From assembly GCF_023197165.1 (NCBI RefSeq), contig NZ_JALPRD010000007.1, positions 186,001-250,000 of the forward strand: 64,000 nt of DNA. The letters run 5' to 3'. The translations under genes and the position numbers were made by a program. The notes beneath the pieces were generated by a model. The model worked only from the letters and a program-made list of their open reading frames with translations. It searched no databases and was not told where the DNA came from. The stretch comes from Sphingopyxis sp. MSC1_008. GTDB lineage: Bacteria; Pseudomonadota; Alphaproteobacteria; Sphingomonadales; Sphingomonadaceae. Below are positions 1 to 64,000 of the stretch, one piece after another. Positions within the stretch are counted from its first letter, which is position 1. Every line of letters begins with the position of its first letter.

Positions 1-1
1 C

Positions 2-1360
2 CCGCGCGTCTTCTACGAAAAGGACGCGAACGGAAAGATCGTCCACTACAGCCCGTACGACGGCAAGGTCCACGACGGCTATATGTTCACCGACAACGGG
101 TTCTGGGACACGTGGCGCGCGGTCTTCCCCTTCTTCGCGCTGATGTATCCCGACCTCGACAGCCAGATCATGCAGGGGCTGGTCAACACTTATAAGGAGG
201 GCGGCTGGCTGCCCGAATGGGCGAGCCCCGGCTATCGCAACGTGATGATCGGGTCGAACTCGGCGAACCTCATCGCCGACGCCTATCTCAACGGTGTGCG
301 TGGTTTCGACGTCGAGACGCTCTACGAAGCGATGATCAAGAACGCGACGACCAGCGAGGGCCGTCCGAAGGACAAGGCGGGCAAGGTCATCGCCGCGGTC
401 GGGCGCGAGGGCGCCGAATATTACAACCAGCTCGGCTATGTCCCCTATGACGTCGACATCAACGAAAATGCCGCGCGCACGCTCGAATATGCGACCGCCG
501 ACTTCTCGATCGCGCAGCTCGCGAAAGCACTCGGCAAGGACGCCGATGCGAAGAAATATCGCGAGCGCGCGCTGAATTATCAGAAGCTCTACGACAATCA
601 GAGCGGCTGGATCCGCGGCCGCAACAAGGATGGATCGTGGGCGACCCCCTTCAACCCCTACAAATGGGGCGATGCCTTCACCGAGGGTAACGCGCTCCAT
701 TACAGCTGGGCGGTGATGCAGGACGTCCAGGGGCTGATGAACCTGATGGGCGGACGGCAGAAATTCGTCGAGCGGCTCGACGCGATCTTCACCACCCCGC
801 CGATCTTCGACGAAAGCTATTATGGCCAGGTGATCCACGAGATCCGCGAGATGCAGATCGTCGACATGGGTCAATATGCCCATGGCAACCAGCCGATCCA
901 GCACATGCCCTATCTCTATAATTGGGCGGGTGCGCCGTGGAAGACGCAGCACCATGTGCGCGACATCATGGCGAAGCTCTACTCGTCGGCGCCCGACGGC
1001 TATCCGGGCGATGAGGATAATGGCCAGACCTCGGCCTGGTATGTCTTCTCGGCCTTGGGCTTCTATCCGGTTGCGTCGGCGACGGGCGAATATGCGATCG
1101 GCAGCCCGCTGTTCCAAAAGGCGGTGCTGACGATGCCGAACGGCAAGACGCTGACGATCAACGCCGCGAACAACAGCAATGCGAACGTCTATCTCCAGTC
1201 GGTCGCGCTCGGCGGGAAGCCGCAGAGCAAGACCTATTTCACCCACGGCGCTTTGTCGCAGGGCGGCACGGTCGACTTCGTGATGGGCGCCAAACCCAAC
1301 AAGCAATGGGGCACTGCCCCCGCCGATGCGCCCTTCTCGATCAGCGCGCCTTCCAAATGA
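2..1360 (+). CDS. GH92 alpha-mannosidase, C-terminal part (cut by window edge), Gln variant
   Basis: The reading frame is open from base 2, so the gene starts upstream of the window. The visible part is the C-terminal catalytic domain of glycoside hydrolase family 92, calcium-dependent exo-alpha-mannosidases. Family landmarks are FWDTWR near the start, [18 protein letters not shown] and the terminal WGTAPAD. Other GH92 proteins here have HGNEP at the catalytic-acid position; this one has HGNQP, with the Gln codon CAG at 890-892. From memory, Gln at this position is reported in the mannosyl-phosphate uncapping enzyme CcGH92_5, whose phosphate leaving group needs no acid. The substrate could therefore be mannose-1-phosphate diesters rather than plain mannosides. 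It lies 14 bp before the GH125 gene and is probably co-transcribed with it. Family assignment is firm; the substrate is inference. Confidence 0.93.
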
Positions 1361-1374
1361 TTTCGGAGATGAGC

Positions 1375-2811
1375 ATGACCCCCAACCGCCGCGAGATTAT
1401 GGCCGGCGCCGGCGCACTCGCGCTGGCGGCCGCGATGCCTGCCGCCGCACGCTCCGCCGGTGCCTTCGCCAGCAAGCGCCCCGCACCCGCGCAGCGCGCC
1501 TTCACCAGTCCCGCGATCGAGGCCGAGATCGCGCGCGTGAAGGCGAAGATCGCCGACCCCGAACTCGCCTGGCTGTTCGAGAATTGCTACCCGAACACGC
1601 TCGACACGACGGTGCAGACGGGCACGCTCGACGGCCGTCCCGACACCTTCGTCATCACCGGCGATATCGAGGCGATGTGGCTGCGCGACAGCTCGGCGCA
1701 GGTGCAGCCCTACATCCATCTCGTCGCCAAGGACGCGAAGCTCAAGCGGCTGTTCCAGGGGCTGATCCAGCGGCAGGCGCGCTGCATCCTGATCGACCCC
1801 TATGCCAATGCGTTCGACAAGGATCCGAACGCGCCGTCGAAGCTCGAATGGTCGCAGACCGACAAGACCGAGATGAAGCCGGGCGTCGCCGAGCGGAAGT
1901 GGGAAATCGACTCGCTCTGCTACGCAATGCGCCTGTCCCATGAATATTGGACGCGCACGAAGGACAAAGCACCCTTCGACGACACATGGTCGCGCGCGAT
2001 GAAGCTCGCGGTGGCGACCTTCCGCGAACAGCAGCGCAAGGACGGCCCGGGGCCATACAGCTTCCAGCGCCCCGCGCTCCAGCCGACCGACAGCCTGATG
2101 CTCGGCGGTTATGGCGCGCCGACGAAGAAGGTCGGGCTGATCCACTCGATGTTCCGCCCGTCGGACGATGCGTGCCTTTATCCCTTCCTCATCCCGTCGA
2201 ACCTCTTCGCGGTGTCGGTGCTGCGCAAGATCGCCTCCGTCCACCGCGAGGCGCGCGGCGATAATGCGGCGGCAACCGACGCCGAGGCGCTCGCCGCCGA
2301 GGTCGAGGCCGCGCTGAAGGCGCATGCGCTGATCGACGATGGCAAGGGCGGTCAGGTCTGGGCCTATGAGATCGACGGCTTCGGCAACTATGTCTTCATG
2401 GACGACGCCAATGTGCCGAGCCTGTCGGGGCTGCCGCTGATCGAGGTAGTCGACAAGAACGACCCGCTCTTCCTGCGCACCGCGGCGCTCGCCTGGTCCG
2501 ATCGCAATCCCTATTTCTTCAAGGGCACGGCGGCCGAGGGGATCGGCGGCCCGCACATCGGGCTCGACATGATCTGGCCGATGTCGATCATCACCCGCGC
2601 AATGAACGCCGACGACGATGCGACGATCCTGCAGTGCCTGCGCTGGCTGAAGACGACGCACGGCGGCACCGGCTTCATGCACGAAAGCTTCCACAAGGAT
2701 GATCCCAAGAACTTCACGCGCAGCTGGTTCGCCTGGGCCAACGCGCTGTTCGGTCAGCTGATCGTCGAGGTCGCCGACAAGCGCCCCGCGCTGCTGTCGC
2801 GGCCGCTGTGA
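1375..2811 (+). CDS. GH125 exo-alpha-1,6-mannosidase, Tat-type leader
   Basis: About 478 residues, the usual GH125 length. GH125 enzymes remove terminal alpha-1,6-linked mannose from N-glycans or mannan. Family signatures visible are [16 protein letters not shown] near residue 100, [43 protein letters not shown] and the C-terminal [14 protein letters not shown]. The N-terminus [22 protein letters not shown] looks like a twin-arginine leader, so export to the periplasm is likely. I chose ATG 1375 because CGGAG at 1364-1368 is well spaced for it, while the ATG at 1369 directly abuts that sequence. It sits between two GH92 genes, which fits stepwise trimming of alpha-1,2/1,3 and alpha-1,6 mannose. 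Confidence in the family is high. Confidence 0.93.
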
Positions 2812-2825
2812 GCGGGAAGGGGACG

Positions 2826-5162
2826 ATGATCACGACCAGCCGCCGGCAGCTTCTCGCGACCACGGGCCTGCTCGCGCTCGGCGGTGCGATTCCCGCGGGC
2901 TGCTCGCGTGTCGCGGGCGGAGGCGAGGTGCTTGCGATCGGCAAGCCCAACCTCTTCATCGGCACCGGCGGACACGGCCACACCTTCCCCGGCGCGTCGC
3001 TGCCGTTCGGGATGGCGCAGCTCAGCCCCGATACGAACACGCATGGCTGGGATGCCTGCTCGGGCTATCACCAGAAAGATGGCTCGATCATGGGGTTCAG
3101 CCACACGCATTTGTCGGGCACCGGCATCGGCGACATGCTCGATATTCTCGTCGTGCCGACGCGGCGCGAGCTGAAGCTCGAACCCGGAACGATCGAGAAA
3201 CCCGGCGAGGGCTATCGCCAGCGTTATTCGGACGAACATGCCGAACCTGGCTATTACCGCGTGAAGCTCGAAACCGGCGTGCTCGCCGAGCTCACCGTCA
3301 CCGAACGCTGCGGGCTGCACCGCTATCGCTTCGGGCAAGGGCCGGGGCATATCCTGATCGATTTCGCGCACGCGATCGAGGATGACTGGGACAAGGGTAT
3401 CGTCGTCGAGGACGCGTCGCTCGACCTCGGCGACGATGGCATGCTCACCGGCGGGCGGCAGGTCAATCGCTGGGCCAAGGGCCGGCGCATCCATTTCGCG
3501 ATGCAGATATCGCGGAGGCCAGATCGCGTGCAATTTTTCGGCGACGACGGTACCCCTGCCCCCGATGGCGCGAAGTCGATAAAAGGCAACAAACTCAAGG
3601 TCGCCTTCTTCTTCGACGATGCCGGTGGCCAGCCGATCCTGATCAAGACAGGGCTTTCGGCGGTCGACGTAAAAGGCGCGCGCGACGCGCTGGCGCAGGA
3701 GGTTCCCGCCTGGGACTTCGACGGCGCCGTCAAGGCCGCGCGCGGCACCTGGGCGAAGGCGCTCGGCGGCATCCGCGTGTCGGGCGGCACCGAGGCGCAG
3801 CGCACGATCATGACGAGCGCGCTCTATCACGCGCAGCTCGCGCCGACGCTCTTCACCGACCGCGACGGCCGCTATGTCGGGCTCGACCGGCAGGTGCATG
3901 AAGCGGCGAAAGGCGAGGAGGCGTTCAGCACCTATTCGCTGTGGGACACCTATCGCGCGCTCCATCCGCTGCTGACGCTGATCGACCCCGCGCGCGCCGC
4001 GTTGCTCGTGCGCGACATCTGCCGCCAGACCGCGCAGAGCCCGGCGGGGCCGCTCGTCTGGCCGCTGCAGGGGGTCGAGACCGCGTGCATGATCGGCTGG
4101 CACGGGGTGTCGGTGCTCGCCGAGGCGCAAGCCAAGGGCATCAAGGCCGATTATGCCGCCGCCTGGCCGAACATTCGCCGCCGCGCGTTCGACCGCGATT
4201 ACAACGATATCGACAGCACATTGGGCCGCGGCTTCTATTACGACCTCGGCTATATCCCGTGCGACGAGGTGTGGGAATCGGTCAGCCGGACGCAGGAATA
4301 TGCCTATGACGACTGGGCGATGGCGCATCTCGCCGATGCGGTCGGCGCGAAGGATGACGCGGCGGCGCTGCGGAAACGCGCGCAAAACTACCGCGGAGTC
4401 ATCGACCCCGAAACGCGCTTCGCGCGCCCGCGCTTCAAGGATGGCAGCTGGTGGAAGGATTATGACCCGGTCCAGATCGGCCACAATGTCAAAAAGTGGC
4501 GCGACTATACCGAGGCGAACGGCTGGCAGGCGACCTTCCTCAATCAGCACGACATCTATGGCCTGATCGATCATTTCGGCGGCGACGCGGCGTTCGAAAA
4601 GCAGCTCGACGCGCTGTTCAACGCGCCCTCGACCTTGCCCGACAATGCGCCGCCCGACATTTCGGGGCTCGTCGGCCAATATGCGCATGGCAATGAGCCG
4701 AACCACCATGTCGCCTATATGTACGCCTATTGCGGCGCGCCCGCGAAAACGCAGGCGATGATCCGGCGGCTGCTCGCCGAAATGTACAAGAACGACCCCG
4801 ACGGCGTGATCGGCAACGACGATTGCGGCCAGATGAGCGCGTGGTTCATCCTCTCGGCGCTCGGCTTCTACCCGGTCGACCCGGTGAGCGCGATCTACGT
4901 CTTCGGCTCGCCTTTGTTCGATGTCGCCGAGGTGACGGTGGGGGCGGGCAAGACGCTGACCGTCCGCGCCGAGGGCAACGGCGCCGACCGTCCTTACGTG
5001 CAGTCGGTCAGTTGGAACGGCAAGCCGTGGAGCAAGAACTGGATCGCGCACGCCGACCTGATCGGCGGCGGCGAGCTCGTTTTCGAGATGGGCGCGAAGC
5101 CGTCAGAGTTCGGCACCGCCAAGGCCGACCGTCCTCCTTCCTTCGATTCGGCTCCCGCATGA
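2826..5162 (+). CDS. GH92 alpha-mannosidase, predicted Tat-exported lipoprotein
   Basis: About 778 residues, full length for GH92. Family motifs run in order: GGHGHTFPGASLPFGMAQLSPD near residue 50, GFSHTHLSGTG, FSTYSLWDTYRALHP, YAHGNEPNHH with the presumed catalytic-acid Glu near residue 624, and GNDDCGQMSAW with the usual acidic pair. The N-terminus has SRRQLLATTG followed by IPAGC, so a twin-arginine lipoprotein anchored in a membrane is likely. ATG 2826 is preferred over GTG 2808 because GGGAAGGGG precedes it at good spacing. The gene follows the GH125 gene with a 14 bp gap and looks like part of the same operon. Linkage specificity (alpha-1,2, 1,3 or 1,4) cannot be read from the sequence. 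Confidence 0.93.
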   Translation: MITTSRRQLLATTGLLALGGAIPAGCSRVAGGGEVLAIGKPNLFIGTGGHGHTFPGASLPFGMAQLSPDTNTHGWDACSGYHQKDGSIMGFSHTHLSGTGIGDMLDILVVPTRRELKLEPGTIEKPGEGYRQRYSDEHAEPGYYRVKLETGVLAELTVTERCGLHRYRFGQGPGHILIDFAHAIEDDWDKGIVVEDASLDLGDDGMLTGGRQVNRWAKGRRIHFAMQISRRPDRVQFFGDDGTPAPDGAKSIKGNKLKVAFFFDDAGGQPILIKTGLSAVDVKGARDALAQEVPAWDFDGAVKAARGTWAKALGGIRVSGGTEAQRTIMTSALYHAQLAPTLFTDRDGRYVGLDRQVHEAAKGEEAFSTYSLWDTYRALHPLLTLIDPARAALLVRDICRQTAQSPAGPLVWPLQGVETACMIGWHGVSVLAEAQAKGIKADYAAAWPNIRRRAFDRDYNDIDSTLGRGFYYDLGYIPCDEVWESVSRTQEYAYDDWAMAHLADAVGAKDDAAALRKRAQNYRGVIDPETRFARPRFKDGSWWKDYDPVQIGHNVKKWRDYTEANGWQATFLNQHDIYGLIDHFGGDAAFEKQLDALFNAPSTLPDNAPPDISGLVGQYAHGNEPNHHVAYMYAYCGAPAKTQAMIRRLLAEMYKNDPDGVIGNDDCGQMSAWFILSALGFYPVDPVSAIYVFGSPLFDVAEVTVGAGKTLTVRAEGNGADRPYVQSVSWNGKPWSKNWIAHADLIGGGELVFEMGAKPSEFGTAKADRPPSFDSAPA

Positions 5163-5342
5163 GACAGGCTAAAGACAAGTTTTTGGTAGCGAAAAGAAAA
5201 TGATAAGAACGGAATCCCTCGTGAAACCTCTCCCAATCCCGCCATCAGTCGGAACTGAAACGCTGTTTTTGTTTGCCCGCCGGGCTTCGGCCTTGCGCTG
5301 CGCCCCGGCGCCCTTCAGAAACCTCGGCGATCGAGCGAGGGG

Positions 5343-6287
5343 ATGGCGCTGATGGATGGTCCTGTAACAGACCGCGGCGAGACGCGCCTGTTCGCCGGCG
5401 TCGAGCTTGGCGGCACCAAATGCGTCTGCACGCTTGCCGCGGGGCCCGGCAACATCCGCGACCAGCGGACGATCGCGACAACCGTGCCATGGGAAACGCT
5501 GCCCGCGATCAAGGCGGTGCTCGATGAATGGGCGGGATCGCATGGCTTTTGCGGTCTTGGCATCGCATCCTTCGGCCCGATCCGGGTCGATCCTGCCAAA
5601 GCCGATTATGGCCAGATCGGCGCGACGAACAAACCCGATTGGGAGGGCGCCGACCTGCTCGGCCCGCTCAAAGCGGCATTCGCGGTGCCGATCGGTTTCG
5701 ACACCGACGTCAATGGCGCTGCGCTCGCCGAAATCCGCTGGGGCAGCGGCCGCGGCCTCGACGATTTCGCCTATGTCACCGTCGGCACCGGGGTCGGGGT
5801 CGGGCTGATCGTCCATGGCAAGCCGACGCGCGGTTTCAGCCACAGCGAGATCGGTCATGTCTTGGTGCCGCGCCTGAAGGGCGACGACATGGCGAGCGTT
5901 TGCCGTTTCCACGATGACTGCGTCGAGGGATTGGCATCGGGTACGGCGCTTAAGGCTCGGCTGGGCGGTCGGTCGTTGTCTGATGTGGCGGCAGATGATC
6001 CGGTGTGGGAGCCGATCGTGCACACACTCGCGACAATGGTACATGACCTCGCCTGCACGACCGGTCCAATGCGTGTCGCGATGGGCGGCGGCGTTCTCTC
6101 CGGCCAGCCGCACCTGCTTCCGCGGATCAACGCGAAGCTTGAGGTCAGCCTTGCCGACTATATGCAGCTTCCCGGCTACGGCGCTTATGTCATCTCGCCC
6201 GAACTCGGGACGATGGCGGGTCCGCTGGGCGCAATCGCGCTGGCGATGGAGGCGGTCGAAAGCGCCGGAACCTATGCGCCCCGGTGA
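5343..6287 (+). CDS. ROK-family sugar kinase (fructokinase/mannokinase type)
   Basis: A 314-residue ROK protein. The phosphate-binding segment GVELGGTKCVCTLA is near the N-terminus, FDTDVNGAALAE holds the likely catalytic Asp, and the zinc-binding stretch GHVLVPRLK to CRFHDDCVEGLASG has the His/Cys pattern of fructokinase-type ROK enzymes. Such enzymes phosphorylate fructose or mannose with ATP in the cytoplasm. Between GH92 and GH125 genes, phosphorylating mannose released by the mannosidases is the sensible role. The 180 bp before it is the only sizeable gap in this module and may carry a promoter. ATG 5352 is an alternative start; GAGGGG lies just upstream of both. Confidence 0.88.
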   Translation: MALMDGPVTDRGETRLFAGVELGGTKCVCTLAAGPGNIRDQRTIATTVPWETLPAIKAVLDEWAGSHGFCGLGIASFGPIRVDPAKADYGQIGATNKPDWEGADLLGPLKAAFAVPIGFDTDVNGAALAEIRWGSGRGLDDFAYVTVGTGVGVGLIVHGKPTRGFSHSEIGHVLVPRLKGDDMASVCRFHDDCVEGLASGTALKARLGGRSLSDVAADDPVWEPIVHTLATMVHDLACTTGPMRVAMGGGVLSGQPHLLPRINAKLEVSLADYMQLPGYGAYVISPELGTMAGPLGAIALAMEAVESAGTYAPR

Positions 6288-6345
6288 AGGCGCAGCTTCG
6301 CGTTCGCGGTTGGACAGCGCGACCGCGCGGCGGCACAAGGGCGTG

Positions 6346-8667
6346 ATGAAACGCCTGTCCGCCGCCGCCGCGCTGCTCGCTCTTATGCCGATCCAGTCCT
6401 TCGCCGAACAACCGGCTCCCGATCCGCTCGGCTTCGTCGACCCGATGATCGGCACCGGCCCCGAAGGCCACACCTTCCCCGGCGCCACCGCGCCCTTCGG
6501 CATGGTCCAGCTGTCGCCCGACACCGACGCGACATGCCAGATCCGCGACTGTTACGACCATGCCGCGGGTTATAGCTACAACGACCCGACGATCCAGGGG
6601 TTCAGCCACACGCATTTTTCAGGCGCGGGCCATTCGGACCTCGGCGACATCCTTGTCATGCCGCAGGTCGGTGACTTCAAGCTCGATCCGGGCGATCCGA
6701 AACAGCCCGGCTCGGGTTATCGCCAGCGGTTCGACCATGCGACCGAAAAGGCGAGCCCCGGCTATTATGCCGTCACGCTCGCCGATAGCGGCATCCGCGC
6801 CGAACTCACCGCAGGCACGCGCGTCGGCATCCACCGCTACAGCTTCCCCGCGGGCAAGGACGCGCACCTGCTGCTCGACCTGCGCTCGTCGCTCTATGAT
6901 TATCCGGGCAAGATTCTCTGGTCGGGGCTGCACCTTCGCCCCGACGGCACGCTTACCGGTTTCCGCGAGACGCGCGGCTGGGCGCCGGGGCGCAAGCTCT
7001 ATTTCGCGATGCGCTTCTCGGCGCCGCTCAAAGGCCATGCCTTCCTCGATCGCGACGAGAAGGTCGCGTACAAGGGCTTTCAGGCGCCGGGTCGTGGCAG
7101 CGATGCGCTGGCCGAAAAGCTCGGCAAGGCGCTCGAAGCGCGGCTCGATTTCGGCGCGCTGACCGCGCCGCTCGAAGTGCGCGTTGCACTCTCGGGCGTC
7201 GATGAGGCCGGCGCCGTCGCTAACCTCGATGCAGAAGGCGCCGGTTTCGACGCTGTCCGCGCCCGCACCGAAGGCGAATGGCGCAAGGCGCTCGGCGCGC
7301 TTCAGATCGAAGCGCCCGCGCCGATGCGCACCAACCTCTACACCGCGCTCTATCACAGCCTGCTCGCGCCGAGCGTGTGGAGCGACGTCGACGGGCGCTA
7401 TCGCGGTCCCGACGATCAGGTCCACGCCGCGAAGGACTTCACCTTCCGCTCGACCTTTTCGCTCTGGGACACGTTCCGCGCGCAGCACCCGTTGCTGACA
7501 CTCGTCCAGCCCGATGCGACAAACACCGACATCGTCAAATCGCTCGTCGCGAGCCGCAAGGCGAGCCCGCACGGCATCCTGCCCGTCTGGCAATTCCACG
7601 GCCGCGAAACCTGGACGATGATCGGCTATCACGCGGTCCCGGTAATCGCCGACGCCTATATGAAGGGCGTAGGCGATTTCGACGCGAACGAAGCTTTGGA
7701 CGCGATGGTGGCGAGCGCCGAATATGCCCCTTATGGCGGACTCGCCGACTATATGAAGCTCGGCTATGTCGCGATCGACCGCGAGCCCGAGGCGGCATCG
7801 AAGACGGTCGAATATGCCTATGACGACTGGACGATCGCGCGGATGGCCGAGAAGATGGGCCGCAAGGACATCGCCGACCGCTTCTACAAGCGCGCCGGTT
7901 ACTGGCGGAACAGCTTCGATGCCAAGACCGGCTGGCTGCGCGCGCGCAGGACCGACGGCAGCTTCCGCACCCCGTTCGATCCGACCGCGATCAACTATGG
8001 CTCGGATTATACCGAGGGCAATGCCTGGCAATATAGCTGGTTCGTCCCGCAGGATCAGGCCGCGCTCTTCCGCATTCTTGGCGGTGACGCAAAGACCGTC
8101 GCAAAGCTCGACGCGATGTTCGATTACGACAACTCAAAGCTCGACTACAGCCATGCCGAGGATATCGCCGGGCTGATCGGCCAATATATCCACGGCAACG
8201 AACCGAGCCACCATGTCGCCTATCTCTATGCCTATGCGGGTGCGCCGTGGCGGACGCAGGAGCGGCTGAAGCAGATCGTCGACAGCCAGTATAAGCCGAC
8301 CCCCGATGGCCTGTCGGGCAACGACGATCTCGGCCAGATGTCGGGGTGGCTCGTCTTCACCGGGCTCGGCTTCTATCCGGTCGCGCCGGGGTCGAACCAA
8401 TATGTGATCGGCCGGCCCTTCGTCGACCGCGCGGTGCTGAACCTGTCCGAGGGCAAGCGCTTCACCATCGAGACGGAAGGCCTCTCCGATGCGAACCGCT
8501 ATGTCGGCAAGGTCGAACTCAACGGCAAGCCGCTGACGCGCAGCTGGATTTCGGACGCCGAAATCCGCAGCGGCGGAACGCTGCGCTTCACGATGCAGGC
8601 GAAGCCCGACATCACATGGGGCAAGGCGCCCGCCGCGCGCCCCTATTCGCAATCGACGGAGCGCTAG
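6346..8667 (+). CDS. GH92 alpha-mannosidase, Sec-exported
   Basis: About 773 residues. GH92 motifs are complete: GPEGHTFPGATAPFGMVQLSPD, GFSHTHFSGAGHSDLGD, FSLWDTFRAQHP, YIHGNEPSHH with the presumed acid Glu near residue 619, and GNDDLGQMSGWLVFTGLGFYPV. The leader MKRLSAAAALLALMPIQSFA is a typical Sec signal peptide, unlike the Tat/lipoprotein leader of the GH92 at 2826. The reading frame stays open upstream through the kinase gene, but homology and the leader start at ATG 6346. The TAG stop at 8665-8667 overlaps the stop of the convergent antiporter gene by four bases. It is the third GH92 in 8.7 kb, suggesting different linkage preferences or compartments. Confidence 0.93.
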   Translation: MKRLSAAAALLALMPIQSFAEQPAPDPLGFVDPMIGTGPEGHTFPGATAPFGMVQLSPDTDATCQIRDCYDHAAGYSYNDPTIQGFSHTHFSGAGHSDLGDILVMPQVGDFKLDPGDPKQPGSGYRQRFDHATEKASPGYYAVTLADSGIRAELTAGTRVGIHRYSFPAGKDAHLLLDLRSSLYDYPGKILWSGLHLRPDGTLTGFRETRGWAPGRKLYFAMRFSAPLKGHAFLDRDEKVAYKGFQAPGRGSDALAEKLGKALEARLDFGALTAPLEVRVALSGVDEAGAVANLDAEGAGFDAVRARTEGEWRKALGALQIEAPAPMRTNLYTALYHSLLAPSVWSDVDGRYRGPDDQVHAAKDFTFRSTFSLWDTFRAQHPLLTLVQPDATNTDIVKSLVASRKASPHGILPVWQFHGRETWTMIGYHAVPVIADAYMKGVGDFDANEALDAMVASAEYAPYGGLADYMKLGYVAIDREPEAASKTVEYAYDDWTIARMAEKMGRKDIADRFYKRAGYWRNSFDAKTGWLRARRTDGSFRTPFDPTAINYGSDYTEGNAWQYSWFVPQDQAALFRILGGDAKTVAKLDAMFDYDNSKLDYSHAEDIAGLIGQYIHGNEPSHHVAYLYAYAGAPWRTQERLKQIVDSQYKPTPDGLSGNDDLGQMSGWLVFTGLGFYPVAPGSNQYVIGRPFVDRAVLNLSEGKRFTIETEGLSDANRYVGKVELNGKPLTRSWISDAEIRSGGTLRFTMQAKPDITWGKAPAARPYSQSTER

Positions 8668-10253
8668 GTCTGTTGCCCTAGCTGCAGCGTCATCGCCAGT
8701 TCCTCGACGTCGAGGTCGCGTTCGAGTTCGTGGAGGACCTCATCCTCGATCAGCCCGGCGCGGTGGATCCGGATCAACTCGGCGCGCCCGGCGGCAATCG
8801 CCTGGAGCAGGACGTCGAAATGCGAGCGTAAGCCGTCCATCGCGGTGCTCGCGTCGGCCTCGTAACGCTCCATGAAATTCATCCGCTTGCGATGTTCTTC
8901 GAGCATCATCGGATGGATCAGCGTGCCACTCTCGTCATAGGCAAGCCGTTCGATCACGGCGAACCGCGCGCGCGCCATCGCGGCTTCGGCGGCGGGCAGC
9001 GCCATTTTGGCGGGCGGGTCGGTGTCGACCGGCTTCACCGCGCGAATGAGCATGCCAAGGCTCGATCCTTGTGCGACGACGGTTACAAAGATCACCGCGA
9101 AAGCGCAGATCAGCATCAGGTCGCGGCCGGGCATGTCGACGGGGAGGGTCAGCGGCACCGCCAGCGTCACGACGCCGCGCATCCCCGCCCAGCTCAAGAC
9201 CGTCGCCTGCCGCCAGCCCAGCGGGCGAGCGCGTTCGAGTCCCACCTTGCGGGCGATGCCCAGGACGGCCTCTGAACCGAAGACCCAGACGAAGCGCGCG
9301 ATGGTCACGGTGACCACGACTGCGGCGATCAGGATGGTCCACGACAGCGGCATCGCCTCGATCCCGCCGATCCGTTCGATCGCGCCGCGCAGCGAGAAAC
9401 CGATCAGGATGAAAACGAGCGCTTCGAGGACGAACACCATGATGAACCATGCCGAATTTGCGCGAAGGCGGACGTCGGCGGACAAGATCTCATGCTGGTA
9501 CCAGCCCATCGCGAGGCCCGAGGTGACCGTCGCGATCACACCCGACACATGCACCGCTTCGCCCGCGATATAGGCGGCCCAGCACAGCAGGATCGTGATC
9601 AGCATGACGAGCATGCGGTCCTGGAGGCGCTTGGCGAGGAAGATCCAACCCGCGGCGACCAGCGCGCCGACGATCACCCCGCCGATCGCGACAAACGCAA
9701 AACTCTGCACGGCCTCGCCGGTATGGAACACGCCGCTCAGTGTCGCGGCGACCGCGAAGCGGAAGAGGATCAGCCCGGTCGCGTCGTTGAGCAGGCTTTC
9801 GCCTTCGAGCAGCGCTTCGAGCCGCCGCGGCAAATGGACGCCTTTCAACACCGCGCGTGCCGACACCGCGTCGGGCGGCGATACGATCGCGCCGAGCGCG
9901 AAGCAGGCCGCCCAAGGCAGTTCGGGAAGGATCATGTGGACGACCACGCCGACGACGAGCGTCGTGAACACCACCGCACCGACGGCAAGCGACAAGATGC
10001 CGGGAAGGTGACGGCGAAAGCGGCCGAGCGCGGTGAAATAGGCGCCGTCCATCAACAGCGGCGGCAGGAACAGCACGAGCGCGAGTTCGGGGTCGAGCGA
10101 GATTTGGGGCAAGCCGGGGATGAAGGCGAGTGCGCCGCCGCCGACGAGGAGCGCGGTCGCGGGCGGCCAGCGCAGCTTCAGCGCCAGCCAGTGCAACCCG
10201 ATGACGAGCGCGAGCAGGGCGAGGACGAGTTCGAAGGCTTCGACGGCATGCAT
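8664..10253 (-). CDS. CPA1-family Na+/H+ antiporter
   Basis: A 529-residue multi-spanning inner-membrane protein of the cation:proton antiporter 1 (NhaP/NHE) family. Visible signatures are VLFLPPLLMDGAYF, ALGAIVSPPDAVSARAVL with the ion-binding Asp, and EGESLLNDATGLILF. About 12 hydrophobic segments occupy residues 1-410, followed by a charged helical C-terminal tail of about 110 residues, long enough to be regulatory. Its job would be sodium or potassium extrusion and pH homeostasis. It has no clear link to the glycan genes and is convergent with the GH92 gene, with overlapping stop codons. ATG 10253 is the natural start. Confidence 0.92.
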   Translation of the reverse strand: MHAVEAFELVLALLALVIGLHWLALKLRWPPATALLVGGGALAFIPGLPQISLDPELALVLFLPPLLMDGAYFTALGRFRRHLPGILSLAVGAVVFTTLVVGVVVHMILPELPWAACFALGAIVSPPDAVSARAVLKGVHLPRRLEALLEGESLLNDATGLILFRFAVAATLSGVFHTGEAVQSFAFVAIGGVIVGALVAAGWIFLAKRLQDRMLVMLITILLCWAAYIAGEAVHVSGVIATVTSGLAMGWYQHEILSADVRLRANSAWFIMVFVLEALVFILIGFSLRGAIERIGGIEAMPLSWTILIAAVVVTVTIARFVWVFGSEAVLGIARKVGLERARPLGWRQATVLSWAGMRGVVTLAVPLTLPVDMPGRDLMLICAFAVIFVTVVAQGSSLGMLIRAVKPVDTDPPAKMALPAAEAAMARARFAVIERLAYDESGTLIHPMMLEEHRKRMNFMERYEADASTAMDGLRSHFDVLLQAIAAGRAELIRIHRAGLIEDEVLHELERDLDVEELAMTLQLGQQT

Positions 10254-10647
10254 CGGCTCAGGTCCGGTCCATGCCGAGGTCGAACGATGGTGTCATATGA
10301 AGGCCCCTCATTTTTCGCCTAATCCGGCACCATCATTTGTGACGGTGTTCGCGCCCGCGATCAATGCCGGAGATTGGGCCAGCGCAAAAGCGTGACGGCC
10401 TTTCGCGAAGGCATTGGCCACCGTTCGAGAGGGCGGACGGGGAATGCAAAAGGAGGAACCTTTATCCCCCGCCCGCCGCGCTCGGCAGCCGCGACGGGGG
10501 ATGAGGTTTGGTGTGCACAGGAGAACATTAGGAGAACAAAATATGTTCGTCAACCTGTTTCTTGCGGTTTTCCGCGGGGCATGCCCATCCGGTTGACGTG
10601 AACGTCAATCAGGGTCAATGCATAGCAAACGAAGGAAAGGGAGTATC
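10254..10647. other. Non-coding region between antiporter and SDR operon
   Basis: About 390 bases without a convincing gene. It is the divergent promoter region for the antiporter (leftward) and the SDR operon (rightward). I see a perfect 16-base palindrome at 10593-10608, a GGAGAAC direct repeat near 10520-10540, and a 17-codon ORF at 10543-10596 that I do not support as a gene. No RNA gene was recognised. Confidence 0.5.
10593..10608. promoter_or_regulatory. Palindromic operator upstream of SDR/enoyl-CoA hydratase operon
   Basis: TTGACGTGAACGTCAA is a perfect inverted repeat with 7-base arms and a 2-base centre, about 40 bases before the SDR start. The ACGT-centred dyad resembles, from memory, operators of MerR-type regulators of acyl-CoA degradation (LiuR type). 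No such regulator gene is in the window, so the regulator would be encoded elsewhere. Confidence 0.5.
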
Positions 10648-11424
10648 ATGGCGGAGCAACCGAAATTCGACCTCACGGGACGCGTGGCGCTGGTGACCGG
10701 GGCGTCCTCGGGGCTCGGCGCGGGCTTCGCCAAGGCGTTGGCGGCGGCGGGCGCGAAGGTCGTGCTCGCCGCGCGCCGCGCCGACAAGCTCGCAGAACAA
10801 GTTGCCGCGATCGAGGCGGCGGGCGGGCAGGCGGTCGCGGTCAGCATGGACGTCACCGACGAGGCATCGACGATTGCCGCTTATGATGCTGCCGAGGCGG
10901 CGTTCGGCACCATCGACACGATCGTCGCCAACGCCGGGGTCGCGACCGAGAAGATGGCGATGAGCCTGTCGGTCGCCGACGTCGACTTCCTGCTCGCGGC
11001 CAATGTCCGCGGCGTTTTCCTGACCGCGACCGAGGGCGCCAGGCGGCTCGACAAGGCGGGCAGCCGCGAGAAGCAGCATGGCCGCATCGTGCTGATCGGC
11101 TCGATCACCGCCGAGAAGGTTTTTCCCGCGACCTCGGTCTATGGCGCGACCAAGGCGGCGGTGCGCCACCTCGGGAAAGCGCTCGCGCGCGAATGGGCGC
11201 GGCGCGGGATCAGCGTCAATGTGATCCAGCCCGGCTATTTCGAATCCGAAATGACCGCCGAATTGTTCGAGGGTGATGTCGGCGCCGCGATGGTGAAGAG
11301 CTTTCCTCGCCAGCGCATGCGCCCGCCGAGCGACCTCCACGCACCGCTGTTGCTCCTCTGCTCCGACGCCGCCCTCGGCATCACGGGCAGCGTGATCACC
11401 GTCGACGACGGACAGACATTGTGA
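10648..11424 (+). CDS. Short-chain dehydrogenase/reductase (SDR), classical
   Basis: A 258-residue classical SDR. The NAD(P)-binding motif TGASSGLGAGFA is near residue 15, NAG in VANAGVAT follows, and the catalytic Ser-Tyr-Lys set is IGSITAEKVFPATSVYGATK. The Arg in the AARRAD segment after the second strand suggests NADP(H) preference (inference). The start at 10648 is preferred over ATG 10618 because AAAGGGAG lies just before it. Its GTGA overlap with the enoyl-CoA-hydratase-like gene means the two are translationally coupled. Together they suggest acyl-CoA or 3-hydroxyacyl metabolism, but the substrate is unknown. Confidence 0.9.
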   Translation: MAEQPKFDLTGRVALVTGASSGLGAGFAKALAAAGAKVVLAARRADKLAEQVAAIEAAGGQAVAVSMDVTDEASTIAAYDAAEAAFGTIDTIVANAGVATEKMAMSLSVADVDFLLAANVRGVFLTATEGARRLDKAGSREKQHGRIVLIGSITAEKVFPATSVYGATKAAVRHLGKALAREWARRGISVNVIQPGYFESEMTAELFEGDVGAAMVKSFPRQRMRPPSDLHAPLLLLCSDAALGITGSVITVDDGQTL

Positions 11425-12209
11425 GCGAGCTGCTGGTCGAGGCGCGCGGCGCGGTCGAGATCGCGACGCTCAACCGCCCCGAACGGCTCAATGCGCTGAA
11501 CGAGGGGCTGGTTGATGAACTCAACGCCTATTTCGGTGGACTGGCCGACCGCACTGACGTTCGTGTCGTTATCCTGCGCGGCGCGGGGCGCGGCTTTTGT
11601 GCCGGGCTCGATATCCAGGAGGACCGGTCGTCGGACGAAACCCCGGTGCTCCGCACACTGCGCACCCAGACGCGCATCGGCAATATCTATCGCAAGATGC
11701 GCGCCTGCCCGCAGCCGATCATCGCGCTCGGTCACGGCGCCGCGGCTGGCGGCGGCATGTCGTTGCTGCTCGCATCCGACGTGCGCTATGCCGCGCCGTC
11801 GTTCCGCTGCAACGCCGCCTATATCCGCATCGGCCTTGGCGGGTGCGACATGGCGTCGAGCTATTTCCTGCCGCGCCTCGTCGGCGCCAGCCTCGCGTCC
11901 GAGATGATCCTGACCGGCCGCTTCATCGACGTCGAGCGCGCGCTGCGCGCGGGCCTCGTCAGCGAGATCGTCGACGAGGACGCGCTGCTGGGCCGGGGCC
12001 TCGCGCTCGCCGACGAGATGCTGGCGACGTCGCCCTATGGTCTCCGACTCTCGAAACAGGCGCTGAACCTCAACCTCGATGCGCCGAGTCTCGACGCGGC
12101 GATGGCGATCGAGGACCGCCAGCAGGTTATCCTTTCGGCGACCGAGGACCATCGCGAAGCGCTCGCCGCCTTCCTCGAAAAGCGCTCTCCCGACTATCGC
12201 GAGCGATAA
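11421..12209 (+). CDS. Enoyl-CoA hydratase/isomerase-family protein lacking canonical glutamates
   Basis: A 262-residue crotonase-fold protein starting at GTG 11421, overlapping the SDR stop. The oxyanion-hole segments are present: GRGFCAGLDI and HGAAAGGGMSLLLASD. By alignment from memory with rat mitochondrial hydratase, the positions of Glu144 and Glu164 are Ser (GGGMS) and Tyr (AAYIRIGL). A GGCDMASS motif follows, with an Asp typical of another crotonase subgroup. It therefore may be an isomerase, a dienoyl-type enzyme or an acyl-CoA lyase rather than a true hydratase. The partner SDR points to CoA-thioester chemistry. Fold is firm; reaction unknown. Confidence 0.88.
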   Translation: MSELLVEARGAVEIATLNRPERLNALNEGLVDELNAYFGGLADRTDVRVVILRGAGRGFCAGLDIQEDRSSDETPVLRTLRTQTRIGNIYRKMRACPQPIIALGHGAAAGGGMSLLLASDVRYAAPSFRCNAAYIRIGLGGCDMASSYFLPRLVGASLASEMILTGRFIDVERALRAGLVSEIVDEDALLGRGLALADEMLATSPYGLRLSKQALNLNLDAPSLDAAMAIEDRQQVILSATEDHREALAAFLEKRSPDYRER

Positions 12210-12251
12210 GGTTAAGGGTTCCGTATCGCCCCCATTGACTCGCGAATATAT

Positions 12252-12268
12252 TGACATAGTAAGTGCCA
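12252..12268. promoter_or_regulatory. Candidate TetR operator at first sulfatase promoter
   Basis: TGACAT, 5-base spacer, GTGCCA: an imperfect dyad with the same 17-base architecture as the perfect site at 14814-14830 in front of the TetR gene and the second sulfatase. It lies 48 bases before the sulfatase start, where a promoter-overlapping operator is expected. Confidence 0.5.
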
Positions 12269-12315
12269 TATCCCGAGGGGGTGGGAGTGATGGCAGTGCG
12301 CAGGAGGACCACTAA

Positions 12316-14121
12316 ATGCCGGGTCGCTTAGGCGGGTCCCGGCGTGCTGCCATCATCACAATCGGCGCCCTGATCTCCATCGCGCCTGCGCAGGCGCAGC
12401 GCGCGCCATCGGCGCCGAAGCATCCCAATATCGTGATCCTGCTCGCCGACGACTGGGGCTTTTCGGATGTCGGCTCGTTCGGCTCCGAAATCGCGACCCC
12501 GAACATCGATGCACTGGCAAAAGCGGGAATGCGCTTCTCGAACTTCCATGTCGCGGGATCGTGCTCGCCGACGCGCGCGATGCTCCAGACGGGGGTGATG
12601 AACCACCGCAACGGGCTCGGTAACATGCCCGAGACGATCCCCGACCAGCATCGCGGCAAGCCCGGTTACGACACGGTGATGAACCTGCGCGTCGTCACGA
12701 TCGCGCAGCTTTTGAAGGCGGCGGGTTACCGCACCTACCTCACCGGCAAATGGCACCTCGGCAGCGATGCGAAGCGCCTGCCGCACGCGCGCGGCTACGA
12801 CCGCGCCTACAGCCTCGCCGACGCCGGCGCCGACAATTTCGAGCAGCGTCCGATCGAGGGCATGTACGACAGCGCCGCGTGGACCGAGAACGGCAAGCCG
12901 GCGACCTTGCCGAAGGATTATTATTCGTCGCATTTCGTCGTGCAGCGGATGATCGATTATATCGAGGCAGACAGGAAGAGCGGCAAACCCTTCCTCGCGT
13001 CGATCAACTTCCTCGCCAACCATATCCCCATTCAGGCGCCCGATAGCGACATCGCGCGTTATTCGGCAATGTACAGGGACGGGTGGACCGCGCTCCGCGA
13101 AGCGCGGGCGAAGCGAGCCGCGGCGCTCGGCATCGTGCCCGCGGGCGTGCCGATCGTGACGATGGCGACGACGCCCGACTGGAAAAAACTCGACGCCGAA
13201 GAACGCGCGGCGGCGGTGCGCGTGATGCAGGCGTATGGCGGCATGGCGACCGCGATGGACCGCGAGGTCGGCCGCCTCGTCGCGCACCTCAAGGCCACGG
13301 GCGATTACAACAACACGATCTTCGTCTTCCTCTCGGACAATGGCGCCGAACCGACCAATCCGTTCAATAGCCTGCGCAACCGGCTGTTTCTCGATATGCA
13401 ATATGATCTTGCGACCGCGAACATCGGCCGGCCTGGCAGTTTCGCGGCGATCGGTCCCGGCTGGGCTAGCGCTGCGGCGTCGCCCTTGTCGGGGTACAAG
13501 TTCAGCGCCACCGAAGGCGGGCTGCGCGTGCCGCTGATCATTGCATGGCCGGGCCACGCAGAGATTCGCGCGGGCGGCATCAGCAACGGCCTCGCGCATG
13601 TCACCGACATCTTGCCGACGCTGACCGAGCTTGCCGGTGTACCCGCGCATGGCGGAAGCTGGCAGGGCAAGGTGGTCGAACCCATGACCGGGCGCAGCCT
13701 TGTCGCCATGCTGAAGGGCGGGGCGGGCAGCGTCCATGGCGACGCGCCGCTCGGTTACGAATTGTCGGGCAATGCCGCGCTGTTCCGCGGCGATTACAAG
13801 CTGGTGCGCAACCTCGCCCCGACCGGCGACGGCAAGTGGCGGCTTTACGACCTCAAGACCGACCCCGGCGAAACGCGCGACCTCGCCGCGGCACAGCCCG
13901 ACCGCTTCGCCGCCATGATCGCCGATTACCGGGCCTATGCGAAGGCGAACGGCGTGCTCGACATGCCCGCGGGCTACACCGCCGACGAACAGATCAACCG
14001 TTATGCCTTCGAACAACAGGGCAAGCCGCGGCTGATCCGCCTCGGCCTGTGGGTCGGCGCGATCGCCGTGCTGCTGGCGGGGCTCGTCTGGGGCCTGCGC
14101 CGCCGACGCCGCGCCGCTTAA
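12316..14121 (+). CDS. Sulfatase (type I, formylglycine-dependent), exported and C-terminally anchored
   Basis: A 601-residue sulfatase of the alkaline-phosphatase superfamily. The metal-binding ILLADDWGFSDVGSFG is near residue 40, and the maturation motif SCSPTRAMLQTG has Cys83 as the residue converted to formylglycine. TYLTGKWHLG and FLSDNGAEPTNPF complete the active site. RRAAIITIGALISIAPAQA is a signal peptide. The C-terminus (LGLWVGAIAVLLAGLVWGL then RRRRRAA) is a membrane anchor, so the enzyme probably faces the periplasm. AGGAGG lies 9 bases before the start. An arylsulfatase-like or glycan sulfatase role is likely; the substrate is unknown. The palindrome upstream links its control to the neighbouring TetR gene. 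Confidence 0.92.
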   Translation: MPGRLGGSRRAAIITIGALISIAPAQAQRAPSAPKHPNIVILLADDWGFSDVGSFGSEIATPNIDALAKAGMRFSNFHVAGSCSPTRAMLQTGVMNHRNGLGNMPETIPDQHRGKPGYDTVMNLRVVTIAQLLKAAGYRTYLTGKWHLGSDAKRLPHARGYDRAYSLADAGADNFEQRPIEGMYDSAAWTENGKPATLPKDYYSSHFVVQRMIDYIEADRKSGKPFLASINFLANHIPIQAPDSDIARYSAMYRDGWTALREARAKRAAALGIVPAGVPIVTMATTPDWKKLDAEERAAAVRVMQAYGGMATAMDREVGRLVAHLKATGDYNNTIFVFLSDNGAEPTNPFNSLRNRLFLDMQYDLATANIGRPGSFAAIGPGWASAAASPLSGYKFSATEGGLRVPLIIAWPGHAEIRAGGISNGLAHVTDILPTLTELAGVPAHGGSWQGKVVEPMTGRSLVAMLKGGAGSVHGDAPLGYELSGNAALFRGDYKLVRNLAPTGDGKWRLYDLKTDPGETRDLAAAQPDRFAAMIADYRAYAKANGVLDMPAGYTADEQINRYAFEQQGKPRLIRLGLWVGAIAVLLAGLVWGLRRRRRAA

Positions 14122-14124
14122 CCG

Positions 14125-14751
14125 TCAGTCTTCTTCGACGATCGTCGCCATCACCGCGTCGACCATCTGACCCATCACCGTCCCGGCCTCCTCGGCCGAC
14201 AGGCTCTGGTCGTGGCGCAGCGTGCGCCAGGTATGGAAGGACAGCGCGGCGCACAAAGCCTCGACACCGAACCGGTCGGCGCGGGCCGAACCGGGGAGCA
14301 AGCGGACGATCAATTCGCGCTCGAGCATCACGACGCGGCTATATTGCCCCATCAGGAAGGGCGACTGGTAACGCTTGATGTTGGCGGCGAGGCGGAAGGG
14401 CAGGGTCGTCTCGAACAGGCGGACGCGGCGGCGGACAAGCTCGCGGATATTGGCGCGCCACGGCTGGTCGGGATAGGGCGCCATGACGATCGGCGCGACG
14501 CGCTCGGTGATCGTCGCCGTGATCTCGGCATAGAGCGCGTCCATATCGTCGAAATGGCGGAACACGGTGCGGAGGCCAATTCCGGCTTCTTCGGCGACGC
14601 GCGCCGCGCTCGGCGACAGGTCGCCCGCGACGATCAACTCCATCATCGCCTCGACGATGCGCTTGTGGCTCGACCGCCCGCGTTCGCGGCGGCCATCGAC
14701 CCGGCCGGGCTCGATCTTTAGCGCGTCTGTCTTCTTCACCCCTGTCGTCAT
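14125..14751 (-). CDS. TetR-family transcriptional regulator
   Basis: About 208 residues. The N-terminal helix-turn-helix reads SAARVAEEAGIGLRTVFRHFDDMDALY near residues 45-70, classic TetR. The C-terminal domain is helical with no recognisable ligand motif. The gene is divergent from the sulfatase at 14873 and convergent with the sulfatase at 12316, whose stop is 3 bases away. The start at 14751 is supported by AGGGAGG just upstream. The perfect palindrome at 14814-14830 in the divergent promoter is the likely autoregulatory site, and a similar site precedes the other sulfatase, so this is probably a local sulfatase repressor. Confidence 0.9.
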   Translation of the reverse strand: MTTGVKKTDALKIEPGRVDGRRERGRSSHKRIVEAMMELIVAGDLSPSAARVAEEAGIGLRTVFRHFDDMDALYAEITATITERVAPIVMAPYPDQPWRANIRELVRRRVRLFETTLPFRLAANIKRYQSPFLMGQYSRVVMLERELIVRLLPGSARADRFGVEALCAALSFHTWRTLRHDQSLSAEEAGTVMGQMVDAVMATIVEED

Positions 14752-14813
14752 GACCTCCCTGCTGGCCCGACTTGGCGCCGGGGTCAAACAATCTTGCGTA
14801 TCGGCCAATATAG

Positions 14814-14830
14814 TGACACATATAGTGTCA
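14814..14830. promoter_or_regulatory. Palindromic operator in tetR/sulfatase divergent promoter
   Basis: TGACACATATAGTGTCA has perfect 6-base arms (TGACAC/GTGTCA) around a 5-base centre. It lies 62 bases before the TetR start and 42 bases before the sulfatase start, so one bound dimer could control both promoters. Confidence 0.6.
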
Positions 14831-14872
14831 ATAGTTTTGGAGCAAGCCGAGCGCGCGGAATAGGGGCAGAAG

Positions 14873-16519
14873 ATGAAGAAAACATGGGTTGCCCTGTGCG
14901 TCTTGGCCGCCGTCGGCGCGGGCGGATATTGGGCTTTCGAGGCAAATAAATACAAGCTTCCGGGCATCGTTCAGGACTGGCACGACCCGGTGCAGCCGAA
15001 CCGCGCCGTCGCGTGGCAGCAGGGGCCGGGGGCGGCGCCCGCCAGTCCGCTTGGGAATAAACGTCCCCCCAACATCATCCTGATCGTCGCCGACGATCTC
15101 GGTTTTAACGACATCAGCCTCAATGGCGGCGGGGTCGCGGGCGGGATCGTCAAGACGCCGAACATCGATGCGATCGCGCGCGAGGGGATCAATTTCACGA
15201 CCGCCTACGCCGCGAACGCGACCTGCTCGCCATCGCGTGCGGCGATGATGACGGGGCGCTATCCGACGCGCTTCGGTTTCGAATATACCGCGGTGCCGGT
15301 CGCATTCGCCGAAAGCGTGTCGCACGGCGAGGGACTGGGGCCGCACAAGGCGATCTTCCACAAGGATCTGATTACCCCGGACATCCCCGACTATCCCGAC
15401 ATGGGGGTTCCAGCAAAGGAAGTGACGATCGCCGAGGCGGTCAAGGCCGCAGGCTATCACACGCTCCACATCGGCAAATGGCATCTGGGCGAGGCGCCGG
15501 CGCTTCAGCCGCACGCGCAGGGGTTCGACGAAAGCCTTGCCGTCCTCGGCGGCGCGGCGATGTTCCTGCCCGAAGATGACGCTGACGCTGTGAATGCAAA
15601 GCTGCCGTGGGACCGCATCGACCATTTCATCTGGGCCAATTTGCGCCACGCGGTGACCTTCAACGGCAGCAAGCGTTTCCATCCGAAGGGCCATATGACC
15701 GACTATTTCGCCGATCAGGCGATCACGGCGATCGAGGCGAACCGGAACCGGCCCTTCTTCCTGTATCTCGCGTTCAACGCCCCGCACACGCCGTTGCAGG
15801 CGACGAAAGAAGATTATGCGAAGCTGCCGCAGATCAAGGATCACAAGACGCGCGTCTATGGCGCGATGATCGCGCAGCTCGACCGGCGCATCGGCGACGT
15901 GATGGCAACGCTGAAAGAATTGGGGATCGACGACAACACGCTCGTTATCTTCACCAGCGACAACGGAGGCGCTTGGTACACGGGCATCAATGATCTGAAC
16001 GCACCCTATCGCGGGTGGAAAGCGACCTTCTTCGAAGGCGGCATCCGCACGCCCTTCTTCATGCGCTGGCCGGGGCACCTCGCGCCAGGATCGACGCGCG
16101 CCGACGTGACGGGGCATATCGACCTGTTCTCGACGATTGCGGCCGCGGCGGGGGCCAAGGTGCCGGCCGACCGGATCGTCGACAGCGAGGATATATTGGC
16201 CGGCCCCGCGAAGCGCGCCGCGCTCTATTGGCGCTCGGGCGATTATCGGGTCGTGCGCGCGGGCGACTGGAAACTGCAGGTGACGAAGCGGCCAGAAAAG
16301 GTGCGCCTGTATAATCTCGCGGCCGATCCGACCGAACGGCATGACCTGTCGGCGAGCGAGCCGCAGCGCGTCGCCGAGCTCCGCGCGATGATCGACGCGC
16401 AGAACAAGGGCATGGCGAAACCGATCTGGCCGGGACTGGTCGAAGCGCCCGTGCGGATCGACGTGCCGCAGAATGCGCCGTGGAAAGACGGGCAGGATTA
16501 TATTTACTGGACGAACTAG
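14873..16519 (+). CDS. Sulfatase (type I, formylglycine-dependent)
   Basis: A 548-residue sulfatase. Metal-binding IILIVADDLGFNDISLNGG is near residue 65, the maturation motif TCSPSRAAMMTGRYP has Cys118, and HIGKWHLG and TSDNGGAWYTG follow. The N-terminus KKTWVALCVLAAVGAGGYWAF is an uncleaved anchor or signal peptide, so it acts in the periplasm or at the membrane. It differs clearly from the sulfatase at 12316 (Ser rather than Thr in the CXPXR motif, no C-terminal anchor), so the two are not recent duplicates. Its stop TAG overlaps the stop of the convergent regulator gene by four bases. Substrate unknown. Confidence 0.92.
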   Translation: MKKTWVALCVLAAVGAGGYWAFEANKYKLPGIVQDWHDPVQPNRAVAWQQGPGAAPASPLGNKRPPNIILIVADDLGFNDISLNGGGVAGGIVKTPNIDAIAREGINFTTAYAANATCSPSRAAMMTGRYPTRFGFEYTAVPVAFAESVSHGEGLGPHKAIFHKDLITPDIPDYPDMGVPAKEVTIAEAVKAAGYHTLHIGKWHLGEAPALQPHAQGFDESLAVLGGAAMFLPEDDADAVNAKLPWDRIDHFIWANLRHAVTFNGSKRFHPKGHMTDYFADQAITAIEANRNRPFFLYLAFNAPHTPLQATKEDYAKLPQIKDHKTRVYGAMIAQLDRRIGDVMATLKELGIDDNTLVIFTSDNGGAWYTGINDLNAPYRGWKATFFEGGIRTPFFMRWPGHLAPGSTRADVTGHIDLFSTIAAAAGAKVPADRIVDSEDILAGPAKRAALYWRSGDYRVVRAGDWKLQVTKRPEKVRLYNLAADPTERHDLSASEPQRVAELRAMIDAQNKGMAKPIWPGLVEAPVRIDVPQNAPWKDGQDYIYWTN

Positions 16520-18141
16520 AGCCCCGTGTCCTGCAGCGTCCGCTCGATCATCTCGCGGCCGCTCGTTGCGGCGAAAGGAAAGGATCGCAGGAAGGTCGCG
16601 CGCGACACCTGCGGATCGAGCTGCCGGGCCCGCCCGATCCACTGCGCCGCGCGCTCGTGATTACCCGACGCTTCGGCGGCGATGGCGGCGATCACCGCGA
16701 TATGCTTGTGCGCGCCGGGCGACTGCGCCGCACGCTCGCCCCATTCGAGCGCGCTCTGATGGTCGCCGCGCATCAGCGCGCTGACCGACCGCACCCCCAG
16801 CATCGCATAGCGTAACGGATCGAGCGGGCTCAGGCGCAGCGCCAGTTCGGCATGTTCGTCGCTGTGTCCGACATCGCATTGCGTCATTTCGGCCCAGGCT
16901 TTCGAATAGATCGCCTGTGCATAATTGGGGCTGAGCGCGATCGCCGCCGACAGACGCTCCATGCTTTCGGGCACCGCGTCGGCGAACCATAAAGAGCGGC
17001 CGAGGTTGAGATGCGCGAAGGGATCGAGCGGATCGAGCTGCACCGCGCGCTCGGCGAGCGACCGCGCCTGCTCGGCCTTCGCGTCGGGGTCGTCCGAATA
17101 TTGCAGAAAACAATCCTGAAAGCGCGTGAACGACAGCCCCGACAGGGCGCGAGAGAAATCGGGGTCGCGCGCCAGCGCCTGCGCGAACAGTCCCGCCGCG
17201 CGCGCATTGTCCGACCGGTTGAAACGGAACATATGATCGAGCCCGAGGTGGTACGACGACCAGGCGTCGAGCGCCGCCTCGGGCATCCGCCGCGCGCGCT
17301 CGACCTCATTCTGGATGATCCGCGTTTCCAGATTGGCGATCACCGCTTCGAGCACCTCGCAGCGCAGTTCGTGCAATTCGTCGCGGCCCGCGGTGAAGCG
17401 GTCGGCCCACACCACCGCGCTGTCGCTCGTCCGCGCGAGGCTGACCGACAGGATGACGCGGCCGGCGGCTTCCTCGAGCGTGCCGGTCAGGCAATAGCGG
17501 ACGTTGAGCGCCGCGCCGACCTGTTCGCAGCTCACTTCCTGTCCGCGAAAGCGGAACGTCGACGTCCGCGCGATCACCAGCAGCCAGCGCAGCCGCGACA
17601 GGTCGCCGATCAGCTCGTCGGCCAGCGCATCGGCCACGACCGACAGCCGCCCGGGGCCGCCGACGAGATGGAAGGGAAGGACCGCGATCGACGGCCGCTC
17701 CTCTGGGGCGGGGGCGGCGGGCGACGGCTCGGCAGCTGGCGCGGCGAACCGCCGCACAGGACCAGGCGCCTGTTCGAACAGCACCGGCGCGCCGAAGCGG
17801 AATCCCTTGCCGTGGACGGTGCGGATGAAGCGCTGCTCCTTGCCATCGTCGCCCAGCGCCTGCCGCGCCGCCTTGACTCGCGAGGCCACCGCGGCTTCGG
17901 ACACGATCCGCCCGCCCCAGATTTTCTCGATGATCTCGTCCTTGCTGACGAGGCGGTCGGCATTGCTCGCGAGCAGGATCAGCAGCGACAGCACCTGCGG
18001 CTCGAGATGCCTGGCCTGTCCGTGCTCGCGCAGTTCGAACTTGCCGGGATCGAGCTCGAAACCCTCAAAACGGTAGATCAGGGCGGCGCCGAACGACAAA
18101 CCAGCATTTCTCCATAAATTCTCCATGCCGTCTTCAAGCAT
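16516..18141 (-). CDS. Winged-helix (OmpR/CadC-type) regulator with TolB-like and TPR-like regions
   Basis: A 541-residue protein. Residues about 20-120 form a winged-helix DNA-binding domain (FELDPGKFELREHG, LEPQVLSLLILLASNADRLVSKDEIIEKIWGG, FIRTVHGKGFRF). A Pro/Ala linker leads to PSIAVLPFHLVGGPG and the segment found in adenylate-cyclase/TolB-like proteins, then helical TPR-type repeats (LDPLDPFAHLNLGRSLWF, LSPLDPLRYAMLGVRS). There is no phosphoacceptor domain and no membrane helix, so it probably senses a partner or ligand with its repeats. It is divergent from the methyltransferase gene 66 bases away, its most likely target. ATG 18126 is an alternative start. Confidence 0.85.
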   Translation of the reverse strand: MLEDGMENLWRNAGLSFGAALIYRFEGFELDPGKFELREHGQARHLEPQVLSLLILLASNADRLVSKDEIIEKIWGGRIVSEAAVASRVKAARQALGDDGKEQRFIRTVHGKGFRFGAPVLFEQAPGPVRRFAAPAAEPSPAAPAPEERPSIAVLPFHLVGGPGRLSVVADALADELIGDLSRLRWLLVIARTSTFRFRGQEVSCEQVGAALNVRYCLTGTLEEAAGRVILSVSLARTSDSAVVWADRFTAGRDELHELRCEVLEAVIANLETRIIQNEVERARRMPEAALDAWSSYHLGLDHMFRFNRSDNARAAGLFAQALARDPDFSRALSGLSFTRFQDCFLQYSDDPDAKAEQARSLAERAVQLDPLDPFAHLNLGRSLWFADAVPESMERLSAAIALSPNYAQAIYSKAWAEMTQCDVGHSDEHAELALRLSPLDPLRYAMLGVRSVSALMRGDHQSALEWGERAAQSPGAHKHIAVIAAIAAEASGNHERAAQWIGRARQLDPQVSRATFLRSFPFAATSGREMIERTLQDTGL

Positions 18142-18207
18142 GAGACCACGGAAAACCTATTGAGCGTCCTATCGAACCACCCCCCGGTTCGGATCAAGGA
18201 GACTATA

Positions 18208-19086
18208 GTGACGCTCACAACCATCAAGCCGGACGTGGCCCCCACCGCGCCGCACGCCGAAAATCTATCAACCCCCGCCAACCCGAACAAGGCCCTTTGG
18301 GAGAAAGGGGATTTTACCCGTCTCGCGGCGTGCATGCGCGAAAGCGGCGATGAGCTGATCGAGACCCTCGGCGTTCACGCCGGGCTCGACGTGCTCGACC
18401 TCGGTTGCGGCGACGGCACTACCGCGCTGCCGTCGGCTTATCGCGGCGCCAACGTCCTAGGTGTCGACATTGCATCGAACCTCGTTGCCGCCGGCAATGT
18501 CCGCGCCCGCGAAGCAGGCCTGTCGAACCTCCGCTTCGAGGAAGGCGACGCCTCGCACTTGGGTGCGCTTGCCGACGACAGCTTCGACCTCGTCGTCACC
18601 ATCTTCGGCGCGATGTTCGCACCGCGGCCGCTCGACACCGCGGCCGAGATGGTCCGCGTGGCGCGTCCCGGCGGCCGCATCGTGATGGGCAACTGGATCC
18701 CCGGCGATCCGACCCTCATCGCGCATGTGCTCAAGATCTGCGCCGCCTACACCCCGCCGCCGCCCGAAGGCTTCATCAGCCCGGTGACCTGGGGTCAGGA
18801 AGACGCGGTGCGTGAACGCTTCGGCGCCGCGGGCATCGCGCAGGACCGGATCAGTTGCGAACGCGCAACCTACACCTTCCGTTATGCGGGAAGCCCGCGC
18901 GAATTTCTCGCGATCTTCCGCGACTATTACGGCCCGACGATGAACGCCTTTGCTGCCGCCGAGGCAAGCGGTCGCCGCGCCGAGTTGCAGACCGAACTCG
19001 AAATATTGTTCGAACGCGAAAATCGCGGCGGTGCCGATCGCACCGAAATTCCGGCGACCTATCTCAAGGTTACCGTCCGCAAATAG
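18208..19086 (+). CDS. Class I SAM-dependent methyltransferase
   Basis: About 292 residues. The SAM-binding motif is LDVLDLGCGDGTTALP, then the acidic end of strand 2 in VLGVDIAS, FEEGDASHL, and the post-strand FDLVVTIFGAMFAPRP and RVARPGGRIVMGNW. This is the UbiE/COQ5-like fold; the methyl acceptor is not evident. GTG 18208 is preferred over ATG 18160 because CAAGGAGAC precedes it at ideal spacing. The gene is divergent from the winged-helix/TPR regulator, which suggests a regulator-target pair. Confidence 0.88.
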   Translation: MTLTTIKPDVAPTAPHAENLSTPANPNKALWEKGDFTRLAACMRESGDELIETLGVHAGLDVLDLGCGDGTTALPSAYRGANVLGVDIASNLVAAGNVRAREAGLSNLRFEEGDASHLGALADDSFDLVVTIFGAMFAPRPLDTAAEMVRVARPGGRIVMGNWIPGDPTLIAHVLKICAAYTPPPPEGFISPVTWGQEDAVRERFGAAGIAQDRISCERATYTFRYAGSPREFLAIFRDYYGPTMNAFAAAEASGRRAELQTELEILFERENRGGADRTEIPATYLKVTVRK

Positions 19087-19231
19087 ACCGTGCCGATGCC
19101 GCTCCTGCATTCTCCCGGCGGGGGCGGCATTATGCATTCTTCTCTTCGAACAATGGCTTCCAAGGTAATTGGCCGAACGCCGGCTTTGTGGCAGGTGAGG
19201 GGTATCCAACCCTTTCCGTCCCGGAGCACCC

Positions 19232-20074
19232 ATGCGAACCTTGCTGCTTTCGATTGTCCTGCTGGCGTCCACCGCGCCCGTCTTTGCACAAGACGCCGTC
19301 GTCGACATCCACGTCCATCTGCACAAGGGCGAGGCGTCGGTCGCAGAATATCGGGCGCAGCTTAAAGCGTCGGGCCAGTCGGTCGACGCCTTCGGCGCGA
19401 TGTGGTTCGGCGGCCCCAACCAGGCGCTTGCGGGCAACCCCGCCGACATCCGCAAACGCAACGACGAACTGATCGGACTCGCGGCAAAGAACCCCGATAT
19501 GATCGCGATCGCGACCGTCCATCCCTATGACGGCGACGCCGCACTCGCCGAAGTCGATCGCGTCGCCGCGCGCGGCGTCAAGCTGCTCAAGATTCACCCG
19601 CACACGCAGAAATTCGATGCCGCCGACCCGCGCGTGCTGACGCTCGTCAAGCGCGCGGGCGAACGAGGCATGATCGTCGTCATGGACAACGCCGGTATCG
19701 TTCCCGACGACAATGAAAAGCTCTTCAACCTCGCGCTCGCCGCGCCGAAGACGAAGTTCATCTTCGGCCATATGGGCGGGCTGGGTTTCCGCTTCTGGAA
19801 CATCCTCGCGCTCGCGCGCACCGCCGAAAATCTCTTCGCCGACAATATCTATTTCGACATTTCGGCGAGCGTCATCCTCGCCGCGGACTCGCCGATCGAG
19901 GCCGAATATGTCTGGACGATCCGCAACGTCGGCGTCGACCATGTGCTGATCGCGTCGGACTTCCCGCAAATCTCTTTGCCGAAGACGCTCGATGCCTTCG
20001 CCAAGCTCGACCTCACCGACGAAGAGCGCGCAAAGATCTGCTCGGGCAACGCGAGGAAATTGCTCGGGCTTTAG
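19232..20074 (+). CDS. Exported amidohydrolase-family (TIM-barrel) hydrolase
   Basis: A 280-residue protein with signal peptide MRTLLLSIVLLASTAPVFA. The metal-binding VVDIHVHLHKGEASV follows directly, then KLLKIHPHTQKF, FIFGHMGGLGFRFW and VLIASDFPQ, the usual His/His/Lys/His/Asp order of the amidohydro_2 family. Members hydrolyse lactones or amides or decarboxylate acids. A periplasmic location is likely. GGAGC precedes the start. The stop TAG overlaps the convergent UPF0324 gene's stop by four bases. Substrate unknown. Confidence 0.87.
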   Translation: MRTLLLSIVLLASTAPVFAQDAVVDIHVHLHKGEASVAEYRAQLKASGQSVDAFGAMWFGGPNQALAGNPADIRKRNDELIGLAAKNPDMIAIATVHPYDGDAALAEVDRVAARGVKLLKIHPHTQKFDAADPRVLTLVKRAGERGMIVVMDNAGIVPDDNEKLFNLALAAPKTKFIFGHMGGLGFRFWNILALARTAENLFADNIYFDISASVILAADSPIEAEYVWTIRNVGVDHVLIASDFPQISLPKTLDAFAKLDLTDEERAKICSGNARKLLGL

Positions 20075-21171
20075 ACGATCGCGAGCGCGAACAGCAGCGA
20101 CACGGCAAAGCTCGTCAGCGAGGCAAGCAGCACGGGCACGCCCGCGCGCCAGCCCATTTCGAGCAGCAGGTCCATCCGGGTGCGCATAGCGGTCGCGGTA
20201 ACCGCGAGCAGCAACAGCGCCTTCGACGCGGTCAGCGCGCCGCCGCGCACCGCATCGGGGATCGGCGCAAGGCTGTTGAGCGACACCATCGCAAAGAAGG
20301 CGACGATGAACCAGGGCAGGGCAAGGCGCCGCCAGATGCGTTGTTCGCTGCCGTCCTCGGGTTTCAAGAGCAGCCCGACGAGCGCGACCACCGGCGCAAG
20401 CAGCGCGACGCGCGCCAGCTTGACGATCGTCGCGCTTGCCCCTGCGGCGTCCGAAAAGGCGTAGCCGCCGCCGATCGCCTGCGCGACGTCGTGGATCGAC
20501 GCGCCGATCAGAAACCCCGCCTGCGCATCGCTCAGCCCGAAGCGCGCCGCCAGCAAAGGATAGATCGTCATCGCGAGCGCGCTAGCGAGCGAGACGCCGA
20601 CGAGGGTCAATGCGAATTGCGCCTGCGACAGCCGCTGCCGCCCGATCACGCCATACAGCGCGAGCGCCGCGCTCGCGCCGCAGATCGCGGTCGCGCCGCC
20701 CGCGAGCAATCCGGCGTAAGGCGACTGACCCGAAATCCGCGCACCCAGAAATCCGGCGCCCATCGTCAATGTCATGATAATGATCAGCGCCGCGAACGGC
20801 ACCGGCCCAAGCACCGCGATCTGCAGGAAGGTGACTTGCAGGCCGAGCACAACAATCCCGAAGCGCAGGAAGGTGCGCGAGGCAAAGTCGAGCCCGCGGT
20901 GCGTGGCCTCGTTCGTCGAGATGAAATTGAGCGCCAGCCCGACGAGCAGGCCGAGGAGGATGATCGGAAAACCATAATGGTCGGACAGCCACGCCGCGGC
21001 GGCCGATGCCACCGCGCAGGCGGCGAGGCCGGGGAAAAGGCTGCCCTTTGGCGCCGTCCCGGCCATGGTCTGCGCAAGATGCAATTCGCCGAACAGGTCG
21101 CCCCCGCTCGGCAAATTGTTCCAGTGCGCGTGGCGCATCGATGTCAGATCGTTTCTGTCCAACGCTGTCAT
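20071..21171 (-). CDS. UPF0324 (YeiH-family) putative sulfate exporter
   Basis: About 366 residues with roughly ten hydrophobic segments. Family signatures are GIVVLGLQVTFLQIA, GATAICGASAALALYGVIG and LIGASIHDVAQAIGGGYAF, characteristic of UPF0324/YeiH. Members such as TauZ sit in taurine and other organosulfonate gene sets and are proposed to export sulfate or sulfite. Its position beside the LacI regulator and upstream of a sulfonate-monooxygenase operon supports that role here (inference). The start is uncertain: ATG 21171 or 21138, neither with a strong ribosome-binding site. Confidence 0.85.
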   Translation of the reverse strand: MTALDRNDLTSMRHAHWNNLPSGGDLFGELHLAQTMAGTAPKGSLFPGLAACAVASAAAAWLSDHYGFPIILLGLLVGLALNFISTNEATHRGLDFASRTFLRFGIVVLGLQVTFLQIAVLGPVPFAALIIIMTLTMGAGFLGARISGQSPYAGLLAGGATAICGASAALALYGVIGRQRLSQAQFALTLVGVSLASALAMTIYPLLAARFGLSDAQAGFLIGASIHDVAQAIGGGYAFSDAAGASATIVKLARVALLAPVVALVGLLLKPEDGSEQRIWRRLALPWFIVAFFAMVSLNSLAPIPDAVRGGALTASKALLLLAVTATAMRTRMDLLLEMGWRAGVPVLLASLTSFAVSLLFALAIV

Positions 21172-21328
21172 AATTTTGCGCCATATCGTGAAGCAGGGCT
21201 GGCGCGCAAGGCTTCTCTTGCGGTGCGCTGCTCGACGCGCCAAAGCAGACAGCGATAGCCAACAGGCCGACGGGGAGATGCGCAGCCGTGACGAGGATTT
21301 GCCAGCCGGGTGCGGAGCGCAAGCGCGC

Positions 21329-22333
21329 ATGACCCGGGCGACGATCAAGGATGTCTCGCGCGTCGCCGGCGTATCGATCAAGACCGTGTCGCGTGTGCTC
21401 AACAAGGAACGCTATGTCAGCGACGACATGCGGCAAAAGGTCGAGGAAGCCGTCGCGCGCCTCAACTATCACCCGAGCCAGGCGGCACGCACGCTCGCCG
21501 GAAAGCGTTCGTTCCAGATCGGGCTGATCCACGACAACCCCAGCCCCTATTATATCTTCAACATGCAGGCGGGGGTCGGGCAGCGCTGCCGCGAGGCCGA
21601 CTTCCGCATGATCGTCCAGCCGTGCGACATCAACTCGCCCGGCCTCGTCGACGATATCGGGGCGCTGATCGACCAGGCACAGCTCGACGGTATCATCATG
21701 ACCCCGCCGGTGACCGACGTCGGCACCGCGCTCGCCGAATTATTCCGCCGCAAGATTCCCGTCGTGCGCGTCCAGCCGGGCACCGATCTGACCGCGACCT
21801 CCGCGGTTTACATCGACAATGTGCAGGCGGCCGACGACATGACCGCCTATCTGATCTCGCTCGGCCATCGCCGCATCGGCTTCGTCACCGGCCATGGCAA
21901 TTATTTCGCGAGCGGTCAGCGACTGACCGGCTATCGGCAGGCACTCCAGCGCGCAGGCATTGGTTTCGACGCGGCGCTGGTTTTTCCGGGGCAGTTCGAT
22001 TTCCAGTCGGGAACCGCCGCTGCCGAAGCGCTGCTGGCGCTCGACCAGCCGCCGACCGCGATCTTCGCGAGCAGCGACGATATGGCCGCGGGCGTCCTCG
22101 CCGCGGCGCACCGGCTCGGCGTCGCGGTGCCCGACCAGCTATCGGTCGCGGGCTTCGACGACACCGACCTCGCGCAAGTGGTCTGGCCGTCGCTGACCAC
22201 GATCCACCAGCCGATCCGCGACCTCGGCTACGCCGCCGCCGACCTGCTGCTCGAATTCGGCGAGACGATCGAGCGACGCCAGCTTCCGCACAAACTGGTC
22301 GTGCGCGGCTCGACGGCGGCGCCCAAAAGCTGA
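21329..22333 (+). CDS. LacI-family regulator, proposed sulfoquinovose-locus repressor
   Basis: A 334-residue LacI-type protein. The helix-turn-helix is TIKDVSRVAGVSIKTVSRVLN with hinge HPSQAARTLAGKRS near residue 55, followed by a periplasmic-binding-protein-like sugar domain (IGLIHDNPSPYYIFN, GHRRIGFVTGH, FASSDDMAAGVL, VAGFDDTDLA). LacI regulators recognise dyads with a central CG. Three near-identical dyads of that kind lie downstream at 22450, 23909 and 28721 in front of an MFS gene, the aldo-keto reductase/monooxygenase operon and a TIM-barrel gene. The ligand is likely the pathway sugar or an intermediate. A weak half-match near 21247-21260 may allow autoregulation. Confidence 0.92.
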   Translation: MTRATIKDVSRVAGVSIKTVSRVLNKERYVSDDMRQKVEEAVARLNYHPSQAARTLAGKRSFQIGLIHDNPSPYYIFNMQAGVGQRCREADFRMIVQPCDINSPGLVDDIGALIDQAQLDGIIMTPPVTDVGTALAELFRRKIPVVRVQPGTDLTATSAVYIDNVQAADDMTAYLISLGHRRIGFVTGHGNYFASGQRLTGYRQALQRAGIGFDAALVFPGQFDFQSGTAAAEALLALDQPPTAIFASSDDMAAGVLAAAHRLGVAVPDQLSVAGFDDTDLAQVVWPSLTTIHQPIRDLGYAAADLLLEFGETIERRQLPHKLVVRGSTAAPKS

Positions 22334-22345
22334 CATTCCCATCAT

Positions 22346-22421
22346 CGTCACCCCGGGCTTGACCCGGGGTCCCGCTTTTCAACGCCGCTGAGCGGGACCC
22401 CGGGTCAAGCCCGGGGTGACG
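22346..22421. repeat. Palindromic intergenic repeat, family A copy 1
   Basis: A perfect inverted repeat with 31-base arms (22346-22376 and 22391-22421) around a 14-base spacer, with core CACCCCGGGCTTGACC. Diverged copies lie at 25891 and 28602. It follows the LacI gene and could act as a bidirectional terminator. Such elements are common between sphingomonad genes. Confidence 0.8.
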
Positions 22422-22449
22422 AGCAAAGAAAATGCTGTCCTTTCGAATA

Positions 22450-22463
22450 TGACAACGTTATCT
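22450..22463. promoter_or_regulatory. LacI operator 1 (MFS promoter)
   Basis: TGACAACGTTATCT, preceded by ATA and centred on CG at 22456-22457, lies 35 bases before the MFS start. It matches the sites at 23909 and 28721 in the pattern ATATGACARCGWTRTC. Confidence 0.65.
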
Positions 22464-22497
22464 CATCGAGCATAGACAGATTCGGGGAGAGACGATC

Positions 22498-23748
22498 TTG
22501 GCGCAAATCGCCGATAAACGCCGCTGGCTCGTGGTGGGGCTCGTCTTCATCGCAATCGTCCTCAACTATGTCGACCGCCAGATCCTTGCGCTGCTGAAGC
22601 CGACGCTCCAGCTCGAGTTCCACTGGACCGACCGCGATTACAGCCACATGGCTTCGGCCTTCCAGTTCGCCGCCGCGCTCGCCTTCCTCGGCACCGGCTG
22701 GTTTATCGACAAGGTTGGGCTGCGCTGGGGTTTCGCGATCGGCGTTGGCGTGTGGAGCCTCGCGGGCATGGCGCACGCCTTCGCGACGACGGTCTCGGGC
22801 TTCGTCGCCTCGCGTGCCGTCCTTGGCGCCGCCGAATCGATCGGCACCCCCGCCGCGGTGAAGACCGCCGCGACTTACTTTAACGCCAAGGAACGTAGCT
22901 TCGTCCTCGGCCTCGGCGGCATCGCGCCGAATGTCGGCGCGATCCTGACGCCTTTGCTCATCCCGCTGATGGCGCTGATGTGGGGGTGGCAGGCGACCTT
23001 TCTGATCGCCGGCGGGCTCGGCCTCGTCTGGGTCGTCGTCTGGCTCGCCGTGCGTATTCCCGAACAGCCGAACGCCGCGCGCGACGCCGCGGCGCCGAAG
23101 ATCGCGTGGAGCAGCCTGCTCCGCGACCGCCGCCAGTGGGCCGTGATCCTCGGCAAGGCGCTCACCGATCAGGTGTGGTGGTTCCTGCTTTTCTTCATGC
23201 CCGACCTGTTCCACCGCGTCTTCGGGCTGACGCAGGGTACGCTCGGGCTCCCTGTCGCCTTCGTCTATTTCATGGCCGCTTTGGGCGGCATTACCGGCGG
23301 TTATCTGCCCTCCTATCTGATGGGCCGCCGCGGCTGGACCGTGAACGCCGCACGCAAGACGACGATGCTGATCTACGCGCTGCTCATCCTGCCCGTGCCC
23401 TTGCTCGTCGGCGTCGACAGTGCATGGACCGCCGCGATGATCCTCGGCCTAGCGCTCTTCGCGCATCAGGGTTTCTCGACCAACCTCTTCGGCCTAACCA
23501 CCGACGTCTTCCCCGCGCGCATCGTCGGCTCGGCGATCGGGATCGGCGCCTTTGCCGGCAATTTGTCGGGCATGGCGATGATCGAGTTCGCGGGCTGGTC
23601 GCTCGACACGGGCAGGGGGTATCTGCCGATGTTCCTCGTCTGCGCCGTCACCTATCTCGTCGCGCTAGCCGCGATCCACCTCATCCTGCCGCGCATCGTC
23701 GCGGTGGACGAGGAGGAGGATGGCGAAGTGCAGGTGCTGGCGCATTGA
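22498..23748 (+). CDS. MFS transporter, ACS (anion:cation symporter) type
   Basis: A 416-residue, 12-segment major facilitator of the hexuronate/anion symporter type. LNYVDRQILALLKPTL is in the first segment, then GWFIDKVGLRWGFAIGVGVWSL and the acidic/aromatic ESIGTPAAVKTAATYFNAKERS typical of the ACS family. Such carriers import small organic anions with protons or sodium, which would suit sulfoquinovose. The start is TTG 22498 behind GGGGAGA. An operator matching two others in this locus overlaps its promoter, so it should be induced together with the reductase/monooxygenase operon. Substrate is inferred from context. Confidence 0.88.
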   Translation: MAQIADKRRWLVVGLVFIAIVLNYVDRQILALLKPTLQLEFHWTDRDYSHMASAFQFAAALAFLGTGWFIDKVGLRWGFAIGVGVWSLAGMAHAFATTVSGFVASRAVLGAAESIGTPAAVKTAATYFNAKERSFVLGLGGIAPNVGAILTPLLIPLMALMWGWQATFLIAGGLGLVWVVVWLAVRIPEQPNAARDAAAPKIAWSSLLRDRRQWAVILGKALTDQVWWFLLFFMPDLFHRVFGLTQGTLGLPVAFVYFMAALGGITGGYLPSYLMGRRGWTVNAARKTTMLIYALLILPVPLLVGVDSAWTAAMILGLALFAHQGFSTNLFGLTTDVFPARIVGSAIGIGAFAGNLSGMAMIEFAGWSLDTGRGYLPMFLVCAVTYLVALAAIHLILPRIVAVDEEEDGEVQVLAH

Positions 23749-23771
23749 TGGAAATGACGGATCATATTTAG

Positions 23772-23840
23772 GTGTTCCCCGGCGAAAGCCGGGGCCCATC
23801 TCCTACCGCCGGATGGACCCCGGCTTTCGCCGGGGAACAC
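23772..23840. repeat. Palindromic intergenic repeat, family B copy 1
   Basis: An inverted repeat with core CCCCGGCGAAAGCCGGGG on the left arm and its complement on the right, flanked by GTGTTC/GAACAC. Related copies are at 31144 and 40045. It lies between the MFS and aldo-keto reductase genes and may terminate the MFS transcript. Confidence 0.8.
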
Positions 23841-23907
23841 GAAAACCGAAATCGAACCCTAGAATCGCATACGAAACCCACTTTCCTTGCATCCGATTAT
23901 GGAGTAT

Positions 23908-24819
23908 ATGACAGCGATGTCAGATTTTCTTCCCGCTCCCGCCAGTGTGACCGTCGCCGGTCATGAGATTTCTCCCATCGCCTGGGGCATGTGGCGCTTC
24001 GCCGGCGTCGACGCCGCGACCGCCCGCGCGCGCATCGACGCTGCGTTCGAGGCCGGCGTCACGCTGTTCGACACCGCCGACATCTACGGCTGCGACACCC
24101 CCGGTGGTTTCGGCTCGGCCGAAGCCCTACTCGGCGATGTCTTTGCCGAAGCCCCGGATCTCCGCGACAAGATGGTGCTCGCGACCAAGGGCGGGATCAT
24201 CCTCGGCCTGCCCTATGACAACAGCGCACCCTACCTGACCTCGGCGATCGACATCTCGCTGAAACGCCTGCGCACCGACCATGTCGAGCTGTGGCAGATC
24301 CACCGCCCCGACCTGCTCACCCACCCGCAGGAAATCGCACGCACGCTCGAGGACGCGCACCGCGCGGGCAAGATCGGCGCGATCGGCGTCTCGAACTTCA
24401 CGCCGGCGCAGACCGCGGCGCTCGCCAAATTCCTCCCCGTCCCGGTGGTCAGCCACCAGAGCGAATTTTCGCCGCTCCACCTCGCCCCGCTTTTCGATGG
24501 CATTTTCGATCAGTCGATGGCCGAGGGCATGAGCTTCCTCGCCTGGTCGCCGCTCGGCGGCGGCCGGCTCGGCGATCCGGCCGACGAGCGCACGCGCGCA
24601 GTCGCCGGACTGCTCGACGCAAAGGCCGCCGAATATGGCGTCTCGCGCGCCGCCGCGACCTACAGCTGGGTGATGGCGCATCCCGCGCGCCCGATCGCGA
24701 TCGTCGGCACGCAAAATGTCGAGCGCATCAGAGAAATTCCGCAAGCCTTCGCGCCGCGCTGGACGCGCGCCGAATGGTATGCGGTGCTGCAAACATCGAT
24801 GGGGGAGAAACTGCCATGA
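23908..24819 (+). CDS. Aldo-keto reductase, candidate 6-oxo-glucose reductase (SmoB-like role)
   Basis: About 303 residues with the full aldo-keto reductase tetrad: Asp55 and Tyr60 (LFDTADIYG), Lys94 (VLATKGG) and His132 (WQIHRPD). IGVSNF and GTQN (near residue 270) fit NADP(H) binding. It is fused by an ATGA overlap to the SsuD-like monooxygenase. In the Agrobacterium Smo pathway an aldo-keto reductase (SmoB) reduces 6-deoxy-6-oxo-glucose, made by the monooxygenase SmoC, to glucose; the same pairing here suggests the same role (inference). A LacI-type operator at 23909-23922 covers the start region. Starts at 23908 or 23917 are both possible; GGAG at 23901 is close to the first. Confidence 0.85.
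   Translation: MTAMSDFLPAPASVTVAGHEISPIAWGMWRFAGVDAATARARIDAAFEAGVTLFDTADIYGCDTPGGFGSAEALLGDVFAEAPDLRDKMVLATKGGIILGLPYDNSAPYLTSAIDISLKRLRTDHVELWQIHRPDLLTHPQEIARTLEDAHRAGKIGAIGVSNFTPAQTAALAKFLPVPVVSHQSEFSPLHLAPLFDGIFDQSMAEGMSFLAWSPLGGGRLGDPADERTRAVAGLLDAKAAEYGVSRAAATYSWVMAHPARPIAIVGTQNVERIREIPQAFAPRWTRAEWYAVLQTSMGEKLP
23909..23922. promoter_or_regulatory. LacI operator 2, overlapping the aldo-keto reductase start
   Basis: TGACAGCGATGTCA is a near-perfect dyad centred on CG. It differs from the site at 28721 at only two bases and physically covers both candidate start codons (23908 and 23917). A repressor here could block elongation or initiation as well as promoter access. Confidence 0.65.
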
Positions 24820-25883
24820 CCGACCGCAGTTGCGAAGTCAGCTGGTTTTCGGCGCTCTGCGACGACGACTATGAATTTCTCGGCGTTCCCGACCCGATGC
24901 TCAAATCGAGCTGGGAGCATTGCCGCGATATCGTGATGCAGGCGGATGCCCAAGGGTTCGACAATATCCTGCTCCCTTCGGGCTATGCGCTCGGCATCGA
25001 CACCACCGCCTTCGCCGCGGCGATCGCGACGATGGTGAAGAATATCCGCCTCTTGATGGCGGTGCGCATCGGCGAAAGCTGGCCGCCGCAGCTCGCGCGC
25101 CAGATCGCGACGATCGACCAGATTCTCGGCGGCCGCCTGACGGTCAACATCATCTCATCCGACATGCCCGGCGAGACGATGGACTCCGAACCGCGCTACC
25201 GCCGCACGGTCGAGGCGATGCATATCCTGAAGACGCTGCTGGGCGGCGAAGCGCTCGACCATGATGGCGAGTTCTGGAAGCTGCAGGTCGCCCCCGCGCG
25301 CGTCGGCACAGTATCGGGCAAGGCGCCGCCGCTCTATTTCGGCGGCCTCTCGCCCGCCGCGCGCGACGCCGCGGCGAAGGGCTGCGACGTCTTCCTGATG
25401 TGGCCCGACCGCGAAGAGGTGGTGAAGGAGATCATCGCCGACATGACGCAGCGCGCCGCCGCCTATGGCCGCACGCTGAAGTTCGGCTACCGCGCGCACA
25501 TGATCGTGCGCGATACCGAAAGCGAAGCGCGCACCGCCGCCGACCGCCTGCTGTCGAAACTCGACGCCGCGAAGGGTGCCGAGATCAAGGCCAAGTCGCT
25601 CGACTCGCAGTCGTTCGGCGTCAACGCACAGGTCGCCTTGCGTGAAGCCGCCTCCGACGACGGTTATGTCGAGGATAATCTCTGGACCGGGGTCGGCCGC
25701 GCCCGCTCGGGCTGCGGCGCCGCGATCGTCGGTGACCCCGACCAGGTGCTCGCGAAGCTGAACCGTTATCAGGACATGGGGATCGAGGCCTTCATCCTCT
25801 CTGGCTACCCGCACGCGGCCGAAGCCGACCTCTTCGCGCGCCATGTGCTGCCGAAGATGAAGCACGGGCCGCTCGAACTCTAA
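24816..25883 (+). CDS. LLM-class flavin monooxygenase, candidate sulfoquinovose monooxygenase (SsuD/SmoC-like)
   Basis: A 355-residue bacterial-luciferase-like monooxygenase close to alkanesulfonate monooxygenase SsuD. Visible: VSWFSAL at the N-terminus, GFDNILLPSG, MAVRIGESWPPQLARQIATIDQILGGR, YFGGLSPAARDAAAKGCDVFLMW, and the SsuD-type C-terminal FILSGYPHAAEADLFARHVLP. These enzymes use reduced FMN and O2 to cleave C-S bonds, giving an aldehyde plus sulfite. With an aldo-keto reductase in the same operon and a sulfoquinovosidase nearby, sulfoquinovose is the best substrate guess. It needs a separate flavin reductase; the SsuE-like gene at 41989 is the only candidate in the window. Family firm, substrate inferred. 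Confidence 0.87.
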   Translation: MTDRSCEVSWFSALCDDDYEFLGVPDPMLKSSWEHCRDIVMQADAQGFDNILLPSGYALGIDTTAFAAAIATMVKNIRLLMAVRIGESWPPQLARQIATIDQILGGRLTVNIISSDMPGETMDSEPRYRRTVEAMHILKTLLGGEALDHDGEFWKLQVAPARVGTVSGKAPPLYFGGLSPAARDAAAKGCDVFLMWPDREEVVKEIIADMTQRAAAYGRTLKFGYRAHMIVRDTESEARTAADRLLSKLDAAKGAEIKAKSLDSQSFGVNAQVALREAASDDGYVEDNLWTGVGRARSGCGAAIVGDPDQVLAKLNRYQDMGIEAFILSGYPHAAEADLFARHVLPKMKHGPLEL

Positions 25884-25890
25884 ACCCTCT

Positions 25891-25966
25891 CGTCACCCCG
25901 GGCTTGACCCGGGGCCTGCCTTCTCTTGAAGGAACAGGCGGATTCCGGATCAAGTCCGGGATGACG
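25891..25966. repeat. Palindromic intergenic repeat, family A copy 2 (diverged)
   Basis: Left arm begins CGTCACCCCGGGCTTGACC. The right arm (about 25936-25966) is its imperfect complement with several substitutions. It lies between the convergent monooxygenase and alcohol dehydrogenase genes and is a likely bidirectional terminator. The remaining bases to 26074 show nothing I recognise. Confidence 0.75.
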
Positions 25967-26074
25967 ATGTCGGGGAAGAGATACCCCGCCTCCACGTTTG
26001 AGACGTAGGAGAGAAGGAGACGGGGCACGCGCGCTTAAGCAGAGTGCATCTTGCCCGTCGATTAACCGAAGCTG

Positions 26075-27241
26075 TTATCCCGCCCAAACTGCGGCATAAA
26101 GTTCCGCCATCTCGTCCGCATCGGGCACGCGCGGATTGTTCGCCGGCGAACCCGACGCCGCCGCCTGCGCGCACATCGTCGGCACCAGCGCGTCCCAGCG
26201 CGCCGCGTCGATGCCCCACGCCGCCGGCCCTGGCACTTCCAACTCGCGGTTGAGCGCCGCCAGTTCGTCGAGCAACCTTGCGACCGCCGACTGATCGCCC
26301 TCGGCTTCATCCGCCACCCCCATCGCCCGCGCGCAATCGGCATAGCGATGCAGCGCCGCGGGCGCCGACCAGGCCGTCACTGCGGGCAGCAGCATCGCGT
26401 TCGACAGCCCGTGCGGCACATGGAAATGCGCGCCGATCGGCCGGCTCATCCCGTGCACCAGCGCGACCGAACTGTTCGAGAAAGCGATCCCCGCCTGCGT
26501 CGCGCCCAGCATCATCGCCTCGCGCGCCGCCGCGTCCATCGGATCGCTGCACACGCGCCGCAAGTTCGGCGCAATCGCGCGCATCGCGAGCAAGGCCATC
26601 CCGTCGCTGAACGGGTTCGCGCGCTTCGACACATAGGCCTCGATCGCATGCGTCAAGGAATCGATCCCCGTATCGGCAGTCAGCCGCACTGGCTTCGTAA
26701 ACGTCAGCGCATAATCCACCAGCGCTGCGACCGGCAGATAGGCGAGCCCCGGACACAGCATCTTCTCGTCGGTCGCCTCGTCGGTGATGATCGTGAAGCG
26801 CGTTGCCTCCGACCCCGTGCCCGCGGTCGTCGGGATTGCGATGATCGGCAGCCCCGGCGCGTCCTGCACATGCGGCGCCTTGTAATCGGCCATCGCTCCG
26901 CCGAACCGGCCGAGCAAGGCAATCGCCTTCGCGCTGTCGAGCGGACTGCCGCCGCCGAAGCCGACGACGCAGTCGTGCTCGCCTTCGAGGAGAAACGCCA
27001 CCCCCGCATTGACCGAAGCAACCGTTGGATCGGGCACCGTCTCGGCGAACACGCGGGCAGCGATCCCCGCCGCCGTCAGACCATCGACCAGTTCCGCAAC
27101 GCGCCCGCTGCTCACCAGCCAGCCATCGGTCACGATCAGCGGCCGCGACAGCCCCAGCGTGGCCAGCACCTCGGCCAATTGCTTCGACGCCCCGCCGCCG
27201 ATACGCAGGATGCGGGGCAGGGCGATGCTTGCGATACTCAA
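26075..27241 (-). CDS. Iron-containing alcohol dehydrogenase
   Basis: About 388 residues of the group III (Fe-ADH) family. The NAD-binding segment is VVGFGGGSPLDSAKAIAL, then IPTTAGTGSEAT, and metal-ligand stretches DTGIDSLTHAIEAYVS and VHGMSRPIGAHFHVPHGLSNA. The start is probably TTG 27241, which overlaps the upstream MFS stop and has GGAG 8 bases before it; the open frame to ATG 27280 lies inside the MFS gene. Family members act on butanol, lactaldehyde, glycerol, maleylacetate or sulfonate-derived aldehydes. In this locus it could handle a three-carbon or sulfonated aldehyde, but nothing in the sequence fixes that. Confidence 0.88.
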   Translation of the reverse strand: MSIASIALPRILRIGGGASKQLAEVLATLGLSRPLIVTDGWLVSSGRVAELVDGLTAAGIAARVFAETVPDPTVASVNAGVAFLLEGEHDCVVGFGGGSPLDSAKAIALLGRFGGAMADYKAPHVQDAPGLPIIAIPTTAGTGSEATRFTIITDEATDEKMLCPGLAYLPVAALVDYALTFTKPVRLTADTGIDSLTHAIEAYVSKRANPFSDGMALLAMRAIAPNLRRVCSDPMDAAAREAMMLGATQAGIAFSNSSVALVHGMSRPIGAHFHVPHGLSNAMLLPAVTAWSAPAALHRYADCARAMGVADEAEGDQSAVARLLDELAALNRELEVPGPAAWGIDAARWDALVPTMCAQAAASGSPANNPRVPDADEMAELYAAVWAG

Positions 27242-28572
27242 CTCACCATCTCCTCGCGGATCGAACTGCGCGCCAGCCAAAACAGCGCCGACGCCACCGC
27301 GCCGAACAGGATGAAGATCATCAGCGACCAGCGCACGCCCTCCGCCGACCCTAGCCCCATCGGGCCCGAGAGGAAATCACTCACCGCGCCGACCCCGAGC
27401 GGACCAAGCCCCAGCCCGAGCAGGTTAATGATGAACAGCAGCACCGCCGACGCGGTCGCGCGCGTTTGCGGCCGTACAAGCCCCTGCACCGCGGCGAAGC
27501 CCGGCCCGTACCACAGCGTGTTGAGCACCGGCGGAAAGGCGAACATGATCAGCGCGAACACCGCCGAATCCGCCATCAGCCCCGCGATGTAAAAGGGGAT
27601 GCCCAGGAAGGTTGAAACCGCCGGGATCGCGACATAAGCGCGGAGATCCCGCGCGCCATATTTGTCGGCAAGCTGCCCGCCCATCCACGTCCCGACCGCG
27701 CCCGTCAGCCCGAGCACGATCCCGAGCGCGACGCCCAGAAACCCCGTCAGCCCCAGCCCGAAATCGCCCGCTATCTCGGTCAGCTCCGCGGCATGGTTGC
27801 GAAAGAAGAAGGGCGCAAGGAACGCCGCGGCGCCATAACCGATGAACGCCTTGATCGCTGCGGCAAAGGCGATCAGCCAGAAGGTCCGCTTGCCGCGGAT
27901 TTCGGCCATCGCGGTCTTGAAGTCTGGCCGCGCCGCCTTGAGCGCCGCCAGATCGCCATGCATCTGCCGCCGCGGCTCCTTCAGCGTCGTCCACGCGACG
28001 ATCGCCATCAGCACCCCGGGCGCGCCTGCGAACAGGAACGCCGTCCGCCAGCCATAGGCATCGGCGATCAACCCGCCCATCGCGAGCCCGAGAAGTCCGC
28101 CCAGCGGAATACCAAGCGAATAGAAGGCGAGCGCCGACGCGCGCTTCTCCTTCGGCGTATAATCGGTGATCAGCGAATGCGCCGGCGGCGTGCACCCCGC
28201 CTCACCGATCCCGACCCCGATCCGGCACAGCACAAGCTGGACGAAATTCTGCGCAAAGCCGCATGTCACGGTGAACACGCTCCACAGCCCCGCCGCGACC
28301 GCGATGATCCGCGGCCGGTCGCCCGTCTCGGCAAAGCGCGCAATCGGAATGCCGAGCACGGTATAGAAAAGCGCAAAGGCCAGCCCCGTCATCACGCCGA
28401 GCTGCCAGTCGGCGAGATGCAGCTCGTTCTTGATCGGCTCGGCAAGGATCGAGACGATCTGCCGGTCGAGGAAGTTGAGGATATAGATGATGAGGAGGAC
28501 GGTCAGCGCATAGCGGCGGTACGCCGGGGATACGGGCGAAACCAGCGGCGGGGCGGGGGCTTCGGTTATCAT
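27238..28572 (-). CDS. MFS transporter, spinster-like
   Basis: A 444-residue, 12-segment major facilitator. The first segments read YALTVLLIIYILNFLDRQIVSILAEPIKNELHL and IGVGIGEAGCTPPAHSLITDYTPKEKRASALAFYSLG, typical of the spinster-type family common in alphaproteobacteria. GAGAGGATGAG precedes ATG 28572. It is translationally coupled to the Fe-dependent alcohol dehydrogenase and divergent from the TIM-barrel gene, with the LacI operator at 28721 in between. It could export or import a pathway intermediate; the substrate is unknown. Confidence 0.87.
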   Translation of the reverse strand: MITEAPAPPLVSPVSPAYRRYALTVLLIIYILNFLDRQIVSILAEPIKNELHLADWQLGVMTGLAFALFYTVLGIPIARFAETGDRPRIIAVAAGLWSVFTVTCGFAQNFVQLVLCRIGVGIGEAGCTPPAHSLITDYTPKEKRASALAFYSLGIPLGGLLGLAMGGLIADAYGWRTAFLFAGAPGVLMAIVAWTTLKEPRRQMHGDLAALKAARPDFKTAMAEIRGKRTFWLIAFAAAIKAFIGYGAAAFLAPFFFRNHAAELTEIAGDFGLGLTGFLGVALGIVLGLTGAVGTWMGGQLADKYGARDLRAYVAIPAVSTFLGIPFYIAGLMADSAVFALIMFAFPPVLNTLWYGPGFAAVQGLVRPQTRATASAVLLFIINLLGLGLGPLGVGAVSDFLSGPMGLGSAEGVRWSLMIFILFGAVASALFWLARSSIREEMVS

Positions 28573-28601
28573 CTCATCCTCTCTCGATCATCTTTACCCT
28601 T

Positions 28602-28681
28602 CGTCATCCCGGGCTTGACCCGGGACCCGCCTTGTCTTCGCCGAAGAAAAAGGCAGGCCCCGGATCAAGTCCGGGGTGACG
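28602..28681. repeat. Palindromic intergenic repeat, family A copy 3
   Basis: Left arm begins CGTCATCCCGGGCTTGACC at 28602. The right arm ends GGGGTGACG at 28681, with several mismatches and a longer spacer than copy 1. It sits between two divergent promoters, so it is not simply a terminator here. Confidence 0.75.
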
Positions 28682-28720
28682 GTCAAACGAGCCCAATTGA
28701 CTCCCGCTTCCAACACGATA

Positions 28721-28734
28721 TGACAGCGTTGTCT
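28721..28734. promoter_or_regulatory. LacI operator 3 (TIM-barrel gene / divergent MFS)
   Basis: TGACAGCGTTGTCT preceded by ATA, centred on CG, lies 14 bases before the TTG start of the isomerase-like gene. It matches the sites at 22450 and 23909. It may also control the divergent MFS/alcohol dehydrogenase pair about 150 bases to the left. Confidence 0.65.
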
Positions 28735-28747
28735 GAAAGGGAAGCCA

Positions 28748-29587
28748 TTGCCCGAATTGCTCGTTCTTCAATCGGTCTGGGGCCTCGACAAATGCCCCGG
28801 TTTCGACATCGAAAACCGCCTCGACGAAGCGCTGGGCCAGGTCGTCGCTGCGGGCTTCGACGGCGTCGGCGTCAACCTCGCGCGCACTGCGCGCACCGAT
28901 GGTGTCGCGCGCGTGATGAACCCGCTCGGCCTCGCATGGGAAGGGCAGGTGCTCGTCCACGACGCCGGCCAGCTCACACACTGGATCGCCGAAGCCCACC
29001 GTCTCGGCGCGCATCACCTCAACGTCCAGATTGCCGGCCCGACCGCCGACTTCCGCGCCGCGCTGCGCCTGATCGACAGTCTCGTCGCTGCGGCAAAGGA
29101 CGCGCCGCTGCCCGTCTGGTTCGAAACCCACCGCGGCCGCCTCACCAACGACCTGCTCTTCACGCTGCAACTGCTCGACGAACGCCCCGGCTTTCCGCTC
29201 ACCGCCGACCTGTCGCATTATCCCGTTGCGGGCGAGATGGAGCTGCCGCTCCGCGACGACCAGCTCGCCGCGATCGAGACGATCCTGCAGGGCAGCCATA
29301 ATTTCCACGGCCGCGTCTCGACGACGCATCAGGTGCAGGTCGCGCTGAGCGCGCCGCAGCATCAGGCTTGGCTCGACCAGCATATCGCCTGGTGGCGCCG
29401 CGGCTTTGAACTCTGGCTCGAACAGGCGCGCGAAGATGACGCGCTGACCTTCATGTGCGAACTCGGCCCTCCCCCGTACGCGATCACCGCGCCCGACGGC
29501 AGCGAACTCACGAACCGCTGGGACGAGGCGCAGCGCATGCGCGATATCGTGCGGGGGCTGTGGGCGGAGGTGAGCGGGGCGGGTTGA
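28748..29587 (+). CDS. Sugar-phosphate isomerase/epimerase-like TIM-barrel protein
   Basis: A 279-residue protein of the xylose-isomerase-like TIM-barrel superfamily. Segments such as VVAAGFDGVGVNLA, HHLNVQIAGPTADFRAAL, VWFETHRGRLTNDLLFT and PLTADLSHYPV carry the metal-site Glu, Asp and His expected for these metal-dependent isomerases. It begins at TTG 28748 behind GAAAGGGAAG, with a LacI-type operator immediately upstream. It has no signal peptide. Within the proposed sulfoquinovose locus it might epimerise or isomerise SQ, its anomer or a released sugar; the reaction is not evident from sequence. Confidence 0.8.
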   Translation: MPELLVLQSVWGLDKCPGFDIENRLDEALGQVVAAGFDGVGVNLARTARTDGVARVMNPLGLAWEGQVLVHDAGQLTHWIAEAHRLGAHHLNVQIAGPTADFRAALRLIDSLVAAAKDAPLPVWFETHRGRLTNDLLFTLQLLDERPGFPLTADLSHYPVAGEMELPLRDDQLAAIETILQGSHNFHGRVSTTHQVQVALSAPQHQAWLDQHIAWWRRGFELWLEQAREDDALTFMCELGPPPYAITAPDGSELTNRWDEAQRMRDIVRGLWAEVSGAG

Positions 29588-29589
29588 TA

Positions 29590-29686
29590 GCCCCTCCCCT
29601 TCAGGGGAGGGGTTGGGGTGGGGTTCCGAAACCTTGCGCAAGGCCGATGGACCCCACCCCCAACCCCTCCCCTGAAGGGGAGGGGC
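29590..29686. repeat. Large inverted repeat, family D
   Basis: Arms of about 34 bases (29590-29623 and 29652-29686) differ by one inserted G. They are built from CCCCTCCCCTTCAGGGG and GTTGGGGTGGGG blocks. The loop holds the palindrome CCTTGCGCAAGG. It lies between the convergent isomerase-like and FGGY kinase genes and is a likely bidirectional terminator. Confidence 0.8.
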
Positions 29687-29709
29687 TTGATATGGCTCCG
29701 ACCTGGGCA

Positions 29710-31143
29710 TCAAACCGCCACCGCATCCCGCCAGCGCGCAAACACGGCATCGGCCTCGTCGCGACCGACCTTTGGCAAAAACTCGGCATCGTAACGCGCC
29801 AAACGCTTCAGATCGCCCTCACCGAACAGTCCCGCGCCCATCCCTGCCGCCAGCGCCGCGCCATAGGCGCTTGCCTCGCGCACCGCATGGCGCCGCACCG
29901 GCCGCTGCAATGCGTCGGCCTGTAACTGCATCAGCGTATCGCTCGCCGACAGCCCGCCGGCGACGGGCAACACCTCGGGTACCGGCAGTGCTGCCGCCAT
30001 CACATCGGCAATCTCGCGAAAGCGGAACGCGATCCCCTGCAACGCCGCACGCGCAACCTGTCCCGGCCCGTCAGCAAAACTAAGCCCGGCGATCAGCCCG
30101 CGTGCCTCGAACTTGCCATGCGGCGCGCCCATGCCGGCGAGCGACGGTCGCACCACGACCTTCCCTGCATCGGCCACCGAAGCTGCCGCGGCCTCCATCG
30201 CCGGGGGGGATGCGAACAGCCCCAACCCGCCGCACAGCCACTCGATCATCGACCCGGTGGTGATCACCATCCCTTCGACGCAGAAGCGCGGCTTGCCGCC
30301 CGCAAAGGCCAGCGCCTCGGCGGGCATGCTGTTGTGGATCGTCTCGGGCACGTCGCCGGTCCCCGCCATCAGCACGCCCGACGTGCCATAGGTCGCCTTC
30401 CAGTCGCCACGCCCCAGCGCGCCATGCGCGACCATCGCGGCCTCCTGATCGGCGATCAGCGCGGTGATCGGCACCCGCGCGCCGAGCACGGCGGGATCGC
30501 TCTCCGCAATCGCACCCCAGCTGTCGACCTGCGCAGGAAACATGCTCGCGGGCAGGCGTTGATGCGCGAGCAAAGCTGCATCCCAGCCCGCGCCGTTCGC
30601 ATAATCATAATATCCCGTCAGCCACGCCGCCGAGGCATCGGTCACGTGCGCGCCGCTCAGCTTGTAAATCAGCCAGCTATCGAGCGTGCCCCATTGCAGG
30701 TCGTTGGGATCGCGCCCCGACAGCGCAATCGCCCCGGGCAGCTTAGCCGAAGGCACCTGCGGCCAGCCTGTAAAACCCGCCGCGCGGAGCCGCTTATATT
30801 CGTCCATCCCGCGCAGATCGCTCCACACGAGCATCGGCGCGACAGGCTCGCCGGTCGCGCGATCCCACAGCACGATGCTCGCGCGCTGCGTCGTCACCCC
30901 GATCGCCGCGATATCGGCGATACTCCGCCCCGCCGCCGCCAGCGCGCCGTCGATCACCGCGCGGCAGATCATCCAGACCTCAGCGGGATCCTGCTCGACC
31001 AGCCCGGGGCCGGGGAAGCGGCTCGCGATCGGCCGTTTGTCGACGCCCAGCACCGCGCCCGCCGGATCGACCAGCATGGCGCGAGCGCCCGTCGTGCCCG
31101 CATCCAGTGCGAGCAGCAGATGGCCGTGCGTGCTCACCCCCAT
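29710..31143 (-). CDS. FGGY-family kinase, glycerol kinase-like
   Basis: About 477 residues. FGGY features are LLALDAGTTGARAMLVD at the N-terminus, IGVTTQRASIVLWDRATGEP, ITALIADQEAAMVAHGAL with the catalytic Asp, and the adenosine motif LPVAGGLSASDTLMQLQAD. Compared from memory with E. coli GlpK, Arg83, Asp245 and Gln246 of the glycerol site are kept, but Glu84 is Ala (TQRA) and the Tyr135 region differs, so the substrate may not be plain glycerol. It is the last gene of a GlpD / FAD oxidase / kinase operon. Its start abuts a family B repeat, which also leaves the upstream frame open to 31221; ATG 31143 begins the homologous part. Confidence 0.85.
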   Translation of the reverse strand: MGVSTHGHLLLALDAGTTGARAMLVDPAGAVLGVDKRPIASRFPGPGLVEQDPAEVWMICRAVIDGALAAAGRSIADIAAIGVTTQRASIVLWDRATGEPVAPMLVWSDLRGMDEYKRLRAAGFTGWPQVPSAKLPGAIALSGRDPNDLQWGTLDSWLIYKLSGAHVTDASAAWLTGYYDYANGAGWDAALLAHQRLPASMFPAQVDSWGAIAESDPAVLGARVPITALIADQEAAMVAHGALGRGDWKATYGTSGVLMAGTGDVPETIHNSMPAEALAFAGGKPRFCVEGMVITTGSMIEWLCGGLGLFASPPAMEAAAASVADAGKVVVRPSLAGMGAPHGKFEARGLIAGLSFADGPGQVARAALQGIAFRFREIADVMAAALPVPEVLPVAGGLSASDTLMQLQADALQRPVRRHAVREASAYGAALAAGMGAGLFGEGDLKRLARYDAEFLPKVGRDEADAVFARWRDAVAV

Positions 31144-31221
31144 GTGCACCCCGGCGAAAGCCGGGGCCCAGAGCGTTGGAGCGCAAACGTGGCATGGGCC
31201 CCGGCTTTCGCCGGGGTGCAC
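31144..31221. repeat. Palindromic intergenic repeat, family B copy 2, abutting the kinase start
   Basis: Perfect 27-base arms (31144-31170 and 31195-31221), core CCCCGGCGAAAGCCGGGG, directly next to the kinase ATG on the minus strand. The kinase ribosome-binding site would lie inside the stem, so the hairpin could limit its translation. Confidence 0.8.
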
Positions 31222-31245
31222 AATATTGTCCGCTGGGCGCGAACG

Positions 31246-32646
31246 CTAAGCATCGGGTATCAAATTCCCCGGATTCATGATCCCCTCTGGATCGAGAGCA
31301 TCCTTCACCCGTCGCAGCAACGCAACGCCACTCTCGCCCAGATCATGGTGCAGATAGGGTTTGCGCAGCCGCCCTGCGCCGTGATGATGCGCGACCCCGC
31401 CGCCATGCTTCGCGGTCGCTTCCATGATCGCGCGCCAGCCGGCAAAATAGGCGGGCTCCATCTTCGCGCTGTCCTCGAAGGTCGCGGCGAAGCTGAAATA
31501 GAGGTTGATCCCGGACCGATAGACATGGCTGCTGTGCGCCGACGCGTTGATCACGCCGGGAATTTCATTGAGCGCAGCGATGCTGTCATCATAGATCGCA
31601 CCGATCTCGCTCCAGCGTCCCGAAATCTCGACCGTATCGGCGACATAGTCGCGCTCGAACATTTCGCGCCAGCTCGGCACATGGTTGCGCTTTTCAATCC
31701 ACTGCTTCGCCGCCATCGGATCGCCCGCTTCGAGCCCCGCCGCGCCGCAAATCTCGTGCATCGCCGCCAGTTCGGCATCGACGCGGCTTTTCGGGCCCTC
31801 ATGGACCATCAACAGCATCGCCTTGCCATCGCGTTCGTAATCGCGGAACAGCCGCCGCACCTCGCGCCCGTCGTACTGGCGCATCACCGGCGGGCGCCAG
31901 TCGGCGCGGACGATCTGCCGCTGCGCCTCGAACCCCGCACGCATGTCATCGGCATAGAAGATGCTGTAATCGCGGTGCGGCGCCTTCGCACGGAGCGAGA
32001 AGGTCACCCCGGTGATCACCCCCATCGTCCCCTCGGCACCCATCAGCAAATGTCGCAGGTCGGGCCCCGCCGCAGCGCGCACCGCCTTGCCGAGCGTCAC
32101 CAGCTCGCCGTTCGGCAGCACCGCCTCGATCGAATGGATGATGTCCTCGATATTGCCATAAGCGGTCGAAAATTGCCCCGACGCGCGCGTTGCGACCCAG
32201 CCGCCGACGCTGCTGATCGCGATCGACTGCGGCCAATGGCCGATCGTCAGCCCATGCGCTGCGGCCGCTTCCTCGGCCTCCATGCCGTTCAGCCCGGCAT
32301 CGAAGCTCGCCAGCAAATCGTCGCTGTCGATATAGCGGACTTTGTTCATCGAACTCATTTCGAGAAGGATGGCATCGGGTGTCGGCTCGATCCCGCCGCA
32401 AACCCCGCTGCCGAGGCCATAGGGGATCAGCGGCACGCGCTTTCCGGCGGCGAGCTTCACGACCTTCTGGACGTCCTCGACCGACTGCGGCCGCACGACG
32501 CAGCCCGGCGCGGGCACCGCTTCGCCGCGCCAGTCGCGCAGATGCTTAACCGCCCACTGGTCGTAGCGCCGCGCATTCAGCGCCTCCGTATCGCTCGCGA
32601 CGCGGTCGGCGCCGATGGCGCTCGCCAAGGCTTCGGCAATATTCAT
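31246..32646 (-). CDS. FAD-binding oxidase (alkyl-DHAP synthase / GlcD-like)
   Basis: A 466-residue FAD-linked oxidase of the VAO/PCMH fold. The FAD-binding segment includes LIPYGLGSGVCGGIEP, SIAISSVGGWVATRASGQFSTAYGNIEDII and GAEGTMGVITGVTFSL. The C-terminal HHHGAGRLRKPYLHHDLGESG with ALDPEGIMNPGNL matches alkyldihydroxyacetonephosphate synthase-like proteins. It starts 1 base after the GlpD stop, so the two are tightly coupled. Relatives oxidise 2-hydroxy acids or act in ether-lipid metabolism. Here an alpha-hydroxy acid or glycerol-derived substrate is plausible, but unproven. Confidence 0.85.
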   Translation of the reverse strand: MNIAEALASAIGADRVASDTEALNARRYDQWAVKHLRDWRGEAVPAPGCVVRPQSVEDVQKVVKLAAGKRVPLIPYGLGSGVCGGIEPTPDAILLEMSSMNKVRYIDSDDLLASFDAGLNGMEAEEAAAAHGLTIGHWPQSIAISSVGGWVATRASGQFSTAYGNIEDIIHSIEAVLPNGELVTLGKAVRAAAGPDLRHLLMGAEGTMGVITGVTFSLRAKAPHRDYSIFYADDMRAGFEAQRQIVRADWRPPVMRQYDGREVRRLFRDYERDGKAMLLMVHEGPKSRVDAELAAMHEICGAAGLEAGDPMAAKQWIEKRNHVPSWREMFERDYVADTVEISGRWSEIGAIYDDSIAALNEIPGVINASAHSSHVYRSGINLYFSFAATFEDSAKMEPAYFAGWRAIMEATAKHGGGVAHHHGAGRLRKPYLHHDLGESGVALLRRVKDALDPEGIMNPGNLIPDA

Positions 32647-32647
32647 T

Positions 32648-34201
32648 TCACTCTCCCAAAAGCCTGCGGCTCGTATCGTTGATTTGTCGGCAGTGCGCGA
32701 TCTGCGATGCCTTCATGGCGTCATCCCAGCCGAGCAGTGCCCCGATCGCCTCGGCGGCTGGGGCGAGCACGGCAAGGCCGGCGCCCTCGTCGAACCAGGC
32801 GCGCGCGCTCCGTCGGACCCAATAATCTTCGAGCGTCGCGGCGCCTTCATGCGTTACCGCGCGCACGGCCTCGGCCGCCACATCGCCGCCCGCAATGACG
32901 ATCTCGTTAGCTTCGTCACCATAGAGTCCCGCCAGCCGCTCGGCGGCGATCGGGTCGAGTCCGTCCAGTCGCACACTCCGCGATCCACCGGGCAACGGCG
33001 CGTCGGCGGTTGAACAGGGCAGGACGGTCCGACCCAACCGCTCGACTACCAAATCGACGACGCGCTCGGCCATCGCGCGATAGGCGCTGAGCTTGCCCCC
33101 CGCGATCGACACCATCCCGCCCGGCGAAGTCCAGATCTCGTCCTTGCGCGATACCTCGTTCGCCTTCTTCCCCGGTTGCGCGATCAGCGGCCGCACCCCC
33201 GACCACAAAGACACGATCTCGGCATCGCGGATCGGATCGATGCTCAGCGCCGTCTCGGTCGCGCGCAGCAGATAGTCGATGTCGTCGCGGGTCGGCGCGG
33301 GCCAGTAATCGGCGCCATCGTGAAACACGTCGGTCGTCCCGACATAAGTGAAAGCCCCGCGCGGCACCGCAAAGATGCTGCGCTTGTCGGGCGCGCGAAT
33401 GATGATCGTAGAATTGATCGGCAACCGCTCGCGTCGCAGGACGAGATGAATCCCGCGGCTAAGCGACATGCGCGTGTCGCTTTCGCCCGCCTCCAGCCCG
33501 CGCACCTTGTCGACCCATGCGCCCGCCGCGTTGACCACCAGCTTCGCCTTGATCCGCGCGCCGAGCTTGTCATCGAGCGTCGACGTCGCGACCAGCCCGT
33601 CGCCGGTCAGTTCCGACGCCGCCGCATGGTTGACCACCACTGCCCCCGCACCCTGCGCGCTCCGCACATTGGCGAGCACCAGCCGCGCATCGTCGGTCAG
33701 AAACTCAGGATACAGCACCGCGCCGTTCAGCCGCTCGGTGCGCATCAACGGCTCGCGCCGCCGAAGCTCCGCGAGCCCGATCACCTCATGCTTCTCGGCC
33801 TCGGGCACGCCGCCCAGCTTCTCGAATGTCCACAGCCCCGTCCGCAATTTCGCGGTCATCGCCATGTTCGTCGTCGGGATCAGGAAGGGCGACAGCCGCG
33901 TCAGGTGCGGCGCGATCCGCCGCAATATCTGCCGTTCCGACGCCGCTTCCTTGACCAGCGCGATGTCGCCCTGCGCCAGATAGCGGAGCCCGCCATGGAT
34001 CATCTTCGACGACCGGCTGCTCGTTCCGCTCGCATAGTCGCGCGCCTCGACCAGCGCGACCGACAGCCCGCGCATCGCCGCGTCGCGCGCGATCCCGGCA
34101 CCGGTGATCCCGCCGCCGATCACCGCCAGATCGAACGTCCGCGATTCCAGCTCGGCAAAGACCTGCGCACGGCGCCGCGCATCGAGAGAAGTGCTGCTCA
34201 T
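32648..34201 (-). CDS. glpD: Aerobic glycerol-3-phosphate dehydrogenase
   Basis: A 517-residue FAD-dependent GlpD. The dinucleotide-binding motif is DLAVIGGGITGAGIARDAAMRG near residue 25, followed by SSKMIHGGLRYL, FAVPRGAFTYVGTTD, LWSGVRPLI and IAGGKLSAYRAMAE, the usual GlpD order. It oxidises glycerol-3-phosphate to dihydroxyacetone phosphate at the membrane, passing electrons to quinone. It leads the operon with the FAD oxidase and kinase and is divergent from a LysR gene. In the proposed locus it would process glycerol freed from sulfoquinovosyl-glycerol (inference). Confidence 0.93.
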   Translation of the reverse strand: MSSTSLDARRRAQVFAELESRTFDLAVIGGGITGAGIARDAAMRGLSVALVEARDYASGTSSRSSKMIHGGLRYLAQGDIALVKEAASERQILRRIAPHLTRLSPFLIPTTNMAMTAKLRTGLWTFEKLGGVPEAEKHEVIGLAELRRREPLMRTERLNGAVLYPEFLTDDARLVLANVRSAQGAGAVVVNHAAASELTGDGLVATSTLDDKLGARIKAKLVVNAAGAWVDKVRGLEAGESDTRMSLSRGIHLVLRRERLPINSTIIIRAPDKRSIFAVPRGAFTYVGTTDVFHDGADYWPAPTRDDIDYLLRATETALSIDPIRDAEIVSLWSGVRPLIAQPGKKANEVSRKDEIWTSPGGMVSIAGGKLSAYRAMAERVVDLVVERLGRTVLPCSTADAPLPGGSRSVRLDGLDPIAAERLAGLYGDEANEIVIAGGDVAAEAVRAVTHEGAATLEDYWVRRSARAWFDEGAGLAVLAPAAEAIGALLGWDDAMKASQIAHCRQINDTSRRLLGE

Positions 34202-34254
34202 GCCGTCACGCTAAGCGCATCACAGTGCCATTGGTATTGCAAAACAGGAATGAT

Positions 34255-35184
34255 ATGGTGCGCGCCATGAACCTCCGCCGCCTCCGCCATTTCGACACGC
34301 TTTACCGCCTGGCCAGCTATGCGCGCGCCGCCGACGAACTCGGCCTCACGCAATCGGCGCTGACCCGCTCGATCCAGAAGCTCGAGGAGGAACTGGGCAC
34401 GGCGCTCTTCGACCGCACCACCCATTATGTCCGCCCGACCAGCGATGCCGATCGCCTGATCCGTTCCGCCCGCGACGTCATCGCCGCCTCGGCGAACCTC
34501 GAACAGGAGGCGCGCGGCCTCGGCCATCCGAGCGGCGGTACCGTCGCGGTCGGCAGCGGCCCGTACCCGCTGCAACCCCTGCTCACCGACGCGATCGCGC
34601 GCTTCGCCGAAATGCATCCCGGCGTGCGCGTCACCGTCACCGGCGGCCCGTCGGAGCAATTGCTCGAAACCCTCGTCGACCGCCGCCTCGACCTTGTCGT
34701 CTGCAACCGCGCAAAATTCGCGTCGTCGGGCCACGCCGACGAGGTGCTCTGCATCCCGCTCCCGCCCGAGCCGCTGATGCTCGTCTGCGCGCCCGGACAT
34801 CCGCTCGCAAAGGGGCAGGGCGACAGCGCCGATTTCCCCTGGGCGCTCCCGCGCCCCGCGCCGGGCAGCAACCTGCCGCGCGGCCTGCGCGCACGCTTCG
34901 CCGCGGGACAATTCCCCGATTATGAGCTCGATTCCACCGCCGCCTGTCTCGACATGGCAAGGAGCGGCCGCGCGGTCACCGTCGTCCCGCGCGCGCTTGC
35001 GATCCGTTCGGGGCTGCACATGATCGCGCTGCCGCCGTCCGAGGTCACCCGCGACGCGATCCATCTCCTCCGCAACCGCAGCCGCAGCGCGCTCGTCGCC
35101 GCGTTCGTTGCGGTGCTGAAGGATGTCGCTCAGGCCGAAACGATCCCGTTGAACAACGCCGCGTCCGCCGATCCCGCGCGGTAG
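34255..35184 (+). CDS. LysR-family transcriptional regulator (divergent from glpD)
   Basis: About 309 residues. The N-terminal helix-turn-helix is MNLRRLRHFDTLYRLASYARAADELGLTQSALTRSIQKLEEELG, followed by a substrate-binding domain (VAVGSGPYPLQPLL, GGPSEQLLETLVDRRLDLVV, ALPRPAPGSNLPRGLRARFA). AGGAA at 34246 favours ATG 34255, though most LysR proteins would start at ATG 34267. The 50-base gap to the divergent glpD should hold its binding site, so control of the glpD operon is likely. Its 3' end overlaps the convergent GH31 gene by 55 bases, an unusually long antisense overlap. Confidence 0.9.
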   Translation: MVRAMNLRRLRHFDTLYRLASYARAADELGLTQSALTRSIQKLEEELGTALFDRTTHYVRPTSDADRLIRSARDVIAASANLEQEARGLGHPSGGTVAVGSGPYPLQPLLTDAIARFAEMHPGVRVTVTGGPSEQLLETLVDRRLDLVVCNRAKFASSGHADEVLCIPLPPEPLMLVCAPGHPLAKGQGDSADFPWALPRPAPGSNLPRGLRARFAAGQFPDYELDSTAACLDMARSGRAVTVVPRALAIRSGLHMIALPPSEVTRDAIHLLRNRSRSALVAAFVAVLKDVAQAETIPLNNAASADPAR

Positions 35185-37139
35185 AATACCGGCGGCTGCC
35201 CGAACGGCGCCGCGACGGTTACATCGCTGCCGCCTGCGTAGGTCTTGCCCGACCAGACATGGACCCATTCCGCGCCAGCAGGCAGGTACGTCGTCCAGTC
35301 GCTCTTCCCCGCCGCGATCACCGGCGCGACGAGCAAATCGGCACCGAGCAGATAGCTCGTCTGGATCGCATAAGTCTCCGCGTCGTCCTCGAAATGCAGG
35401 AAGAGCGGCCGCTGCACGGGCAACCCCGTCTCCGAAGCCTCCTTCGACAGCCGCCGCAAATAGGGCGCCAGATGCGCATAGATCCGCGTCATCTTCGCAA
35501 AATGCGCGAGCAGTTCCGCGTCATCGTCATATTGCACATTTTGCCGCGGCCGGTTGCCCTCGTGCGTCCGCATCATCGAGGTGAACGCCGACATCTCGGC
35601 CCAGCGCATCGCCAGTTCGGCATCGCGCGTCGTGTCGAACAGGCTCGTATAGCCGCCGCAGTCGCTGTGATGATGCGCGTTGCCGAGCATCCCCGCCGAC
35701 AGCGCGGCGCAGATCACGGTGCCGATTCCGTCGTGACGCGAAAAATCGACCGCCTGGTCGCCCGCCCACAGCATCGGGCAATGGCCCTGCACGCCGGTCG
35801 CGCCCGATCGCATGAACACCATCATCTCGCCCGTTTGCCCGCGGCCGGCGATCCCCTTGGCGTTGACCTCGCCCCACAAAGCCGGCCAGCGATTATGCGC
35901 GGTCATCCCGCTCTCGCCATTCGCCAGCCGCACATCGACCGGCAGATATTCGCCAAAATCGGCCATCCAGCCCGACAGCCCGAAATCGATCATCTTCTCG
36001 CCGATGATCGTATCGGCGAACCACGCCGCGGCCGCCGGATTGGTGAAGTCGACATGCCCGCAATCGAACTCGCCAAAGTCGATCACATAGGGCTCGTCAC
36101 GCTCGGGGTGCATGACCATGAAGCCCTGCGCCGCCGCCTCGGCATAAAGCGGCCCGTCCACCGCCAGATACGGGTTCACATAGCCAAGGAACCGAATGCC
36201 GCGCTCGCGCAATTCGGCAATCCGTGCGGGCAATTCAGGGTAACGCTCGGCATTCCACTGCCAGTCCCAGAAGAGGCGGTTGCCAAAGCTGGTGATGCGC
36301 AGCCCCACCCAATCCTCGCACCACAGCCCCGACACCGCGACCCCGGCGTCCTCATAGGCCTTCAATCGCGCAAAGCTGTTGTCACCATCCTTCAGCCCGA
36401 TCACGGCGCCCTTCAGCAGCCATTCGGGCAGCGCCGGCTGGCGCCCGAAGCGGTCCGACAGCGCCGTGACGAGTTCGGTGAAACGCGGCCGCGCCCACAG
36501 CTCGACCTTCGCGGGAATCTCCCAGACCTCGACCTCATGATAACCGTCATTGCGGAAATCGAACGCGGCATAAGCGAAGCTGTCGACATGCAGCGCATAA
36601 CGCCGCGAACTGACGAAGGTCGGCTGCGGATAATTGGTGTGAGCGTAACTGCCGCCACCGCCTTTGCGGTGCGCCTCGACCTGCTGGAACAAGGGCGATG
36701 CGGGGTCGCGCCCGACCCCCGGCTCGCTCGACCACAAAGGAAAATGCCGCCCGCGCAGGTCGAAATGGGAAAATTGCTCGCCGCCGCCCCACACATGCTC
36801 GCCGGCATCGGCCGGCACGCGCAGCCACAGCCGGTTGAGCGCGGGATCGAGCGCCGTCAGCGCGATCACCGCATTATCGCCATCGCCCGAAACCGTCGCT
36901 TCGAGCAGCCAGGGCGACCCCGCCGCCTCGGCAAAGCGCACGACATCGCCCGCCACCTCGACATGCCCCAGCGCAATCCGCTCGATCACCTCTTGGCCCA
37001 CATCGAAATGACCGAGCTTCGAATGGACATGCGCTTCGCCGCACCCGATGAAGAAACAGGGCACGCCCGCGCTGTGCGTCAGGATCGCCTGCCCGCCGAG
37101 GCGAAGCGCAAAGCCGGTATCGAGCGCATCAAGCGCCAT
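35130..37139 (-). CDS. GH31 sulfoquinovosidase (KERWY type)
   Basis: A 669-residue GH31 enzyme, strikingly close to E. coli YihQ along its length. It has the catalytic nucleophile Asp394 in WMADFGEYLP, acid/base Asp461 in LWAGDQAVDFS, and the sulfonate-recognition set Lys250 (GLKDGD), Glu275 (CEDW), Arg288 and Trp291 (SFGNRLFW) and Tyr497 (GGYTSLF). From memory these equal Q262, Q288, R301, W304 and Y508 of YihQ, and K245/E270/R283/W286/Y491 of the Agrobacterium enzyme SmoI. Such enzymes release sulfoquinovose from sulfoquinovosyl-glycerol or sulfolipid. There is no signal peptide, so it acts in the cytoplasm. ATG 37139 starts the homologous region. It follows a co-oriented TonB receptor gene. 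Confidence 0.93.
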   Translation of the reverse strand: MALDALDTGFALRLGGQAILTHSAGVPCFFIGCGEAHVHSKLGHFDVGQEVIERIALGHVEVAGDVVRFAEAAGSPWLLEATVSGDGDNAVIALTALDPALNRLWLRVPADAGEHVWGGGEQFSHFDLRGRHFPLWSSEPGVGRDPASPLFQQVEAHRKGGGGSYAHTNYPQPTFVSSRRYALHVDSFAYAAFDFRNDGYHEVEVWEIPAKVELWARPRFTELVTALSDRFGRQPALPEWLLKGAVIGLKDGDNSFARLKAYEDAGVAVSGLWCEDWVGLRITSFGNRLFWDWQWNAERYPELPARIAELRERGIRFLGYVNPYLAVDGPLYAEAAAQGFMVMHPERDEPYVIDFGEFDCGHVDFTNPAAAAWFADTIIGEKMIDFGLSGWMADFGEYLPVDVRLANGESGMTAHNRWPALWGEVNAKGIAGRGQTGEMMVFMRSGATGVQGHCPMLWAGDQAVDFSRHDGIGTVICAALSAGMLGNAHHHSDCGGYTSLFDTTRDAELAMRWAEMSAFTSMMRTHEGNRPRQNVQYDDDAELLAHFAKMTRIYAHLAPYLRRLSKEASETGLPVQRPLFLHFEDDAETYAIQTSYLLGADLLVAPVIAAGKSDWTTYLPAGAEWVHVWSGKTYAGGSDVTVAAPFGQPPVFYRAGSADAALFNGIVSA

Positions 37140-37175
37140 GGGGGAGGATCCTTTCACTACGACGCACTCATACGT

Positions 37176-37310
37176 TCCTCCCTGTGGCGAAGCCATGGGG
37201 AGGGGGACCGCTCGCGAAGCGAGTGGTGGAGGGGCCGCGACGTCGCGTCATCCCCCCTCCGTCAGCGGCTTCGCCGCTGCCACCTCCCCACCGCTATGCG
37301 GCAGGGAGGA
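37176..37310. repeat. Inverted intergenic repeat, family C
   Basis: Outer arms TCCTCCCTG and CAGGGAGGA enclose nested stems (TGGCGAAGCCA; CGCTCGCGAAGCGAG; GCGGCTTCGCCGC). It fills the gap between the TonB receptor and the GH31 gene, both read leftward, so it may partially terminate or stabilise the receptor transcript. Confidence 0.65.
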
Positions 37311-37317
37311 TTTACCG

Positions 37318-39642
37318 TCAGAAGTTCATCCGCGCCGTCACCCCGAAATAACGCTCGGCATCGCGCGGCGTGATCTGGCGCATGAAGGACGTTCCGTTCG
37401 GGATGCGCTGGATCACGAACTGCTTGTCGGTCAGGTTCTTGACGATGAACGACAGGCTGTATTTGTCGTCGTCGGTGCTCACCTTGATCCCGGCATCCCA
37501 GATTGCATAGGCGTTCTGGAACGCGTTGGGGTTCTGGTTGATGTCGAACTGGGTGCGGCTCTGGTAAACGAGCGAGCTGTTCAGATCGACGTTGAACCCG
37601 TCGATGTTGAGCGGCAGGCGCCAGTCCATCGTCACCGTGCCCTTATATTTCGGGGCAAAGGGTAGCGGCTTGCCGTTGATCGCGGCGGCACAGGTCACCG
37701 CGGCGCCCGGCGGGCAGATGAACTGGTTGATATGCGCGTCGGTGTAGTTGAACCCGCCCGACAGCGAGAAGTCGTCGGTGATCGCGGCGTTGAAATCCAT
37801 CTCGATACCGCGCGTCGACACCGTCCCCGCATTGGTCAGGCGCGTCACGACCTGCCCCGCGACGATATCGAGGAAGTTCGCCTGATAATTGTCGTATTTG
37901 GCATAGAAGCCTGCGAGGTTCAGCGTCAGGCGGCGATCGAACAACCGGGTTTTCAGGCCGACTTCATAGGCGTCCGACTTTTCGGGATCGATACGGCCGG
38001 TATCGCGCGCCAGCATGTTGAAGAACACGTTGAGCGCCGGACCCTTATAGCCGCGCGTATAGGTCGTATAGGCGACGATATCGTCGGTCAGGTCATACTG
38101 CAGTCCGGCATTGCCCGACCAGCCATTGTCCTTGATCGACCCGGCCGAAGCGAACGCCGGATTCACGCCGGTGAACGCCGCGAGCGAAGTCGAGCGACGC
38201 GCGAAGTCATAGCTGACCTTGTCCTCGGTGTAACGCAGGCCGATGATGCCGCGGAACGCGTCGGTAAAGTTCAGCGTGCCCTGACCGAACGCCGAATAGC
38301 TGGTCAGCTTGGTAGTGAAGTCGGCATTGCCTTCGTTGGTGACAAAGGTCGACGACCCGGCGGCGCACGGCGTCAGCCCGCCCACGGTCGGCAGCGTCGA
38401 CGCGGTGCAGCTTGTCACCGTGCGGTTGAAAAAATCGACTTCCTTCGTGTGATAATAATAGAGGCCCGCAACATATTCGAAGAATTGCGGATTCGCCGAC
38501 GCGATGCGCAATTCCTGCGTGAACTGGTCGAACTTCAAATCGCCGCGATCGTGCGAACGCACATCGCCCGCGGCGGTGCCGGTGTTGACATAGCGCGGGG
38601 CATCCGACCGGAAATCGCCATCGCGCTGCTGGAAATTATACCAGTGGCGGTACGCGGTGATTGAGGTCAGCGTGACTCCGCCGAGATCGAGGTCGATCTG
38701 CCCTGACACACCGCTGTTCTTGTCCTTGGTATAGGGATCGAGGTCGTTGTCGATGTCCTTGTTCTTGCCGTCGAGCACCAGCGGCGCGAGGCTCGGGATG
38801 AACACGGCGTTGTTGAATGCCGACGGGAAGACGGTGCCGATGCTGTCGGCGAACCCATTGTCGCTGTTCTTCGAATAATCGGCGATCAGCGTGATCTTGA
38901 GGTTGTCGGTCGGCTCGGCGATCACCTTGCCGCGCACGCCCCAATGTTCGTAGCCATTGACCTTGTTGTTGTTGAACACGTTGCGGGCGTTGCCGTCATA
39001 TTGCGACCAGAAACCGGTGAGCGAGGCGCGAATGCCGTCGCCGAGCGGGCCGCCAACGCTGCCGCGGATGCGATATTCATTGCCCTCATACCAGGCCGCG
39101 TCGACATAACCGCCCAGCTCGTTGCCGGGCTCGCGCGACACGATGTTGATCACGCCGGCGCTGGCATTCTTGCCGAACAGGCTGCCCTGCGGGCCGCGCA
39201 GCACTTCGATGCGCTCGACGTCGAGGAAATCCGACGTCTGCTGGCCGGTGCGCGCATAGACGACGCCGTCGATCACGGTCGACACCGAAGGTTCGACGCC
39301 CGACGAAAAGCTGATCGTGCCGACGCCGCGGATCGAGAGCGCGGAATCCTTGTTGGTGTTGCCCTTGCGGAAGGTCAGCGTGGGGACGCGCTGGAACAAT
39401 TGTTCGGCCGAATTGACGTTCGACCGTTCGAGCTGCGCACCCGACACGACCGAGATCGCGACCGGTACGTCCTGCAGATTCTGTTCGCGTTTCTGCGCGG
39501 TGACGATGATGTCGGTGCTGGCAAAGGGGGCGTCGGCTTCGGCGGGGGCAGGGGCGTCTTGCGCTGCCGCGGGGGCGGCGATCAGCGCCATGCCCAATGC
39601 CGTCGTGATTGTAAGATAGGCTTTGGCTTTCGACGAAACCAT
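37318..39642 (-). CDS. TonB-dependent outer-membrane receptor (candidate sulfoquinovoside uptake)
   Basis: About 774 residues. The signal peptide YLTITTALGMALIAAPAAAQ is followed by the plug beginning STDIIVTAQKREQNLQDVPVAISV, LSIRGVGT, and RIEVLRGPQGSLFGKNASAGVINIVSREP, then a 22-strand-type barrel ending in YFGVTARMNF with the terminal Phe. GGGAGGAT is well spaced before ATG 39642. It imports bulky substrates across the outer membrane with TonB energy. It lies upstream of, and co-oriented with, the sulfoquinovosidase gene, so sulfoquinovosyl-glycerol or a related glycoside is the likely cargo (inference). Confidence 0.92.
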   Translation of the reverse strand: MVSSKAKAYLTITTALGMALIAAPAAAQDAPAPAEADAPFASTDIIVTAQKREQNLQDVPVAISVVSGAQLERSNVNSAEQLFQRVPTLTFRKGNTNKDSALSIRGVGTISFSSGVEPSVSTVIDGVVYARTGQQTSDFLDVERIEVLRGPQGSLFGKNASAGVINIVSREPGNELGGYVDAAWYEGNEYRIRGSVGGPLGDGIRASLTGFWSQYDGNARNVFNNNKVNGYEHWGVRGKVIAEPTDNLKITLIADYSKNSDNGFADSIGTVFPSAFNNAVFIPSLAPLVLDGKNKDIDNDLDPYTKDKNSGVSGQIDLDLGGVTLTSITAYRHWYNFQQRDGDFRSDAPRYVNTGTAAGDVRSHDRGDLKFDQFTQELRIASANPQFFEYVAGLYYYHTKEVDFFNRTVTSCTASTLPTVGGLTPCAAGSSTFVTNEGNADFTTKLTSYSAFGQGTLNFTDAFRGIIGLRYTEDKVSYDFARRSTSLAAFTGVNPAFASAGSIKDNGWSGNAGLQYDLTDDIVAYTTYTRGYKGPALNVFFNMLARDTGRIDPEKSDAYEVGLKTRLFDRRLTLNLAGFYAKYDNYQANFLDIVAGQVVTRLTNAGTVSTRGIEMDFNAAITDDFSLSGGFNYTDAHINQFICPPGAAVTCAAAINGKPLPFAPKYKGTVTMDWRLPLNIDGFNVDLNSSLVYQSRTQFDINQNPNAFQNAYAIWDAGIKVSTDDDKYSLSFIVKNLTDKQFVIQRIPNGTSFMRQITPRDAERYFGVTARMNF

Positions 39643-39677
39643 ATTCAGATCCTCCCTTGATACGCTGCTGTTCGGTA

Positions 39678-39698
39678 TGTCAATCATTTCAATTGACA
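39678..39698. promoter_or_regulatory. Inverted repeat upstream of TonB receptor
   Basis: TGTCAAT and ATTGACA form perfect 7-base arms around a 7-base spacer, 36 bases before the receptor start. Size and position fit a dimeric repressor or activator site. It does not match the LacI operators. Confidence 0.55.
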
Positions 39699-39732
39699 AT
39701 TACGAGCCGACCTGCGCGCAATTATTTTTGTG

Positions 39733-39779
39733 GTCCAATAGAGAAATGTCGCGATGTCATGTCCGAATGCTATGGCTTG
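39733..39779. repeat. Direct repeat unit 1 (47 bases)
   Basis: The shared core is GAGAAATGTCG, then ATGTCC and AATGCTATG. It matches unit 2 (39974-40020) at 39 of 47 positions by my count. The 9-mer AGCCGACCT also recurs about 20-40 bases upstream of each unit, so the duplicated block may be larger. Confidence 0.7.
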
Positions 39780-39973
39780 CAGGACAATGTAAGGAGCAGG
39801 CGAAGCGCGTGGGCTTGCATGTCGGCCTTGTCATCAGCAACCCTTCCCTTGTCGTGACGGATCGTGCGTCCGCTTCGACATCCGGCCGCAAACTTGCGTC
39901 GCGCGGCCACGAATCGGCTGAAAGGCGCCATTGCCAAACAGCCGACCTAGGGATGCGCGTCAAAATCATTGCA

Positions 39974-40020
39974 GTCTAATCGAGAAATGTCGGTCTGTTA
40001 TGTCCAAATGCTATGACTTG
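39974..40020. repeat. Direct repeat unit 2 (47 bases)
   Basis: Second copy of the 47-base unit, 241 bases to the right of unit 1 and in the same orientation. It may be a duplicated binding site or promoter, or a footprint of an old tandem duplication. Confidence 0.7.
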
Positions 40021-40044
40021 GCTGAGGGCGTCTCGGAGCAGTTT

Positions 40045-40132
40045 GTGTTCCCCGGCGAAGGCCGGGGCCCAGAGCTTTAGAGAGCCAGCTTTTGCTGGTT
40101 GCGCTCTGGGCCCCTGCCTTCGCCGGGGAACA
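40045..40132. repeat. Palindromic intergenic repeat, family B copy 3
   Basis: Left arm GTGTTCCCCGGCGAAGG with a complementary right arm ending GGGGAACA, inner arms GGGCCCAGAGC/GCTCTGGGCCC, and a smaller AGCCAGC/GCTGGTT stem inside. It lies just after the LysR stop on the minus strand and may terminate it. Confidence 0.75.
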
Positions 40133-40189
40133 GGATCACTCTAGCGACCGCTCCCGCATACCAGGCATGTGCCGCTTCAGGGCGACCGT

Positions 40190-41110
40190 CTATTTCGACG
40201 CCACCACCTGCTTCACATGCGCCAAACACGCCTCCGTCTCGCGCGCCACATCGGCATTCAGCCACGCGACGATCTCCGGCGTCGGCCCGATATCGGGCTC
40301 CAGCAACGCGAAATCCAGATACACCGGTGGCGAAATCGGGCGCACCGCGACGCCCAGCCGATGAAAGCGCGGCGCACTGAACGGCTCGGCGATCGTCACC
40401 CCCAGCCCGGCTTCGACGAAGGCATATAATATCTGCGAATGCTGCGTCTCCAGCCGCCGCGATACGCTGATGCCCGATGTTTCCAGCGCGGTGTCGATGC
40501 CGGTCCACAGCGCATCGGCTTCGTGCATCGGGCCGACGAACTCCTCGCCCGCCAGATCGGCGATCGTCAGTTGTTCGCGCGCCGCGAGCGGGTGGTTGGC
40601 GGGCAGGATGCACACATATTCGGCGCGCGCGAGCGGCGTCGACCTGATGCCTTCACGTCCCTGCATATCGACCCCGACGCCAAGGTCGGCCTGCCCCAGG
40701 AACACGCGTTCCTCGATCGCGCGCTGGCCCAGCGACTCGACGATGATCTTGATATCGGGATAGAGGATGCGAAAGCGCGCGATCACTGCGGGCAATATCG
40801 CCATCGCGATCGCCGCGAGCGCCGCGATCCGCACCGTCCCCACCGGATGCGCGCGGATACGCCGCGCTGCCTGATCGAGCAGGTCGAGCCCCGCATAGCT
40901 TCGTCGCACCGCCTCATACAGCGCCTGCGCCTGCGCGGTCGGATGCACGCGCGCGCCGCGCCGGTCGAACAGCCGAAAGCCGACCGCGCGCTCCATATCG
41001 GCGATGAGCCGGCTCACCGACGGCTGGCTGATATTCAGCATCGTCGCGGCGGCCGTAATGCCCCCGCTCATCATCACGGCGCGAAACGCCTCAACCTGTC
41101 TCATCCGCAT
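40190..41110 (-). CDS. LysR-family transcriptional regulator
   Basis: A 306-residue LysR protein. The helix-turn-helix is RQVEAFRAVMMSGGITAAATMLNISQPSVSRLIADMERAVG, with a substrate-binding domain including ADLGVGVDMQGREGI and YAFVEAGLGVTIAEPFSA. It resembles the LysR subgroup that often controls amino-acid or opine catabolism. It is divergent from the dioxygenase/FMN reductase operon 103 bases away, its probable target. ATG 41104 is an alternative start two codons in. Confidence 0.9.
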   Translation of the reverse strand: MRMRQVEAFRAVMMSGGITAAATMLNISQPSVSRLIADMERAVGFRLFDRRGARVHPTAQAQALYEAVRRSYAGLDLLDQAARRIRAHPVGTVRIAALAAIAMAILPAVIARFRILYPDIKIIVESLGQRAIEERVFLGQADLGVGVDMQGREGIRSTPLARAEYVCILPANHPLAAREQLTIADLAGEEFVGPMHEADALWTGIDTALETSGISVSRRLETQHSQILYAFVEAGLGVTIAEPFSAPRFHRLGVAVRPISPPVYLDFALLEPDIGPTPEIVAWLNADVARETEACLAHVKQVVASK

Positions 41111-41212
41111 CGGCCATAGTATAGACGTATGATCGTGCGATGCAATTCGATTGGATGCGATGACTGTCCTCTGCGATATGGGTGAAGATTGAAAAGATAC
41201 GGGAGAGTGAAG

Positions 41213-41977
41213 ATGGATTTCTCAGCCCAGCGCGAACAGTTCGCGACCGAAGGCTATGCCGTGTTCGAACGCATCCTCGAAGGCCCGCTGCTCGACCTGC
41301 TGCGTGAGGAATGCGGCCGTGTCATCGACCGCGAAGATGCGCGCCTCGACAGTCTCGGCGTCGAAGTCGACGGCATCAGCCACAAGGGCAAACGCTATTT
41401 CGCGGGCGAATGCCAGCGCCAGCAGCCTGACCTGCGCAAGATGCTGTTCAGCGAGACGATGGCCGACATCTGCCGCGCGACGCTCGGCGACGACGCTTAC
41501 TTCTTCTACGACCAATATGTCGTGAAGGGCGCGAGCGAAGGCATGCCGTTCAGCTGGCATCAGGATTCGGGCTATGTCGTCGGCAACGGCGGCCCCGCCG
41601 ATCACAAACCGTACCTCACCTGCTGGTGTACGCTCGACGACACGACGATCGCGAACGGCACCGTGCGCATCCTGCCTTTCTCGCAGGCGCCCGAAACGCG
41701 GAATGGCATCGTCCCGCATATCCGCCAACCCGGGAGCAACGACCTTGTCGGCTACACCGGCGACAGCGAAGGCGTGACGCTCGAAGTCCCCGCGGGTAGC
41801 GTCGTCGCTTTCTCCAGCCTCGCGCTCCACGCCACCGGATCGAACTCGACCCCGAACATGCGCCGGGTCTATCTCGCGCAATATTCGCCCGAACCGATCC
41901 TCAACCCGGGCACGAACCATCTCCGCCGCAACGCGATCGCCTTCCTGCGCGGCGGCAGCCAAGTGACCTTCAACTAA
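41213..41977 (+). CDS. Phytanoyl-CoA dioxygenase-family Fe(II)/2-oxoglutarate enzyme
   Basis: About 254 residues. The iron ligands are His116 and Asp118 (SWHQDSGYV) and His206 (SLALHATGSN), with a likely 2-oxoglutarate-binding Arg just after (MRRVYLAQYSPEP). Family enzymes hydroxylate or oxidatively cleave small molecules, consuming 2-oxoglutarate and O2. GGGAGAG precedes ATG 41213. It is followed 11 bases later by an SsuE-like FMN reductase gene and is divergent from a LysR gene. Fe/2-oxoglutarate enzymes are known that desulfonate alkanesulfonates, so a second desulfonation route is conceivable, but nothing in the sequence proves it. Confidence 0.87.
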   Translation: MDFSAQREQFATEGYAVFERILEGPLLDLLREECGRVIDREDARLDSLGVEVDGISHKGKRYFAGECQRQQPDLRKMLFSETMADICRATLGDDAYFFYDQYVVKGASEGMPFSWHQDSGYVVGNGGPADHKPYLTCWCTLDDTTIANGTVRILPFSQAPETRNGIVPHIRQPGSNDLVGYTGDSEGVTLEVPAGSVVAFSSLALHATGSNSTPNMRRVYLAQYSPEPILNPGTNHLRRNAIAFLRGGSQVTFN

Positions 41978-41988
41978 GGGAGATCGTC

Positions 41989-42588
41989 ATGACCCAGCGC
42001 CCCCGCATCGTCGCACTCGGCGGCAACGCCACCGCCGGTGGCTCGGCCGAGCGGCTGCTCCGCCACGCGCTCATGCGCTGCGAGGCGCAGGGCGCCGAAA
42101 TCGAGCTCTTCGCGGGCGAGGCGATCGATCTTCCCATGTACGCTCCGCACCGCAGCGAACGTTGTTCGAAGGCGCAGGCGCTGATGGCCGCGCTGCGCGA
42201 TGCCGACGGCATCATCGTCGCCTCGCCCGCCTATCACGGCACCGTGTCGGGCGTGGTCAAGAACGCGCTCGACTATGCGCAGGATCTCGTTTCGGATGCG
42301 CAGCCCTATTTCGATGGCCGTGCGGTGGGGTTGATCGCGGTGGCGGGCGGATGGCAGGCGGCGGGCAGCACGCTCGCGACGCTGCGCTCGATCACCCACG
42401 CGCTGCGCGGCTGGCCGACGCCAATGGCGATCACCGCCAACTCCAGCCAGCCGCTCTTCGACCCCGACGGGATGCTGACCGATCAGGGCATCGCGTCGCA
42501 ACTCGACATCATGACCGAGCAGGTCGTGACCTTCGCGCGCATGAAGCGCGCCTATGCCGATGCGGGCAGGGCCGTTTTGACGGCCTGA
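41989..42588 (+). CDS. NADPH-dependent FMN reductase (SsuE/MsuE-like)
   Basis: A 199-residue flavodoxin-fold reductase. Visible are VALGGNATAGGSAERLL for the FMN phosphate, IDLPMY, IIVASPAYHGTVSGVVKNALDY and VGLIAVAGGWQ. Such enzymes reduce free FMN with NAD(P)H and pass it to a two-component monooxygenase such as SsuD. No flavin reductase lies beside the monooxygenase at 24816, so this gene is the best partner candidate in the window, although it sits 16 kb away under a different regulator. It may instead serve another enzyme. GGGAGA precedes ATG 41989. Confidence 0.87.
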   Translation: MTQRPRIVALGGNATAGGSAERLLRHALMRCEAQGAEIELFAGEAIDLPMYAPHRSERCSKAQALMAALRDADGIIVASPAYHGTVSGVVKNALDYAQDLVSDAQPYFDGRAVGLIAVAGGWQAAGSTLATLRSITHALRGWPTPMAITANSSQPLFDPDGMLTDQGIASQLDIMTEQVVTFARMKRAYADAGRAVLTA

Positions 42589-42635
42589 CGGACCAAAAGA
42601 CACCGTTAGATGCCTTCCGGTCCATATGGAGCCTA

Positions 42636-45600
42636 TTAGAACTTCACGCTGAGCCCGGCGGTGATACGGCGATCGGTGAGGCCCTGGAAGCAGAGCAACG
42701 CCTTGTTGTTCACGCAATACTGGTTCTGGTCGCCGCGCAGCAGGTTGATGCCCTCGACGCCAACGTTGATATTATCGGTGATGTCATGGTTGATGCTGGC
42801 ATTGAGCTGCCCGCGTGCGCCGTTGATCAGCGGTAGCCCGAAAAAGAACGGATCGTTCGACACATAGCTGGAGCGCCACGTGTAACGCAGCCGCGCGTTC
42901 AGCCCGTATTTGTCGTAGAACAGCGTCGCATTATAGGCATATTTCGACAGGTTCGTCAGCGAAATCAGGTCCTGCGAACCCGGATAGCCAAGCTGGGTGA
43001 ACACCGTCCGCGGACCATCGGCGGCGCGATATTCGCGCGCCGAGCCGCCGGCTTTCTGATAAGTGAAGTTGCCGATGAAGCCGAAGCCCGATGCAAAGCC
43101 CAGGGTGTCTTCCCATGCCGACAAATCGTGCTGGAAGGCGACCTCGACGCCGGTTTGCGTCGTGGTTCCGGGAACGTTGAAGGTCGAGCTGCGCGGGACG
43201 CAGATGCCAACGCCCTGGATCGGGTTGTTGATGTTGCGATTGGCGATCGGGTTATAGATGCCGCCCCCCGGGCAGGCCGGATCGATCGAGATATTGAGAT
43301 TGCCGTTGGCATCGAGGTTCGGCGCCGGATCCTCCTGCCGCTGCGCGAACAGGTTGGTGCGGCTTTTGTGGAAGAAGCCGACGCTGATCAGGCTCGACGG
43401 CGCGAAATAATATTCGCCCGAGAGGTCGAACGACCACACCGCTTCGGGAACGAGATCGGGGTTGCCCACCGCGACCGGCGTGTTCGCGCCGGTGCCGAAC
43501 GAAAAGGACGTCGACAGCGTATCGAAGTTCGGGCGGCGAATGTCGCGCGCGATGCCGGCGCGGACGAGCAGCTTGTCGGCGGGTTCGAGGACAAGACTGA
43601 AGCGCGGAAGCAGGAAGTTGTACGAGCTCTTCGCGACGGTCTGCCCGGTCACCGTGCCGTTCGCGATATTGTTGCCCGTCGACGACAGCTTGGTGTGCAG
43701 CCAGCGGAAGCCGGCATTGCCGCGCACCGGCATGCCGGCGATTTCGCCTTCCATATTGGCCTGGAAATAAGCGGCGTTCGTCGTTTCCTTGATGCTGAAG
43801 AAACCCGCAAAGGATTCGGTCGGCGTAGCGAGGGAGGCGACCGCCGGACCCTGCGTCCGGGCAGCGTTGCTCGCCGCAATGGCCTTGTTCAGCGATTCGA
43901 GCACTTTCGCCGGGTCGCGGAAGGAGAGGCCGCCGTCGATCAGCAGAAAGTCGGGGAAATAGAGGCGTCGCCCGTCGGCGGCATTGAAGTTGCTGGGCCC
44001 CGGGATCAGGATATCCGAAAACAGGTCGCCCGATGGCCGGTTCCACGCGCTGGTCGTGTTGGTCAGGCTGACATTGTTCGAAAATTCGCTGTTCTCGGCC
44101 GATGTCCGGTTCCAGCGATAGCCGAAATCAATCGAGGTGACGAAGGGGTTGAGGTCGGTCGTGTCGTAGGAAAAATCGAGCCGCGCCGCCCTTTCCTCAT
44201 TGTCGGTCGAATTGGCGCCCTGCGTGACCTGCTGCAGCTGATAGTTCGCGGGGTCGAGCAATTGCGCCGTCGTCGGCGCGAAGGGGCTCGCCTGATCGAT
44301 GCCGAATTGCAGCGTGCCGCCGCGCAGGTCGAATTCGATCGGCACCCCATTGTCGATGCTGCGCCCGATCACCGGCTGCGGACCGTTCGGGTTAATGAAG
44401 TCGAGCGTCGTCGAGAAATTCGGGAAATCGGATTTGGAGGTCGACAGCGAGACTTCGGCGCGGACATTCAGCTTGTCGGTCGCCTGCCAGTCGGTGCCGA
44501 AATCGAAGACGCGGCTTTTGGTCACGCGCGCGCCGGTGTCGCTCGACGTCCGCAGGTTCGGATCGATCACGCTTCCGGTCGTGCCGCCGATGCCGATGGT
44601 GCCCGCGACAGCCGCCTGCACGCTGCCCAGGTCGATCGGGCCGTTGGGGCCGTCGAGACTCCCGAAATCGACCGTCTCGAAATCGGTGTTGTTCATCGCG
44701 TCGACAACCGAAGGCGTCGCGGTGCCTGAGATCTGCACGCGATGGCTCTGCTGCCCGCGGCGCTGGTTGTTCAGCGTCGCGTCGAAATAGAATTTCAGGT
44801 CGTCGTTCGGCTTCCATTCGAGCGCGGCGGTGCCGTTGTAGGTCTCATATTCGTAATTCTCGAGCCCCTGCTGGAGGAACTGGATACGCAGGAAGGGAAA
44901 AGCCTCGGCGCTCGGTCCCGAGCCCGGCAGGACGAGCGCGTCGCGGTCGACGCGCGGCTTGAACGACGCGACATCCTGCCGCGCATAGCTTCCGCTCACG
45001 ACGATACCGATTTCGCCGATGCCGGTGTCCCACCGGTTGCCGAGCGTTGCGGACAGCCGCGGCAGCGTCGATTTCGACAGGTCGCTGTTTTCCATCTGCG
45101 CGCGCGCGGCGATCAACGGGTCTTTGAGGTCGAGCGGACGGATCGTCCGCAGGTTGATCGTACCGCCGACCGATCCCTCGATCGTTTGCGCGGTCGGCAC
45201 CTTGGTGACTTCGACCGAGGCGATCAGCGCCGCGGGCAAATCCTCGAAGCTGATGCCTGAGCGGCCGGCGCCCGATCCCACCGTCGAAACCCCGTTGATT
45301 TCGGTGCGGTTGGCGTCGGTGCCGCGGATCTGGACGGCGTTACCGACACCGGCTTGCCGGGTGATCTGAACCCCGGTGACATTTTCCAGCACTTCGGCGA
45401 GGTTCTGGTCGGGCAGCTTGCCGATATCTTCGGCCTGGATGACCTCGACGATATTGTCGGTGTTGCGCTTTTCGCCCAGCGCGGTGGCAAGGGAGCTGCG
45501 AATGCCCGTTACGACGATCGCATCGTCACCCGTGTCATCCGCGGCCGCTGTCGAGCTATCCTGCGCGGCGGTGTCCTGCGCAAAGGCCGGGCCACCCAGC

Positions 45601-45686
45601 ATCACGAGCGCGGTGGTGCCGAGCAGCGCTGCCGCCAGGTTTATTTTTCCGGCGCCCGATGCGCGCCCGATGCTGCCCCGAATCAT
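42636..45686 (-). CDS. TonB-dependent receptor, sphingomonad/Caulobacter type (alginate locus)
   Basis: A 1016-residue receptor. The signal peptide is INLAAALLGTTALVMLGGPAFAQ, then the plug AIVVTGIRSSLATALGEKRNTDNIVEVIQAEDIGKLPDQNLAEVLENVTGVQITR and IRGTDANRTEINGVSTV, characteristic of the large TIGR01782-type receptors that import oligosaccharides. The barrel ends TAGLSVKF with terminal Phe. GGGAGAGTGGG precedes ATG 45686. It is divergent from the PL6 lyase gene across 147 bases that hold repeated TTGTATA boxes, so uptake of alginate oligomers under shared control is the natural role. Confidence 0.92.
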   Translation of the reverse strand: MIRGSIGRASGAGKINLAAALLGTTALVMLGGPAFAQDTAAQDSSTAAADDTGDDAIVVTGIRSSLATALGEKRNTDNIVEVIQAEDIGKLPDQNLAEVLENVTGVQITRQAGVGNAVQIRGTDANRTEINGVSTVGSGAGRSGISFEDLPAALIASVEVTKVPTAQTIEGSVGGTINLRTIRPLDLKDPLIAARAQMENSDLSKSTLPRLSATLGNRWDTGIGEIGIVVSGSYARQDVASFKPRVDRDALVLPGSGPSAEAFPFLRIQFLQQGLENYEYETYNGTAALEWKPNDDLKFYFDATLNNQRRGQQSHRVQISGTATPSVVDAMNNTDFETVDFGSLDGPNGPIDLGSVQAAVAGTIGIGGTTGSVIDPNLRTSSDTGARVTKSRVFDFGTDWQATDKLNVRAEVSLSTSKSDFPNFSTTLDFINPNGPQPVIGRSIDNGVPIEFDLRGGTLQFGIDQASPFAPTTAQLLDPANYQLQQVTQGANSTDNEERAARLDFSYDTTDLNPFVTSIDFGYRWNRTSAENSEFSNNVSLTNTTSAWNRPSGDLFSDILIPGPSNFNAADGRRLYFPDFLLIDGGLSFRDPAKVLESLNKAIAASNAARTQGPAVASLATPTESFAGFFSIKETTNAAYFQANMEGEIAGMPVRGNAGFRWLHTKLSSTGNNIANGTVTGQTVAKSSYNFLLPRFSLVLEPADKLLVRAGIARDIRRPNFDTLSTSFSFGTGANTPVAVGNPDLVPEAVWSFDLSGEYYFAPSSLISVGFFHKSRTNLFAQRQEDPAPNLDANGNLNISIDPACPGGGIYNPIANRNINNPIQGVGICVPRSSTFNVPGTTTQTGVEVAFQHDLSAWEDTLGFASGFGFIGNFTYQKAGGSAREYRAADGPRTVFTQLGYPGSQDLISLTNLSKYAYNATLFYDKYGLNARLRYTWRSSYVSNDPFFFGLPLINGARGQLNASINHDITDNINVGVEGINLLRGDQNQYCVNNKALLCFQGLTDRRITAGLSVKF

Positions 45687-45753
45687 CCCACTCTCCCTGT
45701 TTGATCTTGTTTGGAGGGAAGCTCGCTTTGTCAGACCAATATGTCAACCCATG

Positions 45754-45800
45754 TTGTATACCGCAAACGGGTTGATCTTGTCCTACCTCTTGTATAGTCC
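45754..45800. promoter_or_regulatory. Candidate GntR sites in the TonB receptor/PL6 divergent promoter
   Basis: TTGTATA occurs at 45754-45760 and 45790-45796, and CTTGTCCTACC at 45777-45787. The same 11-mer followed by TTGTATG recurs at 56088-56108 before the GntR gene. This suggests autoregulation plus control of the lyase operon by the local FadR-type regulator. Confidence 0.5.
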
Positions 45801-45833
45801 AATGGCCAAGAATCATAAAAAGGGTGAGGCGCA

Positions 45834-48047
45834 GTGCAGATAAGGGCGGTTTTCACGGCAGCGATGCTGGTTTCGACGGCGCATCCGGCGTTGGCGCATG
45901 ATCTGCTCGTGGCCAACCAAGCGCAGTATAAGGCGGCAGTGAAAAAGGCGCAGCCGGGCGACACGATCATCCTCGCCGATGGCGAATGGCGCGATTTCCA
46001 GATTGTCTTTACCGGTAGCGGCAGTGCCGCCAAGCCGATCAGCCTGACCGCGCAGACCAAAGGCAAGGTGCTGCTTACCGGCCAGTCGAACCTGCGCATC
46101 GGCGGCCAGCATCTGCTCGTTTCGGGCCTCGTCTTCAAAAATGGGGCGAGCCCGACCGACGAGGTGATTAGCTTGCGCCGCGATTCCAAAACGCTCGCGA
46201 CCGACACGCGCGTGACCGAGGTCGTCATCGACGGTTTCAGCAAGGCCGACCGCCGCGCCGAGGACATCTGGGTCGCGCTCTATGGCACCGGCAATCGCGT
46301 CGACCATTCGCATTTCGAGGGCAAGACGAACAGCGGTGTGACGCTCGCGGTCATTCGCCGCGCAGGCGACCCGCTCGATAACCGCCATCGCATCGATCAT
46401 AATTACTTCGGCCCGCGGCCACCGCTCGGCTCGAACGGCGGCGAGACGATCCGTGTCGGCACCAGCGAGGAATCGCTGTCCGACAGCCATACGATCATCG
46501 AGCGCAACATCTTCGACCGCACCAGCGGCGAGGTCGAGATCGTCTCGATCAAGTCGGGCGGCAATATCATCCGCGAAAATCTCGTGCTCGAAGCGCAAGG
46601 CGCCATCGTGCTGCGCCACGGCAACGGCAACCTCGTCGAGCGCAACATCTTCTTCGGCAAGGGCGTGCCCGACACCGGCGGCGTGCGCGTGATCAACCGC
46701 GACCAGACCGTCCGCGACAATTATTTCGAGGGGCTCGCGGGCAGCTCGTTCAAGAGCGCGATCACCGTGATGAACGGCGTCCCCAATTCGGTGATCAACC
46801 GCTATCATCAGGTCGCAAATGCGCGGATCGAGGGCAACAGCCTCATCGACGTCGCCCGCATTACGCTCGCGGCGGGCGCCGATGCCGAACGCTCGGCGCC
46901 GCCGACGGACAGCAAGTTCGAACGCAATCTGATCGTCGGCGCGGAAGGGCAGGATCCGTTGCGTGCCGAGGGCGAAATCGGCGGCATTGCAATGGCGGGC
47001 AACGTCGAGGCGAAGGTCGCGAAGCCGCTGTTGGGCGCGGGCGTCGAGCAACGCGAGGTCAAGCTCGAACGCGCCGCCAATGGTCTGCTCTATCCCACCG
47101 ACCCGGCGCTCGCCGCGGTTGGCGCGCCGCGCGACCTGAAGCCGATGACGCGAGGCGAGGTCGGTGCAAGCTGGTATCGCGGCGACGCCCCCGAAGCGGC
47201 GTTCGGCGCCGGTGACACCCGATCGCTTGCGGCCGGCGCCTCGCTCGCACAAGCTGTCGCCGACACGAAGGCGGGCGATACCCTCGCGCTCGCCACCGGC
47301 ACCTATGACATCGTCGCGCCGCTGACCGTGCGGCACCGGCTGACGATCGCCGGCGCGAAGGACGCGAAGCCCGTGCTACGCGTCGCGTCGGGCCTTGCGC
47401 GGATCGAGAGCGGCGGCGGATTGCGCCTCGAAAATCTCGCGGTCGATGCGAGCGGTGCGCCCGGCGACGGCGCGCTGATCGCGGTCGCTTCGGGCGTCGC
47501 TCCCAACTATGGCGTCACGCTCGACGGCGTGTCGGTTCGCGGCCCCGGCAAGGGCCGGCTCGACGGCGTCGCCATGGCGCCGGGCACTTTCGCCGACGAT
47601 GTCACGATCACGAACAGCGACTTCGCCGAGATGGGCGTCGTCGTCGTCGCGACGGGCGAGCAGCAGCCCAAGGGCTGGTATCCGATGGAGCGGCTCACGA
47701 TCGCCGGCAGCCGTTTCGCGCGCGTCGCGATGGTCGCCGACCTGCTGCGAAAGGGCGCCGACGAAAGCACCTTCGGCCCGTGGTTCGCGATGACCGGGTC
47801 GAGCGTTGCCGACAGCGGCGCGGGCGGCGCGTCGCTGCGTATCTCGGGCGCCCAGCACGCCGAAATTGTGCAGAATAATTTCGCCAAATCGGACGGCATC
47901 CTTGTCATTCATTCGGTTGGCGCGCCCGAAACGCGGATCGCGTCGAATGCTTTTGCCGCGACGCCCGCGCCGCGGATCGAGGAACTTGCGTGGAAAGGTC
48001 CGCCGCGCGGCCAGATCGCGGGCAATGTCGTGGAGGCACGCCCGTGA
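45834..48047 (+). CDS. PL6 alginate lyase
   Basis: A 737-residue polysaccharide lyase family 6 protein. The signal peptide is MQIRAVFTAAMLVSTAHPALA. The first beta-helix carries the catalytic pair Lys240 (EIVSIKSGGN) and Arg261 (VLRHGNGN), separated by 21 residues as in the characterised enzyme AlyGC (K220/R241). Acidic Glu233 and Glu235 are placed as its calcium ligands. A second, shorter beta-helix fills residues about 440-737. It cleaves alginate by beta-elimination outside the cytoplasm, giving unsaturated uronate ends. Its start lies behind the TTGTATA boxes and it is coupled to the PL17 gene by a GTGA overlap. Confidence 0.92.
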   Translation: MQIRAVFTAAMLVSTAHPALAHDLLVANQAQYKAAVKKAQPGDTIILADGEWRDFQIVFTGSGSAAKPISLTAQTKGKVLLTGQSNLRIGGQHLLVSGLVFKNGASPTDEVISLRRDSKTLATDTRVTEVVIDGFSKADRRAEDIWVALYGTGNRVDHSHFEGKTNSGVTLAVIRRAGDPLDNRHRIDHNYFGPRPPLGSNGGETIRVGTSEESLSDSHTIIERNIFDRTSGEVEIVSIKSGGNIIRENLVLEAQGAIVLRHGNGNLVERNIFFGKGVPDTGGVRVINRDQTVRDNYFEGLAGSSFKSAITVMNGVPNSVINRYHQVANARIEGNSLIDVARITLAAGADAERSAPPTDSKFERNLIVGAEGQDPLRAEGEIGGIAMAGNVEAKVAKPLLGAGVEQREVKLERAANGLLYPTDPALAAVGAPRDLKPMTRGEVGASWYRGDAPEAAFGAGDTRSLAAGASLAQAVADTKAGDTLALATGTYDIVAPLTVRHRLTIAGAKDAKPVLRVASGLARIESGGGLRLENLAVDASGAPGDGALIAVASGVAPNYGVTLDGVSVRGPGKGRLDGVAMAPGTFADDVTITNSDFAEMGVVVVATGEQQPKGWYPMERLTIAGSRFARVAMVADLLRKGADESTFGPWFAMTGSSVADSGAGGASLRISGAQHAEIVQNNFAKSDGILVIHSVGAPETRIASNAFAATPAPRIEELAWKGPPRGQIAGNVVEARP

Positions 48048-50206
48048 CCCGGACCCTCGCGCTTCTCCTCGCCGCAGTCGCGCTTCCGGCCATCCCCGTT
48101 TTGGCGCAGACCCCCCCCTCCGCTTCGGCGCAGGCGTTCGCACCGCTGTTCGCTGCCGAGATCGAGCGCGCCAAGGCGGGTGTCGAGGCGTCGATCAAGG
48201 CAGGCATCAACGTGCCGGTGCCCAAGGACCCCGGTGGCGGCTTCACGCATGAACAGCATAAGCGCAATTACCGCACGATCTTCGAGGGCGGCCAGCTTTA
48301 CCGCTTGACCGGCGACGTCCGCTATCGCGACCATGTCCGCGACCTGCTGCTTGCCTATGCCGATCTCTATCCGAAGCTCGGGCCGCATCCCGCTGCGTCG
48401 AACCAGGTTCCGGGCCGCCTCTTCTGGCAAAGTCTCAACGACAGCGTCTTCCTCGTGAATGCGGTGCAGGGCTATGCCGAGATCCGCGACGCGCTGTCCG
48501 CCGCCGACCGCAAGCGCATCGACGATCAGGTGATCCGCCCGATGGCGCGCTTCCTTTCGGACGGCTCGCCCGAGGTCATCAACCGCATCCACAATCATGC
48601 GACCTGGGCTGCGGCGGGCGTCGGCCTGTCGGGCTATCTGCTCGGCGACCGCGACCTTGTCGACAAGGCACTGCTCGGGCTCGACAAGAGCGGCAAGGCG
48701 GGCTTCCTGCGCCAGCTTGACCTACTTTTCTCACCCGACGGCTATTATGCCGAAGGGCCCTATTATCAGCGCTATGCGCTGCAACCCTTCGTCGTCTTCG
48801 CCGCTGCGATCGCGGCGAACGATCCGGGTCGCAAGATTTTCGAGTATCGCGACGGCATCGTACTCAAGGCGATCCGTACCGCGATCGACGTGACGCACGA
48901 CGGCTATTTCCTGCCGATCAACGACGCGATGCCCGACAAGAGCCTGCGCACCGAGGAACTCTATCACGCGGTCGCCATTGCCTATGGCGCGACGAAGGAT
49001 CCGACCTTCCTGTCGATCGCCGACTGGCAGGGACGCACCGTGCTGACGCCGGCGGGGCAGGCGATGGCCGCCGACCTCGCTGCGGGCAATGCCAAGCCTT
49101 GGCCCTTCGGCTCGCGGCTGCTTTCCGACGGCCCCGACGGCAAGGGCGGAGCGCTTGTCCTGCTGCGCACCAAGCCCGATCCGACAGGGCCACTGCTCGT
49201 CGCCAAGAACACGGTGCAAGGCATGGGACACGGCCATTTCGACCGGCTCGGCTGGCTCTATTATGACGAGACCGGCGCCGTCGTGACCGACTATGGCGCC
49301 GCGCGCTTCCTCAATGTCGAGGCGAAGCGCGGCGGGCGCTATCTCCCCGAAAACGACAGCTGGGCGAGCGCGACGATCGCGCACAACACGCTGGTTGTTG
49401 ACGAGCAAAGCCATTTCGGCGGCGACTGGAAAGCCGGCGAAAAATCGGGAACGCGGCAACTCGCCGCGTCGCTCGAAGGCCCGACGCGCTACGCGATCGG
49501 TGAAATCGACAGCGCGTACAAGGATGTCAAAATCCGCCGCGCGCTATTGCTGGTCGAGGTCGACGGTCTCGCCAATCCCCTCACGCTCGATATCCTCCAC
49601 GGAACTGGCAGCGGCAGGCATCGCTATGACCTGCCGCTGCATTTTTCGGGGCAGATCATCGACAGCGACATCGCGTTCGACCGCAAGCTCGCCGAGCGGC
49701 CGGTGCTCGGCAAGGCGAACGGCTATGAGCATCTGTGGGTCGACGGCGAAGGGACGAAGGCGGGCAAGGCGCGGCTGACGTGGATGCAGGGCAGCCGTTT
49801 CTACAGCTATCACATGCTTCCGCCCGCAGGCGCGCGCTTCATCGTCGCCGAAAGCGGCGCGAACGATCCCGAATTCAACCTGCGGCGCGAGCCCGCGCTG
49901 ATCCAGCGCGTCGACGGCGCGGCGGATGCGACCTTTGTCAGCCTGCTTGAACCGCACGGTGCCTATGATGCCTCGGCCGAAACCGTCGTAGCGAGCAGTG
50001 CGCGCGTGTCGGCGCTCGAGCATCGCAAGGAGAAGGGCGTCGATCTGGTCCTGATCACGCTCGTCGATGGACGCCGCATCGCCATCGCGGTCGCCGACGA
50101 TGTCACGGCCGCCGCGAAGCACAGCGTCACCGTCGACGGCCGCACCTTTGCGTGGACCGGCCCCGTCGGCCGCCTCGACCTCGCCAAAACCGGAGCGAAG
50201 AAATGA
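48044..50206 (+). CDS. PL17 oligoalginate lyase
   Basis: A 720-residue PL17 enzyme: alginate_lyase (alpha-toroid) N-terminal domain plus heparinase II/III beta-sheet domain. The signal peptide is TLALLLAAVALPAIPVLAQ. Active-site motifs are HNHATW near residue 184 (Asn/His), YYAEGPYYQRYA near 240 (Tyr) and GHGHFDRLGW (His, metal region). It degrades alginate oligomers exolytically to monomeric unsaturated uronate, which becomes DEH. GTG 48044 is chosen because GGAGG precedes it and the leader begins there; the open frame back to 47990 lies inside PL6. It is coupled by ATGA to the transporter gene. Confidence 0.93.
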   Translation: MTRTLALLLAAVALPAIPVLAQTPPSASAQAFAPLFAAEIERAKAGVEASIKAGINVPVPKDPGGGFTHEQHKRNYRTIFEGGQLYRLTGDVRYRDHVRDLLLAYADLYPKLGPHPAASNQVPGRLFWQSLNDSVFLVNAVQGYAEIRDALSAADRKRIDDQVIRPMARFLSDGSPEVINRIHNHATWAAAGVGLSGYLLGDRDLVDKALLGLDKSGKAGFLRQLDLLFSPDGYYAEGPYYQRYALQPFVVFAAAIAANDPGRKIFEYRDGIVLKAIRTAIDVTHDGYFLPINDAMPDKSLRTEELYHAVAIAYGATKDPTFLSIADWQGRTVLTPAGQAMAADLAAGNAKPWPFGSRLLSDGPDGKGGALVLLRTKPDPTGPLLVAKNTVQGMGHGHFDRLGWLYYDETGAVVTDYGAARFLNVEAKRGGRYLPENDSWASATIAHNTLVVDEQSHFGGDWKAGEKSGTRQLAASLEGPTRYAIGEIDSAYKDVKIRRALLLVEVDGLANPLTLDILHGTGSGRHRYDLPLHFSGQIIDSDIAFDRKLAERPVLGKANGYEHLWVDGEGTKAGKARLTWMQGSRFYSYHMLPPAGARFIVAESGANDPEFNLRREPALIQRVDGAADATFVSLLEPHGAYDASAETVVASSARVSALEHRKEKGVDLVLITLVDGRRIAIAVADDVTAAAKHSVTVDGRTFAWTGPVGRLDLAKTGAKK

Positions 50207-51486
50207 GCAATATCAAGGGCCGCTTCCGCTGGTGCGTCATTGCGCTGATCGCGCTCGCGACCGTCATCAATTACATCGACCGCAACGCGCTCGCCGTAAT
50301 GTGGCCCGAAGTGTCGAAAGAGATCGGCGCCACCAAGGAAGATTATGCGCTGCTCGTGACGATCTTCATGATCTTCTACGCCTTTGGCCAGTCGATCTTC
50401 GGGCGCATCTTCGACGCGATCGGCACGCGGATGGGTTTCACCATTTCGATCGTCGTCTGGTCGCTGTCGATTGCAGCGCATGCCCTGGTGCGCTCGATGC
50501 CTTTACTCCTCGTCCTGCGCGCAACGCTCGGGATCAGCGAAGCCGGCAACTGGCCCGGCGCGGCCAAGGCGAACGCCTTGTGGTTCCCGTCGCGCGAGCG
50601 CGCGCTGGCGCAGGGTATCTTCAACGCCGGGGCATCGCTCGGCGGCATCATCTCGGCGCCGCTGATCGCGCTGCTGTTCGTCCAGTTCGGCTGGCACGGC
50701 ACCTTCCTGCTCATCGGCGTGCTCGGCTTCATCTGGCTCGTGCCCTGGCTCTGGTTCTACAAGGCCGATCCCGAAAAGCATCCGGGGCTGAGCGAGGAAG
50801 AGCGCGACTATATCCTGACCGGTCGCACCGAGGCGGGCCGTGACGACAGCCGCCGCGTGCCGCTCGGCGAATTGCTGCGCTATCGCCAGAGCTGGGGCGT
50901 GATCCTGTCACGCTTCTTCCTCGATCCGGTGTGGTGGCTCTTCGTATCGTGGCTGCCGATCTATCTCGCCGAAACCTTCGGCTTCGACGTCAAGCAGATC
51001 GGCCTCTTTGCATGGGTGCCCTTCGTCGGTGCGATGTTCGGTAGCCTGTTCGGCGGTTGGCTTTCGGGACGCATCATCACTGCGGGCGGCGGCGTTCACA
51101 AGGCGCGCACGCTGACGATTGCGATCGGCTGTGCGATCATGCTCCCGGCGCTGCTGTTCACCATCGGTGCCAGCGAGCCGCTGTCCGCGGTTCTGCTGAT
51201 CGCCTGCATCCTTTTCGGATTTCAGATGGCGATCGGCAATATCCAGACGTTGCCGAGCGACTATTTCGGCGGCGGCGCGGTCGGCAGTCTCGCGGGGATC
51301 AGCGGCACCGCCGCGGTCGCCGGCACACTGATCACCACCTGGCTCGTCCCCGTGCTCACCAAGACGAGCTACGCCCCGATCTTTGCGCTTAGCGCCGCGA
51401 TCGTGCCGATCTCTTTCCTCTGTTTCTGGCTGATCGGCGGACGCGTCGAACCGGTCGTCACCCCACCCACCAACACCCAAGAATAA
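50203..51486 (+). CDS. MFS transporter, hexuronate/DEH type
   Basis: A 427-residue, 12-segment major facilitator of the ACS hexuronate family: INYIDRNALAVMWPEVSKEIGATKEDYALLVTIFMIFYAFGQSIFGRIFDAIGTRMGF, GISEAGNWPGAAKANALWFPSRERA, and WWLFVSWLPIYLAETFGFDVKQIG. ExuT-type carriers import uronates with protons. In this operon it would bring DEH or unsaturated uronate from the periplasm to the cytoplasmic reductase. The start ATG 50203 overlaps the PL17 stop. Confidence 0.9.
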   Translation: MSNIKGRFRWCVIALIALATVINYIDRNALAVMWPEVSKEIGATKEDYALLVTIFMIFYAFGQSIFGRIFDAIGTRMGFTISIVVWSLSIAAHALVRSMPLLLVLRATLGISEAGNWPGAAKANALWFPSRERALAQGIFNAGASLGGIISAPLIALLFVQFGWHGTFLLIGVLGFIWLVPWLWFYKADPEKHPGLSEEERDYILTGRTEAGRDDSRRVPLGELLRYRQSWGVILSRFFLDPVWWLFVSWLPIYLAETFGFDVKQIGLFAWVPFVGAMFGSLFGGWLSGRIITAGGGVHKARTLTIAIGCAIMLPALLFTIGASEPLSAVLLIACILFGFQMAIGNIQTLPSDYFGGGAVGSLAGISGTAAVAGTLITTWLVPVLTKTSYAPIFALSAAIVPISFLCFWLIGGRVEPVVTPPTNTQE

Positions 51487-51499
51487 GGAATAGCATCAC

Positions 51500-52252
51500 A
51501 TGAACCTCCAGGGGAAAACCGCGCTCGTCACCGGCGGCGGACGCGACATTGGCCGGTCGGTCTCGATCGCGCTCGCGCGCGCCGGCGTCCGCGTCGCAAT
51601 CAACTACAACAGCGGCCGCGAAGCCGCCGAAGAAACGCTGAAGACGATCAAGGATGCGGGCGGCGACGCCTTCCTGATCCAGGCCGACGTCACCGACAGC
51701 GGTGCGGTCAAGGCGATGCTCGACGAGGTCGGCATCGCATTCAGCGGCCGCCTCGACATCCTCGTCAACCTCGCGGGCGGGATGATCGCGCGCAAGACGC
51801 TCAGCGAGATGGACGAGGCCTTCTTCGACCAGGTCATGACGCTGAACCTCAAGTCGGTCTTCCTTGTCCTGCAGGCGGCGCAGCCCTTCCTCGGCGAAGG
51901 ATCGGCGGTCGTGAACGTGTCGTCGCTCGCTGGCCGCGACGGCGGCGGTCCGGGCGCGTCGGTCTATGCGACCGCGAAGGGCGCGCTGATGACCTACACC
52001 CGCTCGATGGCCAAGGAACTCGGACCGCAGGGCATTCGCGTCAACGCCGTCTGCCCCGGTCTGATCGGCACCAGCTTCCACGACATCTTCTCGAAGCCCG
52101 AAGGCCGCGCCGCGACCGCCGGCAACACGCCGCTGCGCCGCGAAGGTCATCCCGACGAGGTTGCCGACACGATCGTCTATCTGGCGTCACCGGCCGCCAG
52201 CTTCCTCGCGGGCGTCTGTCTCGACATCAACGGCGGACTGGGCTTCTCCTGA
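51500..52252 (+). CDS. SDR, candidate DEH reductase of alginate catabolism
   Basis: A 250-residue classical SDR. The nucleotide motif is VTGGGRDIGRSVSIALARAG, NLAGGMIARK corresponds to NNAG, and the catalytic set is NVSSLAGRDGGGPGASVYATAKGAL. Its place after PL17 and a uronate carrier, and before KDG kinase, fits reduction of 4-deoxy-L-erythro-5-hexoseulose uronate (DEH) to KDG with NAD(P)H, as done by the A1-R type SDRs of Sphingomonas sp. A1. The residues after the second strand (NYNSGRE) are compatible with NADPH. AAGGAA precedes the start. Confidence 0.88.
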   Translation: MNLQGKTALVTGGGRDIGRSVSIALARAGVRVAINYNSGREAAEETLKTIKDAGGDAFLIQADVTDSGAVKAMLDEVGIAFSGRLDILVNLAGGMIARKTLSEMDEAFFDQVMTLNLKSVFLVLQAAQPFLGEGSAVVNVSSLAGRDGGGPGASVYATAKGALMTYTRSMAKELGPQGIRVNAVCPGLIGTSFHDIFSKPEGRAATAGNTPLRREGHPDEVADTIVYLASPAASFLAGVCLDINGGLGFS

Positions 52253-53091
52253 TGCGCCGGCTCATAGCGACGGCCATCGTTGCCCTGCTCGCGAGCGGGG
52301 CCCAGGCCCAGACCCGCGAGCGGACCGATGCGCCGCCGCTTGAGCCGTACAAGATCGTATTGGTCGGCGATTCGACGATGGCGCCGCACAGCGGCTGGGG
52401 CGGGGCGTTCTGCTCGCGCCACGTCAAATCGTCGGTCGCGTGTCTCAACGCCGGCCGCGGCGGGCGCAGCACGCGCAGCTACCGGCAGGAAGGCGGCTGG
52501 GATATCGCGCTCGCCGAGGCGAAAGTGCCCGGCTATCGCGGCACCTGGGTGCTGATCCAGTTCGCGCATAACGATCAGTCGAGCAAATCCGAACGCTGGA
52601 CCGACGAAACGACCGAGTTCCCCGCCAACCTCCGCCGCTTCGTCGAAGAGGTGCGGGCAGCGGGGGCCACGCCGGTGCTCGTCACCCCGCTGACGCGCCG
52701 CGAGTTCAAGGATGGCCAACTCAGGAACACGCTCGCGAGCTGGTCCGACCAGGTGCGTGGTGTCGCGAAGGCGATGGACGTGCCGCTGGTCGATCTCAAC
52801 GCGCTGAGCGCCGCGCAGGCGCAGGAAATGGGCGCCGAGATGGCGACGAAGCTCGCGCAGGAACCTCCCACGGCTGAGGAGTTTGCCGCGGCGAAGGCGG
52901 GCACGACGCTGGCCGCGCGCCCTGCGCCGCCCGAACCGGCCCCGATCGCGGGCGACGGTGCGCGCGGACAGGTGACGCGCAAGTTCGATTACACGCACCT
53001 CGGCGACATCGGCGCCGATGTCGCCGCCAAGCTGATTACGCAAGCGCTCGCGCGGGCTGTGCCCGGCCTCAGGAGCCAGCTCGTTCGCTAG
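52252..53091 (+). CDS. Exported SGNH (CE12-like) esterase, candidate alginate/uronan acetylesterase
   Basis: A 279-residue SGNH hydrolase resembling rhamnogalacturonan acetylesterases. The signal peptide is IATAIVALLASGAQAQ. The blocks are LVGDSTMAPHSGWG (nucleophile Ser41), NAGRGGRSTRSY (Gly), FAHNDQ (Asn) and DYTHLGDIGADVAAKL (Asp/His). It starts one base inside the SDR stop (TGATG). Co-expression with alginate lyases suggests removal of O-acetyl groups from bacterial alginate, which is acetylated on mannuronate. Classical alginate loci of algal specialists usually lack such an enzyme, so this may mark preference for Pseudomonas/Azotobacter alginate (inference). Confidence 0.87.
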   Translation: MRRLIATAIVALLASGAQAQTRERTDAPPLEPYKIVLVGDSTMAPHSGWGGAFCSRHVKSSVACLNAGRGGRSTRSYRQEGGWDIALAEAKVPGYRGTWVLIQFAHNDQSSKSERWTDETTEFPANLRRFVEEVRAAGATPVLVTPLTRREFKDGQLRNTLASWSDQVRGVAKAMDVPLVDLNALSAAQAQEMGAEMATKLAQEPPTAEEFAAAKAGTTLAARPAPPEPAPIAGDGARGQVTRKFDYTHLGDIGADVAAKLITQALARAVPGLRSQLVR

Positions 53092-53099
53092 CAATACGT

Positions 53100-53132
53100 G
53101 TATGGCAAAATGGACTAACCAATTTGCCATAC
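53100..53132. promoter_or_regulatory. Perfect inverted repeat in TonB receptor promoter
   Basis: GTATGGCAAA (53100-53109) and TTTGCCATAC (53123-53132) form 10-base arms; the 13-base spacer contains TGGACTAACCA, itself a TGG-N5-CCA dyad. A TTGACA element follows at 53140-53145. The TGTATGG word resembles the TTGTATG box at 56102, so the GntR regulator is a candidate binder. Confidence 0.6.
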
Positions 53133-53205
53133 AGAGTGGTTGACAATTTTGCAGCCATGCCTGACAGCATTGGTCAGAACAGAATCGATATTTGGGAGAG
53201 ACGAC

Positions 53206-56061
53206 GTGAATTCTCGTAATCAGATCCGTGCGCGCATGCTGCGCGCCGCGTTGCTGGCCGGCGCCGGCTCGACGCTGCTGATCGCCGCAACGCCCGCGAT
53301 GGCGCAGGACGCCCCCGCGCCGCAGGCCGAATCCGAAGAAGACGCAATCGTCGTCACCGGTATCCGCGAGACGATCCAGAATTCGATCAACACCAAACGT
53401 ATGGAAACCGCCATCGTTGACGCACTGTCGTCGGACGATATCGGCGACATCCCGGCGATCTCGGTCGGGCAGGCGATCCAGACGATCACCGGCGCGACGA
53501 CCCACCGCGAAAAGGGCGATGCGTCCGAAATCGCGCTGCGCGGGCTTGGCCCCTTCCTGTCGAACGCGACCTTCAACGGCCGCGATGCGTCGAACGGCAG
53601 CGGCGATCGCTCGGTGAACTTCAATCAGTTCCCCTCCGAGCTCGTCAACAATATCAAGATCTACAAGACCCAGCAGGCGAGCCTCGTCGAAGGCGGCGTC
53701 GCGGGCACGATCGAGATCGGCACGCTGCGCCCGCTCGACTTCGGCAAGCGCCGCCTGCAGGCCGATATCAAGGCGCAGTACAATCCCTATGGCGACCGCA
53801 TCGTCGGGTCGGGCGGCATCGGCTGGCGCGGGACGCTCAGCTATGTCGACCAGTTCGCGAACGACACGATTGGCATCGCGATCGGCGTCCAGCGCAACGA
53901 CACGAACAATCCCGAAGAAACCTACGCCGCATCGACGACCTGGACCGCGTGCCAGGCGTCGCCCGTCGTCGCGAACAACAATTGCAACGAATATACGCGC
54001 GACGAATATGGGCAGAATCTGCCCTTCTATCTCGTCCCCAACGCCTACACCTTCCGCCAGATCAGCGAGACCGACAAGCGCGATGCGATCTTCGGGTCGA
54101 TCCAGTGGCGCCCGTCGGACCAGTTCAACATCAACCTCGACGTCCAATATTCGGACCGCACCTATGTCGAGAACCGCCGCGACCTCAACCTGTCCGAGGG
54201 CCGCTATGGCCTGACCAACGTCGTCTATGACGAGAATGGCATCGTCCAGAGCCTCAATGGCCTGAGCTCGATCGAATCGAACGGGTCCGAGCTGGCGCGG
54301 TCGGAGGAATATCTGGGCGGTGGCCTCTCGGTCGAATGGCAGCCGTCCGACCGGCTGACCGTCACGCTCGACGGCAGCTATTCGCGCACCGTCCGCACCG
54401 AGATCGAACGCAATTTCCGCCTGCGCACCGACCCGACCGACGTCAACGGCGTGCGCACCGTGTTCAACAATATGCGCATTCCCTACACCTATTCGATCAC
54501 GCCGGGCAGCTTTGTGCCGACGATCACGATCGACCCGCGCTTCGACCTCAACAACCACAATCTCTTTTGGGACGACGCGCGCTTCCGCCGCGACGAGAGC
54601 AAGCGGCATAACGAGATTTACGCGGGCCGCTTCGACGTCGCCTATGAAATGGACGGCTTCCTCAGCAAGGTTTCGGCCGGCGGCCGCTGGTCGCACCTGA
54701 CCTACCGCGACTATGACGTGCGCAACGGCGACTTCAACCTGAACCCGGCGATCGCCGAGGATCGCCGCATCAACAATCTCTGCCGCACCGCCTTCCCGCA
54801 GCAGGATTATCTGTCGGCCGCCAAGGGCAACAGCATCAACAGCTGGGCGACCTTCGACGTCGACTGCCTGTTCCGCGAATATATGGGCGCCGAAGATCCC
54901 GGCAATCTGCCCGACACGCGCTCGGTTGCGAACCGCGACGTCACCGAACGCACCCTCGCCGGCTACGTGATGGCCGAATATGACGCCGATCTGGGCAATA
55001 TGCCGGTGCGCGGCAATTTCGGCGTGCGCGTCGTCAACACGCGCGTCACCTCGGACGGCCTGCGCAGCGATCTCAGCGTCGTCACCAACCCCGACGGTTC
55101 GATCCGCCTCGTCACTTCGGGCGATTTCGACACGGTGACGATCAAGAGCCAGAACACGCGCATCCTGCCCAGCGTCAACGCGATCTTCGAAGTCGCGCCG
55201 AACACGCTGCTGCGCGCCGCCGCCTATCGCGCCATGTCGCGTCCGAACCCCAGCTCGCTCGGTGCCGGGCGCACGATCCTGCTCGAGGACGGCACCAGCT
55301 TCACCTCGATCGAGGACGCGATCCGCAACATCACCGCGAACGGCAGCCCGCGCCTGAAGCCGCTGATGTCGTGGAACGGCGATCTGTCGCTCGAATGGTA
55401 TCCGAACAAGGACAGCCTGCTGTCGGCGACCGTCTATTACAAGCAGTTCACGGGCGGTTTCCAGCCGGTGGTGTTCAACGAGGATTTCACCATCGACGGC
55501 CAGTCGGTGTCGATCCCGGTGACGCAGACGCGCAACAGCCCAGACAAGTCGCGCATCTATGGCCTCGAACTGACCGCGGCGACGCGCTTCAGCTTCCTGC
55601 CCAAGCCGCTCGACGGGCTCGGCGCCAAGGTCAGCTACAATTACGCCGATTCGAACTTCAAGACGCAGGATATCCGGCTCGGCGAGGTCTATGATCCCGA
55701 AACCGATACGGTGAGCGCCGGGATTATCCCGCCCGCGAACCTGTCGGGCTATTCGAAGCATGTGCTGTCGGCGCAGGCCTATTATGAAATCGGACCCGTC
55801 TCGCTGCAGGCGATCTACAATTACCGCGCCAAATATTTCCAGGACTTCGTCGGCGGGAATAGCCAGCTGCGCTACGTCGCGCCCAGCGAAACCGTCGACT
55901 TCCGCGCCTCGCTCGACCTGATGAAGGGTGTGTCGCTCCGCTTCGAAGCGCTCAACCTCTTCAACGAGCCGAAGGCAACCTACATGCCGGTCTATGGCAG
56001 CAGCCGTCAGTATCATTATTATGGCGCGAAATATTTCATCGGCATCCGGGCGCGGATTTGA
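53206..56061 (+). CDS. TonB-dependent receptor (alginate locus)
   Basis: About 951 residues. The leader MLRAALLAGAGSTLLIAATPAMAQ is followed by AIVVTGIRETIQNSINTKRMETAIVDALSSDDIGDIPAISVGQAIQTITGATTHREKGDASEIALRGLG, the TIGR01782-type plug with SELVNNIKIYKTQQASLVEGGVAGTIEI. The barrel ends YFIGIRARI with an aromatic close to the end but a terminal Ile, slightly unusual. GTG 53206 lies behind GGGAGAG. It follows the esterase gene after a perfect inverted repeat and precedes the GntR gene, so it probably belongs to the same regulon and imports alginate oligomers. Confidence 0.92.
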   Translation: MNSRNQIRARMLRAALLAGAGSTLLIAATPAMAQDAPAPQAESEEDAIVVTGIRETIQNSINTKRMETAIVDALSSDDIGDIPAISVGQAIQTITGATTHREKGDASEIALRGLGPFLSNATFNGRDASNGSGDRSVNFNQFPSELVNNIKIYKTQQASLVEGGVAGTIEIGTLRPLDFGKRRLQADIKAQYNPYGDRIVGSGGIGWRGTLSYVDQFANDTIGIAIGVQRNDTNNPEETYAASTTWTACQASPVVANNNCNEYTRDEYGQNLPFYLVPNAYTFRQISETDKRDAIFGSIQWRPSDQFNINLDVQYSDRTYVENRRDLNLSEGRYGLTNVVYDENGIVQSLNGLSSIESNGSELARSEEYLGGGLSVEWQPSDRLTVTLDGSYSRTVRTEIERNFRLRTDPTDVNGVRTVFNNMRIPYTYSITPGSFVPTITIDPRFDLNNHNLFWDDARFRRDESKRHNEIYAGRFDVAYEMDGFLSKVSAGGRWSHLTYRDYDVRNGDFNLNPAIAEDRRINNLCRTAFPQQDYLSAAKGNSINSWATFDVDCLFREYMGAEDPGNLPDTRSVANRDVTERTLAGYVMAEYDADLGNMPVRGNFGVRVVNTRVTSDGLRSDLSVVTNPDGSIRLVTSGDFDTVTIKSQNTRILPSVNAIFEVAPNTLLRAAAYRAMSRPNPSSLGAGRTILLEDGTSFTSIEDAIRNITANGSPRLKPLMSWNGDLSLEWYPNKDSLLSATVYYKQFTGGFQPVVFNEDFTIDGQSVSIPVTQTRNSPDKSRIYGLELTAATRFSFLPKPLDGLGAKVSYNYADSNFKTQDIRLGEVYDPETDTVSAGIIPPANLSGYSKHVLSAQAYYEIGPVSLQAIYNYRAKYFQDFVGGNSQLRYVAPSETVDFRASLDLMKGVSLRFEALNLFNEPKATYMPVYGSSRQYHYYGAKYFIGIRARI

Positions 56062-56087
56062 AACTAAGTTCGGTGATGGGCTTCAAA

Positions 56088-56108
56088 CTTGTCCTACCGG
56101 ATTGTATG
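56088..56108. promoter_or_regulatory. Candidate autoregulatory site before gntR
   Basis: CTTGTCCTACC at 56088-56098 and TTGTATG at 56102-56108 lie 36-56 bases before the GntR start. The 11-mer is identical to the one at 45777 in the PL6 promoter, followed by the same box at nearly the same spacing (2 versus 3 bases). Confidence 0.5.
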
Positions 56109-56143
56109 GACTTCCTGACGCTTGTGCGGGGAGAAGATTGACC

Positions 56144-56890
56144 ATGGCCGAACGCCGCCTTTTTGAAGATGTCGCCGACACGATCAGGCGCCTGATTCTC
56201 GACGGAACTTTTCCGCCGGGGACGCGGCTCCCCGGCGAACGCGAGCTGTCCGAACGTTTTGAGGTCAGCCGCGTGACGATCCGCGAGGCCGAGATCGCGT
56301 TGCAGGCGACGGGGTGGATCCACATCCGCACCGGCGCGGGCGCCTATGTCGAGGCGATCCTGCCCGGCGACAATGCGATCCTGCCCAAGGTCAGCGCGTT
56401 CGAGCTCACCGAGGCGCGCTCGCTGTTCGAGGCCGAAGCCGCGGCGCTTGCGGCGCCTACGATTTCGGCTGAAACGCTCGCGAAACTCGACCAATTGCTC
56501 GAGGCGATGGCCGACGACAGCAAGAGCGAGGAAGAGATCAGCGCGATCGACCGCGAGTTTCACATGACGATCGCCGCGGCATCGAGCAACAAGGCGATCA
56601 TCCATGTGATCGAAAGCCTGTGGCGGATGCGGATGGAATTGCCCGAGGTGCGGAGCAGCCATTCGCTGGTATGCCGCAAGGACGGCAGCGCGCGCCAGGC
56701 CGAGCATGCCGATGTCGTCGCGGCGCTGCGCAATCGCGACGCGACCGGCGCCCGGCTCGCGATGCGGCGGCACTTCAACCGCCTGATCGAATCGATGCTC
56801 GACGAGACCGAGGAACGCGCGATCGTCGAACTGCGCCGCCAGTCCGCCGAAAGCCGCGAACGCTATCTGCTGAGCGCAAAACTGGCCTGA
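56144..56890 (+). CDS. GntR-family (FadR subfamily) regulator, alginate locus
   Basis: A 248-residue regulator. The winged helix is TIRRLILDGTFPPGTRLPGERELSERFEVSRVTIREAEIALQATGWI near residues 10-60, followed by an FCD-type helical domain (ARSLFEAEAAALAA, DREFHMTIAAASSN, EHADVVAALRNRDATGARLAMRRHF) with the Asp/His positions of metal-binding FadR relatives. FadR-type regulators respond to small carboxylates, so DEH, KDG or an unsaturated uronate is a sensible effector. GGGGAGAAG precedes ATG 56144. Its stop overlaps the next gene (TGATG), forming an operon with the FAH-family protein and KDG kinase. Confidence 0.92.
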   Translation: MAERRLFEDVADTIRRLILDGTFPPGTRLPGERELSERFEVSRVTIREAEIALQATGWIHIRTGAGAYVEAILPGDNAILPKVSAFELTEARSLFEAEAAALAAPTISAETLAKLDQLLEAMADDSKSEEEISAIDREFHMTIAAASSNKAIIHVIESLWRMRMELPEVRSSHSLVCRKDGSARQAEHADVVAALRNRDATGARLAMRRHFNRLIESMLDETEERAIVELRRQSAESRERYLLSAKLA

Positions 56891-57687
56891 TGCCGGACCA
56901 CTCGCCTTCACCGGCCGCGCCGGATCCGGTCGCGGCGCTGCTCGGCGCACGGCTGTCGGGACGCGCGCTGACCGCCTTTCCCGCGCCGGTGCCGGCCACG
57001 CTCGCCGAGGCCTATGCAGTGCAGCAGCGCCTGATTGCCGCGCTGGGCGCGCCAGTGCTCGGCTGGAAGGTCGGGCGTATTCCGCCGGCCTTGATCGAGG
57101 TCCTGGGTGCCGAGCGGGTTGCGGGACCCGTGCTGCGGATCGCCGAACTCGACGGCCAGGTTCCGGGCGACGCGGCGATCTTCGCTGGCGGCGCCGGTGC
57201 GATCGAGGCCGAGGTGATGCTGCGCCTTCGCGCGGTGCCAGACCGGCTGACTGGCGGTGACGATGGTGCCACATGGGTCGACCAGATCCGCGCCGGGTTC
57301 GAAGTCGCAAGCTCGCCCGCACCCGACGTCCACGACCATGCCCCCTATGGCATCATCGCCGACATCGGCATCAACAATGGGCTTCTGCTGGGTCCGAGGC
57401 TGGACATCGACGATTTCGCGACGCTGGCGGTCGAGACGCAAATCGACGGCGTGACGGTCGGAACCGGGCGCGCGATCGACGTGCTCGACGGTCCGTGGGG
57501 ATCGCTCAATTTCCTCGTCGACCTCCATCGGCGCGGCGTCATCGAATTAAAGCCCGGGCAATGGATTTCGGCCGGTGCGATCACTGGCGTCCATCCGATC
57601 GGCATTGGCCGGACGGCTACAGCCCGTTTCGGCTCGGCCGTCCATATTGCCTGCGCCGCCATCGCGGAAACCGGATTCAAGCCATGA
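56890..57687 (+). CDS. FAH-superfamily protein, 2-oxopent-4-enoate hydratase-like
   Basis: A 265-residue member of the fumarylacetoacetate hydrolase superfamily nearest to 2-keto-4-pentenoate hydratase / 4-oxalocrotonate decarboxylase. Seen are LGWKVGRIPP, GAIEAEVMLRL with metal-binding acids, DIGINNGLLLG, WGSLNFLVDLHRRGVIELKPGQWISAGAITGVHPIG and ARFGSAVHIACAAI. It is coupled on both sides (TGATG with gntR, ATGA with KDG kinase). Standard alginate catabolism does not need this chemistry. It may act on an enol form of DEH/KDG or open an alternative 2-keto-acid route. No KdgF-type cupin is seen in the locus. Function inferred only at family level. Confidence 0.82.
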   Translation: MPDHSPSPAAPDPVAALLGARLSGRALTAFPAPVPATLAEAYAVQQRLIAALGAPVLGWKVGRIPPALIEVLGAERVAGPVLRIAELDGQVPGDAAIFAGGAGAIEAEVMLRLRAVPDRLTGGDDGATWVDQIRAGFEVASSPAPDVHDHAPYGIIADIGINNGLLLGPRLDIDDFATLAVETQIDGVTVGTGRAIDVLDGPWGSLNFLVDLHRRGVIELKPGQWISAGAITGVHPIGIGRTATARFGSAVHIACAAIAETGFKP

Positions 57688-58703
57688 TCGCCCCCCAAGG
57701 ACCCATCGCCTGCTTTGGCGAAATCGTCATGCGCGTCTCGGTTCCGCACGGCGAATTGCCACTGCAATCGGCGCGCTTCGACGCGCATGTCGGCGGCGCC
57801 GAGGCGAATTTTGCCGTCGCGCTGGCGATGCTTGGCCGTGAAACGGCGATGATTAGCGCGGTCCCCGAAGGGCCGATCGGTGACGGCGTGCTCGGGGAGC
57901 TGCGCCGCCACGGCGTCGATGTCGCGCCCGTGCTCCGTCCTGCGGGCCGCATGGGCCTCTATTATTACCTTCCCGGCGGTCCGATGCGGCCGGCCGAAGT
58001 CGTCTATGACCGCGCCGGCTCGGCTTTTGCCGAGGCCGGGCCGGGCGACTGGAACTGGGACCGCCTGCTGAACGGAGCCGGCTGGCTGCATGTGTCGGGG
58101 GTGACTCCCGCGCTTGGACCGCAGAGCGCCGAAGCCGTGCTCGAAGCCGTTACGCGTGCGCGGGCGGCCGGGATCGGCGTGTCGTTCGACGGCAATTGGC
58201 GCGGACGCCTTTGGGAGCGTTGGCAGTCCGATCCCGCGGCGATATTGAAGTCGATCGTCGCGCAGGCGACGCTCTTGTTCGGCAATCATCGCGACGCGGC
58301 ATTGCTCCTCGGCCGCGAATTTTCGGGCGAAGCCGGAGATCGGCGGCGCGAGGCGGCCCTCGCGCTACTCGATCATTTTCCGTCGCTCGAATATGTCGCA
58401 TCGACCGCGCGCGAGATCGTCGGCGCGGACGCGCACCGGATCACGGCACGTATCGATACGCGCGACGAAGCAGGGGTGACCGAACCCGCCGTCGTCGCGC
58501 CGGTGATCGACCGGGTGGGAACCGGCGATGCGTTCGCAGCCGGCGTTCTCGACGGATTGTGGCAGGGGAAGGGCTTGGCGGATGCAGCGAAGCGCGGCCT
58601 TGGACTATCGGTGCTCAAACATGGCATCCACGGCGATTTTGCGCCATTCTCTCGCGCAATGCTCAACCGCGTTTCCGATGTAGCGCAGGACATTTCCCGC
58701 TAG
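57684..58703 (+). CDS. kdgK: 2-keto-3-deoxygluconate kinase (PfkB family)
   Basis: A 339-residue PfkB/ribokinase-fold kinase. Seen are CFGEIVMRVSVP at the N-terminus, HVGGAEANFAVALAMLG (sugar site), GRMGLYYYLPGG, SFDGNWRGRLW and the ATP/anion-hole signature DRVGTGDAFAAGVLDGL. The order and LYYYLPGG/FDGNWR features match KDG kinases. It phosphorylates KDG to KDPG for the Entner-Doudoroff aldolase, which is not in the window. It is the last gene of the gntR operon, coupled to the FAH-family gene by ATGA. Confidence 0.9.
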   Translation: MIAPQGPIACFGEIVMRVSVPHGELPLQSARFDAHVGGAEANFAVALAMLGRETAMISAVPEGPIGDGVLGELRRHGVDVAPVLRPAGRMGLYYYLPGGPMRPAEVVYDRAGSAFAEAGPGDWNWDRLLNGAGWLHVSGVTPALGPQSAEAVLEAVTRARAAGIGVSFDGNWRGRLWERWQSDPAAILKSIVAQATLLFGNHRDAALLLGREFSGEAGDRRREAALALLDHFPSLEYVASTAREIVGADAHRITARIDTRDEAGVTEPAVVAPVIDRVGTGDAFAAGVLDGLWQGKGLADAAKRGLGLSVLKHGIHGDFAPFSRAMLNRVSDVAQDISR

Positions 58704-58767
58704 AGTCCGCCGGGCTGAGTTCGCCGGCGCTACTCTTTGGATTCTGACGGTCGGCTATTGTCCAACG

Positions 58768-58890
58768 CTACCAGCCGAGCGCGCCGAACAAGAGCGCGCC
58801 GGCGTAGAAGCCCACCCCCATAACCGTGTGCGAGACCAGCGTGGCTACGCGCAATTTGGCCGGGGCCGGGGTCTTGCGGCCGGCGCGGTG
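58768..58890 (-). pseudogene. C-terminal remnant of a small membrane protein (DUF2938-like)
   Basis: Read leftward, the frame ending at TAG 58770-58768 gives about 40 residues ending LVSHTVMGVGFYAGALLFGALGW, a single hydrophobic end like the C-terminus of DUF2938 membrane proteins (assignment from memory). No start or homologous N-terminal part remains; the similarity fades at about 58870-58890. That is exactly where the remnant of a ParB-like gene begins on the other strand. Confidence 0.5.
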
Positions 58891-59123
58891 TAAACCGCAG
58901 GCTAACCGCGACCGACCTGGTCGATATCTACCAGCGCGAGGCAGAAAAGCAGCGGTTGCTCGTCAAGAAATCCGATTTTGCGCAGACGCGTTTGCTGTTC
59001 ATCGTCGAGGCGATGAAAGATCTGTTTGCTGACGAGGGGTTTTGCACATTGCTTCGGGCTGAGGGCCTGGAAACCGTGCCGAGAGCCCTTGAGGCGAGGA
59101 TGAGCGGCGATGTCGAGGCTTGA
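58887..59123 (+). pseudogene. C-terminal remnant of a ParB/RepB-type partition gene
   Basis: An open frame without a usable start, ending at TGA 59121-59123, encodes about 78 residues: NRRLTATDLVDIYQ, then REAEKQRLLVKKSDFAQTRL, LFIVEAMKDLFADEGF, CTLLRAEGLETVP, RALEARMSGDVEA. This resembles the C-terminal end of the first gene of paired ParB/RepB-like genes. The second gene overlaps its stop by 14 bases as in an intact pair, so the promoter-proximal gene has lost its 5' part. Confidence 0.6.
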
Positions 59124-60060
59124 CTGGCACGACGACATGGCCGGCGACCTCGTACCGGTCCATCAGGCTTTCGAGCGCGAATATGTCGAGGTGGCTATCG
59201 AGAAGTTAGTTCCACTGAAGAGACTTCGTGATGGTGTCCACGAAAGCAAAAAATACGCGCAGGTTCTTTCATCGATCGAGACGATTGGCCTCGTGGAGGC
59301 GCCCGTCGTCATCTCGGCGCCGGGCGACGATGGGCAATATTATTTGCTCGATGGCCACCTAAGAATCGAGGCACTGAAGCAACTCGGTATCGACAGCGTA
59401 AGCTGTCTCGTCGCGACGGACGAGGAAACCTACACTTATAACAAGCGGGTAAACCGCCTTGCTCCGATCCAGGAGTATCGAATGATCGCGCGGGCAATCG
59501 AGCGCGGAGTTGCGCCCGCGCAGATCGCCGAAGCGCTCGGCCTTGAAGTTCGGACCATCCAGAAGCGCTCGAAGCTTCTCGACGGTATTTGTCCCGAAGC
59601 GGCAGAGATTTTAAAGGACACGAATTGTCCGATGGCGGTGTTCGATCTTCTTCGGCGGATGTCGGACGCGCGCCAGGCCGAGGCGGCCGATCTCATGACG
59701 GGGCAGAACAATTTCACATCGCTGTTCGCCAAGGCGTTGCTTGCTGCGACACCGGACGACCAGCTTGCCAAACGGCGCCGGAAGAAAAAGGCCGAGGATA
59801 GCGAACCGCCGAACAGCGAACAGCTCTCGCGCATGGAGCGCGAACTTGCCGTGCTCCAGTCGCGCATCAAGTCCGTTGAGGATAGCTACGGTATCGACAA
59901 CCTGCACCTGACCCTGGCACGTGGATACATTTGTAAGCTGCTTGGGAACCCGGAAGTGATCCGCTGGCTGACCCGCAATCGGCAAGAATATCTCGCCGAG
60001 TTCCAGCGCATCGCGGAGATCGAGACTCTCGTGCCGGTGCCCGAGCCAGCAATGTCATGA
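59110..60060 (+). CDS. ParB/RepB-like partition-type protein
   Basis: A 316-residue protein. The ParB N-terminal nuclease-like domain covers residues about 20-110 (VEVAIEKLVPLKRLRDGV, LSSIETIGLVEAPVVISAPG, YYLLDGHLRIEALKQLGI). A helix-turn-helix follows (IEALGLEVRTIQKRSKLLDGI region near 140), then a RepB-type C-terminus (LARGYICKLLGNPEVIRWLTRNRQEYLAEFQRIAEIE). It is the second gene of a pair whose first member survives only as a remnant overlapping by 14 bases. No ParA gene is present, so classical segregation is unlikely; such pairs are often seen on mobile or accessory segments. A basic linker RRRKKK lies near residue 220. Confidence 0.85.
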   Translation: MSRLDWHDDMAGDLVPVHQAFEREYVEVAIEKLVPLKRLRDGVHESKKYAQVLSSIETIGLVEAPVVISAPGDDGQYYLLDGHLRIEALKQLGIDSVSCLVATDEETYTYNKRVNRLAPIQEYRMIARAIERGVAPAQIAEALGLEVRTIQKRSKLLDGICPEAAEILKDTNCPMAVFDLLRRMSDARQAEAADLMTGQNNFTSLFAKALLAATPDDQLAKRRRKKKAEDSEPPNSEQLSRMERELAVLQSRIKSVEDSYGIDNLHLTLARGYICKLLGNPEVIRWLTRNRQEYLAEFQRIAEIETLVPVPEPAMS

Positions 60061-60194
60061 GTTGATGGGGACCCGGACCCGATAAGCGCGGGGACCGCGG
60101 GAGACGCCGCACCGTGAGGCGGATCAAGCGCGGAGGTGGGAAGGGCGGCGAACCCGCAAGAAGCCCACCAGGCCGAAAGGCATAATTCGGCCGC

Positions 60195-60230
60195 GCGGCA
60201 TGGCGTGCCAGGGTCGGCACGCCATGCCGC
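60195..60230. terminator. Strong bidirectional hairpin between parB-like gene and rtcR
   Basis: Perfect 15-base arms (60195-60209 and 60216-60230) around a 6-base loop AGGGTC, ending at the last base of the rtcR stop codon. The GC-rich stem sits between two convergent genes. Only a weak T-run follows (TACTTTT), mainly serving the rightward transcript. Confidence 0.75.
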
Positions 60231-61822
60231 TACTTTTCGCGTGTTATGCTGGCCCAATCGAGATCGAAGCGCGCCAGATATTTGCGCAGCCGGTCGGCGT
60301 CGTTCGTCGATTTGCGCTGCGCGCGCGAGGCGGAGAATAATTGCCGCCCGGCGGCCGACAGGCTGCCGCAATCGCTGCAAGTCCTGACGACATAGGCGAG
60401 CTGAACGCGGTCGAACGGATCGATTTGCGCGAGCTGATTGGGCGACAATAAAGCCTCGAGTCCATCGCCCACCTTTTTGTCACCCGACCAAAGCGAATGA
60501 AGCCGGGACGCTTCCAACGCGACGGTGTCGACGTCAATGCGCCCGGTCTGACTCAGCGTAGCCATGCGCGTAACACTGGCGGCGAGGTCCCGAAAATTGC
60601 CGCGCCAGCGTGATCCAGGATCTTCGGCGAAGCGCAGATAGCGATCGCGCGCTTCCTTATTAAAGGTCACCCGCATCCCCTCGCGTTCGGCAAACCGCTC
60701 GAGCTCATAGTCGAGGTTGGGGGCGATATCCTCGCGGCGCTGGGCCAGGCCAGGGAGGCTGAATGTCCAGAGGTTGAGACGCGCAAATAGATCCTCGCGA
60801 AACCGCCCCGCCGCTACTTCGTCCACGAGGTCGCGATTGGTGCCGGCAATGAGCTGAAAAGCGCTCGCGGCCTCCTTGTCGGAGCCTACCGGTAAAAAGA
60901 CCCCGTCTTCGATCGCCCGCAGGATCATCGCCTGCTCATCGAGACCGAGCTCGCCGATTTCGTCGAGGAAAAGGACGCCTTTGTCTGCGGTCTTGAGTAG
61001 GCCCGGACGGTCCTGGACCGCGCCGGTGAACGCGCCCTTGCGATGCCCGAACAGCGCCGACATCGCGCTATCGCCCTTGAGGGTAGCACAGTTGACCTCG
61101 ACGAAGGCGCCGCCGATCTGGTGCCTCAACTTTTTGAGCTCATAGATCTTACGAGCGAGCTGGCTTTTCCCTGCGCCCGTCGGACCCATGAGGAGGATTG
61201 GCGCACGGCTGCGTACCGCGACCTGCTCGATCTCGTCGATCATGCGGTTGAAGGCGGCGTTGCGGGTCTCGATACCATTCTTAAGGAAGCTCGCGCTTTC
61301 TGCGCTCGCCTCGGCAAAGCGCGTCGCGATGCTGTCGTACCGCGAAAGGTCGAGATCGATGGCGCTCCATGTTCCCACCGGCTGCGGCGCGCCGCGTTGC
61401 GGCTGCGTCTGGAGCAGCTTGCCGGGCAGGTAGCGCGCCTCCGTCAAAAGGAAGAGGCAGATCTGCGCAACGTGCGTACCTGTTGTGATGTGAATCAGAT
61501 AATCCTGATTGTCGGGATCGAACGGAAAGCTGCGCGCGAAGTCGAGGAGCTTTCCATAAACCTCCTCGAAATCCCAAGGGTCATCAAAGTCCAGGAGATG
61601 TGGAGCCACTTCGGTCTCGGGCGACACGTCGCGGATATCGTCGGCGACATATTCCGCGAGGCGGCGGTGATGGGTGCCGTGGAGCAGTACAAAGCGATCG
61701 ACCCGTAGATCTTCCTGCATGCAGATGCTGACCGTGGGCCGCCACTTATTCCAGCGGGAGGGGCCGAACTTGGCAGCGTCGAGCGTCGAGCCCAGAAAGC
61801 CAATGACAGTGAGCGGTTTCAT
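60230..61822 (-). CDS. rtcR: RtcR, sigma-54 activator of RNA-repair genes
   Basis: A 530-residue activator. Residues 1-180 form the CARF-like sensory domain (TVIGFLGSTLDA, FVLLHGTHHRRLAEYVADDI, HITTGTHVAQICLFLLTEA), which in RtcR binds RNA-derived ligands. The AAA+ domain has Walker A GPTGAGKS at 213-220, the sigma-54 contact loop GAFTGA at 263-268 and Walker B VLFLDEIGE at 283-291. The C-terminal part carries the DNA-binding helices. It is divergent from rtcB, whose sigma-54 promoter lies at 61966. ATG 61822 is the natural start. Confidence 0.95.
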   Translation of the reverse strand: MKPLTVIGFLGSTLDAAKFGPSRWNKWRPTVSICMQEDLRVDRFVLLHGTHHRRLAEYVADDIRDVSPETEVAPHLLDFDDPWDFEEVYGKLLDFARSFPFDPDNQDYLIHITTGTHVAQICLFLLTEARYLPGKLLQTQPQRGAPQPVGTWSAIDLDLSRYDSIATRFAEASAESASFLKNGIETRNAAFNRMIDEIEQVAVRSRAPILLMGPTGAGKSQLARKIYELKKLRHQIGGAFVEVNCATLKGDSAMSALFGHRKGAFTGAVQDRPGLLKTADKGVLFLDEIGELGLDEQAMILRAIEDGVFLPVGSDKEAASAFQLIAGTNRDLVDEVAAGRFREDLFARLNLWTFSLPGLAQRREDIAPNLDYELERFAEREGMRVTFNKEARDRYLRFAEDPGSRWRGNFRDLAASVTRMATLSQTGRIDVDTVALEASRLHSLWSGDKKVGDGLEALLSPNQLAQIDPFDRVQLAYVVRTCSDCGSLSAAGRQLFSASRAQRKSTNDADRLRKYLARFDLDWASITREK

Positions 61823-61965
61823 GGTTCAAGATTATACAGAAATATAAATGACGATATAGATATCTCTCACCCAAACGAAAGCGAGGGGGCGATTCCGGAA
61901 TTCACAGTCGAAGATATTGTTATATGACAATGGAATATAGCGAATATGCGCTTGGCGAATCCACT

Positions 61966-61981
61966 TGGCACGGCTTCTGCA
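61966..61981 (+). promoter_or_regulatory. Sigma-54 promoter of rtcB
   Basis: TGGCACGGCTTCTGCA matches the -24/-12 consensus (TGGCAC, then TTGCA with one change). It lies 161 bases before the rtcB start and is divergent from rtcR. The 140 bases to its left are AT-rich by local standards and should hold the RtcR-binding sites. Confidence 0.85.
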
Positions 61982-61992
61982 ATCATATGGGC

Positions 61993-62118
61993 GTCGGGGT
62001 TCACGTCTCCCGACAGGACGGAGCGATGGGGCGGCCGGAATAGGCCGGCCGCCCCAGAACGCATTTGAGCCGATGTGAAGAATGTTCGGCAAGTCTCGCC
62101 TCAACGCGTAGCTTGCCG
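61993..62118 (+). other. Structured 5' leader of rtcB (possible small RNA)
   Basis: Three hairpins fit between the promoter and rtcB. GTCGGG/CCCGAC (61993-61998 with 62009-62014) has a loop starting GTTCAC. An 11-base-pair stem GGGGCGGCCGG (62028-62038 with 62045-62055) has loop AATAGG. CGGCAAG/CTTGCCG pairs 62087-62093 with 62112-62118. Other rtc operons carry small RNAs, so a processed RNA or regulatory leader is possible; a simple untranslated leader cannot be excluded. Confidence 0.5.
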
Positions 62119-62142
62119 CAAAGAGAAAGCAGGAGGTCAGCC

Positions 62143-63369
62143 ATGACCCAGACGACCTATGAAGTGCTGAATGTCGAGGGCGGACGCCCGGTCAAGATGT
62201 GGACCCGCGGCGTGCCGGTAGAGGATGGCGCCCGCGCGCAGCTTCGCAAGGCGGCGCAGATGCCGTTCGTGTTCAAGCATGTCGCGGCGATGCCCGACGT
62301 CCATGTCGGCATCGGCGCGACGGTCGGATCTGTCATCCCGACCAAAGGCGCGGTGATCCCGGCAGCGGTAGGCGTCGACATTGGCTGCGGCATGATGGCG
62401 GCGCGCACCACGCTGATGGCGCACGATCTGCCCGACAATCTGGAAGCAATCCGTTCGGCAATTGAGGCCGCGGTGCCGCACGGCCGCTCGGTCGGTCGCG
62501 GCCGGCGCGACCATGGTTCGTGGGGCGATCCCCCGCAGGCCATCGTCGATGCCTGGGCGACGCTCGCCGAGCGTTTCGGTCATATCGTCGCCAAGCATCC
62601 GCGGCTGAAGAACACCAACAATCTTACGCATCTGGGGACGCTTGGAACGGGCAACCATTTCATCGAGCTGTGCCTCGACCAGGATGCGCGCGTATGGGTG
62701 ATGCTGCATTCGGGATCGCGCGGCGTTGGCAATGCGATCGGCACCTACTTCATCGAGCTGGCGAAGAAGGACATGCGCAAGTGGTTCATCAACCTGCCCG
62801 ATGAAGACCTCGCTTACTTTCCGGAAGGGACGGACCATTTCGACGAATATGTCGAAGCGGTGGGTTGGGCGCAGGACTTTGCGGCGCTGAATCGGCGCAT
62901 GATGATGGCGAACGTCATTGCCGCGCTCCGGCAGCAGATCGCGAAGCCCTTTGAAGCCGAAGCCGAAGCGGTGAACTGCCATCACAATTATGTGACGCGC
63001 GAAAACCATTTCGGCGAGAATGTGCTGGTCACCCGAAAGGGGGCGGTGCGTGCGGCGAAGGGCACGATGGGAATCATCCCTGGTTCGATGGGCGCGAAAT
63101 CGTTCATCGTGCGCGGGCTCGGCAACCCGGAGTCGTTCGACAGCTGCAGCCATGGCGCTGGCCGCGTCATGAGCCGCACCGCGGCTAAGAAGCTCGTCAC
63201 CCTTGAGGAGCATATTGCCGACACCGCAGGCGTGGAATGCCGCAAGGACGAAGGCGTCATTGACGAAACGCCCAAGGCCTACAAGCCGATCGAGGCGGTG
63301 ATGGCGGCGCAGGCCGATCTCGTCGAAATCGTTCATACGCTGAAGCAGGTGGTGTGCGTGAAGGGGTGA
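62143..63369 (+). CDS. rtcB: RtcB, 3'-phosphate/5'-OH RNA ligase
   Basis: A 408-residue RtcB, the same length as the E. coli protein. Metal-binding Cys82 is in VGVDIGCGM, then LGTLGTGNHFIEL, LHSGSRGVGN, NCHHNY, and the guanylylated His337 in CSHGAGRVMSR. It ligates 2',3'-cyclic or 3'-phosphate RNA ends to 5'-OH ends using GTP and manganese, repairing cleaved RNAs. AGGAGG precedes ATG 62143. It lies downstream of a sigma-54 promoter and divergent from rtcR, and is followed 43 bases later by rtcA, the classic operon. Confidence 0.96.
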   Translation: MTQTTYEVLNVEGGRPVKMWTRGVPVEDGARAQLRKAAQMPFVFKHVAAMPDVHVGIGATVGSVIPTKGAVIPAAVGVDIGCGMMAARTTLMAHDLPDNLEAIRSAIEAAVPHGRSVGRGRRDHGSWGDPPQAIVDAWATLAERFGHIVAKHPRLKNTNNLTHLGTLGTGNHFIELCLDQDARVWVMLHSGSRGVGNAIGTYFIELAKKDMRKWFINLPDEDLAYFPEGTDHFDEYVEAVGWAQDFAALNRRMMMANVIAALRQQIAKPFEAEAEAVNCHHNYVTRENHFGENVLVTRKGAVRAAKGTMGIIPGSMGAKSFIVRGLGNPESFDSCSHGAGRVMSRTAAKKLVTLEEHIADTAGVECRKDEGVIDETPKAYKPIEAVMAAQADLVEIVHTLKQVVCVKG

Positions 63370-63412
63370 CCCTTCACGCCGCCCTCGGCCACTTTCAAAA
63401 AAGAACAGAAAA

Positions 63413-64000
63413 ATGATCACCATTGACGGCTCAGAAGGCGAAGGCGGCGGCCAGGTTCTGCGCTACGCATGCGCGCTGTCGCTTCTTACCGGCGAGCCCT
63501 TCGCAATCGAAAATATTCGCGGCGGGCGCGAAAAGCCGGGGCTCATGCGTCAGCATGTAACCGCGATCGAAGCCGCATGCGTAATTGGTAACGCAGAGTG
63601 CTCCGGTCTGGCCGTAGGTTCGACTAGCATCAGCTTTCGGCCGGGCACCGTGACACCCGGCGACTATCATTTTGCCGTCGGCACGGCCGGCAGCACGGGT
63701 CTCGTGCTTCAGACGGTCCTTGTGCCGCTGATGCTCGCGAGCGCGCCCTCGCGGCTTGTGATTGAGGGGGGCACCCATGCCCTGGCGGCACCCCCGTTCG
63801 ACTTTATCGAGCGGACGCTGCTCCCGATCATTAACCGCATGGGGCCGACCGTTGCGGCAAGGCTGGTCCGGCACGGTTTCTTTCCGCGTGGGGGTGAGGG
63901 CGGTAAAAACATCCTCATCTTTTCGGACGGGACCGGCCAATATGGCGGTGTGCGCCCCGATCAGCGATTGTCGAACATATATAAGATGTACCGCGCGATG
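63413..64000 (+). CDS. RtcA N-terminal half fused in frame to a DUF2235 domain (runs off window)
   Basis: The frame from ATG 63413 to the window end is open for 196 codons. The first about 165 residues are an RNA 3'-terminal phosphate cyclase N-terminus: ITIDGSEGEGGGQVLRYACAL, REKPGLMRQHVTAIEAA, HFAVGTAGSTGLVLQTVLVPL, GGTHALAAPPFDFIERTLLP and HGFFPRGGEGG. Then the sequence changes to KNILIFSDGTGQYGGVRPDQ and RLSNIYKMYRAM, the start of a DUF2235 (alpha/beta-hydrolase, Tle-related) protein. The C-terminal RtcA half, including the adenylylated His, is missing. It is either a deletion fusion or an assembly join. The ribosome-binding site is weak. Confidence 0.8.
   Translation, partial: MITIDGSEGEGGGQVLRYACALSLLTGEPFAIENIRGGREKPGLMRQHVTAIEAACVIGNAECSGLAVGSTSISFRPGTVTPGDYHFAVGTAGSTGLVLQTVLVPLMLASAPSRLVIEGGTHALAAPPFDFIERTLLPIINRMGPTVAARLVRHGFFPRGGEGGKNILIFSDGTGQYGGVRPDQRLSNIYKMYRAM

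Follow-up and report, generated by a model that had tools for sequence, protein, structure and literature searches.

The region 20071-42588 of the window (the whole analysed stretch of 64,000 nucleotides from Sphingopyxis sp. MSC1_008) very probably represents, as far as sequence comparison can tell, a locus for the use of sulfoquinovose (SQ) through the known sulfo-SMO (sulfo-ASMO) pathway, which also carries a separable cassette that may treat the aglycone. For this statement as a whole, weighted to its SQ part, we estimate a probability of about 0.62. The intended diet of the locus looks to be the sulfur sugar of plant sulfolipids, degraded via the known oxidative route. All genes named in the initial annotation (GH31, monooxygenase, aldo-keto reductase, UPF0324, two MFS, TonB, kinase, FAD protein and GlpD-like genes) were present with matches far above chance. 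The interval assigned there to the locus, 20071..39642, does contain genes of the locus but stops short of the probable flavin reductase at 41989-42588.

The GH31 gene (35130..37196, minus strand) encodes a protein that scored 877 bits against the NCBIfam model PRK10426 (cut-off 553) and showed its best PDB match to 'Alpha-glucosidase yihQ' (5ohy/5ohs, E about 1e-280). Equivalents of K245, E270, R283, W286 and Y491, the sulfonate-binding set, and of D455, the catalytic acid, were all present when positions were counted on the alignment. The earlier claim of a KERWY-type GH31 sulfoquinovosidase (SQase) was thus borne out, and the protein is predicted to hydrolyse SQ-glycosides. The monooxygenase (SMO) gene, on the plus strand, overlaps the aldo-keto reductase gene by ATGA. 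The reductase ORF ends at 24819; the mechanically called monooxygenase ORF (24291-25883) was too long, the true ORF being 24816..25883. The monooxygenase matched 7olf (E = 2.6e-114) and 7oh2 (1.4e-112) far more strongly than 7jv3 (1.4e-67) or SsuD 1m41 (2.4e-58), and grouped with 7olf/7oh2 in a tree with branch support of 100/99, for which the tool gave a long-branch warning. Clustering with SsuD/MsuD, which the initial annotation had named as a result that would speak against it, was not observed. Membership in SsuD/MsuD was rejected on the scores and the tree, and on this evidence the enzyme is of the SmoC/SquD type, distinct from that group, and a predicted FMNH2-dependent SQ monooxygenase.

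The SmoB/SquF-like aldo-keto reductase (23887..24819, plus strand) showed its top PDB match to 7bbz (E = 1.4e-43), which we take to be SmoB and which the PDB names aryl-alcohol dehydrogenase, narrowly over 4r9o (2.5e-43) and YdhF (7.5e-42), and it scored under every NCBIfam cut-off listed. The PDB matches of the SQase, the monooxygenase and the reductase are presumably Agrobacterium/Rhizobium enzymes. Of the 49 SMO loci with full flanks, 48 had a reductase homologue at most 10 kb from SMO; this and the other counts out of 49 refer to that distance and to homology at 100 bits, orthology not being proven. The enzyme would be expected to reduce 6-oxo-glucose to glucose. The monooxygenase scores and tree, together with the overlap of the two genes, support the suggested SmoC/SmoB oxidative type of SQ/SQ-glyceride locus. 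Both genes are co-located here, the combination counted as sulfo-SMO positive in the relevant passage of PMC13372026. An FMN_red protein (41989..42588, plus strand, PF03358) is likely the SmoA/SsuE-equivalent partner of the monooxygenase. In 18 other loci, proteins sharing 44-51% identity with it are encoded 18-319 bases behind SMO; it scored far below the SsuE, MsuE and ArsH cut-offs, with ArsH as the best curated model, and has two further distant relatives in the same genome.

Candidates for uptake, export and regulation are also present. A TonB-dependent receptor (37318..39699, minus strand, PF00593/PF07715) is the probable outer-membrane port, and MFS transporter 1 (22498..23748, plus strand, PF07690), with homologues in 43/49 full-flank SMO loci, is a probable SQ or SQ-glycerol permease. 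The UPF0324/YeiH-type membrane protein (20071..21405, minus strand), a putative sulfite/sulfate exporter, reached 175 bits against PF03601 (cut-off 24.5) and 112 against TIGR00698, below its cut-off of 233. A LacI-family regulator (21065..22333, plus strand, PF00356/PF13377), whose ORF start as given is probably too far upstream, had homologues in 40/49 of these loci. The Fe-dependent alcohol dehydrogenase (Fe-ADH; 26075..27280, minus strand, PF25137/PF00465) probably starts at or below 27257, and its closest PDB relatives were alcohol dehydrogenase 2 and lactaldehyde reductases. The LacI and Fe-ADH genes, like those of the TIM-barrel-like protein and the LysR regulator at 34225-35184 described below, lie inside the interval of the initial annotation and were unmentioned there; the LysR, PhyH and FMN reductase genes at 40190-42588 lie beyond it.

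Like the Agrobacterium sulfo-SMO (Smo) cluster, the locus combines a GH31 SQase, a SmoC-like monooxygenase and a SmoB-like reductase. The Agrobacterium cluster imports via an ABC importer; the window has TonB and MFS import in its place, an FMN_red-type flavin reductase 16 kb away and an extra cassette. The import system, initially put forward as a novelty, is common among the sampled relatives, since 35 of the 49 full-flank loci had TonB, MFS and reductase homologues all lying no more than 10 kb from SMO. Nor is a sulfo-SMO pathway new to sphingomonads: section 5 of PMC12890257 gives the sulfo-ASMO pathway (Liu et al. 2021) for Novosphingobium aromaticivorans, a member of the same bacterial order with an identical pathway, compared here by pathway and not by gene layout. 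For these two reasons the sulfo-SMO and import parts are not new. SMO recurred in 78/298 family genomes and 28/80 genus genomes, and nine named records, seven of them labelled Sphingopyxis, held a monooxygenase 93-99% identical to that of the window.

Two other readings of the desulfonating step were considered. The monooxygenase might be a general SsuD/MsuD-type sulfur scavenger in a locus that is not an SQ carbon pathway; it shares the LLM/SsuD family, and the alkanesulfonate monooxygenase model did match, below its cut-off (258 vs 518). However, the far stronger 7olf/7oh2 matches, the agreeing tree, the SQase with its KERWY set, the reductase overlap and the recurrence across loci make this extremely improbable. 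The PhyH-family Fe(II)/2-oxoglutarate dioxygenase (41189..41977, plus strand, PF05721) might be a further desulfonating enzyme, similar to that of sulfo-SDO, in which case the locus would encode two oxidative routes. Its Fe/2-oxoglutarate residues are intact (H116, D118, H206 and R217 were invariant in 12 aligned sequences), 13 of the 14 family genomes carrying PhyH also carry SMO, and PhyH lies near GH31 in both GH31 genomes without SMO. Both of these genomes, however, have sulfo-ED-type genes, which weakens PhyH as the main desulfonase, and its best PDB match was the distant EvdO2 (1.6e-8); the role is considered improbable. LysR regulator 2 (40190..41110, minus strand, profile match) is divergent from PhyH and adjoins it in L120/L138, L141 and L169 as well.

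The cassette of 7.9 kb was delimited by blastn at 27258..35129 and comprises MFS2, a TIM-barrel protein, a kinase, an AGPS-like protein, a GlpD-like protein and LysR regulator 1. It was missing as a single block in two Sphingopyxis loci (L007 and L008), with identical window breakpoints and 19 unmatched bases between the matched blocks in each. Both loci retain the SQase, SMO and Fe-ADH; SQ use therefore does not require the cassette. Its distribution nevertheless links the cassette to SQ use: of 80 Sphingopyxis genomes, 18 had the AGPS-like gene and 17 of these also had SMO (Fisher P=3e-9, uncorrected for relatedness). Among nine non-Sphingopyxis genomes with an AGPS-like gene at 55% identity or more, GH31 was present in 4/4 at 74% or above and in 0/5 at 65% or below. 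MFS transporter 2 lies at 27238..28572 (minus strand, PF07690) and LysR regulator 1 at 34225..35184 (plus strand, PF00126/PF03466). The xylose-isomerase-like TIM-barrel protein (28748..29587, plus strand) showed no Pfam match of its own and was named via its orthologue (L138:12923-13741), which matched PF01261 with E=5e-6 and 26.7 bits, below the cut-off of 31.1. A minus-strand reading of 28604-29713 was rejected, the plus-strand ORF being better conserved (55-95%).

The kinase, AGPS-like and GlpD-like proteins form a triad on the minus strand. The FGGY kinase (29710..31221) is a divergent GlpK-like protein, with 330 bits against TIGR01311 (cut-off 590) and 309 against a second model (cut-off 498). 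Using what we take to be the E. coli GlpK numbering of the glycerol contacts, equivalents of R83, W103 and D245 were kept, and those of E84 and Y135 were lost in 7/7 cassette-type kinases aligned, whereas the canonical kinases in the comparison retained them. The GlpD-like FAD dehydrogenase (32648..34201) scored 286 bits against PRK12266 (cut-off 360), and another GlpD in the same genome reached 710; a GlpK with canonical motifs is also encoded elsewhere in the genome, at C2. The dehydrogenase is thus, by its scores, GlpD-like and not a canonical GlpD. Between these two genes lies that of the FAD_binding_4 flavoprotein (31246..32646), whose closest solved relative was AGPS (alkyl-DHAP synthase; 2uuu, E=3e-56), the best non-AGPS match being glycolate oxidase (7e-31). 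The name GlcD/glycolate oxidase was rejected on this account, although GlcD was the best NCBIfam model (165 vs a cut-off of 568). Equivalents of R352, Y508 and the HHH motif, which we assume to be a catalytic feature of AGPS, were present in 10/10 aligned sequences including the window protein; that of R447 was present in the window protein but in only 4/10 sequences overall. R352, Y508 and R447 are listed as catalytic residues in the relevant passage of PMC3509576.

From these parts the following route may be proposed. SQ-glycosides from plant or algal sulfolipid would be taken up through the TonB receptor and MFS1 and cleaved by the SQase; the SmoC-type monooxygenase with the FMN reductase would convert SQ to 6-oxo-glucose and sulfite, the SmoB-like reductase would form glucose, and UPF0324 would carry sulfite or sulfate out of the cell. 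The aglycone would be left to the separable cassette, and the chances that the cassette acts on a glycerol-type aglycone appear about even. The free sn-3 hydroxyl left by the SQase would be phosphorylated by the divergent kinase, oxidation at C2 by the GlpD-like enzyme would give a 1-O-substituted DHAP, and the AGPS-like flavoenzyme would expel the sn-1 substituent, the flavin-DHAP adduct being captured by water to yield DHAP and a fatty acid or alcohol. This specific acyl/alkyl-DHAP chemistry is suggested tentatively, as somewhat unlikely. Known AGPS builds ether lipids, according to PMC3509576 in the part concerned, whereas the catabolic, hydrolytic use is our proposal, and R447 is not kept throughout the relatives. 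In favour of a lipid context, an acyl-CoA ligase adjoins GH31/TonB in three relatives (L120, L137 and L141), and an acyl-CoA thioesterase adjoins GlpD/AGPS in L121. Against it, the window locus showed no match to the relatives' ligase, a 55% relative lying on another contig (L152), and no match to the lipase family was found among the window genes scanned.

In the initial annotation the FGGY kinase, an 'FAD oxidase' (the AGPS-like protein) and GlpD were read as a glycerol-3-phosphate branch. On such a reading SQ-glycerol would yield SQ and glycerol, the kinase and GlpD-like protein would make DHAP and the AGPS-like protein would have some auxiliary redox role. The genes exist, their nearest families are indeed the glycerol kinases and glycerol-3-phosphate dehydrogenases of canonical GlpK/GlpD catabolism, and the R83, W103 and D245 equivalents are retained. 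A canonical-GlpK-motif kinase also lies about 0.2 kb behind SMO in the Sphingobium SQ loci L047 and L055, so a glycerol branch does occur in such loci, and Arthrobacter is reported, in a passage of PMC10755693, to grow on the glycerol of SQ-glycerol. A canonical pair did not hold up, however, against the changed kinase pocket, the scores below the GlpK and GlpD cut-offs and the above-cut-off GlpD and canonical-motif GlpK already present elsewhere; the AGPS-like protein would moreover be left unexplained. An ordinary glycerol branch is thus unlikely. The cassette might also serve another C3 or polyol compound, imported by MFS2; a glycosyl-glycerol or a sulfonate (DHPS, sulfolactate) would be examples, and the SQ link would be due only to nutrient co-occurrence. 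In G470 and G201, MFS2 orthologues (78-81% identical) are encoded next to UPF0324 and to genes of the sulfolactate-lyase type, and five genomes carry the triad or its AGPS-like member without GH31, among them G783 with an alpha-L-fucosidase and a PhyH-family gene nearby; the triad therefore also works outside SQ metabolism. On the other hand, the SuyB-, Ldh_2- and sulfo-ED-type genes of G201 gave no match within the window, the AGPS-type residues suggest esters or ethers of DHAP, and one would not expect C3-sulfonate routes to include a kinase. This explanation is likewise judged unlikely.

For the proposed treatment of the aglycone, G201 and G470 are of interest. In both, GH31 lies near GlpD/AGPS/kinase genes and no SMO orthologue was found (best 32% and 28%), sulfo-ED-type plus sulfolactate-lyase-type genes being present in its place. 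They thus pair the same SQase and triad with the gene families of the sulfosugar ED-type plus SlcC/ComC-SuyAB tandem route, given for sulfofucose in a passage of PMC12421959, whereas in the window SMO is present and G201's genes of those families found no counterpart. The cassette gene set accordingly appears independent of the desulfonation route. As a speculation, and a rather doubtful one, a catabolic 'reverse AGPS' route might exist, in which a substituted-glycerol kinase, a GlpD-like and an AGPS-like enzyme strip acyl or alkyl groups from lyso-sulfolipids or alkylglycerols via acyl/alkyl-DHAP, as a backbone module combined interchangeably with SMO or sulfo-ED/sulfo-lyase routes.

According to PMC12890257, few organic sulfur compounds are more abundant than SQ. 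The literature on SQ, as represented by titles, beginnings of abstracts and passages, focuses on the sugar, and no dedicated lipid-backbone pathway was found in it; a literature search for AGPS with glycerol kinase in a gene cluster likewise found none. If the cassette works as its parts suggest, it would be a dedicated pathway for the sulfolipid backbone, and AGPS-type flavin chemistry would be used there for breakdown and not for synthesis. The natural presence and absence of the cassette among Sphingopyxis makes this idea directly testable.

The GH31 protein encoded at 35130-37196 on the reverse strand scored 877 bits with the YihQ-type model (cut-off 553), and its nearest PDB entries were 5ohy and 5ohs, both named yihQ, which we take to be the Agrobacterium enzyme. 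Alignment to the yihQ structure showed equivalents of K245, E270, R283, W286 and Y491 and of the acid/base D455, residue names that we assume for sulfoquinovosidase (SQase), with positions counted on the printed alignment. When SQase motif patterns were checked in seven GH31 proteins, all were found in the window protein; the K motif was present in six and missing in that of locus L033. Score, structural neighbours and key residues support the strong SQase identity given in the initial annotation. The monooxygenase SMO (24816-25883, forward strand) matched 7olf (2.6e-114) and 7oh2 (1.4e-112), presumably sulfoquinovose (SQ) monooxygenases, better than 7jv3 (1.4e-67), presumably MsuD, or SsuD 1m41 (2.4e-58). 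It also grouped with 7olf/7oh2, apart from SsuD/7jv3, with branch support of 100/99 in a 19-row tree, in which two very long rows (L157, L158) had raised a tool warning of possible false joins. Both results support a SmoC-type rather than an SsuD/MsuD-type enzyme.

The aldo-keto reductase gene (23887-24819, forward strand) overlaps the SMO gene by ATGA, consistent with the proposed pairing of the two; a flavin reductase was missing from the genes listed with them. The first PDB match of the reductase was 7bbz, which we take to be SmoB, but the SmoB assignment leans mainly on context because 4r9o and YdhF score nearly as well. The FMN_red protein at 41989-42588 shares 44-51% identity with proteins that begin 18-319 bases 3′ of SMO in 18 other loci. 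Since it scored below the cut-offs of ArsH (its best model), SsuE and MsuE, and two more distant FMN_red relatives are encoded in the genome, we can only infer that it partners SMO. The window covers positions 186001-250000 of contig C7 in a genome of 4.75 Mb. In it, the SQ locus begins with the UPF0324 gene at 20071 and ends with the FMN reductase gene at 42588; the start first assigned was kept, and the assigned end fell about 3 kb short. Two sulfatase-family genes lie upstream (12316-16519), the second of which is also found upstream of locus L007 (95%). Past the locus, at 42636-50206, another TonB receptor comes before genes of chondroitinase-B type (PF14592) and of alginate-lyase/heparinase type. 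This stretch is probably an alginate utilisation locus, and its genes were not counted in the SQ locus.

A scan of named genomes gave at least 594 pattern matches, at least 580 of them confirmed; the best 80 loci were retained, a sample biased to close relatives. Among these, SMO was 93-99% identical to proteins of nine named records, seven of them labelled Sphingopyxis. SMO (E up to 1e-60) was found in 78 of 298 family genomes and in 28 of 80 genus genomes. In the 49 named loci with at least 9.9 kb on either side of SMO, homologues of at least 100 bits were counted for the reductase (48), MFS1 (43), LacI (40), TonB receptor (39), UPF0324 (32), GH31 (17), FMN reductase (11), Fe-ADH (7), AGPS-like protein (6) and PhyH (5), with identities as low as 39% (MFS1) and 25% (TonB receptor), i.e. 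homology, not orthology. Because TonB receptor, MFS and reductase occurred jointly in 35 of the 49, TonB plus MFS is the usual arrangement in this sample, which takes in Caulobacterales as well, and import of this kind does not make the composition new as had been proposed. GH31 was not found within 10 kb of SMO in 32 of the 49 loci, in some of which GH188 may take its place; PMC10755693 reports GH188 for 'Sphinomonas sp. Leaf17'. The gene content argues strongly that the SQ part is a locus of known type, ordinary for sphingomonads.

Between Fe-ADH and GH31 lies a cassette of MFS2, a TIM-barrel-like protein encoded on the other strand, a kinase, an AGPS (alkyl-DHAP synthase)-like flavoprotein, a GlpD-like enzyme and LysR. 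The TIM-barrel-like protein (28748-29587) is conserved and cassette-linked and has no Pfam match of its own. Positions 27258-35129 are missing from L007 (Sphingopyxis sp. Root154) and L008 (S. soli BL03), which share identical breakpoints with 19 unmatched bases each and retain Fe-ADH, GH31, SMO and the TonB receptor; the L006 sequence stops directly 3′ of SMO and is uninformative here. The cassette occupies the same place in L013 (Sphingobium boeckii) and in L017/L141 (Sphingomonas colocasiae), so it is simpler to suppose that L007/L008 lost it. Nineteen genus genomes carried a near-full-length SMO of 92% identity or more; the AGPS-like gene was present in 17 of these and absent from G600 and G608; G623, with a partial SMO and no AGPS-like gene, was left out of this count. 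G646 (85% complete, 7% contaminated) carried the AGPS-like gene, and SMO was not found in it. Across the 80 genus genomes the two genes were associated (Fisher P=3e-9, relatedness ignored).

The kinase and GlpD-like genes had been read as a glycerol branch. Genes of the GlpK and GlpD families are indeed present, but the kinase reached 330 where the GlpK cut-off is 590, and the GlpD-like protein (32648-34201) 286 where the cut-off is 360. None of the seven aligned kinases of the cassette type has the QRE glutamate or the DPYFS tyrosine, both of which are substituted, and all lack a stretch of 11 columns ahead of the QRE motif; these features are kept in both canonical kinases of the alignment and in the kinases of L032, L064, L047, L055 and L096. 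Outside the cassette, the genome encodes a GlpD scoring 710 against the cut-off of 360 and, on contig C2, a GlpK identified by canonical motifs alone. In the Sphingobium sulfo-SMO loci L047 (11283-12512) and L055 (11276-12505), a kinase with canonical GlpK motifs lies about 0.2 kb 3′ of SMO; these SQ loci apparently hold a true glycerol branch, different from the cassette.

The AGPS-like protein (31246-32646) had AGPS as its best PDB match (3e-56), the best non-AGPS match being glycolate oxidase (7e-31); its best NCBIfam model was GlcD (165, cut-off 568). According to the review PMC3509576, R352, Y508 and R447 are important in Dictyostelium AGPS, and acyl-DHAP loses its sn-1 acyl group by way of a flavin adduct. 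With residues counted on the aligned chain (offset of 3), equivalents of R352 and Y508 occurred, together with the HHH motif, in 10/10 aligned sequences, the window protein included, and an R447 equivalent in the window, L013, L017 and L137 and not in the other six. By this reading of the sequences, the SQase would free the sn-3 hydroxyl of a 1-substituted glycerol, on which kinase, GlpD-like and AGPS-like enzymes (the triad) could act as three steps in line.

Own genome included, AGPS-like matches were found in 4/298 family (E up to 1e-100), 6/289 class (1e-60) and 6/398 phylum genomes (1e-60), in overlapping samples; beyond the own genome, only G783 (57%) exceeded 37% in the phylum set, four others lying at 33-37%. 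Among nine non-Sphingopyxis genomes with an AGPS-like protein of at least 55% identity, GH31 was found in all four with 74% or more (G021, G253, G201, G470) and, at E up to 1e-60, in none of the five with 65% or less (G412, G419, G522, G537, G783). An SMO orthologue was not found in G201 and G470 (best 32% and 28%). Within about 20 kb of GH31 and triad, both encode a dihydroxy-acid-type dehydratase, HpcH/HpaI aldolase, SMP-30 lactonase, aldehyde dehydrogenase, GD_AH_C and Ldh_2; G470 additionally has a 2-hydroxyacid dehydrogenase, aldose epimerase and SDR there. From family knowledge and PMC12421959, these neighbours can be read as sulfo-ED plus SuyB/ComC/SlcC-type genes; an SQ dehydrogenase was not identified in G201. 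SQase, triad, PhyH, sulfo-ED-type and sulfolactate-lyase-type genes lie together within about 29 kb in G201 (L137/L169/L170) and 37 kb in G470 (L120/L138/L139/L171). An acyl-CoA ligase adjoins GH31/TonB in L120, L137 and L141, that of L120 scoring above the threshold set for one model of long-chain fatty acid ligases; L120 also encodes an aldehyde dehydrogenase and a member of the fatty-acid-hydroxylase family. An acyl-CoA thioesterase adjoins GlpD/AGPS in L121 and a fatty-acid desaturase the AGPS-like gene in L123. Such lipid-type neighbours are individual cases, and unrelated ones also occur; L124, for instance, has a RecQ helicase and an ABC ATPase there.

The presumed metal and 2-oxoglutarate residues of the PhyH-family (Fe(II)/2-oxoglutarate dioxygenase) protein at 41189-41977 are conserved in the 12 sequences aligned. 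Among the 298 family genomes (E up to 1e-40) the protein was found in 14, of which 13 also had SMO (Fisher P=1e-7, relatedness ignored); the two genes lay on one contig at most 17 kb apart in 11 of the 13 and on separate contigs in two. PhyH also lies near GH31 in G201 and G470, the two GH31 genomes without SMO, and its distribution places it in the SQ context. In G783, which has no GH31 SQase match, a GlpD-AGPS-kinase triad lies near a different PhyH-family gene (L174, 7567-13858), a hint that triad and PhyH may be linked outside SQ metabolism. The putative backbone cassette is linked to the SQ locus yet separable from it, and it is the part that merits experiment.
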